Of a DNA stretch of 64,000 nucleotides, positions 1 through 64,000 are shown one piece after another. The stretch is from Cafeteria roenbergensis (Eukaryota; Sar; Bigyra; Bicosoecida; Cafeteriaceae): the NCBI GenBank assembly GCA_008330645.1, contig VLTN01000010.1, positions 620,001-684,000 of the forward strand, in the 5' to 3' direction. Every line of letters starts with the position of its first letter. Position 1 is the stretch's first letter. A model generated the notes under the pieces. That model saw only the letters and a program-made list of their open reading frames with translations, was not told the DNA's origin and ran no database searches. Made by a program: the position numbers and the translations under genes.

Positions 1-916
1 CGTGCTCGGAGGCAGGGGCTGGCGCGGCCGCCTTTGCCGGGGGCACCGCTGGCGCGGCCGCCTTTGCCGGGGGCACCGCTGGCGCGGCCGCCTTTGCCGG
101 GGGCACCGCTGGCGCGGCCGCCTTTGCCGGGGGCACCGCTGGCGCGGCCGCCTTTGCCGGGGGCACCGCTGGCGCGGCCGCCTTTGCCGGGGGCACCGCT
201 GGCGCGGCCGCCTTTGCCGGGGGCACCGCTGGCGCGGCCGCCTTTGCCGGGGGCACCGCTGGCGCGGCCGCCTTTGCCGGGGGCACCGCTGGCGCGGCCG
301 CCTTTGCCGGGGGCACCGCTGGCGCGGCCGCCTTTGCCGGGGGCACCGCTGGCGCGGCCACTCCCTTCACGGCCGGTGGCGCTGATGAAGACAGCTCAGA
401 AGCATAAAAGTACTGGGTCAAGAGCTCAAGAACAGTGTCCACGGGCCGTTCTGGGAGCGTCCAACGCATGCCCGACAGTGCAAAGCTAAAAACTGAGCGA
501 GGGCGGAGCCAGACGTGCACCGCCGAAGACCAACGCGCGAGTCGGCTTACCTTGCGCAGTGCTGCGCTGCCGCAGCGAGCCGAGCCTCAGCGACTTGATC
601 AGGTCGCCAGTAGTGCCCACCGAGCTTGAGGGCGGCTGCGAATCGCACAGCTTCAGCAACTGGCGCGGCGCGTTCGCCATCCGCTCCAGGCCAAGTCCAG
701 TCGCCAGGGTGCCCCGCTTATCCACCCACTGCCCAGCGCAAAGCTACACGCTACAGCCGCGATTTTGGCAGACACACGCACCGCCTCCTTATCGAACGTG
801 GCCAAGGCTTGAGTCATGCCCTTGCGCAGCAAGTACTCCCGGACAAGCCCACGTGCGATCGCCCCGACCGCATCCCCATCAGCCAAGCCCTTTGCGGGCA
901 AGCCCTGCGAAGCCAT
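1..916 (-). CDS. MINDY4: MINDY4-like deubiquitinase, N-terminal part (runs off left edge)
   Basis: Three exons can be followed: 916-782, 728-551 and 492 to the window edge. Intron 1 (781-729, 53 nt) has GTGCGT and CAG ends. Intron 2 (550-493, 58 nt) has GTAAGC and CAG ends, and both keep the frame. The ATG at 916 opens MASQGLPAKG. Residues of about 20-44 (LVREYLLRKGMTQALATFDK) form a LisH-like motif, and a further block (GDLIKSLRLGSL, then PVDTVLELLTQYFY) follows. As I recall the human protein, these two blocks in this order match the N-terminus of MINDY4 (FAM188B), a Lys48-specific deubiquitinase. An Ala/Pro repeat linker then begins. The catalytic domain would lie beyond coordinate 1 and is not visible, so activity is inferred. 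A generic LisH protein is the alternative. Confidence 0.6.
31..360. repeat. 30-bp coding minisatellite, 11 units
   Basis: Eleven head-to-tail 30-bp units (31-60, 61-90 and so on to 331-360) are identical except for the final base at 360. A degenerate unit lies at 1-30. The unit is a multiple of three and stays open in the frame of the minus-strand gene that contains it, where it encodes AAPAVPPAKA. The perfect identity points to recent expansion by slippage or unequal exchange. It sits where human MINDY4 has a long disordered linker between its N-terminal region and the protease domain, so length change there should be tolerated. Confidence 0.95.
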
Positions 917-1051
917 GCGCGGGAGGGGCGAGACCGTGCGGTCCTGACGCCTGTGCGCCGCGCGGCTCGCCAAACGGTGTTTGCAGGGGGCAGAGCAGCC
1001 CCAGCCAACGTTCGACTGCGCAACGCCTGCGGACACTCCGGGGCGGGCAAC
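917..1051. promoter_or_regulatory. Short divergent intergenic gap
   Basis: The MINDY4-like gene (ATG at 916, minus) and the PRA1-family gene (ATG at 1052, plus) start head-to-head only 135 bp apart. Both promoters and 5' leaders must fit here or overlap the genes. I see no clear TATA box or other named element. The shared-promoter idea rests on the arrangement alone. Confidence 0.4.
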
Positions 1052-1819
1052 ATGCAAGGAATCGCCTCGGCTGTGGAGACTGCGCCGGAATGGCTGGCAA
1101 CTGCAAAATCTACCGATTGGGTGGGGAGCCTCAAGCCGTGGACTCAGTTCGCAGGCTTTGGCGAGAGTCTTCCGGTCCGCCTTCCATCTCCGGGCAGCCT
1201 CGCTGCTCGGGTCACGACTAACTTTGCTCTCTTTCTCCCCAATTACGTGATTGTAAGCTATTGGGTCAGCCGTAGGCGCCATTGAGGCTGCGCTGCGGAC
1301 CCGGAAGCCGGCTAGCTGACCGTGCGTTGCGCCTGTGACTTGCTGGCGCAGGTAACGCTGGCCGTGTGCCTCCTGACCGCGCTGACCCACCCGTTGGCAA
1401 CGATCGTAGTGGCGGTGGCAGCATTCATGGGCTACAAGCTGTCCGATTACGCCGCGCGGACCAGTCTCCGAGTGCAGGTCGCTGGGCGCACGCTCGGCCC
1501 CGCACACGTGTCAGGCCTGGTGTCGGCCAGCCTGTTCGTCTGCGTCGTCTTGACGTTTGGAATGATCGTGTTTACGTTCGTTGGGGTGGCCACGACGCTG
1601 GTGATGGCCCACGCAGTCCTTCGCGCTGTGCCGGGGGCTGCGGAGGCCCTCTCGCGATCAGCTGACCAGCGCAAGCACGGGCAGAGCCTCGAGGCCGCCG
1701 AGGCCGGCGACGGAGCCGGAGTCGCCCCTGCGCAGCCGGGTGACACGCCCATGCTGGCGCCACACAGCGGCGACGGGGCGAACCGCGCTCGCGCCCGACG
1801 GGCCGAAGTCGCCCCGTGA
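1052..1819 (+). CDS. PRA1 (prenylated Rab acceptor) family protein
   Basis: Two exons, 1052-1252 and 1352-1819, flank a 99-nt GTAAGC...CAG intron in phase 0 and encode 222 aa. Exon 1 ends in a typical PRA1 lead-in: LKPWTQFAGFG, then a stretch ending NFALFLPNYVI. Exon 2 continues VTLAVCLLTALTHPLATIVV, the first hydrophobic pair, then GYKLSDY...VAGRTLGPAHVSG, then the second hydrophobic pair ending HAVLRAV. This double hairpin is the family signature. PRA1 proteins sit in ER/Golgi/endosome membranes, bind prenylated Rab GTPases and help deliver them to membranes. The C-terminal 60 or so residues are a polar Ala-rich tail. The length is close to the 180-220 aa usual for the family. The start is the first ATG in frame and gives a short cytosolic N-terminus. 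Confidence 0.85.
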
Positions 1820-2287
1820 CCGGCCCGCGACGGGGCTGCGGTGCGGCAGCCTTGCCACCTCCACCGCCGGCTCTCAGTGCACAGCCGCGTGTGCGGGCAA
1901 CGCTTCTGTGTCATTTGCGTGGTGCTCTCTCTGGCCCCGCCCCCCCACCCCTCAGTGTTGGCTGCTGCGGACGGGCGCCTGGTCGCAACATTGCGCGGCC
2001 CCCCCATCGCAGCACCCTCCAGCTGTGCCGCGTGGCTGGCGGGCGCGTGAGGGCGTGAGGGGGGCAGCTGCACGCGCACACACCTGATGCTTCACGGCGC
2101 TGCGAGCGACGCGCGGACGGCCAGGCGTGGAATCGCTCTTCCGGGCGAGGGGGGAAGCCTTTCGCCCACCGGAATTCACACTGCTGCTCCCGCTGCCAGC
2201 ACGCCGCGTCCGGTGCACCCTGCGTCCCTGCGCCCACGCCAGCCCAGCGTAGTCGCCCCCACTTGACTGTCTGAGCGAACCGTTTGC
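1820..2287. other. Convergent intergenic region
   Basis: These 468 bp lie between the stop of the PRA1-family gene (plus) and the stop of SUV3 (minus). Both 3' untranslated regions and terminators must lie here. It is C-rich with no frame resembling a protein and no RNA gene that I recognise. Confidence 0.5.
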
Positions 2288-5200
2288 TCAGCGGCGTTCC
2301 CAGGAGGCGTCGTGGCCGTCAAGGCCGGCCATGGGGTCGAAGCCGGCGGCCGCGTCGGCTGCCGCCGCAAGGCTGGAGAATGCCGAGTCCTCCGCCCCCT
2401 GCCCCCGCTTGGGCCCGCCCTTCCGACCCCGGGCGCGGCTGGGGCCCCGTACCCCAGCCCCCGTGGCCTGGGCCGCGCCTGCCTTGCTCCCAGCCTTGGG
2501 TGCAGGAGGGGGCTTGCGCGCGCTCGCCCTCGAAGTCCGGCGCACCCCCTGCGGAGTCTGAGAGGGCGTCGCTGGCGGAGGGGGAGCGGCCGCCGTCCCT
2601 TGAGCCGCTCGTCGGGGGGGGGCGGAGGAGGCGCCGCTCGCGCCAGGGCGGGTGGCACCGTCCCGGGGCGCACCCGCACGCCGGGTCGCGCCTTGAGCGC
2701 GCGGCCGCTGGGGCGACCCTTGACCGCCCGACTGCGCGCCGGCTGCCTGTCCGCGCCGCTGGTCCTGCCGGCGCTGGCGTGACGCGCTCCCGCCCTGCTT
2801 GTGGGGACGGGTGACGTCGCTCCCCTTGGCAATCTGCGCCCTGCGGGCGTTGGCCTCCTTGATACCGTGCTCCGTGGCGTTGGTCGAGAGCTGCATCAGG
2901 CCGGACTCGATGCTGGTGATGGCCCGCGCGCGCAGTTTTTCGGCTGCGTCCAGGTCTGTGAACACCAGCGGGAACCTGTTGGCAAGCCAGCAGTACAGCT
3001 CCACAGCCTGCGCGCGAGCAAAACACAGTTGGAGCGCCGTGGTGGGGCGGGAAGACGGTGAGGGCGTGGGTGGGTGGGTGTGACGGGGAGGGGGGGGGGG
3101 GTCGCTGGCATCGCGTAGCCGGCGAACGCGTCAGCAGCGAGGTGCTGGGCGCCGTTCCAGGCGGTGGCTGGCCAATAAAATACAGGCGGCTGCGGCGACG
3201 TCTCTCACTTGCATGCGGCTCTCGAGGACGTCCAGATGGCGAGCGGAGGCCCGGGAGCTGATGGGGAGCTGCACGTCGACGGCGATGGGTGTGGAGGTGG
3301 CAAGCGCCTCGGCGTAGCGGAGGAAACACGCGCGGATGTCGGGGTCACGGAGGCGGACGGGAGCAGCTGTGAGGTCGTGCTGCTGGGCGAGGGTGAGGTT
3401 GGGCACGCCCTCGATGGCCTGCGCGATGCGCATCGTCTGCGAGATTCACGGCACAGGAGGCAAAGCAGGGCGCGCTATCGAGCGGGGAGCGGCAGGCCGC
3501 TGCGGGGCCCGCTGCGGCGTTCGATCGGAGCGCACCGGCCGCAGCCTGCCGTTCTCGCGCACCGAGCAGCCATCCGGCCTGAGAAGGAGGCCAGCGCGGG
3601 GCCCCCGCTGCTGTCCAGCGCGCCCGGCAGCGCGATCAACACCAACCCCCCTGCCGATGCCTCACCTCGTTGTTGTCGCACATGAAGTAGTCGCCGTCGA
3701 GCTGAGAGGCCTCAAGGAAGTTGGCCAGGAGCCGGGAGAGGTTGGGCACGGACCCGTGGATGCCACGCCAGCTCTCCGCAAACTGCACCACCTGCTCCGT
3801 GTTGGGCTGCAGCCCCGCCGCGATGACGGGTTCGGAGGGCTGCACCATGCCCTGCGCCAGCAGCGGGAGGTCCTCGTCGTCGAACGTGGACACCTCGCCC
3901 TCTGGGTAGATGCCCCCCGCCCTGCCTGCTCTGCCGGCAATCTGTTTCATCTGGGAGGCGGACAGGACGGCGGTGTGAGAGCCGTTGAACTTGGTCAGCG
4001 TGCTGAACACCACTCGGCGAATATTGAGGTTCAGGCCCATGCCGATGGCGTCGGAGGCCACCAGCACATCGTAACCTGCGGGCGGCCAGCGGAGCGGCGC
4101 GCGCGCACAAGGGGGAAGGGAGGCAGGTGGGGGGAGGGCGGCGGGCTGAGCGAGCCGGGTGGGGAGGGAGGGGGGGGGGCAGGGGGCAGCCGGGGACAAA
4201 GTGCGGCAGAAGTGCGGACGGCGCGCTCGGTGCGGAGCTGGCCGGCGCGGTCGGCGGACCGGACGGCGGCGGGCGGTATGTGTGGGGCGGAGCATGCGCG
4301 CGTTGCGCGGCGGCCTCACCGCTGGTGGGGTCGTTGAACAGCCTGGCCTGCGAGTTGCGCGTCTCGGGGGGAAGGCGGCCGTAGACGACGCAGCACTTGT
4401 GCCCCGTGCTGCGCTCGATGAGGCGCCGCAGCTGGTAGATGTCGCGGCGGCTGAATGCCACGACCGCATCGCCCTTGCGGATGCCGCGGATGGTTCCGCC
4501 TAGGGACTCCTCGCTGACGGAGAGCGGAGTGAGGCGCTCGTACACCCTCTCCTCGAGCTCGTCCCCGCACGCCGCGGCGAGCTTCCGCACCACGGGGGCG
4601 GACGCCGGGTCCCCGCACACGTGCACCTCTCTGGCCTGGACGCCGAGCAGCGCGCGGGTCCACGCCCACCCGCGCGACTCGTCGCCGATCATCTGAACCT
4701 CGTCGATCACGGCCACGTCGTACTCCTTGTCCAGGTTCGTCATCTCGACGGTGCAGGACGTGTGCGACGCGAACATGACCTCGCGCCGCTCCTGGCCCGT
4801 GACGAGGTTGGTGATGGCGCCCTGCTGGTTGAGGGACTCGTACACCTCCAGAGCGAGCAGCCGGAGAGGGCCGCAGTACACGCCCTGCTTGCCCTCGCGC
4901 AGGCGCTGCAGGGCGGAGTAGGTCTTGCCGCTGTTGGTGGGCCCCATGTGCATCACGATCTTTCTCCGAATCTTCCTGGCGTCGGGGTACCACGACGCTG
5001 GGTTCCGCAGGTCGGCCGTCTGCCGCAGCACCGCCGCAGCCTCCAGCATGGGCCGGAAGTGCCGACGCGCCGCTCCGATTACCAGCGGAACCATGGGCTG
5101 GAGGTGTGCCGAGTTCCCGTCAGCCTCGTAGGCAGCAGCGCTCCGCAGGAACGCGTGGCAGTCGGCCAGCTCGCCCCCGAAGGCCAGGCGGGGCTGGTTG

Positions 5201-6039
5201 AGGATTTCGCCGCGCAGCCTAGCGACGCACCGTGCCCAGAGGTTGGAGTCGATTGCGGCCTCCGCCGCCGCGCGGTCCATCCCCTCGGAGTACGTGTACA
5301 GTGCGCGGATGGCGACGATGGCAGGGCCTGCAAGCGGGCGCGAAGGGCGAGACGGCGCGGAGGGTCAACTGTGGCGTCGCAAGTTGGGCCGTCCACCCGC
5401 AGGGCAGGCCTTGGGCAATCGCTCAGCAGCCGCCCTCCCGTCCCTCGCATGTGGCTGCAGCGGCTCGGGCAATCGCCTCCCCGTCCCGTCCCGCACCGGC
5501 CAGGGCACGGGCCCCTCGAAATCTGCCGCGCCTGCTGCCGCGCGGCCAGCGCCCCCGCCCCCTCAAGCCCGCCGACGCCCGCAGTGCCAGCCACGGCCCT
5601 CGCCGCGCGGTCGCATCGCGCAAGCCACGCCCTGCCTCTGACTGCCCGGCCCAGCAGGCGGTTGCTCACCGTGGTCCGCCTGCGACAGGGCCCCGTCCAT
5701 CGTCTGAGTGGCCGGAACGAAGGCAGAGTCCCCTGCGCCACTCGGTGCGGGATGCATCTCTGCACGTGCCTCTGGTGCGTCGTCAATGTGCAGGAGCACG
5801 TCTTCGTCGCCTGCTGCGCTCACAGCCGCTGCCGCCGCAGCCGAGGCCGTCTCGGGCACGCCGATCGCAGGCGCGGGCCTAGCCTCCGGCTCTGGCGCGG
5901 CAGGAGCACTATCCGGCGAAGGCGATTCCGTTGGCGTCTCGGCGACTGCGGCAGCTTCTGTGGTCGCGGGTTTGCGCCTCCGCACCACGCGAACCACTTT
6001 GCGCACGCGACGCTTCGGCCCTTCGCTGTCGGTTGACAT
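2288..6039 (-). CDS. SUPV3L1: SUV3 (SUPV3L1) ATP-dependent RNA/DNA helicase
   Basis: Five exons: 6039-5670, 5327-4320, 4075-3666, 3436-3209 and 3007-2288. The introns are 342, 244, 229 and 201 nt, all GTGAG...CAG, and the product is 911 aa. Superfamily 2 helicase motifs are intact: Walker A GPTNSGKT (about residues 252-259), motif II DEVQ (about 332-335) and motif VI QIAGRAGR (about 504-511). The C-terminal SUV3 region follows, including VELYCWLANRFPLVF. SUV3 unwinds RNA and RNA/DNA hybrids, classically with PNPase in the mitochondrial degradosome, with some nuclear protein. A non-homologous tail of about 190 residues rich in Arg, Gly, Ala and Pro follows. The N-terminus is Arg/Lys-rich. An in-frame ATG at 6192 would add 51 residues that look like a mitochondrial presequence, so the true start may be there. 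Confidence 0.93.
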
Positions 6040-6749
6040 GGCGCGAGGCAGCCCCAGGTCGACAGCCAGAACCGCCACTCGCAGCTGCGCCGGGCTGCAA
6101 GGGGCACCTGCCAAACCGGGGCCGCGAGAGGCGCTGGCCGCTGCGCGATAAACGCCGGCATGACGCGCTGCAGTTTGCCGAACGCGCCGCATTTCGTGTT
6201 GCCGGGCTCGCAGGCCACTCGCGCCGCAGAATGTCCGAACAAAGGGCGACCCCCTTCCGCCCCGGAGAGGCCAGCCGGGCTGTCCGCGGCCCCAGTGCAG
6301 CACCCGCGGCCGGCGGGCCGCGCTGCTGTTGCCGTCGACTCGGGGCAAGCTCCCAGCTCTGCCGGCAGAGGCCACATTGGGTGATTCGACGCCCTCGCCA
6401 CGGCAGCCGCGACCAAGAGCAACCTTGCCGAAGGCAGCAGCGACCCCAGGGCTGGGCGTGGTCAGGGGCGTTGAACAGCAGCTGCCCACGGTCGGCGCGA
6501 CGGAGCGCGATGCGGAAGCGACGCGACGAGGCATGCCAGGCAAGGCCGCAAAACGTTTCAGCAGCCGATTGCGACGGCGAGCGGCTCGCCCATACGCCGC
6601 TTCGTCAACAGTCGTTTCACATTGCTCTGCACCGCGATCGTGTGAGGCACCAGGGCAAAGCAAACACAGGTGCATTCCATTCGGCGCTGGCGCCCAGCAC
6701 CGCCCAAGCACTCAAGCACCGATGAAGCTTTGCTCGTGCAAGTGCATAA
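6040..6749. other. Intergenic region upstream of SUV3
   Basis: These 710 bp lie between the SIN1-like stop and the SUV3 start, both on the minus strand. The part next to SUV3 stays open in the SUV3 frame. From an ATG at 6192 it reads MRRVRQTAARHAGVYRAAAS and onward, basic with no acidic residues for most of its length, so 6040-6192 may be coding. The rest should hold the SUV3 promoter and the 3' end of the SIN1-like gene. No other gene was seen. Confidence 0.45.
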
Positions 6750-8432
6750 TCAGAGCTGGACAATCTTGTGCCCCTCCCCGTTTAGCTTAAGAATGAAGGT
6801 CAGCTTCGCCACGATCTGTTGCCGGTCCTCCTCAGACTCGCACACGTAGCGCAGCGTCGTCTGGTCCATGCCTTCGATGAAAGTGATGGAGATGCTGCGG
6901 TTTGCCTCGTCGCTCGAGTCCGGGGCGGGAATCTCCACCCGCACCACCTCCGCCATGAGTCGTTCGGCCACCCGCGTGGTGCCGGAGGACAGCCACCCTC
7001 TCCCCTCGTTCGGCCGCTTGGTGTTGGTGATGCGGCTGATGTCGATTCCCAGCACTCGCGGCTGCCGTCTGCCGAGGTTGTTCACCTTGACCACGCGCCA
7101 CTGTTCGAACTGCGACGCAGTGACGATGCTGTGCTGTGTCGCCCGCATCACGCGGCCTCCGGGCGGGCCGCGGATGCCGGCGGGGCCTGCACCCCTCGCC
7201 GTCTCGCCAAGCCGCCCGCGCGCCGAGTCAGCTGTGGCAGCCCTCGCCCGCGCGTCGCCCCCGCCGCTGCGCTTGCTTCCGCTTTCGGCCAGAAGCGCGG
7301 CGATGGGCTCGGCACCCGGCTTGCCGGGCACCGCCGCGGCCGTGGCGGGCTCGTCAGCGAAGGGCCGGCGGGCCAGGTGCAGGACCGTGACCGATGCCGC
7401 CGCCAGGGCCGAGACGGGGGTGGAGGGCAGCAGCACCCTCTCGGCGATGCGAAGGCGCGCCCTGTCCGCCTCGGTCAGCTTGAGCATGAACACGTCCGAG
7501 TGCGGGTGGATGCCAGCCCGGGCAAGCGCGGTGTGGAGCACGTCGGCGACTGTGGCCGACGGAGAGGACGGCGCAACGGTCACAGGCCGGGGGGGCGCGC
7601 GGGAGGCGCTGGAGCGGCGGCGCAGCGGCTTTCGCCCGCCGACCGCGTCGGTGGCGTCGGACGCGAACGCAACTGGAATCAGAACGAGGAGGTCGCCGCT
7701 CGGGCGGGCGCCGGCCCCAGCGTCGTGGCTCGCCGCCCACAGGGCCATGGCGCCCTCGTCAACCTCGAGGCAGTACTCGTTGCCCGAGCCAACCCCCTGG
7801 GAGGAGGCAAAGTGCAGCATCCGGCGCAGCCTGTCCAGCGCCGGAAAATCGAGGTCTGGCATCCCGCCCTCCTCGTGCATGCGCAGCGTGTAGCACTGCA
7901 CGTCCCCGGGAAGCTCCACGCCGCGAGACTGCTTGGCCACGCGCATCGCCTCCCCGATCACGTCGAGCACGATGGCCGACTCGTGAACCTGCACGCGGAC
8001 GGGCGACCGATCCGGCAGGTAGATGGTCATGCGCAGCTTCGGCGACCGCTGCTTCGCCATGAAAGAGACCACCCGCTTGGAGCGCGAGCGGGACCGCTCT
8101 GGTTCGAACGTGACAAGGCTTCCGGAATCCAGGCGCGCGCTCGCGTGGACCGCGCTTGGCCGCCGGGTGGCAGTTGGCGATTCCAGGGCTGCGTCGTGAG
8201 CGAGCGCGCCCCTGGCGGTCTCAGCCGCATCGTCTCGGTAGGCAAAGGCCCCCGCGGCAGCGCAAGGGGCGCCGTCCCAAGGCCGCGCGGCCGAGAAGAG
8301 CGGGTCGGGCGCGAGCGGGTCGCCGGGAAACGCAAAGTCGTCATCGTCCGGCAGCGGCACCAGCATGCGGCCGCACTCCATGAAGGCCATCGTAGAGTCC
8401 AGCTCGAACGCATCTGACAGGCAGAGGGCCAT
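6750..8432 (-). CDS. MAPKAP1: SIN1/AVO1-like TORC2 subunit (CRIM, RBD-like and PH-like domains)
   Basis: A single exon encodes 560 aa from the ATG at 8432. Residues about 131-205 match the CRIM domain, the substrate-recruiting part of SIN1. The key stretch YTLRMHEEGGMPDLDFPALD corresponds to the acidic CRIM loop that selects AGC kinases. A beta-grasp-like segment (about 285-350, DVFMLKLTEADRARL) fits the Ras-binding domain. The C-terminal about 130 residues (QWRVVKVNNLGRRQPRVLGI, then a second half ending KLTFILKLNG) fit the SIN1 PH domain. SIN1 holds TOR complex 2 together with Rictor and presents Akt/SGK/PKC substrates. The N-terminal about 120 residues are acidic then Ser/Arg-rich and unlike animal SIN1. 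The frame is open upstream to 8657, but that part lies over a simple GA/CT tract and is probably leader. The order of the three domains makes the call fairly safe. Confidence 0.8.
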   Translation of the reverse strand: MALCLSDAFELDSTMAFMECGRMLVPLPDDDDFAFPGDPLAPDPLFSAARPWDGAPCAAAGAFAYRDDAAETARGALAHDAALESPTATRRPSAVHASARLDSGSLVTFEPERSRSRSKRVVSFMAKQRSPKLRMTIYLPDRSPVRVQVHESAIVLDVIGEAMRVAKQSRGVELPGDVQCYTLRMHEEGGMPDLDFPALDRLRRMLHFASSQGVGSGNEYCLEVDEGAMALWAASHDAGAGARPSGDLLVLIPVAFASDATDAVGGRKPLRRRSSASRAPPRPVTVAPSSPSATVADVLHTALARAGIHPHSDVFMLKLTEADRARLRIAERVLLPSTPVSALAAASVTVLHLARRPFADEPATAAAVPGKPGAEPIAALLAESGSKRSGGGDARARAATADSARGRLGETARGAGPAGIRGPPGGRVMRATQHSIVTASQFEQWRVVKVNNLGRRQPRVLGIDISRITNTKRPNEGRGWLSSGTTRVAERLMAEVVRVEIPAPDSSDEANRSISITFIEGMDQTTLRYVCESEEDRQQIVAKLTFILKLNGEGHKIVQL

Positions 8433-8724
8433 GGCAGCCCCTCCGCTGCCCGGCCTGGGATGTGCGGCGAGGGAGCGAGAGAGAGAGAGCGCGCGCAAGG
8501 CGGACAACACTCGCCGGAGTTGGGAAGCAGAGTCGTGTGCGCAAGCAAGGGCAATTTGGAGGCGGAGAGGCATTTGCGATTCTGTCGAGGTTGAGCGAGG
8601 ACCACGCGGCGGCAACCGAATGGGCCCCACACATCCCACGCCAGGCAAGGAACACAATCATTGGCCAGCGGCTGCGGGCTCGACGCCGGCACCAAGCACT
8701 TCCCGGCGCGCGCGCAGCTGCTTC
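8433..8724. other. Gap between HDAC stop and SIN1-like start, with GA tract
   Basis: These 292 bp hold the SIN1-like promoter and leader and the 3' end of the HDAC gene, both on the minus strand. A purine tract (gagagagagag core) lies at about 8468-8492, or CT-rich on the sense strand of the SIN1-like gene just before its ATG. Such CT-rich leaders often sit at protist and plant core promoters. The role here is inferred. Confidence 0.4.
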
Positions 8725-11700
8725 TCAGGCCCACCCCTCTTGTTGCGGGTGGCCGCCCCCGTTTGCTTGCATTTGCGGCGCGGCGGCGCCGTGCTCTTCC
8801 CCGTGCGGCTCGCCGCCGGCGTCACCGTCGTCGTTTGGGTCGTCGCCGTCCTCCCCGTCGTGGTCGCCCTCGGCGCCGTGCTCGTCGAGCTCATCCTCGT
8901 CATGCTCGACAGCGTCGTCACTCTCGTCGTCCCCTTCCCCAGTCTCCCTGCGGGCGCGTTTCCCGCCAGCCTCGATGTCCCCGCCGTCGCAGAGCGCCGC
9001 GATGGCTGCCTCGGCTGCCGAGCGCTTCTTGGCACGGCGGACAGCGCCGAAGCGGCCCAGCTCGTCGCCGTCGGCAGCGTGAGCAGAGGCGCCCGCAACG
9101 GCTCCCGACGCGCTGAAGGGGGCGGCGGTGCCGCCGGGCCCGCGAGACGCCGCCACATCGAGCGGCTGCATCGAGAGGCCGCGCACGTGTGCCTCGGCCG
9201 CAAGCGCGAGGCCGCCCCGCAGGTCGTAGCCCCCCTCGAGGAGGGACACGAGGCGGCCGTCGCACACGCGGCGGGCGAGGGAGGCGAGCATCCAGCCGGC
9301 CCACTGGTAGTCGGCGGGGGTGAGGCCCATGCGGCCGCCGAGCTGGTCGGTGTGCACGGCGTCGAAGCCGGCGGACACGATGATGATGTCGGGGCGGAAG
9401 CGAGCCAGGGCGGGCAGCACGCGCTCGCGGAGGGCGCAGCGGAACCCGTGGGAGCCGCGCAGGGGCGACACCGAGGGGCGGGGCAGCGCGCCCGAGCCGG
9501 CCGCCATGTCGGCCACGGCGGCAGCGTCCGCGTCCGCCGTGTGGGGGGTGTCGGTGCCCAGGCGGTAGACGTGGTCGTCGTCGCCGCGGGCGCGCGCTGG
9601 CAGCACCGGCACGTTGAGGATTCGGCGCCCGTCGCCGTCGCGGGCGTCGCCCACGGCGACCCCCGGGAAAAAGTCGCCACAGCCCGGCCCGTCGCCCTGG
9701 CGCAGGTGGATGGACGAGAAGAAGAGCCAGGGGAGGCGGCGGGCCACGGCGGCTGTGCCGTTGCCCGCGTGCACGTCGATGTCGATCACAGCCGCGCGGC
9801 GCACGGTGGAGGGCCAGCGCAGGAGGGCGTGAGAGGCGGCGACGGCGGCCGTGTTGAGCACGCAGAAGCCCGAGGAGGCCGTGCCGACGGGGCCATCGGG
9901 GCCGGCGTGGTGGCCGGGCGGCCGCACGACGCAGAAGGCGTTGCGCGAGCCGACGGTGCTGGCGGCGATGCGGCTGGCGACGGCAGCCATCGCGCGGCGG
10001 CGGGCCGCCCCCTTGCTGTCCCCCGAAAGGTCCACGGGCGGGAGGGGGGACCGGGCCAGCGAGCCGAGCACCACGCGGTCCACGGCCGCGCTGGCCACGG
10101 AGCAGGCGGCAAGAGCGGCCTCCAGCGTGCGAGCGGTCATGGCGGTGTCGCCGCCCGACGCGCTGCCGCGGGCCTCACGCGTTGTGACGGCGGTGGAGGC
10201 CTCCGCGCGCGCGCGGGCCGAGCCGTGCGTGCCGCGGGCGCGGTCGGTGCGCGCCCACCAGCGGCCTGCGCCGGCGATGGAGCCAGCGACGCCGGCCCCA
10301 GCGACGATGGGAACGCGGCGGTGGTGCGAGCCGAACACGCCCGCCCCGCAGGCGAGCACAGCGTCGTGGGCGACCTTCTGGTGCCGGCCGGTGGCGATGT
10401 CCGCCGCAGTGGCGTTGCGGGCGGGGAGCGCCATCGGGGCCTCGGCGTCGCCGCGGCGGGGCTTGAGGCCGCCGAAGGAGTGCGCCGCCTCCTCCGCCGC
10501 GGCAAGGAGCGCGGAGGCGCTGTCTGCCGCGCTGCTGTCGCGGGCGCCGCCCGAGGAGGCCCCGGCGGCTGCGCCCGAGCCGGCGCCCGACGCGGCCTCG
10601 GTCGCGCCGGCGCCCTGGCTCCCAGGCGCGGAGGAGGAGGAGGAGGAGGAGGCCCCCGTAGACGAGGACACGGCCGCGGCCTGGGCTCCGGGCGCAGGGG
10701 CGCTGGCCTCGGGCCCGGCGGCGCCCACCGCGTCCCCGACGGCGGAGAGCGTGGCCACGATGGCCTCTCCGGCCTCGCTGCCCTGGAGGCGGCGCCGCAT
10801 GCGGCGGAGGCGGCGGCGAGACGCAGCGTCCAGGAGGCGGAGGGCGGTGCGACCGTGCTCCTCCCCCTCGCTCGCGACGGGGGCGGCGTCGGCGTCACTG
10901 CTCTCGCTGTCGGAGCCGGACCCCGACGCCCCCTCGGCGGCGGCATCCTCGCCCGCCTCGGCACCGGCCGCGCCCGGCTCGTCGTCGAGGTCCGTCTCGT
11001 CGCTGCCGGAGTCGGCCGCGTCCAGGGGCAGCGCCGGCTCCACGAGCGCGACTGGCGCGCGGGGCTGGGCGCGCGCCTGCCTTTCGATGCGGCGGCCGGC
11101 AGCTGCGGCGGCGGAGCGAGTCCACGCGTCCGGGTCCGTGGGCGCCGCGGTTTCGTCCTCGCTCGGGGCACAGGGCCCCCTTGTGCCGGTGGCACGCAGC
11201 ATACGCGCCCCAACAGCGGCAGCGGCGGCGACAAGGCTTGCGTCCGGGGCAGGGGCGGTGGCAGCAGTGGCGGGGGCCGCTGCCGCCGCCGACGATGACG
11301 ACGACGACGACGAGGAGGAGGAGGCCGGGTCAGCCGCGGCCGATGCCTCGCCGTCCTGCTGCGCGGCCGCCGCGTCCCTGGCAGCAGCCTCGACACCCTC
11401 CCGCGTGGCCGCGGCCAGCGCGGCGGTTTCAGCCTCGTCAGCACCGTCGGCCTCCTCGTCCTCGTCGGCCGGGCGCTCCGGGGCGAGCAGAGCGGCGGCC
11501 ATGCGGCCCAGCTTGCCGAGGTACCCGGTGGAGTGAACGAGGCGGAGGGCAGCGGCGTCGGGCGGCGGGAGGGTCCAGGACGCGGCACCTGCAACGGACG
11601 CCTCGAGCTCGGCGTCAGCGGAGGACGAGCCGGAGGCGGCAGGGGCCGGGGACGCGCCGGGGTGGCCGGCGGCCTGGTCGGCGAGGACCTGGGGCCAGGC

Positions 11701-14700
11701 CAGCGCCTCCGCAACCTGCCCGCAGAGGCGCAGCCGGGGCGCCGCGCTGGACGCCGCGGCGGCAGGCGTGCGCTCGTCACGGAACACGTGGAGGTGCACT
11801 GGAATCGACACGAGGGGCATGCGGGCGCCCGCTGCGCCGTCGCTGGCGTGCGGGCCGTGGACGAGGGGGCCGACCTGACGGCAGAGCGCAAGGACGTCGG
11901 CGGGGGTCGGGGGCGAGGCAGCCTTGTTAGCCGAAGTGGGGTCCGCGGCGCCGGGCCCCGACATGGTCATCCATGCCCGCGAGAAGGCCGCCCGGTTGCC
12001 GCGCGCGCTGAGGTGGCGCGTGCGGGCTGGGCCCACGAAGCCGGAGACCTCGCCCGCGTCCTGGGCGGAGCCGGCTGCGGCCGCGGCAGCTGGAGCCGAG
12101 TCGTCGAGGGCCTTGGCAGGCGCCAGCAGGCGGGCGATGGCCGCCGTCTCGGCCGAGGCAACGTCGCCAGCGCCGCGCGGCGCGAGCCACTGGCCGGCGG
12201 AGTGGGCTGCGGCGGCTAGCATGAGCTCGGCACGAGAGAGGGCCTCGGCCTCGCCGGGCGCCGGCGCCCCGCGGTCGCGGTGGGAGGCGCTGGAGCTGGG
12301 CTCCCAGGCCGCCGCCAGGACCGCGAGGCGGTGGAGGACGGAGGAGGCGCGGTTGGGGTTTTCCTCGGCGCCGGGCGGGGTGGCGTGCTCGAAGCAGGCG
12401 GCGGCGGAGAGCACCAGGGTGCGCGGCTCGGTGAGCGGGTGCGAGCGCAGCAGGGGCAGGAGCGGGGACGGCGCGACCTGGACGTCCGCGCGAGCAAGCG
12501 TGCCGGCCATGGCACCCGCGACGGCGCGGCGCCAGGCCGGTTCCGCGGGCAAGCACGACGCCGTGCCGGAGAGCAGGGCTTGCGCGAGCGCAGCGCCCCT
12601 GGCGGACGACGGCCCGTCCGCGCTGGTCTCCGCAGCGCGCTCCACCGCAGCCGCGGCCCAGCTGGCCAGCAGCGCCAGCGTGGAGCCCACGCCCGCCGTG
12701 GCAATGGCAGCCGTGTGAGGCATCCCGTGCGCGTGCGCGTGGGGCGCTCCAGCGGGTGCGCCGTTAGCAGCGTCCTGGGGCGCTGCCGCGGTGGGTGCAG
12801 CAGCGGCAGTCGACGAGGACGAGGACGAGGACGAGAACCCGGCATCGCCAGCGTGGGCGGACACGCCGCTTGGGGAAGTGAGCCCGCCTGCATCGCCGCG
12901 GTCGGCCGACAGGGGCGTGACGCGCACCACAGAGCGGTCAAGCGTAGGGCGGCCGACGCGCCATGCCGCAAGCTGGCGGAGCAGGCCGGGGCGGCCGGCG
13001 AGAGCGCGAGGGAGCCAGCGCGGCAGGGGCCCCGCGCCGAGCACCGGAGGCCTGTCGGGGTCCGTCCAGCGCCGGAGGACGTCGGCGGCGTCGGGCCCGT
13101 CGTCGTCCTGGAGCGCGGACGCGAGCTCTGCAAGCAGGGCGGGCGGCAGCACTGCGAAGGCGTCGACGACGCTGGACGGGGCAGCGCCCGGCTCCTGCTG
13201 CTCCGAGGGGGCGGCGGCATCGGCCGGAGCGCCCGGGTCCTGCTTCTCCGCCTGGGCCACGGCGGGGGAGCGGTGGATGGCGGCGGCGGGGCGAAGGCTG
13301 GCAGCGCCGACGCCCGCCCAGAAGCGGTCCTTGGCCAGCTGCTGGGCCACCGCCAGCGCGCCCGCTGCACCCGAGGCCTCCTCGCCCACGGCCGCCGCGG
13401 CCTCGAGCTGGGCCATGCGCTTGTCGGCGGCAGCCATTGCGTGCGCGGCGGCGTCCTGGGATGGCCCGGCGCTGGAGTCGTCGTCCGCAGCGGGCGCGGC
13501 AGCCGCCGCGAGGAGCGCTGCGTGGCAGGCAGCGGCGGCCTCCGCAAGCTTTCCGCGGTCGCCCGCGTGGTCCGAGGCCTGCGACCCGGCGACTGCCGCG
13601 GCGACGGCTTGCAGGGCGGCGGGGCCGGCAGCAGCTCCCGCCAGGAGCGCGACGACGGCGGTGGTGGCGGCGTCCTCCACGCTGGCGGGCCAAGCGCGGC
13701 TGGAGCCGCGGAGGGCGGCGGCCGCAGCCGGCGGAATGTCGAGCTGGGCGAGGGAGGCGGGGCGGGTGGCCGCCGCGTTGGCCGGCTCCATCCCGGAGAG
13801 GGGGTGGAGGCCGACGTAGGAGGCGGCGCCGGCAGCGATGAGGTGGAGGGGGGGAGCCGAGAGGGCGTCGGCGATGGCCTTGGGGTCCGTGGAGGCGCGG
13901 GTGCTGCCGGCCAGCGCGCGGCTGCGCAGCGCCCAGAGCACGCGGAGGCGGAGGGCGCAGCAGAGCACGGCGAGGGCAGCCGCGGCGGGCGAGTCGTGCG
14001 CGGTCGCCGCGTCCACGTCGGCCTTTGCCTTGGCGGGGGTGGCGGTGGAGGCCTCGGCGGCAGCCAGCCCCTGGCGGCGGGCGTCCATGGCCAGGGCGGC
14101 CACGCCGTCCAGCACGGCGACGCGCGTGGCGGCCAGGCGCTCGATGCCGCCCGCCGCGCGCACGAGGCGCCTCGCGTCCGTGGCCTTGCTGAGCGCGGCG
14201 CGCTCGCCCGCCCGGAAGCGGCCCCGGATCTTGCTCACGCGGGCCTCGGCGGCCGCGGAGCGACGGACGGCCTCCACGAAGGCGCGGCGGGCCTCCTCTG
14301 CCGCTGCCGCAGCGGCCTTGGCGGCCTCCTCCAGGCCCGCGCAGGCCGCGTCGCCCTCGTCGCGGAGGCGGGCGGCCTCCTTCTCGGCCTGGCGCGCCTC
14401 GGCCTCGGCGCGCGAGGAGCAGGAGCGGGCCCAGTCACGGACGGCGGCATCCTTGGGCAGGCGGCGGTCGATGAACTTCCGGGCGCGGTCGACGCTCTGC
14501 CAGAGGGCGGCCTCCGCCTCCGCCGAGCGGAGGGCGGCCAGGGCCGCGTCGCGCAGGTCGGCCCGCGGAGCAGTGCCTGCGACGTCGAGCCGGTGGGCGT
14601 CGAAGGGGAGCGCGAGGCGCGTGACGCGGCGGAGGAAGCGCTGCATGACGGTGGAGCGGGGCCGGCCGAGGGGGAAGGGGTCCGTCTCCAGGGCGGCGCG

Positions 14701-17700
14701 CAGGGTGCTGTTGCCGGCCGCGCGGGCCTCCTCGTTGGCCAGGCGGAGCACGTCGAGCTGCGTACCAAAGGCGGTGAGCATGGCGGTGGCGGTGGCCGTG
14801 GAGAGGCCGGTGAGCGCGCGGAGCGCTGCCGCCCGCTCCTCCGCTGCGGCCGCATCCTGGGCCCGCGAGGCCTTGGTGGACTTTCCGGTGCGCGCCGGGG
14901 CGGCCTGCGCGCGCTCTGCGGCGGCCGCCGCCGCCTTCTGGGCCATCGTGAGCCAGTGGGTGGCCTGCTCGGCGTCCGTGGCGCCTGGGATGGCCGGGAG
15001 AGCGGGGCCCTCGGGCCCGCCGTCCGCGTGCTGGGCCTGCAGCTGCGCCCGCACGGACACCGCCAGGGGGCCGTCCCCGACCAGGAAGGAGGACGTGGAG
15101 GCCACCACGGGGACGGAGTGGCCCGTGGCCAGCGTGGCCTCCGAGCGGGCCGGCCCCGAGCCTTCGGCCTCGCCCGCCGCCGCGCCGCTCGCAGCCGCCT
15201 CGGCGGAGGTCCTGGCCAGCGCGCGCGCGTGGCGGTCGAGGGCCGACGCGGCGGAGACGAACCCGGGGGGAATCGCGAGGTTGGACGCCGCGAGGCGGGC
15301 GTCGACGCTGTCCGCGGCCGCCTCAAGCGAGGCCGCAGCTGCTGCGCCCAGGACGCGGCGCGCGGCCCCGAGGGCCCGCTTCGAGGCGGACTTGGCCTCG
15401 GAGGCCGCCGCGCGAAGGGCCTGCAGCTCGTCGTCCTCCTCCGCCTCGGCGTCGCCGCCGCCCTCGTTGGCGCTCGTGTCCTCGCCGTCGTCCTCGGGCC
15501 GCCCGCGCTCCCCCTTGGCCTGAGCAGCCGCGGACGAGGACGCGGCCGAGTCCGCGACGATGCCGGCTTCGGACACCGTGCTGCTGCTGCTGCTGCTGGG
15601 GCGGCGGGGTCGGCTCGCGCGCCGGCGGTCCCGTCCCAGCGCCTGGCAGCGGGCGGCCAGAGCGGCGTCCAGCGCCTCCGAGCGCTTGTGAGCGAGGGCC
15701 GCGTCGAGGGCAGCCTCGCAGTCGGTTCGCTGAGAGGCGAGGACGCGGTCTGCGGCCTCGCGAAGGGCCGCTGCCTCGTCGCCCGTGGCGGACGAGCAGG
15801 CGGTGCGCAGGGCCTCGGAGGCTGCGGCCTGCGCCGTCTCCAGCCCGGGGATCTCCGAGGGGGGCAGGGCGCCCACGCGGAGCAGGCAGCGGTAGCGTGC
15901 CAGGGCGGAGGCGGTGGCGCTGTAGGCGTGGGCTGGCGGGCGGCCAGAGCCGACGGCGGTGGAGTCGCCCGACGCCGCGGCCCGCCCGTGAGCGGCCCAG
16001 AGAGCCGCGGCCACGGCGTCGCGCGGCGCGGGGAAGTGCGGCTGGGCCCGCGAGGCGGCCAAGAGGGCGGCGGCGACGCGAGGCCCGCCGATGGCGTCCA
16101 CCACCTCCAGGGCGCTGGGGGCGGCGAGGAAGGAGGCCTTGCCCAGCAGCGACGGCGGAAGGGCGTCGGCGACGCGGCGGGGGAGCTTGACCGCCGGGTC
16201 GGCCGCCAGCGCGGCGAGGGCGGCGAGAGCAGCCTTCTGGCGGGGGGCGAGGCCGGCGGTGGGCGCGGAGAAGCCGTCGGCCCGGGCGCTGGCCGCAGCG
16301 AACAGCGCCGCCGCAGTGGGGTCGTCGGAGAGGGGCGGGGCGCGGGAGGAGTGGTGTCGGTGGCCGGCGTCCGCGCCGCCGGCGGAGCGGTCCAGCAGAG
16401 CGGTGTGCCGGCGGGAGGCTTCCCAGCACAGCTCCCGGATGGAGAAGCGGCCACAGGGGTAGGTGGCAGCGCGCTGCGCGCGGTCCGCGTCGCAGGATAC
16501 GCCGGAGGACTCGAACACGTGGGACACCAGGTCTTCGAGAGTGCGGAAGGCGATGCCGTCGACCGCCACGACGGGGTCCGGCGAGCACGGCTGCCACACC
16601 ACTGGGCCGAAGGCGCGAGCCGCCGCTCCAGGGGACTCCGGCGCGTTCGAGGCGGTGCCGCCGCGGTGGCGGCGAGACCCGGGCGAGCCCGGCGTGGCAG
16701 CGCTCTCTGGCCCGGACACGGAGTCGCGCCGGGGCGTGGAATCCGCTGCTGCCGCAGCGGGAGCGGCATCCTCCCCCTCGGGGGCGTCGGGCACTGGCGT
16801 GCTGCTTGCCGGAGGGGCAGCGGCGCAGGGCTCCGCCAGTGCCGGGCTGGCGGCGGCGGCCGGGTGCTCCGCCTTCACCGGCGAAGAGGACGCCGCCTCG
16901 CTGCCGGCGCCATCCGCCTGTGGTGAACCCGCGGCGGCAGCCTCGGCACCATCCTTCGCAGAGCTGGAGCTGGAGCTGGAGCTAGAGGAGCTAGAGGAGC
17001 TAGAGGAGCTAGAGGAGGACGGGGCGGGGCCAGCATCGGTCGCCTCGTCGCCACCTGCAGCGTCAGCGCCGGCGTCGGCCTCAGGGCCAGCGCTCGCGGC
17101 GCTCGACCGCGCCTGCTCGCCGGCTTCGCCGTCCATGTCAGCGTCTTCGTCCTCGCCGGCATCGGCCCCCTCCTCGTCCGGCTCGGTGCTGTCCTGGCCG
17201 GCATCGCCATCGAGGTCAGCGTCGTCTTCCTCGGAGCCGTCCATCTCGTCGTCGTCCACGAGCACAGCCTGGCGAACGCCCCCCGCGGGGAGAACGTCGA
17301 CGGGCAGGGGCCGGTCGTCGGACGGGCGGAACACGTGAAGGACCCCGCGGCCGGGCAGGAGGATGCCGGCGTCGCGCAGCGCGGCGAGCGTGACGGAGGC
17401 CGGCGCCACGGGGCGGAAGCCGAGCGCGGCGATGAGGCGAGCCCGGGGCACCGAGGCCACGAGCTGGGCGGCGGAAACGAGCTGGCGCTGGCCTGTTGCG
17501 GAGGCGTGGTGGTGGGCCTGCGGGTCCGTGAGGGGGGGCATGCGGCAGCGGTCGAGGTGGTACCGGGGAGGCGGCATCGCGCCGCGCTCGTCCCCTGACA
17601 TGGCCGAGCCATCCTCGTCATCGTCCTCGCCGCCGTCCTCGTCGTCCTCCTCCTCGGGGTTGCCCCGCTGCCCCTGGCTGCCCGCACCCGAAGACTGGGC

Positions 17701-19053
17701 AGCGGCGCCTGCAGACGCCGCGCCGATTCCGCCGGTCTGGGAGCCAGCGACGCCGCCAGCGCGGCCCTGGTACGGCGAGTCCTCGTCCTCGTTGTCGTCA
17801 TCGTCGTATCCGTCACCGAATGCGGCGCCCACCGCGCCCACGACGTCGTCCTCGTCTTCCTCGTCGTCCTCGTCGTCGTCCTCGTCGTCGTGCGCCGAGA
17901 AGGAGGCGACGGCTGCCGCCGCGGCGGACCGCTGGGAGGTGGGGCGAGTCGGCCCCGAGCTGCGCCGGCCGCGCCCGCGTCCGCCCCGGACGCGCGCGCC
18001 CCCGCGCCCGCGCCCGCCCCGGTGGCGGTACATCCGCGCAGTGGCTGCGCGGGCGGCGTAGGTCCGGGAGCGCCCCGCAGGGCCACGGGGCTGGTTGGGG
18101 GGCCGCGGCTTGCCGTCAATGGCCTTGACGGGGAAGCCGTGCGCCGGGAGGGTGGCCACCTCGTCGGGGTCGGGGAGGCGCTCGTGGATGGCGAGGAAGG
18201 CAGAGACGCGCAGGGCGGCGTCCGCCTCGTCGGAGGGCAGCGGACGCTCGTGGTTGCGCTGCGCGTCGGCGGCGACGCTCCGCCTGTGCTGCACGATGAA
18301 GTCGTGGATGTGGTCCGGCAGCGGGACGGCGAGCAGGCCCACGCGCAGCAGGTAGTTCGCGCAGCGGCGGTGGAACCTCGCGAGGACTGTGACGGAGCCC
18401 TGCAGGCGCACGGAGAGCGACACCTCCGACGGGTGAAGGCCCAGGGCCTCCTTGGCGAGGACGCTCTGGGTGAGGGTGAACTTGCGCATGAGGAGGGAGA
18501 GGCGGAGGACCGTGTCCGCCAAGGTGACGCCAGGCACCTCCTCGGGCTCGGGGCCGCTCCACCAGTTGCCGATGTCCAGGCTCACGGAGGCGTCGGTGAG
18601 CGGGTGCCCGAAGCGCACGGAGCGCAGGTGCACGCTGTACGGCCTGCGCCTGCCCTGCGTGTGCGGGGGCGGCTCCACGATCCAGAAGGAGGGCGCCGAG
18701 CGGAAGCGCCCCTCGAACTCGGACGAGAGCGGGGAGCTTGCCGCAGCCGACGCCCTGTCGATGACCTTCAAATCCGACAGCGCGGCCACGGGGATTGCGG
18801 GCAAGCCCGACGCGGCAGCGCCGTGGCTGCCGGAGGAGCCGCCGTGGAAGTCCGAGCTTGACGACACAGCAGCCGCGGCAGCGGCAGCTGCTGCCGCGGC
18901 AGCCGCCGAGGGCGCGGCAGACACGCCATCCCGCGCAGGCATGTGCGCCACTGCTCCCTGGCCCGCCGCGGCGCCAGCTGCCGCAGCACTAGCCGCCGCG
19001 GCTGCCTGCGCTGCAGCAGCTGCCGCGCTGGCAGCCAGGCGCTCCTGCTGTTG

Positions 19054-19084
<31 letters not shown>

Positions 19085-19791
19085 AAGTGGTGCTGCTGCT
19101 GCTGCTGCAGGTGCTGAAGCTGGGCGTGCGTGGCCCCAGCTGCTCCGGCGCCGCCAGCCGCACCGCCCATTCCCGCTCCCACGCTGCCAAAGCCCATGGC
19201 AGGCGCGGATGCCGCCACGGTGGCCGCCGCCGCTTGGTGCGGGTCGAGGAGCTCATCGGTGCTGGCCGCCGCGTCGAGGAAGCCGGAGACTTCCGAGGTA
19301 AGGCCCAGCGTGCGGATGCCCGCCTCCACCCAAGCCGAGAACCGCGCCTCGGTCGGCACGTTGTGGGTGCCAAAGCCGCCCGTGCGGCTGAGCTTGCGCA
19401 GCGCGGCGAAGGCGCGTGGGAAATGCTCGAGGCTCGGGACCATGGCCACTGCCAGCGCTCGGACCATGCTGTCTGGCGGCATAAGCGCCTGGAGCTGGCC
19501 CACTTGCTGCGCCTCATGCGGGGGCTCGGCCGTGAAGGCCGGGTCGAGGTCCCTCGGGTCGCAAATGGCGATGTAGGCCAGGGTCCGAATGCAGCCGGCG
19601 TGGACCTCCGGCCCGTCCGCGGGGCCTCCGACACCAGTGCGCCCTCCAAGGTTCATCTTGTCAACGTCCCACTGGCACACGACCTGCAGCCACACGCTCC
19701 AGTTGGCGAGGTTCGCAGTCATCCGGTTGGCCACCTGCATCGCGCTCTCCGACAGCGGCGCGCGCCACCACTCCAGGAAGTGCTCGTAAGA
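8725..19791 (-). CDS. Very large protein with C-terminal class II-type histone deacetylase domain
   Basis: One 11-kb exon encodes 3,688 aa. An acceptor (TTGTCCGCAG, ending at 19792) precedes SYEHFLEWWRAP, so at least one upstream exon is missing; the first in-frame ATG inside is at 19740. The N-terminal 1,100 residues hold two folded-looking blocks, poly-Gln and poly-Ala runs, an RGG-rich box (about 17960-18040) and long acidic runs. The middle is Ala/Ser/Glu-rich. The deacetylase domain begins at VHLHVFRDERT (about 11810), is broken by a low-complexity insert of about 450 residues (11500-10150), then resumes. It shows RPPGHHA (about 9915), the zinc-binding DIDVHAGNG (about 9780), SAGFDAV (about 9365) and EGGYD (about 9230). 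All key catalytic residues are present, so it should remove acetyl groups from lysines. The acidic tail resembles nuclear proteins. The role of the N-terminal 2,700 residues is unknown. Confidence 0.85.
19045..19115. repeat. CAG/CAA trinucleotide repeat (poly-Gln) in the HDAC gene
   Basis: The plus strand shows gctgttgttgttgttgctgctg and further gctgctg runs, interrupted once by caagtggtg. On the minus strand this is two poly-Gln blocks, the longer of about 14 residues, followed by an Ala-rich segment. CAA interruptions break the pure CAG tract, as in many stable poly-Gln genes. It lies in a disordered linker near the N-terminus of the deacetylase protein. Confidence 0.9.
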
Positions 19792-21343
19792 CTGCGGACA
19801 AGCAGCGACGTCGCGGCAGACGAAAACCAATGAAAGGGGAGGGGGGCGAGGGAGCAAAAGCGGACACTGGGGTCGAGGCGTCGGGGCGGTGGCGAGCAAG
19901 GGCACCGGGACCGAGCGGGTCCGCGCCCGCGCAGCTCGCTCGCGTGGAGGGCGAGGCCCGCTGGCACGGCGCCGCGGGGCTGCGCCGCGCAGCGGCCTCG
20001 GCCGCCGTCGGGGCAGGCGGGGCCGCCCCCGTCGCCCCCGCCGCAGCTGCAGAGCTGGCCGCTTGCAACTGGCTTGGGCAAAACAAGCGATATTTGGGTG
20101 CGGCCGCCAACGTCAAGTTGGGCGCAGCGCGCGCGCCCCGCCCTCAAGCCCCGACCCCCCCCCCCATCCCATGCCCCCTTCCCGAAGCCACCGCGCCGAG
20201 GCGCGCGCAGAGGGGCGTCAGCACCCCCCGGCCTGCCCTGGCCGGCGGCCTGCCAGCCTGGCGCCAAGCACGCGCGCGCCGGAGGCGACCGCTGGCCAAG
20301 AGCTGGCCGGCTTGTTGCGCGAGACAACGCGAGAAACGACGGCAAGGCAGGCTGCCGCAATTGGGCGCGCCCGCGGGCCAGGCGGGGCGCGGCGACCGGA
20401 AACCCGCGCCACGCGAGGGGGCTCCGCCCTTTCTCGAGCCGGGGGAAGTGCGAGGCCGTGGGGGGGCGGGGGCGGGCCGGCGGCAGGGCACCACAACGTG
20501 TCGCTGCGGCCGAGGAGGAACCACAACAGCCCGGCGGGGCCGGCTGCCCGCGGCGGCCGCCCTGGGGGCCGCGTCCGGGCGCCGCACCGCCCCCACGGCG
20601 ACCATACGCCGCGATAACGCACCATTCCATGGAAGCCAATTGAGTTCCGCCAAGCAAACCGGGGAGCCTCCTCGGCACCTGCGATAGAGAGGGTTGGACG
20701 ATGCAGAGCACGTCTCGGGTCGAGGCCGATGCGTTCTGGGGGCGCCTCGCCGCGCGCTGCAAGGCCGCGGGGGCGCCCGCAACCCCCCGGGACCGCAAAG
20801 TTCATGCACGGCCTCTGCTTTGGCGGGCGGTTCAACACCCGCGCGACCACGGCAGTCGTCGACAATGGCTTTCGGCCGCCGATCCGAGAGAGTCGTTCTC
20901 CGCGCTGGCGCCGGCGCAGGCGGCCCGCTCGCAGCCGGACTCACTCGTGTTTCGAGATTTTCCCAAAATGCATTGCTTGGTCCTGCGAGCAGCGGGGCCA
21001 CAACCACATCGCAAATGCACGGTTGCAAACACGCTGTTTGCACACGGCCGAAAGCAAGCCAACGGAGAGCGCGCGCTTCCGTTCCCCGGCCGAGGGGCCG
21101 CGTAATTCCGCCGGACCTCACGCCAAAAGGGTTCGCTCTGCCATATCACACTAGTTCGGGACCGAGGGCTGCCCGGAAGGGCGCCGTCCCGAGTGGCAAC
21201 CGCGCGCTTCGCTCGTTGCATTGACGACGGGGGCATCTTTGTCGAATAAGACTGACAGCGTGCGATCGACCAAGCGCCGCCGCTCCAGCGGCGGACGGGC
21301 CGAACGCCCGCCGGCAGCGCCACAGGGTCCGCGAAGCGCCGCC
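19792..21343. other. Divergent region between HDAC and SKP1; holds the missing HDAC 5' exon(s)
   Basis: These 1,552 bp separate the first recognisable HDAC exon (minus) from the SKP1 ATG (plus). The HDAC frame is open to 19905 but without an ATG, and no minus-strand ATG occurs between 19791 and about 20163, so the start codon must be further up. Candidate signals on the minus strand are a strong GTGAGT donor at 20944-20939, after a short frame starting ATGCATTTTGGG (about 20973), and acceptor-like CTTGCAG and CTATCGCAG near 20760 and 20690. I cannot join these with confidence. GC content dips in 20590-21130 compared with its flanks, which would suit promoter or leader sequence. Confidence 0.4.
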
Positions 21344-22491
21344 ATGGCCGCCGCCGAAGAAATGATCGTCCTCGTCAGCCAGGTGAGGCCCCGCTGCGCC
21401 GCCGCGCCCGTCCTGAGGGGCGAGCCCGGGGAGCGAGGCCGCGCCCCAGCTCCACGCTCGTCGGCGAGCACGACGGAAAACTTGCCCTGCGGCGGCCTCC
21501 TCGCCGCGCGCTCCAGGCCGCGCCGCCCTGCCCCCGTGCGCCCCCCGCCACCGGCCGCAGGAGTCGGAGCGCATCGAGGTATCAAAGAAGGCAGGAGCCC
21601 TCAGCGCGCTCATTCAGACCATGACGGAGGACAACGGTGAGGGCTCCCCCCCGTGCAGTGTGCCCGCCGCCGGCCCGCCGGCCCGCACCAAGCGCGCCCC
21701 GCGCGCACGCGCTGCCCCCCGCGCACGGCTGCACGTCGCGCAGCTACCGGCCGCCTCCCGCTCCTGGCCGGGGGCTGGCACCCGCGGTCGCCGGCTGCCT
21801 CTGAAGCAATCCGCCGAGCAAGCGCGGTCAGCGCGCCGAGCCCGCCCGCCCCGGCCCCGGGGCAGCGGGGCCGCCCGGCCACGGCGCCCCTCGGAAACGA
21901 GTGGCACCGCACGGCGCCGATGCCGCCGCGTTGGCCCCTGCTCGCCCCTTCGGCAGCCTGCACTCGCGATCTCCCCGCCGGGCGCTGAGTCAAGTCGCTG
22001 GGCTTTCGCAGAAGACGACGAGGAAGTCCCCCTCCTCGACGTGAAGGCGCCGACGCTGCGCAAGATTGTGGAGTACATGGAGCACTACAAGGACGCCAAG
22101 CTGCCCGAGATCGAGAAGCCGCTGCGCTCCAGCAAGATGGAGCAGGTCGTGCCCGAATGGGACGCCAAGTTCGTCGATGCGCCGCAGGAGACCCTCTTTG
22201 AGCTGATTCTGGGCGCAAACTACATGGACATCAAGCCCCTCCTTGACCTCACCTGCGCCAAGGTTGCATCGGTGAGCCCGCGCTGCGCTCACCTGCGAGC
22301 AGCACCTCGCCCTTTTTTTCCCCGCGCCCCAGCCAGTCAGAATCTGCTGCGCTCGATCGCCCTCCCCCGCGCAGATGATCAAGGGAAAGACCCCCGAGGA
22401 GATCCGCAAGCTCTTTAACATTGAGAACGACTTCACCCCCGAGGAGGAGGCGCAGGTGCGGGACGAGAACAAGTGGGCTGAGGAGACCTAA
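21344..22491 (+). CDS. SKP1: SKP1, SCF ubiquitin-ligase adaptor
   Basis: Four exons: 21344-21382, 21561-21636, 22012-22271 and 22375-22491. The introns (178, 375 and 103 nt) are all GTGAG...CAG, and the spliced product is 163 aa, the same length as human SKP1. The N-terminal BTB/POZ-like half includes [16 protein letters not shown] and [20 protein letters not shown]. The C-terminal half carries the hallmark [20 protein letters not shown] and [20 protein letters not shown], ending NKWAEET. SKP1 links Cullin-1 to F-box proteins in SCF E3 ligases; the C-terminal helices form the F-box-binding surface and look intact. Exon 1 codes only 13 residues. The neighbouring genes have no functional link to it. 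Confidence 0.97.
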
Positions 22492-22549
22492 GCCCCTTTG
22501 CCCAGCCATGCACTGTGTGAACCAGCGGTGGCGCCCGCGCGCCGGCATT

Positions 22550-22577
22550 GCCGCCGCCGCCGCCGCCGCCGCCGCCG
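22550..22577. repeat. (GCC)9 microsatellite downstream of SKP1
   Basis: Nine uninterrupted gcc triplets lie about 60 bp after the SKP1 stop, between it and the convergent 162-aa gene. They are probably in the SKP1 3' untranslated region. The rest of the 22492-22737 gap shows nothing else I can name. Confidence 0.9.
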
Positions 22578-22737
22578 GATGCCATCTGCTCGCAGCCAAT
22601 CATTTGCACTTTGTTCGACTCGCCGCCGCGGCCGTTTCACTCGCACAAGCCCACAACCACGAACCCGCGCGCGCGTCGGCCGGCTCGGCCGGCGAGCTGC
22701 CACCGTGGGCACTGCGGCGGCGCGCAACGAGCCCTGC

Positions 22738-23226
22738 TCACGACGCCACCCACGTCGCGCTGACGCCGGAGGCAAGCGACAGCTGGAGGGCCTTGCCCGA
22801 CTGCCCGCCGGCGGGGGAGGCAGAGGTGACGGCCACGATGACGTTGTCGAGGAGCATCGACGCGAACGCCGGTCGCAGGGCCTCGTCCGTGGGCACCACC
22901 GCGTCAGCGGCGGTCACGGTGATGCAGTGCCGCTCGCCCGAAAACGCCACGCCCTCGATCTTGAAAATGTGTGGCGCCTCGGGGCTTGCGTGGACGGACG
23001 TGAGGACCGGGACGGCGCCGCTCTCGGCGCTGATCACCCGCCGCCCCAGCCTCGGCCAACCCGCCATCTCCGCGTCCGTCAGAGACGCGGTGCGAGCGCG
23101 GGCCGACAGCGCCGGGTCGCTGTCGTCGATGGCAGCTGCGGTGGCCCTGGCGGCGGCCAGGCGCTGGCGAGGAGTTGCGGTCGAGGGAGACTCGGGCGAG
23201 GCGGCAGTCACTGCGGGCTCGGACAT
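22738..23226 (-). CDS. Unrecognised 162-aa protein
   Basis: A single-exon frame runs from an ATG at 23226 to a stop at 22738. The first 50 residues are Ala/Ser/Thr/Pro-rich and probably disordered (MSEPAVTAASPESPSTATP). The rest looks folded, with alternating hydrophobics: IFKIEGVAFSGERHCITVT, then RPAFASMLLDNVIVAVTSAS. No signal peptide, membrane helix or known motif is visible. I do not recognise the family. The absence of introns, a clean ATG and folded-protein composition favour a real gene. It is convergent with SKP1 and divergent from Ku80, whose ATG is 271 bp away. The opposite-strand frames over it read as low-complexity Arg/Ala sequence and look like shadows. Confidence 0.55.
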   Translation of the reverse strand: MSEPAVTAASPESPSTATPRQRLAAARATAAAIDDSDPALSARARTASLTDAEMAGWPRLGRRVISAESGAVPVLTSVHASPEAPHIFKIEGVAFSGERHCITVTAADAVVPTDEALRPAFASMLLDNVIVAVTSASPAGGQSGKALQLSLASGVSATWVAS

Positions 23227-23497
23227 GGCAGGCCGCAGGCTGCAAAGCGCGAAATAGCTTGCAGGGGCGTGGAGCGTGCGAGCGCCGGGAAAGGCTCGCT
23301 GCCTGGAGTGTTGGCCCGCCGCGTTGTGCGGCCGTCAACGCTCTGCTCAAGCGCTGCGGTCGGCCGACCAGCGCCCTAGGATCGCCTCGGGCGCGCGGCC
23401 CGCGGGCACCTCGCGGCGCCGCGCCCGCCCTTCTCCCGGTCGGCTTCCGTCGTTTGCTGCTCCTGGCGGCTCGGCGCTCTTCGCCCGCGCTTGCGAA
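23227..23497. promoter_or_regulatory. Divergent gap shared by the 162-aa gene and Ku80
   Basis: These 271 bp separate the ATG of the unknown minus-strand gene (23226) and the Ku80 ATG (23498). Both promoters must lie here. No TATA-like or other named element stands out. The shared promoter is inferred from geometry only. Confidence 0.4.
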
Positions 23498-26400
23498 ATG
23501 GCACGGGTGCCGAACCAGCACATTGCTCTGGTGCTCGACGCCGGCGCCGAATGCCAAGCGACCAGGCCAGCCGGCGACGACCCCGTGGTTGGGGGCGGCG
23601 CGAGCACGTGCTTCGATGTCGTTCGGGCGCTGGCTACGCAGTACATGCTGCACCAGGTCAGCCAGGCAGCGGAGGCTGGAGCGCGACGGGCGCACCGCGC
23701 TTGCCGCGGCCAGTGGCCACCACGGGGCCGCCCAGCCGCCACTGCCGCGCGTGTCGCCCAATCGTTCGTCCTGGCGCGCGCAGATGCAATGCGGGAAGAA
23801 GGGCGACCGGTTTTGCGTCATCCTGGCCGGAGTTGAAGGTGAGCGTGCCGCCGAGTGGCCTGCCCGCCTCGTGGTGCGGCCGCAGGCAGCGGCGCGCCAG
23901 CAGCGGCGCCCCGCCTCGCGAACGCGCCAAACGAACAGCCCCGTGCCCGCCCGCGAGGCTGCGTCTTCGCAGGGAACGACGGGGTGGCGGTCGAGCACGA
24001 GCTGGCGAGGCCCACGCTGGAGATGGTCAGGGCCGTCAAGACGCTGGCGCCGACGCCGGCGGCCGGCAACGGCAAGGGTACGGACTGCCTGGCGCGCGCG
24101 GCGGAGCAGGGGCTGGAGCTGCTGAGCGGCGTCCGCTCCAACGCGAGCAACGCGACGAAGCTGGTCCTCATCGCGTGCAGCGCCGCTGGCTGCGGGCCCG
24201 CCGCCGGGCTCGATGCGGCTGCGGCGTCGGGCGCGGACAGCACCGCAGTGGAGGTCATGTGAGCGCCGCCTTGCCCTCGGCGTCGACGGCTGCTCGAAGA
24301 CTTGTGCGCTGCCCGCTTGATCCGCCGCCTCAACTGCCGCTCTATCCGCCGCTCTATCCGCCGCTCTAGACGCCGCTCTAGCCGCCGCTCTAGCCGCCGC
24401 TCTAGCCGCCGCTCTAGCCGCCGCTCTAGCCGCCGCTCTAGCCGCCGCTCTGGCCGCCGCTCTAGCCGCCGCTCTAGCCGCCGCTCTAGCCGCCGCTCTA
24501 GCCGCCGCTCTATCCGCCGCCTGATCCGCTGCCTGATCCGCCGCCTCTGCCGCATCGCGGAGGGCTGCCCGCCAGCTGCGCGCCCGTCGCTCCGTCGCTC
24601 CACCCTTGCCCGCCTCCCACCCGCCCGCCAGCCCCACTCCCACCCGCCCGCCCACTTCCCACCGTCTCGTGCGCTGTCGCAGCTGCGCGGGCGGCCCGGC
24701 CTCCGGCACGCCTGCGGCCGACGCGCTGGCCGAGTTCGCCGGCCAGCGAGGCGCCGCGCCGGTGACGGCTGCCGACGCATGGTCTCAGCTGCGCGCCGTC
24801 CACGTCAGCCGCTCCGTCCCCGCCGCCGCGCTCCGCGGCCACCTCGACATCGCCGGCATCGTGCGCATCCCTGTCAAGACCTACAAGCTGGTCGCCAGGG
24901 CGTCGCTCCCGACCCCCAAGAAGCGGTCCGGCCTGGCCCCGCCGGTGGCCGAGGGCAAGGTCTCTCTCGACCGCACCTACCGCCTGGTGGACCCCCCACA
25001 CGAGGAGGTGCCCGCCGAGCTGCAGAGCTCAGTGTTCCCCTTCGGCAGGGACCAGTTCCCCGCCTCGGCCATGGACGTCGACGCGCTCAAGGCCGGGGCC
25101 CTGCCATGCCTCCGCGTCCTGGGCTTCGTCCCCGCGGCCGACGTCCAGCTTGCGTGGCTCATGGGCCCGGCGTACGCCGTGGCGCCCTCCGACGGCGGCC
25201 ACGGCGTCGCCGCCCTCTGCCGCGGGCTGCACGAGGCAGGGCGCGTCGCCGTCGTCAGGTACGTCGGCCGGGCGGGGTCTGAGCCGCAGCTGGCCGCCCT
25301 CTTCCCCTACCTGGGGGCCGACGCGGCGGAACGCGCCGGCAGCGGAGCCGCCGGCAGCGAAGACGGGCCCGCCGCGCCGGCAGCGGCCGCGGGCCCACTG
25401 CCGCCCCCGGGCGTCGGATCGGAGGACATGCTGGTGCTGCTGCGCCTCCCCTTCGCCGAGGACCTTCGGGCGTTCGCCTTCCCCCCGCTCGACGCGACCA
25501 ACAGGCTGGTCCGCGAGGCGTCGGCGCCGGAGCACGTCGCGGCGGCGCGCGCGCTCGTCGACGCGATCGACCCCTCCGCCTCCGCGGAGCCTGCCGAGGC
25601 GGCCGGCTCCGCGGCAGGGGCGCCCGCGGGGACCACCGCGTGGCTGGGCGAGGCGTTCGCGGCGCCGCGCGCCTCGCCGGCCCTGCAGCCACACGCCGTG
25701 CCCCACCCTGCCATCGCCCGCGTCGCGGACTTTGTTCGGGCCCGCGCCCTCGACCCAGACGCGCCCGTGCCCGGTCTGCGCGCGTCCATCGCTGCTGCGC
25801 TCTTCGTGCCTCCCGCCGTCGAGGACGCCGCCCGGGCCGCGTCGGACGCGTTCGTGCACGCCTTCGCCCTTCGCCACGCCGGCCAGCGCACCAAGCGGCG
25901 GCGCGCGTTCGGCTTCGAGGCCGACAAGGGTGCGCTGCTCAAGCCGGTGGGCGACGCGGAAGGCCCCGACGGCGCCGCGCAGGGGGCCGCCAAGCGCATG
26001 AGGGCCGCGGCAGCGGCGTGGTCCCTCCCCTCGCTGGGCGCCCGCTCCGACGCCGTCGGCGCCGTGAACCCCGTGGGCGACTTCAAGCGGCTGCTGGCTG
26101 ACGAGACGCGAGACCGCGGCGCCGAGGCGGTCAGCGGCATGGCCGTACAGATTCGGCGGCTGGCCAGAGAGGGGGCCCTCCACGGCCAGGCCCTGGCGTG
26201 CATTGAGGCCTTCCGGGCGGGCTGCAAGCAGCTGTTTGAGGAGCCCCGGTTCAACGCGCTGATGCGAAACCTCAAGGCCTGCGCCGGCGCGGCTGCCGGA
26301 GCCGCCGCCCCGCCCGCCGGGCCCGAGAGCTTCGAGCAGGGGACGCTTGCGACCAAGGGGCTCTGGCAGCTGGTCCAGGAGCGGGGCGCGGCGCTCGGCC

Positions 26401-26561
26401 TCATCTCCTCGGCAGAGTCGAGCAACTCCCTGGTGCCGCCCGAAGAGGCGCTCGCCTTCCTTCGCGATGAGCAGCCCGCCCCTGCGGCCGCAGCGGCGTC
26501 GGCCGAGCCCGACGCGGAGCCGGAGGAGGACGACGATGACCAGGACGACGAGCTGATGTGA
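23498..26561 (+). CDS. XRCC5: Ku80 (XRCC5), DNA double-strand-break end-binding subunit
   Basis: Four exons: 23498-23656, 23784-23838, 23973-24258 and 24683-26561, encoding 792 aa (human Ku80 has 732). Intron 1 starts GTCAGC, less usual than the GTGAGC of the others; all end CAG. Exons 1-3 make the start of the vWA-like domain: NQHIALVLDAGAE at the N-terminus, then MQCGKKGDRFCVILAGV, matching the human block KDEIALVLFG. Exon 4 covers the Ku core: PVKTYKLVARASLPTPKK, LPCLRVLGFVPAADV, then the MLVLLRLPFAEDLRAFAFPP strand. The C-terminal helical domain follows (VGAVNPVGDFKRLL, ALACIEAFRAGCKQLFEEPR). The last residues, DDDDQDDELM, resemble the acidic tail that binds DNA-PKcs in animals. With Ku70 it forms a ring on broken DNA ends and starts non-homologous end joining. 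The vWA part is shorter than in human. Confidence 0.92.
24336..24515. repeat. 12-bp minisatellite inside Ku80 intron 3
   Basis: About 15 copies of ccgccgctctag, with single-base variants (ctctat at both edges, ctctgg once) and a degenerate tail to about 24550. It fills the centre of the 424-nt intron 3 (24259-24682), the longest intron of the gene. The repeat carries TAG in one frame and the intron begins with a stop in the exon frame, so a retained intron would end the protein at once. Confidence 0.93.
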
Positions 26562-26990
26562 GTGAAAGGGTGGAAGGCCCGCTTGCACGTGCACTTGCGC
26601 GTGTGGCTGCGCTGGCCGGTGCGCTGCCTCGCGGCCTGGGACTCCGCGCCAGTGTGCTTGTGGCGGCTGCTGCAGCTGCAGCTGCTCGCGCGCCAGCCGC
26701 GAGGCGTCGCGGGGGCGGGGGCGGGGCCATTGCTTGCATTGCACAAAACTCAGACATGCAAACGCAAGCGCCGCTGTGAAAGCGAGCGAGCGAGCGCCGA
26801 CGCACGAACGCACACACTTACGCACACACACAGAGGGAGTCAAAAACACGGACTCACATGCATACTTACACGAGTCGGGGCGGAGAGTGTTGCGCTGGGG
26901 GGGGAGGGGGGGGGGGAGGAGTCAGCGTTCGGGCCGCCGGGCCGCCGGGCCGCCGCGCCGCTGGGCGGCCGCGGACGCGGTCGGGACAAC
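26562..26990. other. Convergent gap between Ku80 and the giant gene
   Basis: These 429 bp hold both 3' ends. A CA-rich simple stretch lies at about 26805-26835, followed by G-rich runs (26898-26917) and GCC-rich sequence to 26960. No gene or structured RNA was recognised. Confidence 0.5.
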
Positions 26991-29900
26991 CTACTTGCGG
27001 CGGCTGCGGCTGCCGCCGCGGCCTGGGGCCACGGGCAAGCCCGCCGCTGCCCGGCGCGCCTTGCCTCCGCCCGAGTAGAGCGAGTGGCGGCCCAGCTGGA
27101 GCCAGCGCGCGGCGAGCGCCTTGGTCGAGGAGCTGATGTTCAGCGGCTGCTTGGCCCATTCGGCCGTGGGCAGGTCGTCCTCGTCCTCGTCGTCGTCACT
27201 GACGTCCTCGCGGACGCGCTCGCCGCGGCGGCGGCGCAGGCGGGCGCGGGCCTCGCGCATCCAGTCGGTGACCATTTTCTTGGCAGCGGGCCTGAGGAAG
27301 ACGGCCCCGAAGCGGGGACCGTCCGCCTCGTCCTCGTCGTCGTCGAGGCCGCCGGTGGCGCCCTGGAGCCGGCGCTTGGCCGCGCGGGCGTCGCGCTGCT
27401 GCTGCAGGAACGGGTACGCCTGCTCCTCGAAGAAGCGCTTCCAGGCCACCTGGTCGAACTCCTCCATGTTGGGGTGAGCCTTTTCGAAGCGGTCCCCCAG
27501 CGGGTCCACGCAGGCGAGCAGCTCGGACTGGACCTCCTTGGGCTGGCGCGTGATCCAGGGGCGGACCACGTCCTTGAGCCGCAGGCGGCGCCGGGCGAGG
27601 TTGAGCCACATGCGAACGAGCGTGCGGCTGGCGGGTGACACGTCCACTGGGCCGAAGCGGCGCGTGACGTCGTCGTCGGACGAGGAGTCGGACGAGATGT
27701 CGTCGTTGACCGTGCCGAGGATCTTGGCAAACTGCGCAATCAGGTACGGCCGCGAGCGGCGCAGGGTGCGCGGCGTGAGCAGCTTGGGCAGGTTCGCCAC
27801 CAGCCACTCCCTGTTGTAGTCGAGGAACTTGTACCGGAACGTCTCCGACGTGATCTTCTGGTTCATGATGAACTGCTCGTGCGTCGCGCCGCGCATCTTC
27901 TCGAGGTCGTCGAGCTTGGGAACGCCGTCGTCGTCTTCGTCCTGCTCCAGGTCCGCGTGCCAGGCCAGCCCGGCGTTCTTCATCCGCCAGATGCCGACGC
28001 GGTTGGCGAACCAGGTGAGAAGCGAGCGCACGATCCGGCAGGCAATGAGGATGGCCGGGACGAGGAAGAGCGCGGCCGGGTCGCCGAAGAAGTTGTACCT
28101 GGCGCGGATGATGATCTCCAGGCCGATGATGAAGAAGATGATCCCCGAGGCGTGGAGGAAGTTCATGAAGTAGAACTGGGAGCTGAAGAACATCTGGTTC
28201 AGGGTCCGGAGCGACTCCTCGACGCACTCGTCCAGCTTCTCGCCCATGCCGATCCACCGCGCCTCGCGCTGGAGGAAGTGGTACTGCGTGAAGGTGAGGT
28301 AGTCGAAGATCTGCCACTGGTGGAACATCTCCAGCACGTTGAGCTGGAAGATGTCGGAGCACAGCTGGAAGGCGCTGATGATGAGCGCGAACCAGAGGTA
28401 GTACTCCATGTCCTGCTCGCGGATGTTGTACAGGTTGGGGATCTCCGTCTCCGTGCGGAAGAAGATGAAGATGGCGATGAGAATCGGCGAGTAGAGCAGC
28501 GCGACGGTCTCGTTGGCGTAGCTGCCAAAGGCGTCCAGGATGGGCTCCACCGTGGCCTGGCCCTCGATCTCGATCTCGCGCTCCTTCTCCTTGAACACGC
28601 GCGTGGCCTGCTTCTCCTCCTCGAGCAGCTCCTCCTCGAGCGTCTTGCGCCGCGTGAGCTTGATCAGCGAGCGGAAGAACTTGGCGGCGCGCCCGGCGCT
28701 GGCCATGACGAAGTTGATGATTGCCGCCAGGAACGGCCCGATGTAGACCCGCTCGGCGACGGCAAGGCCAAACTCGATGGCGAACGCGAGAAGGAAGTCC
28801 GCAAAGTCCGCCGCTCCGAGGGTGACCATGGACTGCACGATGCCCATGGCTGTGGACAGCGGGGCGACCAGCAGCGCCTCCTTGAGGATGAGGCCGAGCG
28901 TGATGTCCGCGAAGATGGCCACGACCTTGAGCGCCACGATGATGTACCAGATGTACGTGCCGTAGTCCTCCCAGAAGGAGAACTCCACGACGACGGTGAG
29001 GAAGAGCGCGAAGAGGATGGAGGTGAGCAGCATGTGGGAGCGCTTCCACAGGGTGGGCGTCCACGTGTTCTCCTCCTCGGCTGCCTGGTCGCGCGAGCGC
29101 TCGATCTCGCGCTCGCGCTTGGACACCAGCCGCGGCACGAAGATGCGCGACCCCACGAAGAGCAGGTACAGCGCCATCACGAGGAAGCACAGGCCGATGC
29201 GGCCTCGCCGGTAGCCCTGCGTGAGGCGCGGGTCCACCTTGGACTGCATGTAGTGCCCGACCACGGCGTCCAGCGGCCACACGTCGTCGGGGCCCTTGTC
29301 CGGCCACAAGAGCTTCTCGCCGTTCATCAGGATGTAGATGCCAAAGACGATGATGGCGATGGGCACGATGGCCAGGGCCACGCCGAAGAGCGGAGGCGTC
29401 GTCACGATCTTGAGGAACGACCCGTACTTGAAGCGGGCCGCCGTGGAGCGCGCGATGAGGCGGTGGCCCGCCCAGTACACGATGGTGGCCGCCAGGGCCA
29501 GGAAGCCAACGATGGTGAAGAGGAAGATAAAGGTGTTGCGCTCGAAGGCAAAGGCCACGACCAGCTCGATGTAGTTGAGGGGGTAGTACAGCACCTCGAA
29601 GACGTAGCGGTCCAGCGTGGTGTCGCGGTCGAACTCGTCGAAGACGAGGGTGGCGCCGATGATCCGCTTGACGCTCGCGTTGGTCTGGTAGTAGGAAATC
29701 TCCAGCCGGACCACGCGCGGGAAGCACAGCCGCGTGCACTCGCCCTGGATGCTGTCCGCCGCCTCGCGGTCCACGGACACGGGAATGAAGGAGTCGATGC
29801 CGAACTGCGCCTCGACCTCGTCGAGCAGCAGCCCGTTCCGGAAGAAGCCCTCGAGGTTGGTCGGGTTGCGGAGAATCTGGAACAGCTCCGTGCCGCCGCT

Positions 29901-32900
29901 GGCCTCGAACCACCGGGGGTTGACGTCCTTCTGCGGCAGGTTCTCCTCGAACTTGCAGAGGAGCCGCTGGAAGCATACGTCCGCGATGGGCGACTGGAAG
30001 AAGTCCAGGCTGTCGACCACGCGGATGTCGTCGGGGTGCGGGAAGGGCGGGAAGTCCAGCCGCTCGGGAGGCGGCTCAAAGCTCATTCCCTCGGGCGGCA
30101 GCGAGCACTCCTCGCCCTCGGTGAGAGCGAAGATGGGCACGTAGCTGTCGAAGCCCTTGCAGTTGGACAGGTACGGGAGGTAGGGCAGGAGCATGCGGCT
30201 GAAGGCGTACTCCACGTCGGGCTTGGCCGCGGTAGGGGTGGGCGTCTCCTGGAAGATTTCCCGGTACTTGTCAATGAGCTCGAGCAGCTGCGCGCCGGCC
30301 GCTGGCGGGTTCCAGTACTCGGGGCCGGGGCTGACGTCGCTCAGGTCGTCCGCAATCCAGGGCACCTGGGCAGCGTCGGCCTCCGTGCTGACGTTGAACA
30401 TGGGGAGGACGCGGCCGCGCTCCAAGTCCTGGAACCGGGGCGGCAGGTTGAGCGGCGCGCTGACCGAGTCAAGGAACTCGCGCTTGAAGATCGCCACGAA
30501 CGTGTGCTCGTCGCGCACGCGGCGGCGCTGCGCCGAGACCCAAGGCGCGAGCTCCCGCACGGGCGGCGAGTCAAGGCGGAACGAGTTGAGCGCGAGGGAC
30601 GGGCTGGCGATCTGCACGCTGCTGGTGTTGGCCAGGTGGTGCGCGACTGGCAGAAACAGCCCGTACAAGAGGTGCAGCTCCACGCGGAAGAGCACGTCCT
30701 CCAGCGCAAGGATTGAAACGTTGAGCCGCGTGCGCTTGGCCACGATGCTGCTCTCGAACCAGGGCGAGAGCTGGATTGGGTGCTTGCACGGCGACGTCTC
30801 CAGCAGGTGCTCGTTGTTGGGGGTGTTGGGGATGCGGACGCGCTCGGCGTCGCAGCGCTCGTCGGTGCAGACGGACGGAATGACGCTGATCGCGACCCGG
30901 AAGTGCTCCGAGTACACAAACTCCTCGGGAAGGTGCCGGAAGTCGAACGTGAGGTGGGCCATGCTGAGGCCGCGGAGGCTGAACCAGCGGTCGATGGGAG
31001 CCAAGTCCTCCTCCACGATGGGGCCCTCGCCCTCGAGCGTCGCGGAGCACAGGGCGAGCTCCGCGGCCTCGTACGCGGTGTCGTTGAGGCCCTCCCGGGT
31101 CCGCGAGAGCAGCAGCTGCGTCGCGGGGCCCGTGGGGGCGGGCTCCCCGCCCAGCTCGAGCACCGACACGTTGACCAGGATGTCCGTCGCGGCGGTCACG
31201 CGGCCGAGGCCAAAGTCGGGGAACGAGCAGTAGAGCCGGTACTGGGACTCGACGATGGCCTGGGTGAACACCATTGTGCCCTCCGGCACGCCCGACTCGG
31301 GCGAGATGACAGTGAAGGAGCACATGGTCGGCATCACCTCCTCGCTGCTGTTCCCGGAGCCGGACCCGGGGAGGAAGTTTCTTCCCACCACCGTGAGCAT
31401 TCGCCCCGCAGCGGCGTGCAAAGTCGCGTTCGCAAGGCCCCCTGGCGGCAGCAGGCCCGGGCGAAGCGCCCCCAGCTCGTCCTCGAAGAGCTGGGCCGCG
31501 TCAACCCAGGCCAGGCTCGGGCAGACGCGCTGCACGACGATGGTGTCGTTCCTCCAGAAGGGCACCGACGAGGACTGGTTGACCGGGTCGATGTGCCGAA
31601 GCACCTCCACCTCGTTCTCCCCGTCTGCGATAATCTCCGTGTCCCCGTTGAGCGTGTACTCGAACGTGGGGTAGTACCGCCGGTTGGGGTCCTTGTCGCA
31701 CACCTTGACGGGAGTCACCTCGCAGTCCGTCAGGCGCGTCACGCCCGACTTGGAGGTCGTCCCCGTGGGGCACTTGGTCTCCGCGGGGAAGCCCTCGGTG
31801 GTCCCCTCCGGGCAGTAGTACTGCACCGCGCACTTGTTGCGCGTCTTGAGGAAGCCCTTGGTCGCCCGCGGGCAGTAGTGGCCCGCCTCGCACACAAAGT
31901 CCACCTGCTCGTCGACCGACGTCTCCTCGAAGCAGTAGTGCCCTGCCGGACACGTGTGGTCGAACTGCTTGCCCTTGGTCGTGGCCGTGCCGCAGGCGTG
32001 CCCGTCCGGGCAGGGGGTCGAGCGCGTCAGGTTCGTCATGCGCTCCTCGCCACACACCCGCCCGGGCGGGCACGGCTCGCAGTCCGACACGTCCGTGAGT
32101 CCCGTGAACTGGCTGTAGGTGCCCTGGGGGCAGAGGCGGCAGGTGATGGAGTCGGCGAGCGAGCGGTAGGTGCCGACGCCGCAGATGGTCGGCTCGTAGG
32201 TGCCGTACCCGGCGCAGGAGTAGCCCGCCGGGCAGACGCGGCACTCCGAGTGCGCCAGCAGGGGGGCGTAGGTGCCGGGGAAGCAAAGCGTCGGCGCGAC
32301 GCTGCCCCCCGCCGACGAAAACGTGCCGAGAGGCGCCTCTGTGGGGAACGTGCTGCCGGGGTAGCAGTAGTGCCCGGGGAAGCAGGGCTGCGTGCCTGCC
32401 GCGGTCGTGGTGGCGTAGCGGCAGAACGTGCCCTCCGTGCAGGTCTGGGGCGAGCGCGCCCCCTCCAGGCCGTTGGCGGGGACCCAGTCGAGCGTGCGGT
32501 TCGAGGCCACCCCTCCCAGGCAAAAGGTTCCGGGCATGCACGCGATGGGCTTGAGAGGCGCGGCGAGAATCGCGGCAAACGTGGGCGCAGCGGGCCCAGA
32601 CACCAGCGAAGCCAGCACCGAAGCGCGCATCGCCGTCATGTCGTCGTCGATCGTGCCGTACTGCGAGCCGGCCAGCTTGCGGCCGCGCTCGGTGGGGCGG
32701 AAGCCGAGGAGCTGCCCGGCAGGCGAGAAGGGCGACGCAACGTCGTCCGTTCCCGACGTGAGCACCGCCCACTCGTCCAGCACCGAGTGCGAGGCCTGCC
32801 CCGGGGTGCCCAGCACGCCGCTCGGGAAGTAGTCCTGGTCAGGAAGCCCGTACGGCAGCAGGTCGTCGAAGCCAGGAAGGTAGTCGGCGATGTAGGGAGG

Positions 32901-35900
32901 CGCCATGGGGTCCGGAGGGACGGACAGGGACGTGTTCAGCGTCAGGGAGCCGGCCTCGCAGTAGAAGCCGGGCGGGCAAAGCAGAACCGGCTCGGGGAGT
33001 CCCGACTCGACGCACACGAAGCCCGCCGGACAAATCTCGGGCTCGAGCATTCCCCAGCGAGGGCAGATGTGCCCGGGAGGGCAGAGCGTGCAGTTGGAGC
33101 GCTTCGTGAGCGGGTTATAGGTCCCGGGATAGCACTCGAGCGGGCGGGTGTTGCCCACCTCAGGGCAGTAGTGGCCCACGGGGCAGATGAACGCCTCGGT
33201 GGGCGTCGGGCAGTAGTGGCCGGTGGGGCAGGGCCCCTGGCCCTCGGGAGTCACCGAGCCTCGCGGGCAGAAGAAGCCGCTGAAGCACCGCTGCGGGGCG
33301 CTGAAGTTGCGCGCCGTGTTGGCCGTCTCGTTCGTCGCCGCGCCTGTCCGGCAGTAGTAGCCGAGGGGGCAGGGGTGCGGCCGCTCCGCGTAAATGTGAG
33401 GCAAGTCCCGCAGCCCTGTTCTGTCGAAGCCAGGAGGCGGCATCTCCAGCAGGTGGAAGCCGTCCTCCGGGTACGGGCGCAGGCGGAACTCCCAGTCTCG
33501 CTTCGTGGCGTCGAGCGAGAGGAGCCCAAACTCCGGCAGCAGCTGCCACTCGTCCGTCTCCAGAACGTCCAGTCCGTCCGTGCCCTCGTAGATTCCCGGC
33601 AGGCGCGGAGCAAGCAGCTGCCTTGGGCCCGCAATCGCAGAGGCCTCGGCCTCGACCGCGTGCGTGCGGAACGCGACGAGTCGGAAGTCCAGCGGGTCGT
33701 CGGACTTGGTGCCTGGCGGGCAGAAGTGGCCGGCGGGGCAGGGCTTGACTGGCACCCGCAGCCCGTGGCTGTCGCACACCATCCCGGCGCGGCAAAGGCG
33801 GGGCGCGCTCAGGCCGTGGTCGGGGCAAAAGTAGCCGACCGGGCAGGGCAGGCACGCGGACTGGCCCGTCCGGGGCTGGAAGGTCCCGGGCTCGCACAGC
33901 GTGAAGTTGGTGGACCCGTAGCCTGCAGCAAAGGTGCCGTTTGGCGCCCGGAGGATGGCTCGGCCGGCGCAGTAGTGTCCCGGCGGGCAGGACCCCACGT
34001 ACTCGAAGCTCACGTGGCCTCGCGTAAAGTCCACGCCGTTGTTCGCGACGCGGAGGGCCACCGTTGTGGCGGCCACCGGCGAGACAAGCGCCCTGGACGG
34101 GGCGGGGCAGATGATGCTTGTCGGCGTGAGGAAGATGGCGCGCACGCGCAGCTCCCCGAAGGCGCACTCGAGGGACGTGGAGTTGACAAAGCCGGAGCCG
34201 AGCACGGTGATCGGCACACCGCCCTGCAGCAGGCTGCGTGCCGGCCGCGCCGCCCACACCGACTCGTCGGGCAGGTAGCGGAACGCCGGCACGCCGGGGA
34301 GACCAGCGCCGGAGGCGATGTCGACTCCAAAGTCAAACTGTTCCAGCGGCGACGGCGTGCCAAAGGCCGCTGCCGCCTCGTCCGAGCCTTGCCGCGCCTG
34401 CTCCGAGGCCGTGAAGGCGTGCCAAGCTGCAACGGCGGCGGCGTCCAGGCCGGCAGCCGCAGCAACGGCGGCCGTGCGCAGCGAGTCGGTCGCCGACGGG
34501 CCGCTCCAGTCCAGGCCGTTGGTCGTCACGCGCACGGGGACAGCGCCGGGGGCGAGCGGCGGCGTGCGGCACAGCAGCGTGCGCTCGTCCACGAAGTAGG
34601 CGGGCACCTGCGCGTCGCCGAACATGCAAGCCAGCTCTGCCGAGTTCAGGAAGCCCGACCCGCGCACCGTCACGAGGGTGCCCCCCCTCGAAGCCGGGCC
34701 CAGCTTCGGGTCGACCCTGGCCACGCGAGGCGCGGGCGTGAAGACGAAAGACGCCGCGCCCGAGCTCCAGTCGCCGCCGCCGTTGGTGCTCACCAGCACG
34801 TCCACCTCGCCCTCGCCGTCCGACGCCTCGCTGTCCGGCGTGGTGCAGGCCAAGGCGCTGTCGCTGAGCCACCGCGCTCGCACTGGCTCGCCGGACCCGA
34901 ACCTGCACCAGCACGCAGTCCCCGGGTCCTCCCGATCCGCGGAAGAGGCCGGTGCTGCTGCCCCGGCCCCGGCCGGCACGCCCTCGCGCTGGCTGAGCAG
35001 GCGAGGCCTCGAGAAGCCGCTGCCGAGCACAAGCACGGTGGAGCCCCCGGTGACGGGGCCCTCGAACGGCACCACAAGGCTGGCGCTCGCAGGCTCCTCC
35101 CACTCGAACGAGAGGCGGCTGGCGGACACCAGCGCCTCGCCCATTGCAACTTCCACGCGGGCGATCGCGGCGCCTTGCACCACGTCCCCGACCGCGCTGC
35201 CGGGCGGCGACAGGCAGGACAGCGACTCGCCCTCTGCACGGGTGGCCAGGACCGCGGCCACGCGCACCGACCCGAACACGCACTGGGCGCCCGGCCCGAA
35301 GCCGCGGCCCGAAACGGTGACAAGGGTCCCGCCTGCCACGGTGCCGCGCGGGGGCGACACGGCGTGAACCTCCGGCGGGGTGGCGAACGTCAGCCGCAGC
35401 GGCCCGGCGCCTGTTGTGCCCACAAACGTGAGTCCGTCATTCGACACGGAGAGCAGCGCCGGCCCGTAAGGGGCAGAGGCCGAGCCCACGGGGCGGACGG
35501 AGCAGCGAATGCTGGTCGGCGACACCCAAACCGCGGGGAAGGCGGAGTGGACGCGCGAGCCATCCGGTGCAGCCATCGAGACGCGGCAGGAGAGCCTTCC
35601 GCTGTTGGCGAAGCCGCTCCCAGACACCCGCACAGCCGTTGCCTGACCGAAGGGAAGCAGCCTCGGGGCGACGGACTCGGCCAAGGGAGCTTGCACCGCA
35701 TCCACGCCGAACCCGAGCGCCTCTGGCGCGTGATGGCCTTGCACCGACGTCGCGACAGACACTGTCAGACGCCTGGCTTGCTGGGAGGAGACCGAGGGAG
35801 AGCCGGTGCCAAAGGCCGGCGCCTGCTGGCCTCGGAAGGGCACCATGCAGTCCACGTACAGCAGCGGGTTCGCCTGGTCTCCGTCGACGTCTGGCTGAGC

Positions 35901-38900
35901 CGAGGGGGGCGTGCCCGGGTAGAGCGCTGGCACGACCTGGCCGTCGATGCTGCACGTTGGCCGAGCAGGCAGCGGGCCTGGCAGGGAGCCGAGGGCGGCT
36001 GCCGCGCTGCTGGCATTCCAGGCAAACGCTGCGGCCGCCGCCGCCAGCTCGGGAGCGAGACCCTCGAACGAGGAAGCGGCGGCTGCGCGCATAGCGGCGA
36101 GCTTGGACTCGCCAGCAGGCGAGGGGCTGCCTCCTTGTCCCGCAAAGCCGACGAGGGGCGAGAACAGCCGAAGCGTCAGCACCGACCCGTCGCCGCCCAT
36201 GGAAGGCGTGGCTGCCGCGCTGAGCGCTGACAGGGGCGAGGCCCAGCGCAGCGCAGCGGGAGCCGCGAACGTAAAGCCCGGCGACGGGGCGGCGGAGAAG
36301 GAGCTGCCGCCGTCGAGGCTGAGCGCAAGCTCGACCGCCACCCCCGACGAGCCAGAGTCGCTCCCGGCGGCCGCAGCCGCCGCATCGCCAGCAGCAAGCG
36401 CAAGGGCGGGCGAAACGCACCAAACATCCAACAGCTGCCTGTCTCGCGGGCGAGGCGCCCCTCCGACCCCCTCGGCCGTGACGACCATCACTGCGGGCAC
36501 AAGCGCCACGCCAAAGCGGCACACTGCATCGGCGGCCCCGACGGCGGGGCCAGAGGCCCGGATCCTGACGGCGACCCCACCGGTGGGCGAGCCCTGCTGC
36601 GGTGCGGCGGACAGAACCGCCACGCGGTCGAGCACCTGCCACGGCGCCCTCTCGCTGACAATGGACCCGTGGCCCTGGGCTGCATCGCCGTAGGCGACGG
36701 CAACCTGCCAGGCGCCAGCGCGAAGCTCAAAATCGGCGTTCTGCATCGAGCACAGCAGCTGGGAGGCCGATACCCACGTGGCCGGTACCCGGCCCTCGAG
36801 CACCAGCGAGGGCGGTGCGGCGACTGCCTGCCGTTGCTCGGCCTCGCCGGCGAACGCGGACGCAAGCTCAGGCGCGTCCTCTGCCTGCTGCGTGGCGTTG
36901 CGCGCCGGCCCGTAGAAGAGGCAGGACGCGCCCATGGCGGGCAGGAAGCCGCGGCCGAGGGCCCAGAGCGCAGCACCGGGCGCGCCGCCAGCCAACGACG
37001 ACGACGGCGACGAGGACCCGAGGCCAAGGGCGGGCGGCCACACAGACTCCAGCGTCGGTGGCTCGACGTAGGCAAAGTGCGCCGTTGCCGGGCCCCAGTC
37101 GCTTCCGTTGGTGAACGAGAGGCGAACCGGAGCCAGGTCGACCGGGCTCGGCTTGGCAGCCGCAACCGAGCCCACGGAAACTCGCGCCGGTCTCTGCGGC
37201 AACACGCACTCGAGGGTGAGGGTCCCTGCAGCGGTGTCAACAGCCACGACCTGGGCTTCGCTGGCCAGCGCGTCGCCAGCGGAGCACATGAATGGCAGCC
37301 CCGCCTCGTGCGCGGAGAGGGCCGAGCCTCCCGCCAGCACGCGGACCCGTGTCGCGGCGCTGGGCGGACCTGCGGGGGGCGTCAGCGACGAGACGACCGC
37401 CGGCTCAAGGAAGAGCACCGAGGCGTCAACGTCCGGTGACTCGCCGGCGGCCGCGCCGAGCGGATGCCAGTCCGCGCCGCCGTTCAGCGAGACCGCCACC
37501 GCCGCCCTCTCGCCCGCCGCGGCAAGCCCTGCCTGCCACGCCGGGGGCGCAGTGCAGGTCACAAGGCCGTCGTCCACAAGCGCGGCAGGCAGCTCCGCCT
37601 TGCCGACTCGGCAGCGCACGGCGGAGGCTCCCAGCAGCCCCGCTGCCACCGCAAAGCCCCTGCCTTGGAGGGCGAGCAGGGAGCCGCCGGACACTAGGGA
37701 CGCGCGCGGCAAGACGCTCGGCCTGGACGACACCGTGCCCTCGCCGGTCGGGGCGGGGTAGTAGTGGAACGCGAGGCCGGCAGCCTGCGCAAAGTCGACC
37801 CCGTTGTTCGACACGGACACGGGGACTGACACGACACCGTTGCTGGACTTGGCCAGCCGCCCCTGGTCGGAGGCCGAAGCTGCAGAAGGGCTTGAGCACT
37901 CGACCAGGAACTCGGAGATGCGCCTGGCCGGCACAGTGAACGAGCCGAACCGGCAGGCCAGCGACGCGCCTCCGGCGAAGCCGCGGCCAGACACGCGCAC
38001 GGCCGTGGCGCCGCCAAGCGGGCCGCCTGCGGGGAAGACGCTCTTGGGCTGCGCCTCCGTCTCGAGCGCAAAGGCGGCGCGGGTCCTCGAGAGCGCGCCT
38101 GCGGGGCCAGTGACCGCCACTCCCACGAGCAGCCTGCCGAAGGCGTCGGAACCCGCGGGCCCAGCCGCGTCTCGCCTGCTCAGGAGCTCCAGGCGCTGCA
38201 GCTCGACGGCGGACAGCTCGGGGACTTGGCAGGCGACAGCAGTGGAGTTGAGGAACTCGGCGGGCGCGACTCCGGCGTCTCCGAACACGCAGCCAACGGT
38301 CTCATTGGCCGTAAAGCCCGTCCCGACAACTGTCACAAGCGTTCCGCCGCGGGCCGGGCCCGACGAGGGCACCAGGGACAGAACTTCGGAGTCGGCGATG
38401 ACGCGGAGCATCGTTGGCGAACGCGCGGCCTCGGTCGTTCCCAGGGCTGTGGCTTCACCAATCGCCACCGAGACAAGGGATGGCGCGTTGGCTTCCCCAA
38501 GCGGCCACGCTCCGCCGGCAGCCACCATGCTCTGGAGCGGCGGCACGCGGCAGCGAAGCTCCTGGGGGCTCACGAACACCGCTGCGGAGAGCACGCCGCC
38601 AACGATGCAAGAGGTTGACGCGTCCTGCTCAAAGTGCGCCCCGGCCACAGCGATGGCGGCGCCGCCAGAGTCCGCGGCCACCTCTGGCCAAATCCCAGTG
38701 ACCCGCATTGCCTGGCGCACCCGAAGAGGCGCAGATCCTGCCGACAGCTCCACCCCGCCGTTCGGGGACATGAACAGTGCCCATGCTCCGGGGCGAAGGC
38801 CCTCCACGGAGCAGGCCGCCGTCGCCCGACCAGTCACGCTCGCGTTGGCTATCACAGTGGCACCTGCAACGCTCTGTCGCCCCCCCCCGTACGCAGACTC

Positions 38901-41900
38901 GGGCACCAGCACGCACGCCAGCGCCTGCGATGCCTCGAGGCCTGCCACAGACACGAGAAGCTGCGCGGCCCCCGGCCCTGCGGATACCACTGCCGGGCGA
39001 ACGCCAAGCGGCGACATGGGCAGCACCGCGCGCATTTCCACGGCCCCGGCAGCTAGGATGCGATGCGAGCCTGCAAGCGAGAGCTGCACGACGAGCCGGC
39101 CCGGGGCTCCGAGGGCGGGCGACTTGCACGTCGCGCTCGATGCGTTGAGGACTCTGGCGCTGACCAGAGCGAGAAGCCCTTGGTCCGGGCTTGTGAAAAG
39201 GCAAGCCGGAGCGCTTGAGGAGTCGGAAAAGAAGTCGCTGCCGCGGAGGACGAGCTGCGCTCCGCCCCGGGTCGTCACCACGCTGGGCCAGGCTGCCTGA
39301 AGCTGGGGAACCGGCAGCGCCTCAAAGGCAACCGCCTCCGATCCCGCAAGGGGCTGCCCGTCGAAAGCCACCTGCAGGCGCACCGGCCCGGGCTGCGCAA
39401 AGGACGGCATCACGCAGACAACCTCGGTGACGAGGTGGGGCTGCCACTGCTCGCCTTCCAACGACTGGTCAGAGGCTGCGGCTGGCGGGCGCAGCGCAAG
39501 AGCTGGCGTCGCGGTGCCGTTGAACCGGCACACGACCGCCGACGCGGCCCATGGGCCGGGCAAGCCTCCCACCGAAACGGCAACGCGAGTTCCGCCAGTA
39601 AAGGCCGCAGCTGCGGGGCGGGCCGCTCGCGCGAAGATGGGCTGCAGGACCCGAATGGAGGCGTCGATTTCGCTCCCGCCAAAGTCGGCACCGTTGTTGG
39701 CCACCGCAATGAGAGCCGTTCCAATGCGCAGCGGGGGCAGCTCGCAGCGCACTTCGGTATCGGAGACGAACGCACCGGGCACAGCTGTGCGAGACACTCC
39801 GGCGGGGGACTCGGATGTGACCTGGCACGCCAAGCTGGCCAGTTGCAGGAACCCCGTGCCTCGCACTGTCACCGTGGCCGGCTCGCCAGCAGCAACGACG
39901 GACGGGGCAACCGACACCACTGACTCTCCGCGGGTGTACCCGAACGGAACGCCGTCGGCGGTGAAATACCTGCCATCAAGCGACACGTCCACGCGCCTGG
40001 TGCCCCAGCCGGACACCGCCGGAGCGACGCACGCCACTGCAGTGGCGTTCAGCACGGCCGCGGTCGTCTCCGCGTCCCCGAACCTGCACAGAGGGGCCTC
40101 GTCGTCCTGCCGGCCGGCCTTTCGCAGCGCGTCGAAGCCGGTGCCTGTAACCACCACGCGCGTGCCGCCAGACGAGGAGCCGCCTGACGGAGCCACGGCC
40201 GTGACGCGCGGCACGGGGGTGAACACGAATGTGAGCGCAGCGCCGGGATCCCGGGGAGCAAAGTCTTGGCCGTTCAGAGCAATCTGAAGCTGCGCAGGTC
40301 CCGGCGCCCTTGCCGGTGTCACGCAGACGCCGACGTCGTGCGCAACAATGGTCAGAGGAACGGTGTCCCCTCCGAAGCGACACAGTGCCGAGGCTGCAGC
40401 GCCGCTCCGCAGGCCTGAAGCGGAGACAACAACCGTCGTGCCGCCCTGCGCAGACCCCGCGGCAGGGTCTGCGGAGCGGAGCAAAACGGGCGCGTGGTAC
40501 GCAAAGCGGGCAGCCGATGGGTCCGAAAAGTCAACTCCGTTGTTCGAAACTGCAATCTCGACCCGGTAGAGCCCGTCCGCGGGTGCAAGCTCATCCGCCG
40601 GCGGGACGAACGGGGGCGAAACACACTGCACCTTGCTCGGGGAGAGCCACACCGCTGGGGAAAACGTCGCAGCGCCACCAGTTCCGAAGCGGCAAGTCAG
40701 GTTGGCAGAGTCGAGGAAGAAGTCTCCCCACACAGCCACCACTGTCCCGCCCACCTCTGATCCCACCGACGGGAACAAACTGAACACCCCGGGGAGCAGG
40801 GTGTACGAGAAGCGAACCCCCGAGGATGAAAAGTCGACCCCTCCGTTGGTGCTCACCTCCACAGCAACCGCTCCCTCCGACAGCGAAGCGCCATGCCTTG
40901 CGGCCGACGGCATGGCCGGCGAGACGCAAGTGACCCGCCGGCCGTCGTCGCCCACCGGTGTCGCGGGAACGATGGTGCCTCTGGAGGTGGGAGCAGCGCC
41001 CTGGCCGGCGCCTCCAAAGCGGCACACAACCGCGGGCAGCGATGCATTTGCCAGCGGCGCGTCCACTGCCGCGCGGAGGTTGGAGCCTGAAAGCAGCACC
41101 GCGCGGCCCCCGCGCGCCGGGCCGGTCGGTGGCTCCACCGCCGTAACGACTGGAGCGGCTGCGAATGTGAAGGCCAGCGGGGCAGCGTCGCCCGAAGGCC
41201 GAATCGGACCCCGGGCCGTGGCCGTGAGAATGGCAACCTCAACAGCACGAGGCATGTGCTGGGCGAGATGCGACGGCAACGCCGCGGTTGCAGGCGGGCT
41301 TTGGCACTGGACGGCGTTCTTGGAGAGCAGGACTGCAGGCACCTCCGCCCGGCCTCCGAAGACGCACCGCAGCCCTGGCGACGCAACGAAGCCGGAGCCA
41401 ACGATGGTGACAGGGGTGCCTCCGGCTGCAGGGCCGACCACGGGCGCCAGCAGGAGCGGCTGCGGCTCTGGTACCAGCGCGATCCATTGATTGCTGGGCG
41501 AGAAGCCCGCCGAATCGGTCCCTGACAGCTGCACCTCGAACCGCCCGCTGCGCAAGGGGGGCACCGGGCACAGCACAAGCGAGGCTGAGGCCACGTCCCC
41601 CTTGGTTGTGACGAGTTGCGAAGACGCGTTGCCCCCCGAGACGGCCTGGCCGCCCACGTCTGTGAACCGGCACCACACAGTCGCCACGCCTTGCACCCCG
41701 CTGGTTTGGACTGCAACGGAGAAGCCCCCGAGCTCCGACCCAATCCTGGGCTCGAGACCGAGAACCAGGATTGGCTCAGACACCGCAAGTGAGGCACGCG
41801 CCGACACAAAGTCGGCACCGCCGTTCGACGACACAAGCACTGTATAGAGGCCGGCTGGTGCTGCCGGGGTCGCGCAACGAAGCCACGGGAGTGCATCGCC

Positions 41901-44900
41901 GCCTGCGGCCGGGACGACCTCGGCGGCAACAACGAGGAAGGCGGGGGGGCGCGGCCTCCCCGCCTCCTCAGCCTCGACGAACCCGTTGGGCAAGAGACCG
42001 TCAGCTGCCATCCGCTGCCGCGCTTGACCGGTGGGCAGCAGGCCGCAGCGCCAGCCGAGGCCGGAATCGACGGAAGAGTTTGCCTGCAGCACGACAGAGA
42101 GCACAGTGCCTCCGCGACTTGTGGCCGCGAGAGGTCGGACTTCAACCACCTGGGGGTCGCGAAGATACTTGTACTGCAGAGCGACCGCAGCCGACGGGGC
42201 CAGAGGAGTAAAGTCCTCCCCGTTCACGCTGACCGACAGAGGCACCGACCACGAGCCGCCGCCCCAGCCCCCCTCCGCCACGGAGCTCGGGGACACGCAG
42301 CGAAGCACTGACCGGCTCACGAGCGTCGCGGCGACCACGCGACCGCCGAAGCGGCACGACAGCCCGGGGCTCGCCCGGAAGCCAGAACCCGTCACCTCCA
42401 CAACCGTGCCGCCCGAGGCCGGGCCGGACACCGGAGACACAGACACCGCGCTCCAAACCGGAACCACCTCCAGCGGCGCCTCCCCCTCGAAGTCCTCTCC
42501 GTTGCTCGACGCGCGCACCGTGTACGGCCCGGGCGCAAGAGCGGGCACGTCGCACTGCACCAGCGTCGGCGAGGCCCACTGCGCCGCAGCCTTGCTCACC
42601 GTGGGCCCGGCGCCCTGACCACGGGCGAAGAAGCCGCACACGGTGTCGGCCGCCGCGACGAAGCCGCTGCCGCGGACAGCCAGCGCGCTTGAGCCGAGCT
42701 CGCTGACCACGCCCAGTGAGAGGCTGGCGATGGACAAGGCGGGGGTGTACGTGAACATTGCCGTCGCGGCGACGGGAATGGACTGGTCGACACTGACTGA
42801 CACGACGACCGGGCCTGGTTGCGCGTCTGCAGCTGGCGGCGCAAGGCAAGCCACACCGCGCTCGAGCGAGTCCCGATCGGCGCTCCTTGCCTCAAGCTCG
42901 CAAGAAGCCGGCTCGGCGCCGAACGTGCAAGTGCACGACTTGGCTTCCACGACTTCGGTCCCCAGAACAGTGCCGCGCACTACGGAGCCTCCCGCAATGG
43001 GCCCGGCCTGGAGCGACAAGTCAAACCGCTCTGGCCGAGACTGGCCGCGCACTGACAGCTCAGCACCAGCCACGCGGCTGCCGCCGTCCCACAGCTCCAG
43101 CGCGACCCTGCCGTCAACTCCAGCAGGGGACACGCACTCTGCACTCGATGGCCCCGTTGCCGAAGCTGAGACGGGGGCGAGGACACCAAAGTGGCACATG
43201 GGCTTGCGCAGCACCCCCAAACCTGACCCGAACACGGTGACGACCGTGCCACCAGTCGCTGCCACAGACTCGGGCTCGGCAGCCGACACTGTGGCAACTT
43301 GCGGGATGGTAAAGTCCCCGCTCGCAGTGGGCCCAGCCTCCTCCACAGGCAGGCGCGGGCTCAAGAGGAGCGTCACGCGCTCTTCGCCTGGTGTGGCCCC
43401 ATTCGGAACAGGGCAGAGCACTGCTGACTCGGCGCCAACCACCCCTGCCACAGGCGCGCCTGCCGACCCGCGGAACGCGCACCACACCGACGGGGCCGGA
43501 GGCAGGCTGAGGACGCGCGCCACCACCGCGGCTCCGGAGGCCAGCCATCCAGGCTGGGCGACATACGACAGCGACGTCACCACAAGCGGCAGCCGAATCG
43601 GCACCGCCTGGGCGTTTCGAACCAGCGAGGGATCGACGCCGTTCGCGGCGAAGGCCACGGTGAGGAAGCCGTTTGCGGCGGCGAGCGCTGGCAGCTGGCA
43701 GCGGACCGAGACGTGGCCCGCAGAGCCCGAAACCACTGCAGCGGTAGTCAGCCACGAGCTGAGGTCCGCGCTGGAGAGGCGGGAACCAGAGGCGGCACCG
43801 CCAGCCTCGGACAGCGCCACCTTGAACATGCAGGCTGCGTCGGACTGGCCCGCAGCCTGCAGTGCGCTCGAGCCCCACTGACCGTCTGCGGGCCAACTGC
43901 CTGCGAGCTGGACCGACTCTGAGACAGTGGCAACCACCACTGGCGCAGAGACTAGGTCAAGGACAGGCGAGGCGTAGTAGGAAAACTGCAGCTGCTCGCC
44001 GGGCGACGCGGGTGCCAGCAGCGGGGAAAAGTCCTCCCCGTTCACGCTGACCGACAGAGGCACCGACCACGAGCCGCCGCCCCAGCCCCCCTCCGCCACG
44101 GAGCTCGGGGACACGCAGCGAAGCACTGACCGGCTCACGAGCGTCGCGGCGACCACGCGACCGCCGAAGCGGCACGACAGCCCGGGGCTCGCCCGGAAGC
44201 CAGAACCCGTCACTTCCACAACCGTGCCGCCCGAGGCCGGGCCGGACACCGGAGACACAGACACCGCGCTCCAAACCGGAACCACCTCCAGCGGCGCCTC
44301 CCCCTCGAAGTCCTCTCCGTTGCTCGACACGCGCACCGTGTACGGCCCGGGCGCAAGAGCGGGCACGTCGCACTGCACCAGCGTCGGCGAGGCCCACTGC
44401 GCCGCAGCCTTGCTCACCGCGGGCCCGGCGCCCTGACCACGGGCGAAGAAGCCGCACACGGTGTCGGCCGCCGCGACGAAGCCGCTGCCGCGGACAGCCA
44501 GCGCGCTTGAGCCAAGCTCGCTGACCACGCCCAGTGAGAGGCTGGCGATGGACAAGGCGGGGGTGTACGAAAACGTTGCAACGGCAAGCGGACGAGAGTC
44601 CCCGGCCGCAAAACACGACACGGACACTGTCGCTCCGGGGAACGGAGCAGGAGGAGACACGACAACCAGCCCTGATTGGGTGGTCTCGCCAGCAACCCGC
44701 AGGGTATCGAACGAGCAAAGAACTTCCTGCGCCAGCCCGGCGGCGGCGATCGCCTCCGAAGGCAAAGCGAACCGGAGCCGCGATCCTCCAGCCTCTGGCC
44801 CTGAAGCAGGCGACTTGAGCAGGGACGAGGATCCCACGGGTCTTGCACCGCTGGCAGCAGACAGAGCCGTTGCGTTCCCGTGGGCAGGAACGCCGTCCAG

Positions 44901-47900
44901 CAGCAGCTGCAGGTGCAGACGACTCACTGCAGACGGCGAGAGACGCAGTGAGACCAGCGCAGGCAGCACGGCGTCGACCGCGTGAGGGCCAGTTCTCAAT
45001 GCGGGGACGATGACGACTGGCGAGCCAGTGGACCCGGCGAGCAAGGCCACCGAAAACACGACTTCGGGCGCGAAGCCGCTGCCGTACACGCGAATTCGGG
45101 TGGGTCCTTCCGCCTCCAGCCCTGGCGGCGAAACAGACTCGACGGTCGCAGCCTGCCGCACCACGAGAGTGGGGAGGCCACGCGCAGGCTGAACAGCCCC
45201 TGCCTGGCGACGGAAACGAGCGCACCCCTCCGGAACCCCCTCTACCGCGTATGCTCCTGGTGGCACAGAGCCGGCGACCACGTCGCACGTGAGGCGCGAG
45301 GATGAAGCCCACGAAGCGCTCAGGCACAGGGCGCCCCCAGGCGAGTCCTGGCCGGGCCCGCTTCCGCTGCTGCTGCCGCCGAGCGGCCACAAGACGCACG
45401 CCTGGTCGACGACGTACGAAAAGCCCGTGCCAAGCACTGACACGCGGGCCGTTGACTTTTCAAACACCACTGCTCTGCTCAGCCGCATCGTTGACGACGC
45501 AGGAAGGTACCAAATACCTTGGCCTGAGGACGTCGTTGCCAGGCCTGCCGGAGCCGTGACGAACGGGGCCGCCTGGCCCGGTTCCGCTTCCTGAAGTGCT
45601 GTGTCGCCGGGCATCGAGAGCTCGATGCCCACGAAAAAGCCCGCGGTTGCGTCCGAGCCCAAAAGTCGCGAGGCTGCCGCAAGCATCGAAGAGCCTGAGC
45701 CAGCCGCGAGGGCGCTGCTTGCCGACGACAGGACGGCAGCCGCTGCCTGCCTGAGGCGCGAGAGTGGCGGGAGGGGGCATGCCACCCTCACGCGGGTGCT
45801 GCCAGCTTCACGGCCCGAGGTTCCGTTTCCGGCGGGCACAAGGGTTCCGAATGCCGCAAGGCTGCCCGAGAACAGGCACACGGGGCGGAAGTCGGGCTGC
45901 TGGTCGGCAAAGCGCGCATCAACGAGGACGGTCCTGGCTGCAGCTGGACTCTCAAGCTCGTGGGCCTGGGCCGAGGTGGCCGACAGAGCGATCACTGCGG
46001 CCGTGTCGGAGTAGGCAAAGCGAAGACTTGACTTCAGCCCAGGGGCGCCCGGAATGCGGATGCCCAGACTGACGCCGTCGGTGCCATTGCTGCCAATGCT
46101 GCTGTCGCTCCCGTCGGTGTGGCCAGCACGGGCCCAGCGGGCGCTTGGCGAAGTGCACACCAGCCGGTTGGCCGACTCCACGCGCGCCGGCACAACTGCG
46201 CCCCCGAACACACACTCGGTCCTCCAAGCTTGCGAAAAGCCGCTCCCCAGCACAGTCACCGGTGTGCCACCGCTCATTGGGCCCGAGCGAGGGCTGCTGC
46301 TGCTGACCGTCACCTCGGACACCACCGAAAGGTTGGCGACGAACGACGGAGTCAACTCTGCGCTGCCTGAATGGGACACGCCAACTGCATACGCGCCGGG
46401 AGAGAGCTGGGGCACTTCACATGCGACGGCGAAGCGACTGATCCAGGTGGCTGCGGCCGTCGCGCGAGAAGCTGATCCGACAGCCGCAAACACGCAAGCC
46501 AGCTCTGGGGACGCGACGAAGCCGACGCCGTCCACGGTGATCTTGCCGGCAAACGAAGCCACGACAACCGGGGGGTCGCACACAATTGCCTGAGGCTCGG
46601 GGGAGACGTGCAGGAGTAGCGTTGACTCCGACACGGTGCGACCGCCATCCACGGACAGGCCCACGCGAAGCGTGCTCTGAAGGTCCACAAGCACCTGGCC
46701 TGTGCCAACCGGTGGCACCAGCGACGGGCCGAACACAGGAATTAAGCAGGTCAAGGTGCCTTCGCCGGCGACCTCGGCAGCTTCGGAAGCTTGCCACTGC
46801 CCAGCCTCTGTGGCAAAGACGCAGTGCAGCTGGGCCTTGGGCAGCGTGGCTGCCGCGAGCCTGAGAGTCAGGTTGCGCCCTGCCTGGCTCGAGACGAAGC
46901 TTGGCGAAATGGATTCGAGCACTGGCTGGCTCAGAACGCGGAGCGCGGCGCCTCCCGACCTGTCGGTGCCCCCCACACCCGACAAGGCTGCCGCGTTGTC
47001 CTGAGACAGCACGACCGACAGGCGGAGTTCGCCAGCGGGCAACGCCGGAAGTCTGCACGCAAGCGTGGTTGCGTTGAGCACCGTGGCTTTTGCAAACGAG
47101 CCGTTGACGGCGCAGCCCACGTCATCCCAGGCCCTAAACCCGGAGCCCGTGACAACGACGGTTCGTGGCGCTCCCGCAAACAGCTGCTGAGGACGGACAG
47201 ACGCAACCATCGCTCGGGGGGCAACCTGGAGCGGCAGGTGGCCCGAGAATGTGTGGCCGTCGTTGGACAGCGAAACCTCGATCAGTCCGGGCGAGAAGTC
47301 GGGCACTTCGCACATCACTGCCGAAGGGCCCAGACTCGACGCGGGGACGTCAATGGGTCTGGCATCTGCCGCCAGCAGGCCAGAGCGACGGAACCTGCAA
47401 GTGGAGTTGGCGCCGGTTGAAAGCGACTGGCCGCGCAACAGAACCTGCCCTCCCCCCTCCTGGACGACAGAGGGCTCGACAACTTCCAATGCTGGGGCTG
47501 CAAAGAAGGAGAACAAAGGGCTTAGCCCGCGCCCTGCAACTTGAATCCGGTTCCACTCGAGGGAAACAAACACCGAAATTGCCGACGACACCCATCCTGA
47601 GCTCGCTCCATTCGGCAAAGACGCGACAACCAAGGAGGCGTTGGAGGCCCCCGCGACAACATCAACGAGGCTTGGCGTCACGCATGCCGCATGGCCATCG
47701 TTGGAAGCCACCACGGGACGCCGTGGAGCTTCAGCCCCGTCGCCAAACACACAGGCCAAGCCGGACGTGTTCAGGTTGCTGCCGAGCAGAGACAGCTTAG
47801 TGCCGCCCGAGGCCGAGCCTGCGGTTGGAAAGACGGCGTCGATTTCAGGCTGAGGCAAGAATTGGAACCCGGGCCCGTCAGCGGAGAAATCCACGCCGTT

Positions 47901-50900
47901 GAATGCCACGGCCACTTGGACTGGGTCTGCCAAGCTGGAGTCAGTCGGGGACGCTGGTAAGCGACACCGAGCGCGGGAGCGGGACAACACCGTGCCGGTC
48001 GTGACGCTCAGCCCGAACCTGCAAAGCGTTGAGCCAGCTGCACGGAACCCGGTCCCCACAACGAGAACAGAGCCCGAAATGCCAACTGGTGCCGAAGTCG
48101 GAAACACCTCTGTAACCGTTGGCGATTCGTAAACGAACAGCCGAGCCGACCCAGCTGCCACGATTCCGCCGGCCATTTCGACAGAGAGAAGCACGGACGT
48201 ATCCGGACGCAGCGAAGGCGGAACCACGCAGACCAACTGCGTCACAGACTGAACAATGGCTGGCACTGAAGCAGATCCAAAGCGGCAAGAAGTTGATGCC
48301 GCGTCGACGAAGCCTGACCCGTGCACCGTCACCAGAGTGCCGCCCCGCGCCGGGGCCGAGGACGGCGTGACGTGGGACACAGACGCCGCCGGCACGTACC
48401 GGAACTGCGCCGCGTCCTCCGTAAAGTCCGCGCCATTCGTCGTCACCTCGACGCTCACCGACCCCGCCGTCCCGCGGCCCGGCGACACACACTCCACCTC
48501 GCTCGCGCTCACGAAGCGACCCGCCACCAGCGTCGATCCGAAGCGGCATCCCAGCCCCGTGCTGTTCTCGAACGACGCGCCCGCCACCCGGACCACGCTC
48601 CCGCCCGCGACGCTACCCACGGCCGGAGTCAGACCGGCGACGCGCGCCACGCTCACGAACTCGAACCACGCCGACCCCGGCCCAAAGTCCACCCCGTTGT
48701 TGGACACCTGAACCTCGACGCGGCCTGCCGGAACGTCCGGCGTCTCGCAGCGGACCTCGCCCTCGCTCACCCACACCGCCGCCACCGACGCCAGGCCGAA
48801 GCGGCACTGCAGCGCGCCCCCGAACGCGAAGCCAGAGCCGCGCACGCTCACCACCGACCCGCCGCCCGCCGGCCCCCGCGCCGGAACCAGCGACTCCACG
48901 CCCTCGTCGGCCGTGACCGCGAGCGAGCCAAACGTCGACGACGACTCGGCCCCGCCGTTGCTGCTGATGCGAACCTCCCACGACGCCGGCGTGCCGTCGC
49001 TGGCGGGCCCCAGCGGCCCCACCCATGCCGGAGCCACGCACGACACCCGAGACGCCGACAGCCACACCGCCGGAGCCATCACAGCGGCCGAGCCAGCCGG
49101 CGACGAGGCCGCGCGGAACTCGCAGCCGAGCCCCACGACGTCCGACACCCCCGACCCGTGCACCGTCACCAGAGTGCCGCCCCGCGCCGGGGCCGAGGAC
49201 GGCGTGACGTGGGACACAGACGCCGCCGGCACGTACCGGAACTGCGCCGCGTCCTCCGTAAAGTCCGCGCCATTCGTCGTCACCTCGACGCTCACCGACC
49301 CCGCCGTCCCGCGGCCCGGCGACACACACTCCACCTCGCTCGCGCTCACGAAGCGACCCGCCACCAGCGTCGATCCGAAGCGGCATCCCAGCCCCGTGCT
49401 GTTCTCGAACGACGCGCCCGCCACCCGGACCACGCTCCCGCCCGCGACGCTACCCACGGCCGGAGTCAGACCGGCGACGCGCGCCACGCTCACGAACTCG
49501 AACCACGCCGACCCCGGCCCAAAGTCCACCCCGTTGTTGGACACCTGAACCTCGACGCGGCCTGCCGGAACGTCCGGCGTCTCGCAGCGAACCTCGCCCT
49601 CGCTCACCCACACCGCCGCCACCGACGCCAGGCCGAAGCGGCACTGCAGCGCGCCCCCGAACGCGAAGCCAGAGCCGCGCACGCTCACCACCGACCCGCC
49701 GCCCGCCGGCCCCCGCGCCGGAACCAGCGACTCCACGCCCTCGTCGGCCGTGACCGCGAGCGAGCCAAACGTCGACGACGACTCGGCCCCGCCGTTGCTG
49801 CTGATGCGAACCTCCCACGACGCCGGCGTGTCGTCGCTGGCGGGCCCCAGCGGCCCCACCCACGCCGGAGCCACGCACGACACCCGAGACGCCGACAGCC
49901 ACACCGCCGGAGCCATCACAGCGGCCGAGCCAGCCGGCGACGAGGCCGCGCGGAACTCGCAGCCGAGCCCCACGACGTCCGACACCCCCGACCCGTGCAC
50001 CGTCACCAGAGTGCCGCCCCGCGCCGGGGCCGAGGACGGCGTGACGTGGGACACAGACGCCGCCGGCACGTACCGGAACTGCGCCGCGTCCTCCGTAAAG
50101 TCCGCGCCATTCGTCGTCACCTCGACGCTCACCGACCCCGCCGTCCCGCGGCCCGGCGACACACACTCCACCTCGCTCGCGCTCACGAAGCGACCCGCCA
50201 CCAGCGTCGATCCGAAGCGGCATCCCAGCCCCGTGCTGTTCTCGAACGACGCGCCCGCCACCCGGACCACGCTCCCGCCCGCGACGCTACCCACGGCCGG
50301 AGTCAGACCGGCGACGCGCGCCACGCTCACGAACTCGAACCACGCCGACCCCGGCCCAAAGTCCACCCCGTTGTTGGACACCTGAACCTCGACGCGGCCT
50401 GCCGGAACGTCCGGCGTCTCGCAGCGAACCTCGCCCTCGCTCACCCACACCGCCGCCACCGACGCCAGGCCGAAGCGGCACTGCAGCGCGCCCCCGAACG
50501 CGAAGCCAGAGCCGCGCACGCTCACCACCGACCCGCCGCCCGCCGGCCCCCGCGCCGGAACCAGCGACTCCACGCCCTCGTCGGCCGTGACCGCGAGCGA
50601 GCCAAACGTCGACGACGACTCGGCCCCGCCGTTGCTGCTGATGCGAACCTCCCACGACGCCGGCGTGCCGTCGCTGGCGGGCCCCAGCGGCCCCACCCAT
50701 GCCGGAGCCACGCACGACACCCGAGACGCCGACAGCCACACCGCCGGAGCCATCACAGCGGCCGAGCCAGCCGGCGACGAGGCCGCGCGGAACTCGCAGC
50801 CGAGCCCCACGACGTCCGACACCCCCGACCCGTGCACCGTCACCAGAGTGCCGCCCCGCGCCGGGGCCGAGGACGGCGTGACGTGGGACACAGACGCCGC

Positions 50901-53900
50901 CGGCACGTACCGGAACTGCGCCGCGTCCTCCGTAAAGTCCGCGCCATTCGTCGTCACCTCGACGCTCACCGACCCCGCCGTCCCGCGGCCCGGCGACACA
51001 CACTCCACCTCGCTCGCGCTCACGAAGCGACCCGCCACCAGCGTCGATCCGAAGCGGCATCCCAGCCCCGTGCTGTTCTCGAACGACGCGCCCGCCACCC
51101 GGACCACGCTCCCGCCCGCGACGCTACCCACGGCCGGAGTCAGACCGGCGACGCGCGCCACGCTCACGAACTCGAACCACGCCGACCCCGGCCCAAAGTC
51201 CACCCCGTTGTTGGACACCTGAACCTCGACGCGGCCTGCCGGAACGTCCGGCGTCTCGCAGCGAACCTCGCCCTCGCTCACCCACACCGCCGCCACCGCC
51301 GCCAGGCCGAAGCGGCACTGCAGCGCGCCCCCGAACGCGAAGCCAGAGCCGCGCACGCTCACCACCGACCCGCCGCCCGCCGGCCCCCGCGCCGGAACCA
51401 GCGACTCCACGCCCTCGTCGGCCGTGACCGCGAGCGAGCCAAACGTCGACGACGACTCGGCCCCGCCGTTGCTGCTGATGCGAACCTCCCACGACGCCGG
51501 CGTGCCGTCGCTGGCGGGCCCCAGCGGCCCCACCCATGCCGGAGCCACGCACGACACCCGAGACGCCGACAGCCACACCGCCGGAGCCATCACAGCGGCC
51601 GAGCCAGCCGGCGACGAGGCCGCGCGGAACTCGCAGCCGAGCCCCACGACGTCCGACACCCCCGACCCGTGCACCGTCACCAGAGTGCCGCCCCGCGCCG
51701 GGGCCGAGGACGGCGTGACGTGGGACACAGACGCCGCCGGCACGTACCGGAACTGCGCCGCGTCCTCCGTAAAGTCCGCGCCATTCGTCGTCACCTCGAC
51801 GCTCACCGACCCCGCCGTCCCGCGGCCCGGCGACACACACTCCACCTCGCTCGCGCTCACGAAGCGACCCGCCACCAGCGTCGATCCGAAGCGGCATCCC
51901 AGCCCCGTGCTGTTCTCGAACGACGCGCCCGCCACCCGGACCACGCTCCCGCCCGCGACGCTACCCACGGCCGGAGTCAGACCGGCGACGCGCGCCCACG
52001 CTCACGAACTCGAACCACGCCGACCCCGGCCCAAAGTCCACCCCGTTGTTGGACACCTGAACCTCGACGCGGCCTGCCGGAACGTCCGGCGTCTCGCAGC
52101 GAACCTCGCCCTCGCTCACCCACACCGCCGCCACCGCCGCCAGGCCGAAGCGGCACTGCAGCGCGCCCCCGAACGCGAAGCCAGAGCCGCGCACGCTCAC
52201 CACCGACCCGCCGCCCGCCGGCCCCCGCGCCGGAACCAGCGACTCCACGCCCTCGTCGGCCGTGACCGCGAGCGAGCCAAACGTCGACGACGACTCGGCC
52301 CCGCCGTTGCTGCTGATGCGAACCTCCCACGACGCCGGCGTGCCGTCGCTGGCGGGCCCCAGCGGCCCCACCCACGCCGGAGCCACGCACGACACCCGAG
52401 ACGCCGACAGCCACACCGCCGGAGCCATCACAGCGGCCGAGCCAGCCGGCGACGAGGCCGCGCGGAACTCGCAGTCGAGCCCCACGACGTCCGACACCCC
52501 CGACCCGTGCACCGTCACCAGAGTGCCGCCCCGCGCCGGGGCCGAGGACGGCGTGACGTGGGACACGGACGCCGCCGGCACGTACCGGAACTGGGCCGCC
52601 TGCTCTGCAGCGACACTGGCGGGCGCTCCGCCAGCAACGGGTGGCGTCCATTCGTCTCCAGGCGACGTGCTCAAGTTGCGAGCTGGTTGTTCCCTGACTG
52701 CGAGCTCCACTGGTTCTTCGCTCCGCAAGAGCCGGTCGCCCTTGGCGCTTCCTCCCGTGTCGGAAGGCAGCTCCTCCACCGCCTCCACTTCAAACTCGAA
52801 CCACGCCGACCCCGGCCCAAAGTCCACCCCGTTGTTGGACACCTGAACCTCGACGCGGCCTGCCGGAACGTCCGGCGTCTCGCAGCGGACCTCGCCCTCG
52901 CTCACCCACACCGCCGCCACCGACGCCAGGCCGAAGCGGCACTGCAGCGCGCCCCCGAACGCGAAGCCAGAGCCGCGCACGCTCACCACCGACCCGCCGC
53001 CCGCCGGCCCCCGCGCCGGAACCAGCGACTCCACGCGCTCGTCGGCCGTGACCGTCAGCGCTCCGACTGCCGGCGTGGTGTCCGAGCCATTGGCCAGAGC
53101 AAGGTGGAGCCGAACAGCCCCAACCGGCAGCCCTGCAACGACCTGGCAAGCAAGGTGCTCTGGGGACCTCCAGTGAGCCGGTGCAGTGCCCAGAACCGAT
53201 CCGTTTGCGGAGTGAAACAGCACGGACCAGCGCTCGTCCATGGTCAGCCCTTGGCCATGCAGCACCAGGTGGGAGCCCCCGCGCATCGGAACCATCGTTG
53301 GAGAGAACGAACCCACACGGGGGGGCTCGGCCAGCCGGAGCACGGGGCCGTCCTGGCTGAAAGGAAGAACTGGCGGGTAGTCCCCAGCCGGACGAGCGTG
53401 GACCGAGTAGCGCCCAGGCCGCATCGCCTCACGCGGCCTGTCGCAAAACGCGCCTCCACTGCCGGCCATCTGGCCCTCAGAGGTCAGCAATCGACCGCCG
53501 GGCGACCCAAGCTCCTGGAACCGGCACTCCAGCGGATGGCCTGCTGCCCCCGGAAACCCGACAAGCCCGCTGAGGGCCAGGGGTGGCGCAACTTCAGCGC
53601 GGGTGAGGATGGTCTCGGGGCTCACAGTGGCGATGCTGAGCGCCTGCACGACATTCAGGCTCGCCGTCCCTGGCCTGGTCTCAACGGCAGAGAGCGCTGC
53701 GCCGAACACCAGCTGGACGGGATGCGTGCCAACACCGAGGCTCGAGGGAGCACGGCAGCGAGCACAAGTCTCGTTCATGATGCTGGCTTCCGACAGGTGC
53801 GAACCGAACTTGCATCCGACTTCGGTGGCCCTGCTGGGCAGCCTTGGCGCAGCGCAAACAACGATCGCCGGACGTTCGCCTGCCACGACGGCTGACGGCC

Positions 53901-56900
53901 GGACAGCGCCTACCTCGGGCATTGCCACCATCAGCGCTGCAGGAGGGGCTGCGGAGTGTTCCAGCCAGTCTGCGCCCCCGTTGAGCGACACCTGCAGCCC
54001 AAGGGACAGACTTGCGCCAGCCACCAGCCGGTCAGCCATCGAAGGAGCGTCACAGCTAACGAGATACGCAGTGCCGGGCGGCACGTTTGTCCATGCTTGC
54101 GGGACTCGGTAGATGGTGCCATGCACCGTGAGCATGTCCATGCCCCCGCCTCTGACGGCGCGCTGAGCGGAGACAGGGTCGGGGATGATCTTGCAGACCA
54201 CGTTCTCGCGCAGCAGCTGGTTCGACTTTCCCTGAATGGAAGCCACCAAGGAGCCTCCCAGGTGTGCGGCAAGCAACGACGTCCCTTGCACCAGCGGCCC
54301 CAGCGTGGGGCTGGCCTCGGCGGTGAGCAGCACGGACCGGGTGGAGTATGTCCCGTTGAAAACGTGGACCGCCCACTGTCCGCGCGATAGCTCGGCTGGC
54401 CGCTGGCACTCCACCAGCACTGTGGCGCTGGCCACTGCCGGAAACTTCTCAGGCAAGCTCCCTGCCTCGCCGGCGAACAACAGCGTCGCATTCGAGGACT
54501 CCCCGTTGCTGAACACGCACTGCAAGGTTGCGCTCGGGCCGGGGCTCGAGCTCTCGAGCGCCTCTAGATGCGAGCCAAAGAGCCACAGCTTGCCGGCGCT
54601 CCCAGACGGAATGACGGACGGGAACACAGACTGGAGCGACGGTCGCACGGCGCCCGGAGTCGTATCCAGAACCACCTCCACGAAGAGCGTCTGGGCCGCA
54701 GCACTGCTGTTGGGTGCGGAAGCCGAAGCTGTGATTGCGACGGTGTCAAAGCCGTCGAACATGGCCGTGCGAGTGTAGGTCAGACGGGAGAGTGCGCGGC
54801 TAACGTCCTCCGCGCTGCCCGCAAGCTGCAGCACTGCCCCAGGCGCGGCCGGGCCTGATGCCGAGAGGAGGCGAGCTTGCCCCGTGCCGGCCTCTGGCGA
54901 TGCGGCTTCGAGCGTGGATGTGGCATGCGCAAGTTGCAGAGTCACCAACAGCTGGTCGGTCGGGCTCCCAGACGAAAGCTGGCTCGCTGAAACCCCAGCG
55001 ATGAGCAGGCTGGGGCTACTGTTGCCGAACGCGAGGCGAGGAGGGTCGTTCACGGGCTCGACATCGATAACTACGATCCCGGATGCCGAGAGCGGCGGCC
55101 CCGGGTCGGCTGGGGTGACCGCCTCTGGCTGCAGGGTTGCGTCGCCAGTGGCCAGGCCGCGGTCCGCAACGACGGCTGTGAGCAGCTCGCGCACTCGCAG
55201 CCGATTGGAGTCTGGGTCGGACAGGTAGACCAGCGCTTCCAGGAGCTCGTTCAAAGCGGCCACGCTGCCCGATGCCTGCAGGGTGCGGCCTTGCGCGGCG
55301 ACGGCGGCCGCCGCACCTGGCTGCGGCGGCAGAGCCTGAAGCGCGCCATCGAATGCCGCCTCGGTGCCCGAGAAGGAGCCACCGCTTGCGGAAAGGCTCG
55401 TCAGCCCCACAGGGGGCTGCGACCGCCGAAAGAAGAGGACGCCAGCGCCGACGGAGAGGCGCAGGTCAAGGAGCTCAGAAGCGTTGCTCGGGCCCGCCCT
55501 GTCGTCTGCATCTGCAACGGAGATGCCGGGCACGGCAGAGGGCACGTCCTCGCGCGCGCTGACCGCCTGGCTTGGCAAGGACAGCACAGGAGCGTCGTTC
55601 ACAGCAGCGACCTCGAGCCGCACGGACTTGGAAGCCGCGAGGGCGCTGCCGGCACCCACGTTTCCAAGATCGTCCACCTCCACGGTGAGCGTCACAGGAC
55701 CGTACTCGTTGGCAACTGGGAAGAACCGCAGTTTCGACAGGGCCTCGCTGACCTGGGAGATCGGCCCGAGCAGTCGGAGTTGGCTGCCGGTCGCATCTGC
55801 TCCGGTCGTGTTTGCGGAGCCCTCGGCCTCGAGCCCGAGCGAGACCAGGGCGCCGACTCGGGCATCGGCCCCCGGCTGGACGCTGCCAGGGTCGAAGGCG
55901 TCGACCGGCCCTGCCCCAAGCCAAAGGGTTCCGCTCGACACGCTGGCAGCCACCTGAACGAACATGCCGGGGACGATAGAGGAATCGGGGTCGGTGACCC
56001 TGAGCCCGAGCACTGCGAGTGGCACGTCCTCCAGGGCAGGCAAGGGGCCTGGCGGAACGGGCCCTCGCACCACGGGAGCGCTGTTTGCCGTTGAGGCCAT
56101 GGCCATTAGCACCGTCCCGCCCGCGTACCCGTCAAACAGGCCCTTGAGGCCCTCCCAGTCCAGCGGCGACTCGCCGGCTTGCTTCCACTCCAAGGTGGCC
56201 ACGTGGTCCCCAGCGGGAAGCTGGAGGACAGCGTCGCCCGACACGGTCTCTCCGGATACGACGCTGCCCTCGAGGACGACGGAGGCGTCGCGGATGGGAG
56301 CGCCGTCCACAGCAAGGCGCAGAGCGACCGTGCCCCACCGCTGCCACGTTGTGGCGTCGAAGGTGGGCGTTCCGCGCCTCGTCAGGCTCATTGAAAAGGA
56401 CAGGCGCACGGCGCCTGTGCGGTGGAGCGAAAAGTGAGTGATTCCGCCGTCGACCACGCGCCACGCCGCCGGGCTGGACGCGTTGCCGGCAGGGGGGTTG
56501 GACACTGCGTAGGACCTTGCCACCGGCCTCACGTCCCCCAGCACCACGAGCGACCTGGGAGACACGAAGCCGTCGAGAAAGTCGGGCCTGGACCACCACG
56601 CCCCCACCCCAGTGCCGGTCCTTCGCCACTGCGCCCGCAGCGAATGGTTTCCTGCCGGCAGCGCCAGCTGCAGGGAACCCACCAGGCTCCCCGAGGAGAA
56701 CGCGCGGGTCACGGTGAAGAATTGGGACCCAGACTCCACCATGGGCGCGCCGTCCACGACGAGGCGGACCGCCAGCGTGTCGCGCGTCACGAGAGGGTTG
56801 GCGCTCGGAGGCGCGTCTGGCCTGACGTGCACCAGGTACAGGAACGTGGACCGGATGGCCTTGCCTGCATCGCCTCCGGTGGGCGCGATGGACACCGTTG

Positions 56901-57844
56901 ACGCCATCCCGGGGATGTCGGTCCACTGCCCAACAGTGACCAGCCGCGCGGGGCCCATCGGGGCCTCCGCCTCGGCAGACTTGAGCCCCGAGACGACGGA
57001 CAACGAGCGCGCAGATTCGAAGCCGTCCCCGAGGTCCGGGCGAGAGTGCCAGGCCCTCACGAAGGTGCCCCACTTGCGCCACTGCACCTCCACTGTGTGG
57101 TTCCCCTCCGGGAGCTGCACCACAAGGTACCCCCGGAGCTGCCTGGCGCTGGCCTCCATGGCCCCGAGCGGGCTCACGTGCGAGCCGGACGACCGGAACG
57201 GCACCCCGTTCACCCGCACGCGGCCGCCCAGAAAGTCGCCACCACCGGGCTTCGCCGCCCCGGACAAGAAGTTTCCGCCAGGCACGAAGGGCTGGTCGGC
57301 GAGCACGGACGCCGAGTACGAAACCAGCAGCGTCTGCGGCGACTCAAGCGTGAGCGCAAGGCTGAGCCCGGGGATGGTGCTCCAAGGGCCGACGGCCGCC
57401 AGAGATGCCGAGGTTGTGGGCACTGCTGACCACATCAGCTCTGCGGGTGTGGCTCGGGGCGGGGCGGAGGCAGCATTCCAGGCGGGTGGCGGTTGAGCGG
57501 GCGCGGCCATCGCCAGCTGGCCCGCTGGCCACCTTGCACGGGCACCGCGCCGGCAGCAGCAAGTGCGGGAACGACAGAGGGCGCGGTGCCGGTCGGTGGA
57601 ACCTGCGCAAGCGCCTGGCGGGCCAGCAGTGTGCGAGAGAGGCCCTGCCCGCAACAGCCGGCCGCTGCTCACCCTGCTGAGCCTCCGCAGTAGCTGCCGT
57701 GTCCAGGCCCACGAGGTCGCGACCTCGTCGTAGGAGCATGCCCGAGCCCGCCGTCGCCAAGTCTGACGCTGGGGATGCCCCGGCATGCCCCGCGGTGCCC
57801 AAGACAGCAAGCGCAGCGACAAGGGCAAGCGCTCGGCTGGCCAT
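26991..57844 (-). CDS. Giant (about 10,200-aa) secreted/membrane protein: cadherin-like, IPT/TIG, GCC2/GCC3 and multi-pass membrane domains
   Basis: Two exons: 57844-57673 and 57440-26991, with a 232-nt GTGAGC...CAG intron; an alternative in-phase CAG lies 15 bp further on. Exon 1 encodes a clear signal peptide (MASRALALVAALAVLGTAGH). Then come three similar beta-sandwich repeats (about 57400-56100, each with GNH or GDH plus a hydrophobic strand), three cadherin-like repeats (56090-54660; NSAPV, NDAPV and NDPPR starts), on the order of 60-70 IPT/TIG domains (54640-34010), a Cys-rich GCC2/GCC3 region, a Cys-containing ectodomain, about ten membrane helices and a basic/acidic tail ending SRSRRK. 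It is most likely a cell-surface or ciliary-membrane protein with a huge ectodomain. One extra base near 51995 shifts the frame; without it the two exons total exactly 10,207 codons. The single frame over 30 kb leaves no doubt that it is coding. The function is unknown. Confidence 0.93.
27950..29560 (-). other. Multi-pass membrane region of the giant protein
   Basis: About ten hydrophobic segments appear, from FIFLFTIVGFLALAATIVYW (near 29500) through PLFGVALAIVPIAIIVFGIY, GLCFLVMALYLLFVG, LLTSILFALFLTVVVEF, IWYIIVALKVVAIF, YSPILIAIFIFF and LWFALIISAFQLC, to LFLVPAILIACRIV. A charged loop of Glu/Lys/Arg (about 28545-28680) splits them into two groups. Several segments contain Asp or Glu inside the membrane (FADITLGLILKEALL), and one aromatic-rich loop is conserved-looking. 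This could be a channel, transporter or anchor. I cannot assign it to a named family. Confidence 0.75.
31680..34010 (-). other. Cys-rich GCC2/GCC3-type repeat region of the giant protein
   Basis: Repeated motifs of the form C-P-x-G-x-Y/F-C appear throughout: SCPPGHYCAG, CLPCPVGYFCPD, CPAGHFCPPG, CPLGYYCRTG, CPTGHYCP, CPVGHYCPE, CPPGHICPRWG, CPAGYSCAGYG, CPPGRVCGEE and others. This is the ephrin-receptor-like GCC2/GCC3 module, a disulfide-bonded ectodomain repeat common in large protist surface proteins. It joins the IPT stalk to the membrane-proximal ectodomain. Aromatic Y/F between the cysteines is well kept, so the fold looks intact. Confidence 0.85.
42211..42751 (-). repeat. Internal 541-bp duplication in the giant gene, copy A
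   Basis: This segment is nearly identical to 44029-44569; I count four single-base differences by eye. It encodes about 180 residues covering two IPT domains, including FVAAADTVCGFFARGQG and SGPASGGTVVEVTGSGF. The 1,818-bp offset is a multiple of three, so the frame is kept. The flanks differ sharply. Confidence 0.95.
44029..44569 (-). repeat. Internal 541-bp duplication in the giant gene, copy B
   Basis: Partner of 42211-42751, 1,818 bp away in the same orientation and frame. Both copies end at the same sequence (gggggtgtac) and diverge abruptly after it. This shows a recent segmental duplication or a gene-conversion tract separate from the 837-bp array. Confidence 0.95.
48316..52592 (-). 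repeat. 837-bp coding tandem array (triple-IPT units), about 5.1 copies
   Basis: Unit boundaries repeat exactly every 837 bp (48613, 49450, 50287, 51124, 51961). Each unit encodes 279 residues in three IPT/TIG domains, marked by VGSVAGGSVVRVAG, PSSAPARGGTLVTVHGSG and GPAGGGSVVSVRGSG. Copies differ at only a few bases, for example gtgccgtcg versus gtgtcgtcg near 49830, accgacgcc versus accgccgcc near 51295, and cagccg versus cagtcg near 52473. One changes Gly to Asp, one Ser to Ala. Identity this high means recent amplification or ongoing homogenisation. The copy number in this sequence may be understated or overstated, because short reads cannot span such an array. Confidence 0.97.
52793..53052 (-). 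repeat. Partial 837-bp array unit, separated from the array
   Basis: This 260-bp stretch matches the last third of the array unit (the IPT domain with GPAGGGSVVSVRGSGFAFGG) almost exactly, then diverges after accgt near 53053. It is separated from the main array by about 200 bp of unique sequence (52593-52792) coding a Glu/Ser-rich linker in place of one IPT domain. It marks the N-terminal edge of the amplification. Confidence 0.93.
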
Positions 57845-58405
57845 GCCCGGCCGTCTCGGAGGACCGGACGCGCGAGCAACCGATGCGCCCGCGCGTTGTG
57901 ATGGCGGGCGCGTTCCACCAAGCCCAGACAAGCCGGGACTTGAGTCCCGCATGTTGCGGCCCGCGCAGGGGAGGCGAGGCGGGTTCATTTTCGCCGCCTG
58001 CCAAGGCTCGGCGGGAACGGCGCGCTCAACCCAGCCGCGGCGCGAGAACGCCGCGTTGCAGACTTTCCAGGCGCCGACGGCACGAGCCTCCCTGTCGCGG
58101 CGGGAGGGCACTGCGTGCGCTATCAAGCCGCGTCGGGGGCAGGCGACGGGGTCGCTGCCGGCAAGACCTGCGTGCTCTGCCCTCGGGTGGTCGCTCCTGG
58201 CAACGCTGCGCTTGCTCTGCCGCCGCCAGACGCACGCGGCCACCGCCGCGCTCCCGCGAGGGCCGCAAGCTCTCCAGGCAGGCCTTCGCCTCGCGTCAGG
58301 CGCAGGTTCTCTGGGCCGCTCGCGGAGGCCCGCGTGCTGGCCTGGTCCGGACGCAGTCAGGGCCCGTCGCTAGCGGTGCTCGGCCCTTGGGCGCGCTGGC
58401 AAGCA
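57845..58405. promoter_or_regulatory. Divergent gap between the giant gene and the 58406 gene
   Basis: These 561 bp separate the giant gene ATG (57844, minus) and the ATG at 58406 (plus). Both promoters must lie here. The plus frame is open back to 58115, so part of the gap could be coding if translation starts upstream. No named promoter element was seen. Confidence 0.4.
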
Positions 58406-59410
58406 ATGGCGGATGGCGCAGAGGGAGCAACGAGCTCCGCGCACGCCGTCGCAAGCCCCGTGCACGCTGCCGGGTCTGGTCCTGAGCCTCCTCCGGCCGC
58501 GGGCGCAGGCGGAGCGGCGGCAGCTGCTGCGGCCCGGAGCGGTGAGGCGCAGGCAGCGGAACACGCCGACGGCGACGACGCCTTTGGGGAGTTTGAGGGG
58601 GGGGGCAGCTGGTCAGACGAAGAAAGCGCGCGTGGATGCGGTCTCGACGGCGATGGCGAGGACGAAGCGGCGGGGTACGCAATGCTCGCCGATGACGGCG
58701 AGTCGGAGGATGGCGAGCCGCCTGCGGACGGACATGAGAGTGAAGCAGCGCGGGAGAGCGGCAGGGACTCGGACGCGGAGGAGCCGGCCATGGACGCGGC
58801 AAGCGTACGCGCTGTCATTGCTGTGACTCGCGCCGCGCAGCAAGCAGCCGCGCTGGATGCAGACTATGAAGAGACGGTCAGAAGCGCAGCCGCCGCAGCA
58901 GCAGCAGCCGCGCCGGCTGGCGGAGGCAAGCCTGCGCTGCCCAGCTCTTCCACGCTTGGAGCCACGGCCGCGGCAGGGGCATGTTCGTCCTCCGCGGCCG
59001 CGGCTCCCAGCGACGCTGCGTGCGCTTCATCTCCTCCGCCGTCCTCCACTGCAGACTTCGACCCGTTTGGCACGGAGCGGCGCTTGGCCGCTCGAAAGGA
59101 GGCGATTCGCAGGCGGCGCGTCATGAACAACTACACCTCGGCGGCAGCCCATGCGGCTATGCCTGCGAGAGTTGCCAAGGCTGCAGCTCTGCCGCCCCAG
59201 GCGGGCCTGGCGGATCAGCGAATCGGACGGTTCAGTGCCTCCCAGCGCAGCAAGATCCAGGAGTCCATGAAGAAGCTGGCGCTGTCGCCCCCTGGGGTAT
59301 TTGCGGAAGGCGCAACCAACGCAGCGCTGGACCGCATTGTCGCTGCCGCCATTGCAAAGGGCCGGAAGATGCTCGACGTTGAGGCAGCGATGCTGCCACC
59401 TGAAGCGTGA
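58406..59410 (+). CDS. Acidic, Ala-rich protein of unknown function with an FGEFE motif
   Basis: A single exon encodes 334 aa from the ATG at 58406; the frame is open to an ATG at 58115, which would add 97 residues of low complexity. The N-terminal 140 residues are acidic and Ala/Ser/Gly-rich. They contain GDDAFGEFEGGGSW, a Phe in an acidic setting much like the DDFGDF-type motifs that bind the ear domains of clathrin adaptors in aftiphilin and related proteins. An Ala-rich linker follows, then a basic and more folded C-terminal part: DPFGTERRLAARKEAIRRRR, RFSASQRSKIQESMKKLAL and ALDRIVAAAIAKG. There is no signal peptide or membrane helix. A trafficking accessory role is only a guess from the motif. 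I do not recognise the family. Confidence 0.6.
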   Translation: MADGAEGATSSAHAVASPVHAAGSGPEPPPAAGAGGAAAAAAARSGEAQAAEHADGDDAFGEFEGGGSWSDEESARGCGLDGDGEDEAAGYAMLADDGESEDGEPPADGHESEAARESGRDSDAEEPAMDAASVRAVIAVTRAAQQAAALDADYEETVRSAAAAAAAAAPAGGGKPALPSSSTLGATAAAGACSSSAAAAPSDAACASSPPPSSTADFDPFGTERRLAARKEAIRRRRVMNNYTSAAAHAAMPARVAKAAALPPQAGLADQRIGRFSASQRSKIQESMKKLALSPPGVFAEGATNAALDRIVAAAIAKGRKMLDVEAAMLPPEA

Positions 59411-60522
59411 AGCGTGAGAAACTTCGCGCCGCAGCTCCCGCAGTCGAAGCAAGGCTCAGCTCTGCGCTGCGCTTGCTTCCTGCCCATGTCACACGCAAGC
59501 TCCGAAGACTGGGGCGACTGGGCTCAGGGTGCGCATGCCTTAGTCCCCTTGGGGGCCGGGACGCATTCGTCGCGAGCGTTGCCTGCTGCTCGCTCGGCTG
59601 CTGTTGAAGCGGAATAGCACTGCTGCAGCCGTGGCATCCGGTGAAGCCACCGAGCAAAGGCAGTGCCACCGGGGCAAGTCGCCAGCACGTTGCAAGGTCT
59701 CTCTGTGGGTGTGCACAGAGCGAAATTCGAATCAATCTGGTTTTGGGTGACGCAATTTTGGTGATGCTGATTGACCCCGTCGAGATTAGCAGCCGTGTCT
59801 TTGACTTTAAAAATTGAACAGTGTCCATCACAGACTCTGGCTGTGGGAGCAATGCTGGTCGTTTTGCCAGCGGAGAACTCAACGCGAAGTTTCGACTTCT
59901 GCTCCAAACACTCCCAATTTTGTGTCTTGTCCAAAGAACCATGAGAACGAAAGTGTGTTGCCGAAACCCGTGGAGCCATCGACTCGAGCACCACATGAAC
60001 ATGGTTGCTGTTCAGCGCCTTTCTCATTCGCCACAAAGGGGGGGGGGGGGGGCGCGGCCAACTCTCAGCGCGCTGCCCCAGACTGCAAGAATGGGACTCG
60101 GCCGCGGCCGCCGGAACCGCCTGCGGAACGCGGCGGAGAAGAAATCGCGACTCGGCAAGCGCAGCTTGGAGCGAATCCGGGCCTGCACGGGCTTGAAATC
60201 GGGGAGCGTCATCGGAATGCGGGAGAACCACTCAGCGAGCGGGCGAGGAGCCAATCGCGACGGCCCGCCCATGTTCAAGCGCTGCATGCCCCCGCAGCCA
60301 GTTGAAACAAGGGCTGATGCGCAACGCGGCTCGTCAATCCGTCATCGTTCCGCCAGCCTCCGGTGTCAGTGCTCCTCCGTCTCCCCACGCACACATCAGA
60401 TCGTGGGAAGTAGGCGCGGGCGCACCCCAACAGCCAGTTGCCGAGCTTCGCAAACGCGCTGCGGCCGTCTGTGCCGGATGGCAGGCAGCATGTGGAGCAG
60501 ATGATGCTCTGGCTCCGTCTCG
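59411..60522. other. Intergenic region with an AT-richer island
   Basis: These 1,112 bp lie between two plus-strand genes. From about 59690 to 60000 the GC content falls visibly below the surrounding sequence (aaattcgaatcaatctgg, actttaaaaattgaacag). A perfect 7-bp hairpin (ctctgtg, 6-nt loop, cacagag) lies at 59701-59720 and a run of 15 G at 60038-60052. Frames on both strands cross it but none reads as a known protein, and I could not fit it to a spliceosomal RNA, SRP RNA or tRNA. It should also hold the 3' end of the upstream gene and the promoter of the acetyltransferase gene. Confidence 0.5.
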
Positions 60523-61206
60523 ATGGCGCAGCTCCGGCGCACCCGCCACCCGCAAGACCTCTTCGAAGGGCTTGCCGCCTTCCCGATGCCATCCCAAGCA
60601 AGGGTTTCCGCGAGCACTGCCCGTGCGGGTGTACGAATCGAGGCCATGACCGAGGCGCGCTTCGCCGGCGCGGCAAATGTGCAGAACGAGTTCCTGGGCG
60701 CGCGCAAGGCTCTTTGCGGCGTCTTCTCGTACCGCTGCTGCCCTTCGAGTGCAGCCGAGTTTGGAGAGCGGTACAGGACCTGCCCCGACAAGCTGGCGAC
60801 AAGCGCTGTGGCGGTGCGGGAGGAGGACGACCGAGTGGTGGGCTTTGCGATCATGACATTGCACGGAATGCCGCAGACTTGGGACGAGAGGCAGCTGCAC
60901 ACCCTCCGCTCGGGCGAATGTTACTTGGACATGCTCTCGGTGGCCGCCGATGCACGGGGCCTTGGCATCGGCTCCAAGCTGCTGCACTGGTGCGAGGAAA
61001 CTGCGATTGCAAGCCACGCCGAGTTCCTTTCGCTGGGCGTGGTGGCCGGAAACCCCGCGCAGCGCTTGTACGAGCGAAGAGGGTTCGAGGTGATGCACAA
61101 AACGGGCTGCTGCGCCAGCGTGTGGTTGTGCTGCTTCCTCGGGCTGCCGCACTTGCAATGCGGTGGGTTCCACATGGAGAAGCCGCTGCCCACTGCCGGC
61201 CGCTAA
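60523..61206 (+). CDS. GNAT-family N-acetyltransferase
   Basis: A single exon encodes up to 227 aa. The GNAT core is clear in the C-terminal half: strand beta-4 CYLDMLSVAADARGLGIGSK carries the acetyl-CoA pyrophosphate-binding R-G-x-G-I-G loop (motif A). Then comes LLHWCEETAIASHAEFLSL, followed by NPAQRLYERRGFEVM, the motif B region with the usual Tyr. The N-terminal part (VRIEAMTEARFAG, VVGFAIMTLHGM) fits beta-1 to beta-3. The substrate cannot be told; the family acetylates amines from small molecules to protein N-termini. ATGs at 60523, 60586 and 60646 are all in frame. The core needs only the last of these, so the first about 40 residues are uncertain. The Cys-rich C-terminal tail (CCASVWLCCFLG) is unusual. 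Confidence 0.8.
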   Translation: MAQLRRTRHPQDLFEGLAAFPMPSQARVSASTARAGVRIEAMTEARFAGAANVQNEFLGARKALCGVFSYRCCPSSAAEFGERYRTCPDKLATSAVAVREEDDRVVGFAIMTLHGMPQTWDERQLHTLRSGECYLDMLSVAADARGLGIGSKLLHWCEETAIASHAEFLSLGVVAGNPAQRLYERRGFEVMHKTGCCASVWLCCFLGLPHLQCGGFHMEKPLPTAGR

Positions 61207-62015
61207 TGCAAAGCAGCGGCTCCACAGGCCGTCGCTTGCTCAAGGAGATGCCGTTCCGGCCCCCGACGGAGGCTTCGGGGATTGTGTGCAATGCTTGCAC
61301 GTACATTGAGAGGCGAGAGAGAGCCCAGCAGACAGCATTCGAGGGCGCGAGTCGGAAGCCAGCAAACTTTTTGAGCACTCAGCGGCATTGCAGTCGTTGC
61401 CCAGTCAATAGCGCGTGCGTCGCGGCGAGTCAAACATGCAGTGAGGCGGAAGTCAGAGAGACGAAAAGCCTAGGCGAGCCGTGCCCATTCGCCAAGGTGG
61501 CAGGCGGAATGGAGCCCGAGGCAGGGGGTGCCGTGCCCAGCACTCCCTCGCGGGCTCTCCACCCAGCCCCCAGAAGCGCCAGCCACTGGGAGCTAGGTGG
61601 AGACGGCCTGGTTGTCGGGAGCGTGGCCTGCCAAGGACCAGTTCCGCGCGTGAACGTGGGAGACACGTTTCCGCGGACGCCAAGTTCACTTGCAGGCAAG
61701 CTAGTGGCAGTTGAAGCCAGGAGACGAAGACACGGAGAAAGGGAGAGTGAGAGAGGGAGAGTGAGAGAGGGAGAAAAGCGACAGAGAGAGAGGGAGAGAG
61801 GAAGGGGAGCGGGGAGGCGATGGGTCTCTCTGCCTTGCACAGAGCAGGCCGTGAGCTCGCGCACCGCTGGTCGGGGGCGAGGTGGAGACGGAGACCCGAG
61901 TGGAGGAAGGCGGAATGCCCGATAGCCAAGGCTCGCAACAGCTGCCTTGGCCAACGTTTCAGGCGAGAGGGGTCCCCCCTGCCTTCCCCAAGCGATGTGA
62001 GGGACGCCGAGGCGC
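61207..62015. other. Convergent gap with GA-rich tract
   Basis: These 809 bp lie between the acetyltransferase stop (plus) and the stop of the membrane-protein gene (minus). A long imperfect GA tract lies at about 61731-61805. I see no gene in either strand that reads as protein, and no RNA gene. Confidence 0.5.
61731..61805. repeat. Imperfect (GA)n purine tract
   Basis: About 75 bp of almost pure purine on the plus strand (gagagtgagagagggagagtg and similar, with gagagagaggg near 61785). It lies in a convergent intergenic gap, probably in or near 3' ends. Such tracts can form H-DNA. No coding role is seen. Confidence 0.9.
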
Positions 62016-64000
62016 CTACATCTTGGCCGCCGACCTGCGAGGGCGGAGCATCGGGTTGTCCGTTGGCTTGACGCGCTTCCGGCCAGCCCTGCCAGCAGCG
62101 TCGGCGGCTCCCTTGGTCAGAAGCGCCTCCGGCCCCTGCCCGCCAGAGAGGTGGTCAGGCCCGTCGCGCGGCCCCAGCAGGCCTGCAGAGGACCCTGGCC
62201 GCTTCGGCGCGCCGCGAGCGACGCTCATGCGCTGTCTGGCCGCCTCAGTCGGTCCAAACGTGCTGCGCTGCGCCGAGTGTGACGCCTTGAGCGCTTCGGC
62301 ACCGCGGGCTCCCAGGGCACCGGCTGCCGCCTCGGGCTTGCGGGCCGGCGGGAGCGCGCCAGCCGCCAGCATCGGGTTGCCCGTCGAGGCCACGCTGTGC
62401 GCAGGGGCGCCCAGCTCGTGGGAGTCAGCGCTGCCGAGCTGGGGCGGGCTGGCGGGCGCCGGGGTCGCGAGGGAAGCGGTCGCGTCCAGATCGGCGCCCG
62501 TTGCCGAGGCCGACGCCAGGCTGGCCCCGGCCCCCGCCCCCGTGGCCCTGGACTTGGCGCCCCCGATGGACTTTCGGGCCCGGTGGCTGCTCGCGGAGCT
62601 TCCGGCGCCGCAGCAGGCGAGCTTGGCCGGGCCGCCCTTCTCGGGGGCCCTGGCGCACCCGCACCTGACGGCGGACGACGCGCAGCAGGCCACCACAGGG
62701 CCGAAACGCAGGCACGACATGCACACCAGGACCAGCGCCAAGAGGATTTCGAGCCCGATGACCAGCGTTCCCACGGAGCGCAGCGCCGAGGCGTCCATAG
62801 CGCTGTGGGGGGGCACGAAGGCCAGCATGAGGGCCAGCACGACAGCGCGCACTGCGGCCACCAGCGTCATCACAACGGTCGGCACCCCGGCCGCCGCCGG
62901 GCGGCACGAGAGCAGGAGCGCCAGGAGAAGGACCTGCTTCCCGAGCAGAACGCCCGCCTGCGCGCCCGGACGGTCCGAGAGGCCAACCAGCACGCCTGCG
63001 GTCGCCAGCTGGTCGAGCAGCAGCAGGGGCTGCCACGCGCGGCCGGCGAGCGACGGCTGGTTGAGTCGGCCCGTGGCGTCCACCGCGCGGACTCCGCTGC
63101 CCTGGTACGCGAACGCGCCGCGCGAGCGGTCCGCGCGTGCGGCGGGGCCAACGCCGCAGCAGCCGCGGCAGCGATGGAACGGCCGGTCGGAGCACGCCGT
63201 GTAGGTCACGAGGCCGAGGAGGCCTGCGACGAACAGGCCGAGAACCAGCCACCCGGCAGCGGTCGGGCCGGCCCGGCCGACGCACTCCTCGCGAGTGACG
63301 TCGTACAGGGCGAGGAGGGAGAGCGAGGCGAAGAAGAGCATCGCAACGACCAGCATTGCGCGGCCCATGGCGTCGGCGATGGCTGCCACGGGGTCCACAG
63401 CGGGGACCGTGGGCGTGGCGCGCGGGCGCGACGCGCGGGTGCCAGCGCCGCCGGAGGAAGAAGCAGCCGCGGCCTTGGCCACGCGCCGCGGCGCCACGGG
63501 GTTGGCCTGGTCGGGCGTGAGCTTGGCCGAGTCGGAGCTGTCGCCCGCGGCCGGCTTGCCGCGGGAGATGGGGTTGAGCGCAGCCTTGTCCGAGCCGGAG
63601 GAGGGAGACGAGGAGGCCGACGAGGCGGGAGCGCCCTTGGCGGCAGCGCCGCCCTGGAGGGGCTCGGGCTGGGCCTTGCCGCGACGGCAGCAGGCCGCGA
63701 GGAGGAGCACGCCGTAGACGAGCGCGACGACAGCCTCGACCAGGACGAAGAGCGCGAGAGCCAGGCCGAGCAGCGCCTCGGGGTGGACGGACAGCGTCGC
63801 GGCGATGGTTTGCACCGAGGTGGGCGCGGGGCCACACCCGGCCGGCAAGGCCGACGAGGGCGGGTCCTGCGGGAACGCCAGCCAGTCCGCGGCCTCCGTC
63901 TGCGCTTCGGAGAGCATGCGCGCAGCCGCCGCGGTGCTGTTCGTGGCGCCAAGAAGCGGCGCGCTGCTCGCAGGGGGCGGGAGCATGGGGCCCAGCATCG
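62016..64000 (-). CDS. Multi-pass membrane protein with NP-motif tail (runs off right edge)
   Basis: The frame is open from the right edge to a TAG at 62016, giving at least 660 residues; the N-terminus is probably outside the window. About six hydrophobic helices are seen: GLALALFVLVEAVVALVYGV, AMLVVAMLFFASLSLLALYD, WLVLGLFVAGLLGLVTYTAC, LGKQVLLLALLLSC, VMTLVAAVRAVVLALMLAF and LVIGLEILLALVLVCM. A Ser/Ala linker lies between the first two. The C-terminal about 230 residues are a basic disordered tail. Short NP motifs recur (NPISRG, NPVAPR, NPMLAAG, NPMLRP). Cys-rich clusters (CCRRGK, CRGCCGVG, CCASSAVRCGC) flank helices and could be palmitoylated. The family is not recognised. It may be the C-terminal end of another large surface protein, but nothing in the visible part proves that. 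Confidence 0.75.
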   Translation of the reverse strand, partial: MLGPMLPPPASSAPLLGATNSTAAAARMLSEAQTEAADWLAFPQDPPSSALPAGCGPAPTSVQTIAATLSVHPEALLGLALALFVLVEAVVALVYGVLLLAACCRRGKAQPEPLQGGAAAKGAPASSASSSPSSGSDKAALNPISRGKPAAGDSSDSAKLTPDQANPVAPRRVAKAAAASSSGGAGTRASRPRATPTVPAVDPVAAIADAMGRAMLVVAMLFFASLSLLALYDVTREECVGRAGPTAAGWLVLGLFVAGLLGLVTYTACSDRPFHRCRGCCGVGPAARADRSRGAFAYQGSGVRAVDATGRLNQPSLAGRAWQPLLLLDQLATAGVLVGLSDRPGAQAGVLLGKQVLLLALLLSCRPAAAGVPTVVMTLVAAVRAVVLALMLAFVPPHSAMDASALRSVGTLVIGLEILLALVLVCMSCLRFGPVVACCASSAVRCGCARAPEKGGPAKLACCGAGSSASSHRARKSIGGAKSRATGAGAGASLASASATGADLDATASLATPAPASPPQLGSADSHELGAPAHSVASTGNPMLAAGALPPARKPEAAAGALGARGAEALKASHSAQRSTFGPTEAARQRMSVARGAPKRPGSSAGLLGPRDGPDHLSGGQGPEALLTKGAADAAGRAGRKRVKPTDNPMLRPRRSAAKM

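What the first reader, a model, noticed from the sequence alone, without database searches (positions are those of the whole stretch)
26991..57844. A 10,200-residue surface protein combining cadherin-like, IPT/TIG, GCC2/GCC3 and ten-helix membrane modules
The sequence shows one gene of two exons spanning 31 kb, with a signal peptide, repeated extracellular modules and a polytopic C-terminus. IPT proteins with one helix (plexins, fibrocystin-like) are well known. Dozens of IPT domains on a multi-helix, channel- or transporter-like base are not something I can match to a described family. The layout suggests a mechanical tether or adhesion rod coupled to a membrane machine, possibly on a flagellum. 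That role is inference.
Basis: partly seen in the sequence, partly recalled or inferred. Interest (0 to 1): 0.85.

Follow-up and report, generated by a model that had tools for sequence, protein, structure and literature searches.

The report
Giant rod-shaped protist surface receptor
A marine flagellate that eats bacteria encodes a surface-type protein of about 10,200 residues, a long chain of adhesion modules on a multi-helix membrane base that matched no known family searched here, and two still longer open frames in the same genome share that base, which suggests that the base does more than hold the chain in place.

Summary
The gene is real. On the minus strand, 57844-26991 encodes a signal peptide, an IPT/TIG rod (57 domains by my profile, 40 by Pfam), a Cys-rich GCC2/GCC3-type neck, a conserved juxtamembrane region, a multi-helix core and a charged tail: 10,206 aa by my model. 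Corrections: the frame changes once, through one extra G at 51997-51995 in a near-identical 837-bp tandem repeat (4 of 5 copies lack it), most simply an indel error; the core shows 11 hydrophobic segments, not ten; the cadherin-like match is below cut-off. Two paralogous frames (13,593 and 16,961 codons) keep the order IPT, neck, core, tail, with fewer IPT domains (24, 17). The core has no significant match in Pfam, PDB, viral contigs or GTDB genomes, nor to this genome's meckelin or another multi-helix GCC2/GCC3 module. No broad eukaryotic sequence collection was available, so 'orphan' is provisional. Best reading: an adhesion/tether receptor with a conserved membrane transducer, like apicomplexan CRMPs or polycystin-1 in layout only. 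A flagellar site has no support. New variant of a known kind.

The parts
57673..57844 (-). exon 1: start codon and signal peptide
   Evidence: ATG at 57844, hydrophobic N-terminus judged by eye; GTGAGC donor follows
57441..57672 (-). proposed 232-nt GT-AG intron
   Evidence: One of 38 frame-compatible donor/acceptor pairs (7 with this donor), chosen because third-position GC rises at about 57420; no transcript evidence
26991..57440 (-). exon 2, the rest of the protein, one frame break inside
   Evidence: Stop-to-stop frames 51961-57984 and 26991-52001
51995..51997 (-). frame break: GGG where the other four repeat copies have GG
   Evidence: Motif search over the window: 1 copy GGG, 4 copies GG
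48316..52594 (-). near-identical tandem array, 837-bp unit (279 aa), about 5 copies, within the IPT rod
   Evidence: Self-comparison at shift 837/838: 96-100 of 100 bases per block from 52600 to 49300, then 68 in the last block; extent computed from its mismatch positions plus one unit
56100..57440 (-). N-terminal region with about three related segments of roughly 150 aa
   Evidence: Seen by eye in the translation; Pfam E<=10: none for 56197-57399
55501..55626 (-). weak cadherin-like (Cadherin_4) match
   Evidence: E 1.3e-4, 22.9 bits, cut-off 25.1
34023..54633 (-). IPT/TIG rod
   Evidence: 57 domains (51 + 6) by own profile, E<=0.01; Pfam TIG 40 stretches; three tandem units match plexin IPT domains in PDB, E 1.5e-10
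31722..34022 (-). Cys-rich GCC2/GCC3-type (Ephrin_rec_like) neck
   Evidence: PF07699 36.7 bits, cut-off 23.1; aligned in order with both paralogs
29601..30194 (-). conserved juxtamembrane extracellular region, no Pfam match
   Evidence: Alignments with two paralogs; Pfam none for the window's copy
27972..29600 (-). membrane core, 11 predicted helices
   Evidence: Consensus hydropathy over three paralogs; 33% and 29% identity to the paralogs
26994..27971 (-). charged tail with a repeated W-[LM]-x-x-[AV]-R helix motif and acidic-serine runs
   Evidence: Motif twice in each of three paralogs

Best explanation
It is a giant cell-surface receptor of the adhesion/tether type. The rod of Ig-like IPT domains (roughly 200 nm if each of 57 is near 4 nm, a recalled figure) reaches from the cell and binds prey, substrate, a neighbouring cell or the cell's own coat. 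The Cys-rich neck carries the load to a conserved juxtamembrane region and an 11-helix core, whose charged tail meets the cytoplasm. IPT number differs between paralogs and could change between strains by unequal exchange of the 837-bp repeat, while neck, core and tail are conserved; so the rod would set reach and specificity and the core would signal or gate. Shown: module order, three paralogs, differing IPT numbers, conservation of the base. Inferred: surface location, binding, signalling by the core.
For: Module order. Base aligned in order in three paralogs, IPT counts 57, 24, 17. Whole base 30-37% identical between paralogs, core 29-33% to the window, with invariant charged residues inside predicted helices: K225, E276, E283, R284, D416 in A4 numbering. 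Near-identical 837-bp array. In Cafeteria burkhardae RNA-seq, IPT-domain genes are enriched 1.62-fold (adjusted p 0.002) among genes up in stationary phase and were classed by the authors as cell adhesion (PMC7852580, passages). TIG domains of Dictyostelium TgrB1/TgrC1 are described as critical for cell-cell binding, with cytoplasmic domains that signal (PMC12324515, passage).
Against: No localisation, ligand, transcript or phenotype for this gene. The expression result is for the IPT class, not for this gene. Both AlphaFold models failed (pLDDT 35.4 and 42.5). Loop charges fit an inside C-terminus only partly: the loop after segment 3, placed inside, is net acidic in 2 of 3 paralogs. Three sequences make invariance weak evidence. 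Conservation of the base could reflect assembly or trafficking. The frame break leaves a small chance that this copy is not translated whole.
Confidence: 0.53

Rival explanations
1. Mechanosensitive or ligand-gated channel: the 11-helix core conducts ions when the rod is pulled or bound, as proposed for polycystin-1-like proteins (recalled).
For: 11 segments; invariant intramembrane charges; long extracellular tether.
Against: Pfam at E<=10 on all three copies of the base gave no channel family; the only row was DUF2914, E 0.074, in 1 of 3 (HMMER filters drop many weak matches; that Pfam holds polycystin, TRP, TMC, TMEM16, OSCA and Piezo models is recalled). PDB profile search: best E 0.74, hexosaminidase/chitobiase. 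No usable fold.
Confidence: 0.2
2. CRMP-type contact sensor: a member or analogue of the cysteine repeat modular proteins that couple contact to exocytosis in apicomplexans and act in mucocyst discharge in a ciliate.
For: Same layout: ephrin-receptor-like, Cys-rich repeats, multi-helix C-terminus, long cytosolic tail (PMC9815656, PMC9670195; passages).
Against: CRMPs are reported with nine predicted helices in Toxoplasma and Plasmodium and five in Tetrahymena; here 11. No CRMP sequence could be compared here. A different GCC2/GCC3 multi-helix module in this genome (L025, L027, L029), which might be the CRMP-like one, is not detectably similar to this core.
Confidence: 0.15
3. Passive anchor: the helices only hold a giant coat or flagellar-hair component in the membrane.
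For: The rod makes up most of the protein and its domain number varies.
Against: One helix would suffice; two other GCC2/GCC3 proteins of this genome show only one strong hydrophobic segment in the stretch fetched, although their frames run off that stretch (L026, L028). The base is better conserved than the rod and holds invariant charges. Nothing found ties it to the flagellum.
Confidence: 0.1
4. Artefact: a pseudogene, or a misassembled repeat region fused to another gene.
For: One frame break, in a near-identical repeat.
Against: 8,336 uninterrupted codons below the break; the same module order in two paralogous frames of 13,593 and 16,961 codons; a tail-to-tail Ku gene bounds the 3' side.
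Confidence: 0.02

Closest known systems
Cysteine repeat modular proteins (CRMPs) of apicomplexans and ciliates
   Same: Large extracellular part with ephrin-receptor-like, Cys-rich repeats, polytopic C-terminus, long cytosolic tail
   Different: CRMPs are reported with nine or five helices and with EGF-like, Kringle or MAR modules; this protein has an IPT rod and 11 segments; sequence relationship untested
Polycystin-1 (PKD1)
   Same: Long rod of Ig-like repeats on an 11-helix base (PKD1 features recalled)
   Different: No REJ, GPS, PLAT or PKD-channel row in the Pfam scans
Fibrocystin / PKHD1L1 and plexins
   Same: IPT/TIG arrays; three tandem units match plexin IPT domains in PDB, and the TIG_plexin model also scores
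   Different: One helix in those (recalled); no G8, PbH1, Sema, PSI or RasGAP row here
Dictyostelium TgrB1/TgrC1
   Same: Protist transmembrane proteins whose TIG domains serve cell-cell binding (passage)
   Different: No giant rod, Cys-rich neck or multi-helix base (recalled)
Meckelin (TMEM67)
   Same: Cys-rich extracellular part before a multi-helix region (recalled)
   Different: The genome has its own meckelin, to which this base has no significant match

Membership tests
IPT/TIG domain proteins (PF01833) | TIG domains above Pfam cut-off | tested here: met
   152.3, 903.3 and 283.4 bits in three pieces, cut-off 20.9
GCC2/GCC3-type (Ephrin_rec_like, PF07699) proteins | Ephrin_rec_like repeats above cut-off | tested here: met
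   36.7 bits, cut-off 23.1. Weaker in the paralogs: best place 24.6 bits in C3 and 30.1 in C8; no row at E<=0.01 for L014 and L019
Cadherin-like | Cadherin-type domain above cut-off | tested here: not met
   Cadherin_4 22.9 bits, cut-off 25.1; Cadherin_5 E 0.22
Plexin | Sema, PSI and RasGAP domains | tested here: not met
   No such row in the Pfam scans of this protein
Fibrocystin/PKHD1L1 | G8 and PbH1 regions, one helix | tested here: not met
   No such row; 11 segments
Polycystin-1 | REJ, GPS, PLAT and PKD channel domains | tested here: not met
   No such row
Polycystin-1 | 11 helices, N-out, C-in | tested here: inconclusive
   11 hydropathy peaks; loop charges agree only partly; no reliable structure
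CRMP | Cys-rich/ephrin-receptor-like repeats before a polytopic C-terminus | tested here: met
   definition from PMC9815656 passages
CRMP | Nine helices | tested here: inconclusive
   11 peaks by hydropathy; nine only if segments 6 and 7 do not cross
CRMP | Sequence or fold homology of the membrane core | not testable with these tools
   No CRMP sequences held; AlphaFold models unusable
Meckelin (TMEM67) | Sequence homology to the meckelin membrane region | tested here: not met
   No Meckelin row in Pfam at E<=10; against this genome's meckelin -3.9 bits for the best domain, E 0.032 in a one-sequence search, hhalign probability 0.5%. The one weak alignment does pair the first two helices of both

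The most novel reading that the evidence does not exclude
The 11-helix core with its juxtamembrane region is the first seen example of an undescribed family of protist membrane transducers that stand under giant IPT rods of differing length and turn pulling or contact into ion flow or signalling, used by bacterivorous flagellates for prey or surface contact.
Probability: 0.25. Interest if true: 0.8.

Novelty: new variant of a known kind. Interest (0 to 1): 0.55.

Why it matters
If the reading holds, three genes with a shared base and different rods are defined targets for asking how a small marine flagellate recognises and holds bacteria or surfaces. The base has no significant Pfam or PDB match, so it could be a new receptor or channel type. 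The longest paralogous frame, 16,961 codons without a stop (50.9 kb), is also remarkable for its length.

Tried and rejected
Rfam and tRNA scans of the window: 0 matches. PDB searches with the base: best E 0.87 and 0.74; with the cadherin-like region: best E 0.3. Viral contigs: 59 pattern matches, 0 confirmed; GTDB genomes: 51 pattern matches, 0 confirmed; both tools say that records near the window's own genome may be left out. Two AlphaFold runs with three sequences each: pLDDT 35.4 and 42.5. Foldseek with the second model: 171 matches at E<=10, 0 at E<=0.001, 50 rows seen, taken as meaningless because of the model. Meckelin, raised from a remembered resemblance, was rejected (a meckelin paper search was seen as a listing only). 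The other multi-helix GCC2/GCC3 module of this genome is not detectably similar to this core; whether it is a CRMP was not tested. MycE_N and DBB score above their Pfam cut-offs for one whole piece (30.5 and 24.1 bits), but no stretch passes alone and the matches lie on the TIG repeats; taken as by-products of the repeats.

Papers: six searches for IPT/GCC2/GCC3 giant or flagellar surface proteins of protists showed no description of this protein among the rows listed: 0 of 0, 2 of 2 (57), 15 of 41 (58), 12 of 133 (71), 15 of 381 (72), 6 of 6 (90). Two stramenopile proteome papers were searched for these terms and the passages seen held nothing relevant. A giant-protein search listed 8 of 118 papers, titin and cardiac work.

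Pfam was run on 9 of the 11 paralog loci; L022 and L024 were not scanned. Of the many GCC2/GCC3 genes, downstream stretches of five were fetched.

Changes made on checking: the frames of L026 and L028 run off the stretches fetched, which weakens one argument against the passive-anchor rival; I raised that rival from 0.08 to 0.10 and lowered the best explanation from 0.55 to 0.53.

Recalled, from no call: features of polycystin-1, plexin, fibrocystin and meckelin; the contents of Pfam by family name; about 4 nm per Ig-like domain.
Full report
What is there. The window lies in a genome of 36,303,456 bases in 167 contigs and has 64-79% GC per 2-kb block. Table 3 of the Cafeteria roenbergensis genome paper gives strain BVI as 170 contigs, 36,327,047 bp and 70.1% GC (PMC6972860, passages). 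I infer that this is that assembly with three contigs missing; no record name was shown. (Strain E4-10 of the same paper has since been named C. burkhardae; PMC7852580, passage.) Neighbours on the 3' side carry domains of ordinary eukaryotic genes: SUV3 helicase, Sin1, histone deacetylase and Ku. The Ku frame ends tail to tail, 430 bases from this gene.

Gene model. The minus strand has two long stop-to-stop frames, 57984-51961 and 52001-26991, the second of 8,336 codons. An ATG at 57844 begins, by eye, a typical signal peptide in another frame. It can be joined to the long frame by a GT-AG intron: 38 donor/acceptor pairs keep the frame, 7 of them with the GTGAGC donor at 57672. I prefer the acceptor ending at 57441, because third-position GC in the long frame rises there. 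The change between the two long frames is not an intron. It lies in a tandem array of a near-identical 837-bp unit, and the junction motif occurs five times in the window: four copies have GG, one has GGG at 51997-51995. An indel error in a repeat that short reads cannot place is the simplest reading; the published BVI assembly was built from PacBio reads and polished with PacBio and then Illumina reads.

Extracellular part. Pfam TIG scores E 3.5e-45, 1.7e-279 and 4.3e-86 in three overlapping pieces, with 4, 28 and 8 stretches that pass alone. A profile seeded with 28 of this gene's own domains and iterated on the three paralogs finds 57 domains at E<=0.01; the count depends on that profile. 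Three tandem units of the repeat match plexin IPT domains in PDB, E 1.5e-10. Before the rod lie about three related segments without a Pfam match and a cadherin-like stretch below its cut-off. After the rod comes a Cys-rich neck with Ephrin_rec_like repeats: 36.7 bits against a cut-off of 23.1, 5 stretches at the lax limit, 2 at E<=0.1.

Membrane base. Two other loci encode relatives of the C-terminal region: C3 (frame of 13,593 codons) and C8 (16,961 codons). These are open frames; the first part of the C8 frame looks non-coding, so its protein may start later. A search with the C3 base returns these three only (six frames, best candidates only). Identity is 32% and 30% to the window's base and 37% between C3 and C8. 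Pairwise matches run in the same order in all three: last IPT domains, Cys-rich neck, base, tail. IPT counts by the same profile are 57, 24 and 17, several of the 17 being partial. Hydropathy averaged over the three gives 11 strong peaks, and a weak one (0.91) at the N-terminal edge that I do not count. Loop charges fit an outside N-terminus and inside C-terminus partly: basic after segment 1 in 3 of 3, acidic after segment 4 in 3 of 3 and after segment 8 in 2 of 3 (balanced in the third); but the large loop after segment 7 is net basic in only 2 of 3, and the loop after segment 3, placed inside, is net acidic in 2 of 3. If segments 6 and 7 do not cross, the number is nine. Invariant charged residues fall inside predicted helices: K225, E276, E283, R284, D416. 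With three sequences this is weak evidence.

Known families. Scanning the three copies of the base against Pfam at E<=10 gave one row, DUF2914 at 0.074 in one member. PDB profile search: best E 0.74. Viral contigs and GTDB genomes gave 0 confirmed relatives. The genome's own meckelin does not match significantly, although the one weak alignment pairs the first two helices of both. GCC2/GCC3-type repeats occur at 114 listed places in this genome (E<=0.1). I fetched downstream stretches of five such genes. Three (L025, L027, L029) share a different multi-helix module, with mutual BLAST E-values of about 1e-7 to 1e-10 that include Cys-rich parts. Two (L026, L028) show one strong hydrophobic segment followed, by eye, by coiled-coil sequence, but their frames run off the stretch. 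Profile comparison of the different module with this core gives a probability of 0.1%. So this genome places GCC2/GCC3 necks before at least two multi-helix modules without detectable similarity. No broad eukaryotic collection was available, so absence elsewhere in eukaryotes is not claimed. Both structure predictions failed.

Mechanism. The layout resembles CRMPs, which carry ephrin-receptor-like and EGF-like domains, nine predicted helices and long cytosolic tails and are needed for rhoptry secretion in Toxoplasma; Tetrahymena relatives are needed for mucocyst discharge (PMC9815656: passages and the first of two parts of the Discussion; PMC9670195: passages). Whether the cores are homologous could not be tested. 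IPT-domain genes of Cafeteria burkhardae, as a class, are enriched among genes up in stationary phase and were classed as cell adhesion (PMC7852580, passages). I therefore favour an adhesion/tether receptor whose conserved base passes on contact or load.

Scale. One search lists TIG matches in 43 distinct open frames by my count of its 144 rows (150 of 250 candidates scored), two of the 43 being this gene; some may be duplicates or alleles. Three loci were found to carry this membrane base.

Noticed in passing
whole genome G000: IPT/TIG domains occur in 43 distinct open frames by my count, many of several thousand codons: a large set of giant IPT genes in one flagellate.
   Followed up: partly
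C8:644478-593593 minus strand (L019-L024): A stop-free frame of 16,961 codons, paralogous to this gene at its C-terminus and Ala-rich (21.1%).
   Followed up: partly
L025, L027, L029 (C44, C2, C35): GCC2/GCC3-type proteins with another shared multi-helix module (sub-threshold DUF7630 match in two of three), not detectably similar to the window's core; possibly CRMP-like.
   Followed up: partly
L026, L028 (C25, C22): Giant GCC2/GCC3-type proteins with one strong hydrophobic segment and then charged, coiled-coil-like sequence to the end of the stretch fetched.
   Followed up: no
window 48316-52594: About five near-identical 837-bp tandem copies inside a coding region, a candidate length polymorphism between strains.
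   Followed up: partly
window 8728-20112 minus strand: A 3,795-codon open frame with a histone deacetylase domain near its C-terminal end only (residues 3317-3645).
   Followed up: no
window 18-359: A perfect 30-bp tandem repeat, 11.4 copies.
   Followed up: no
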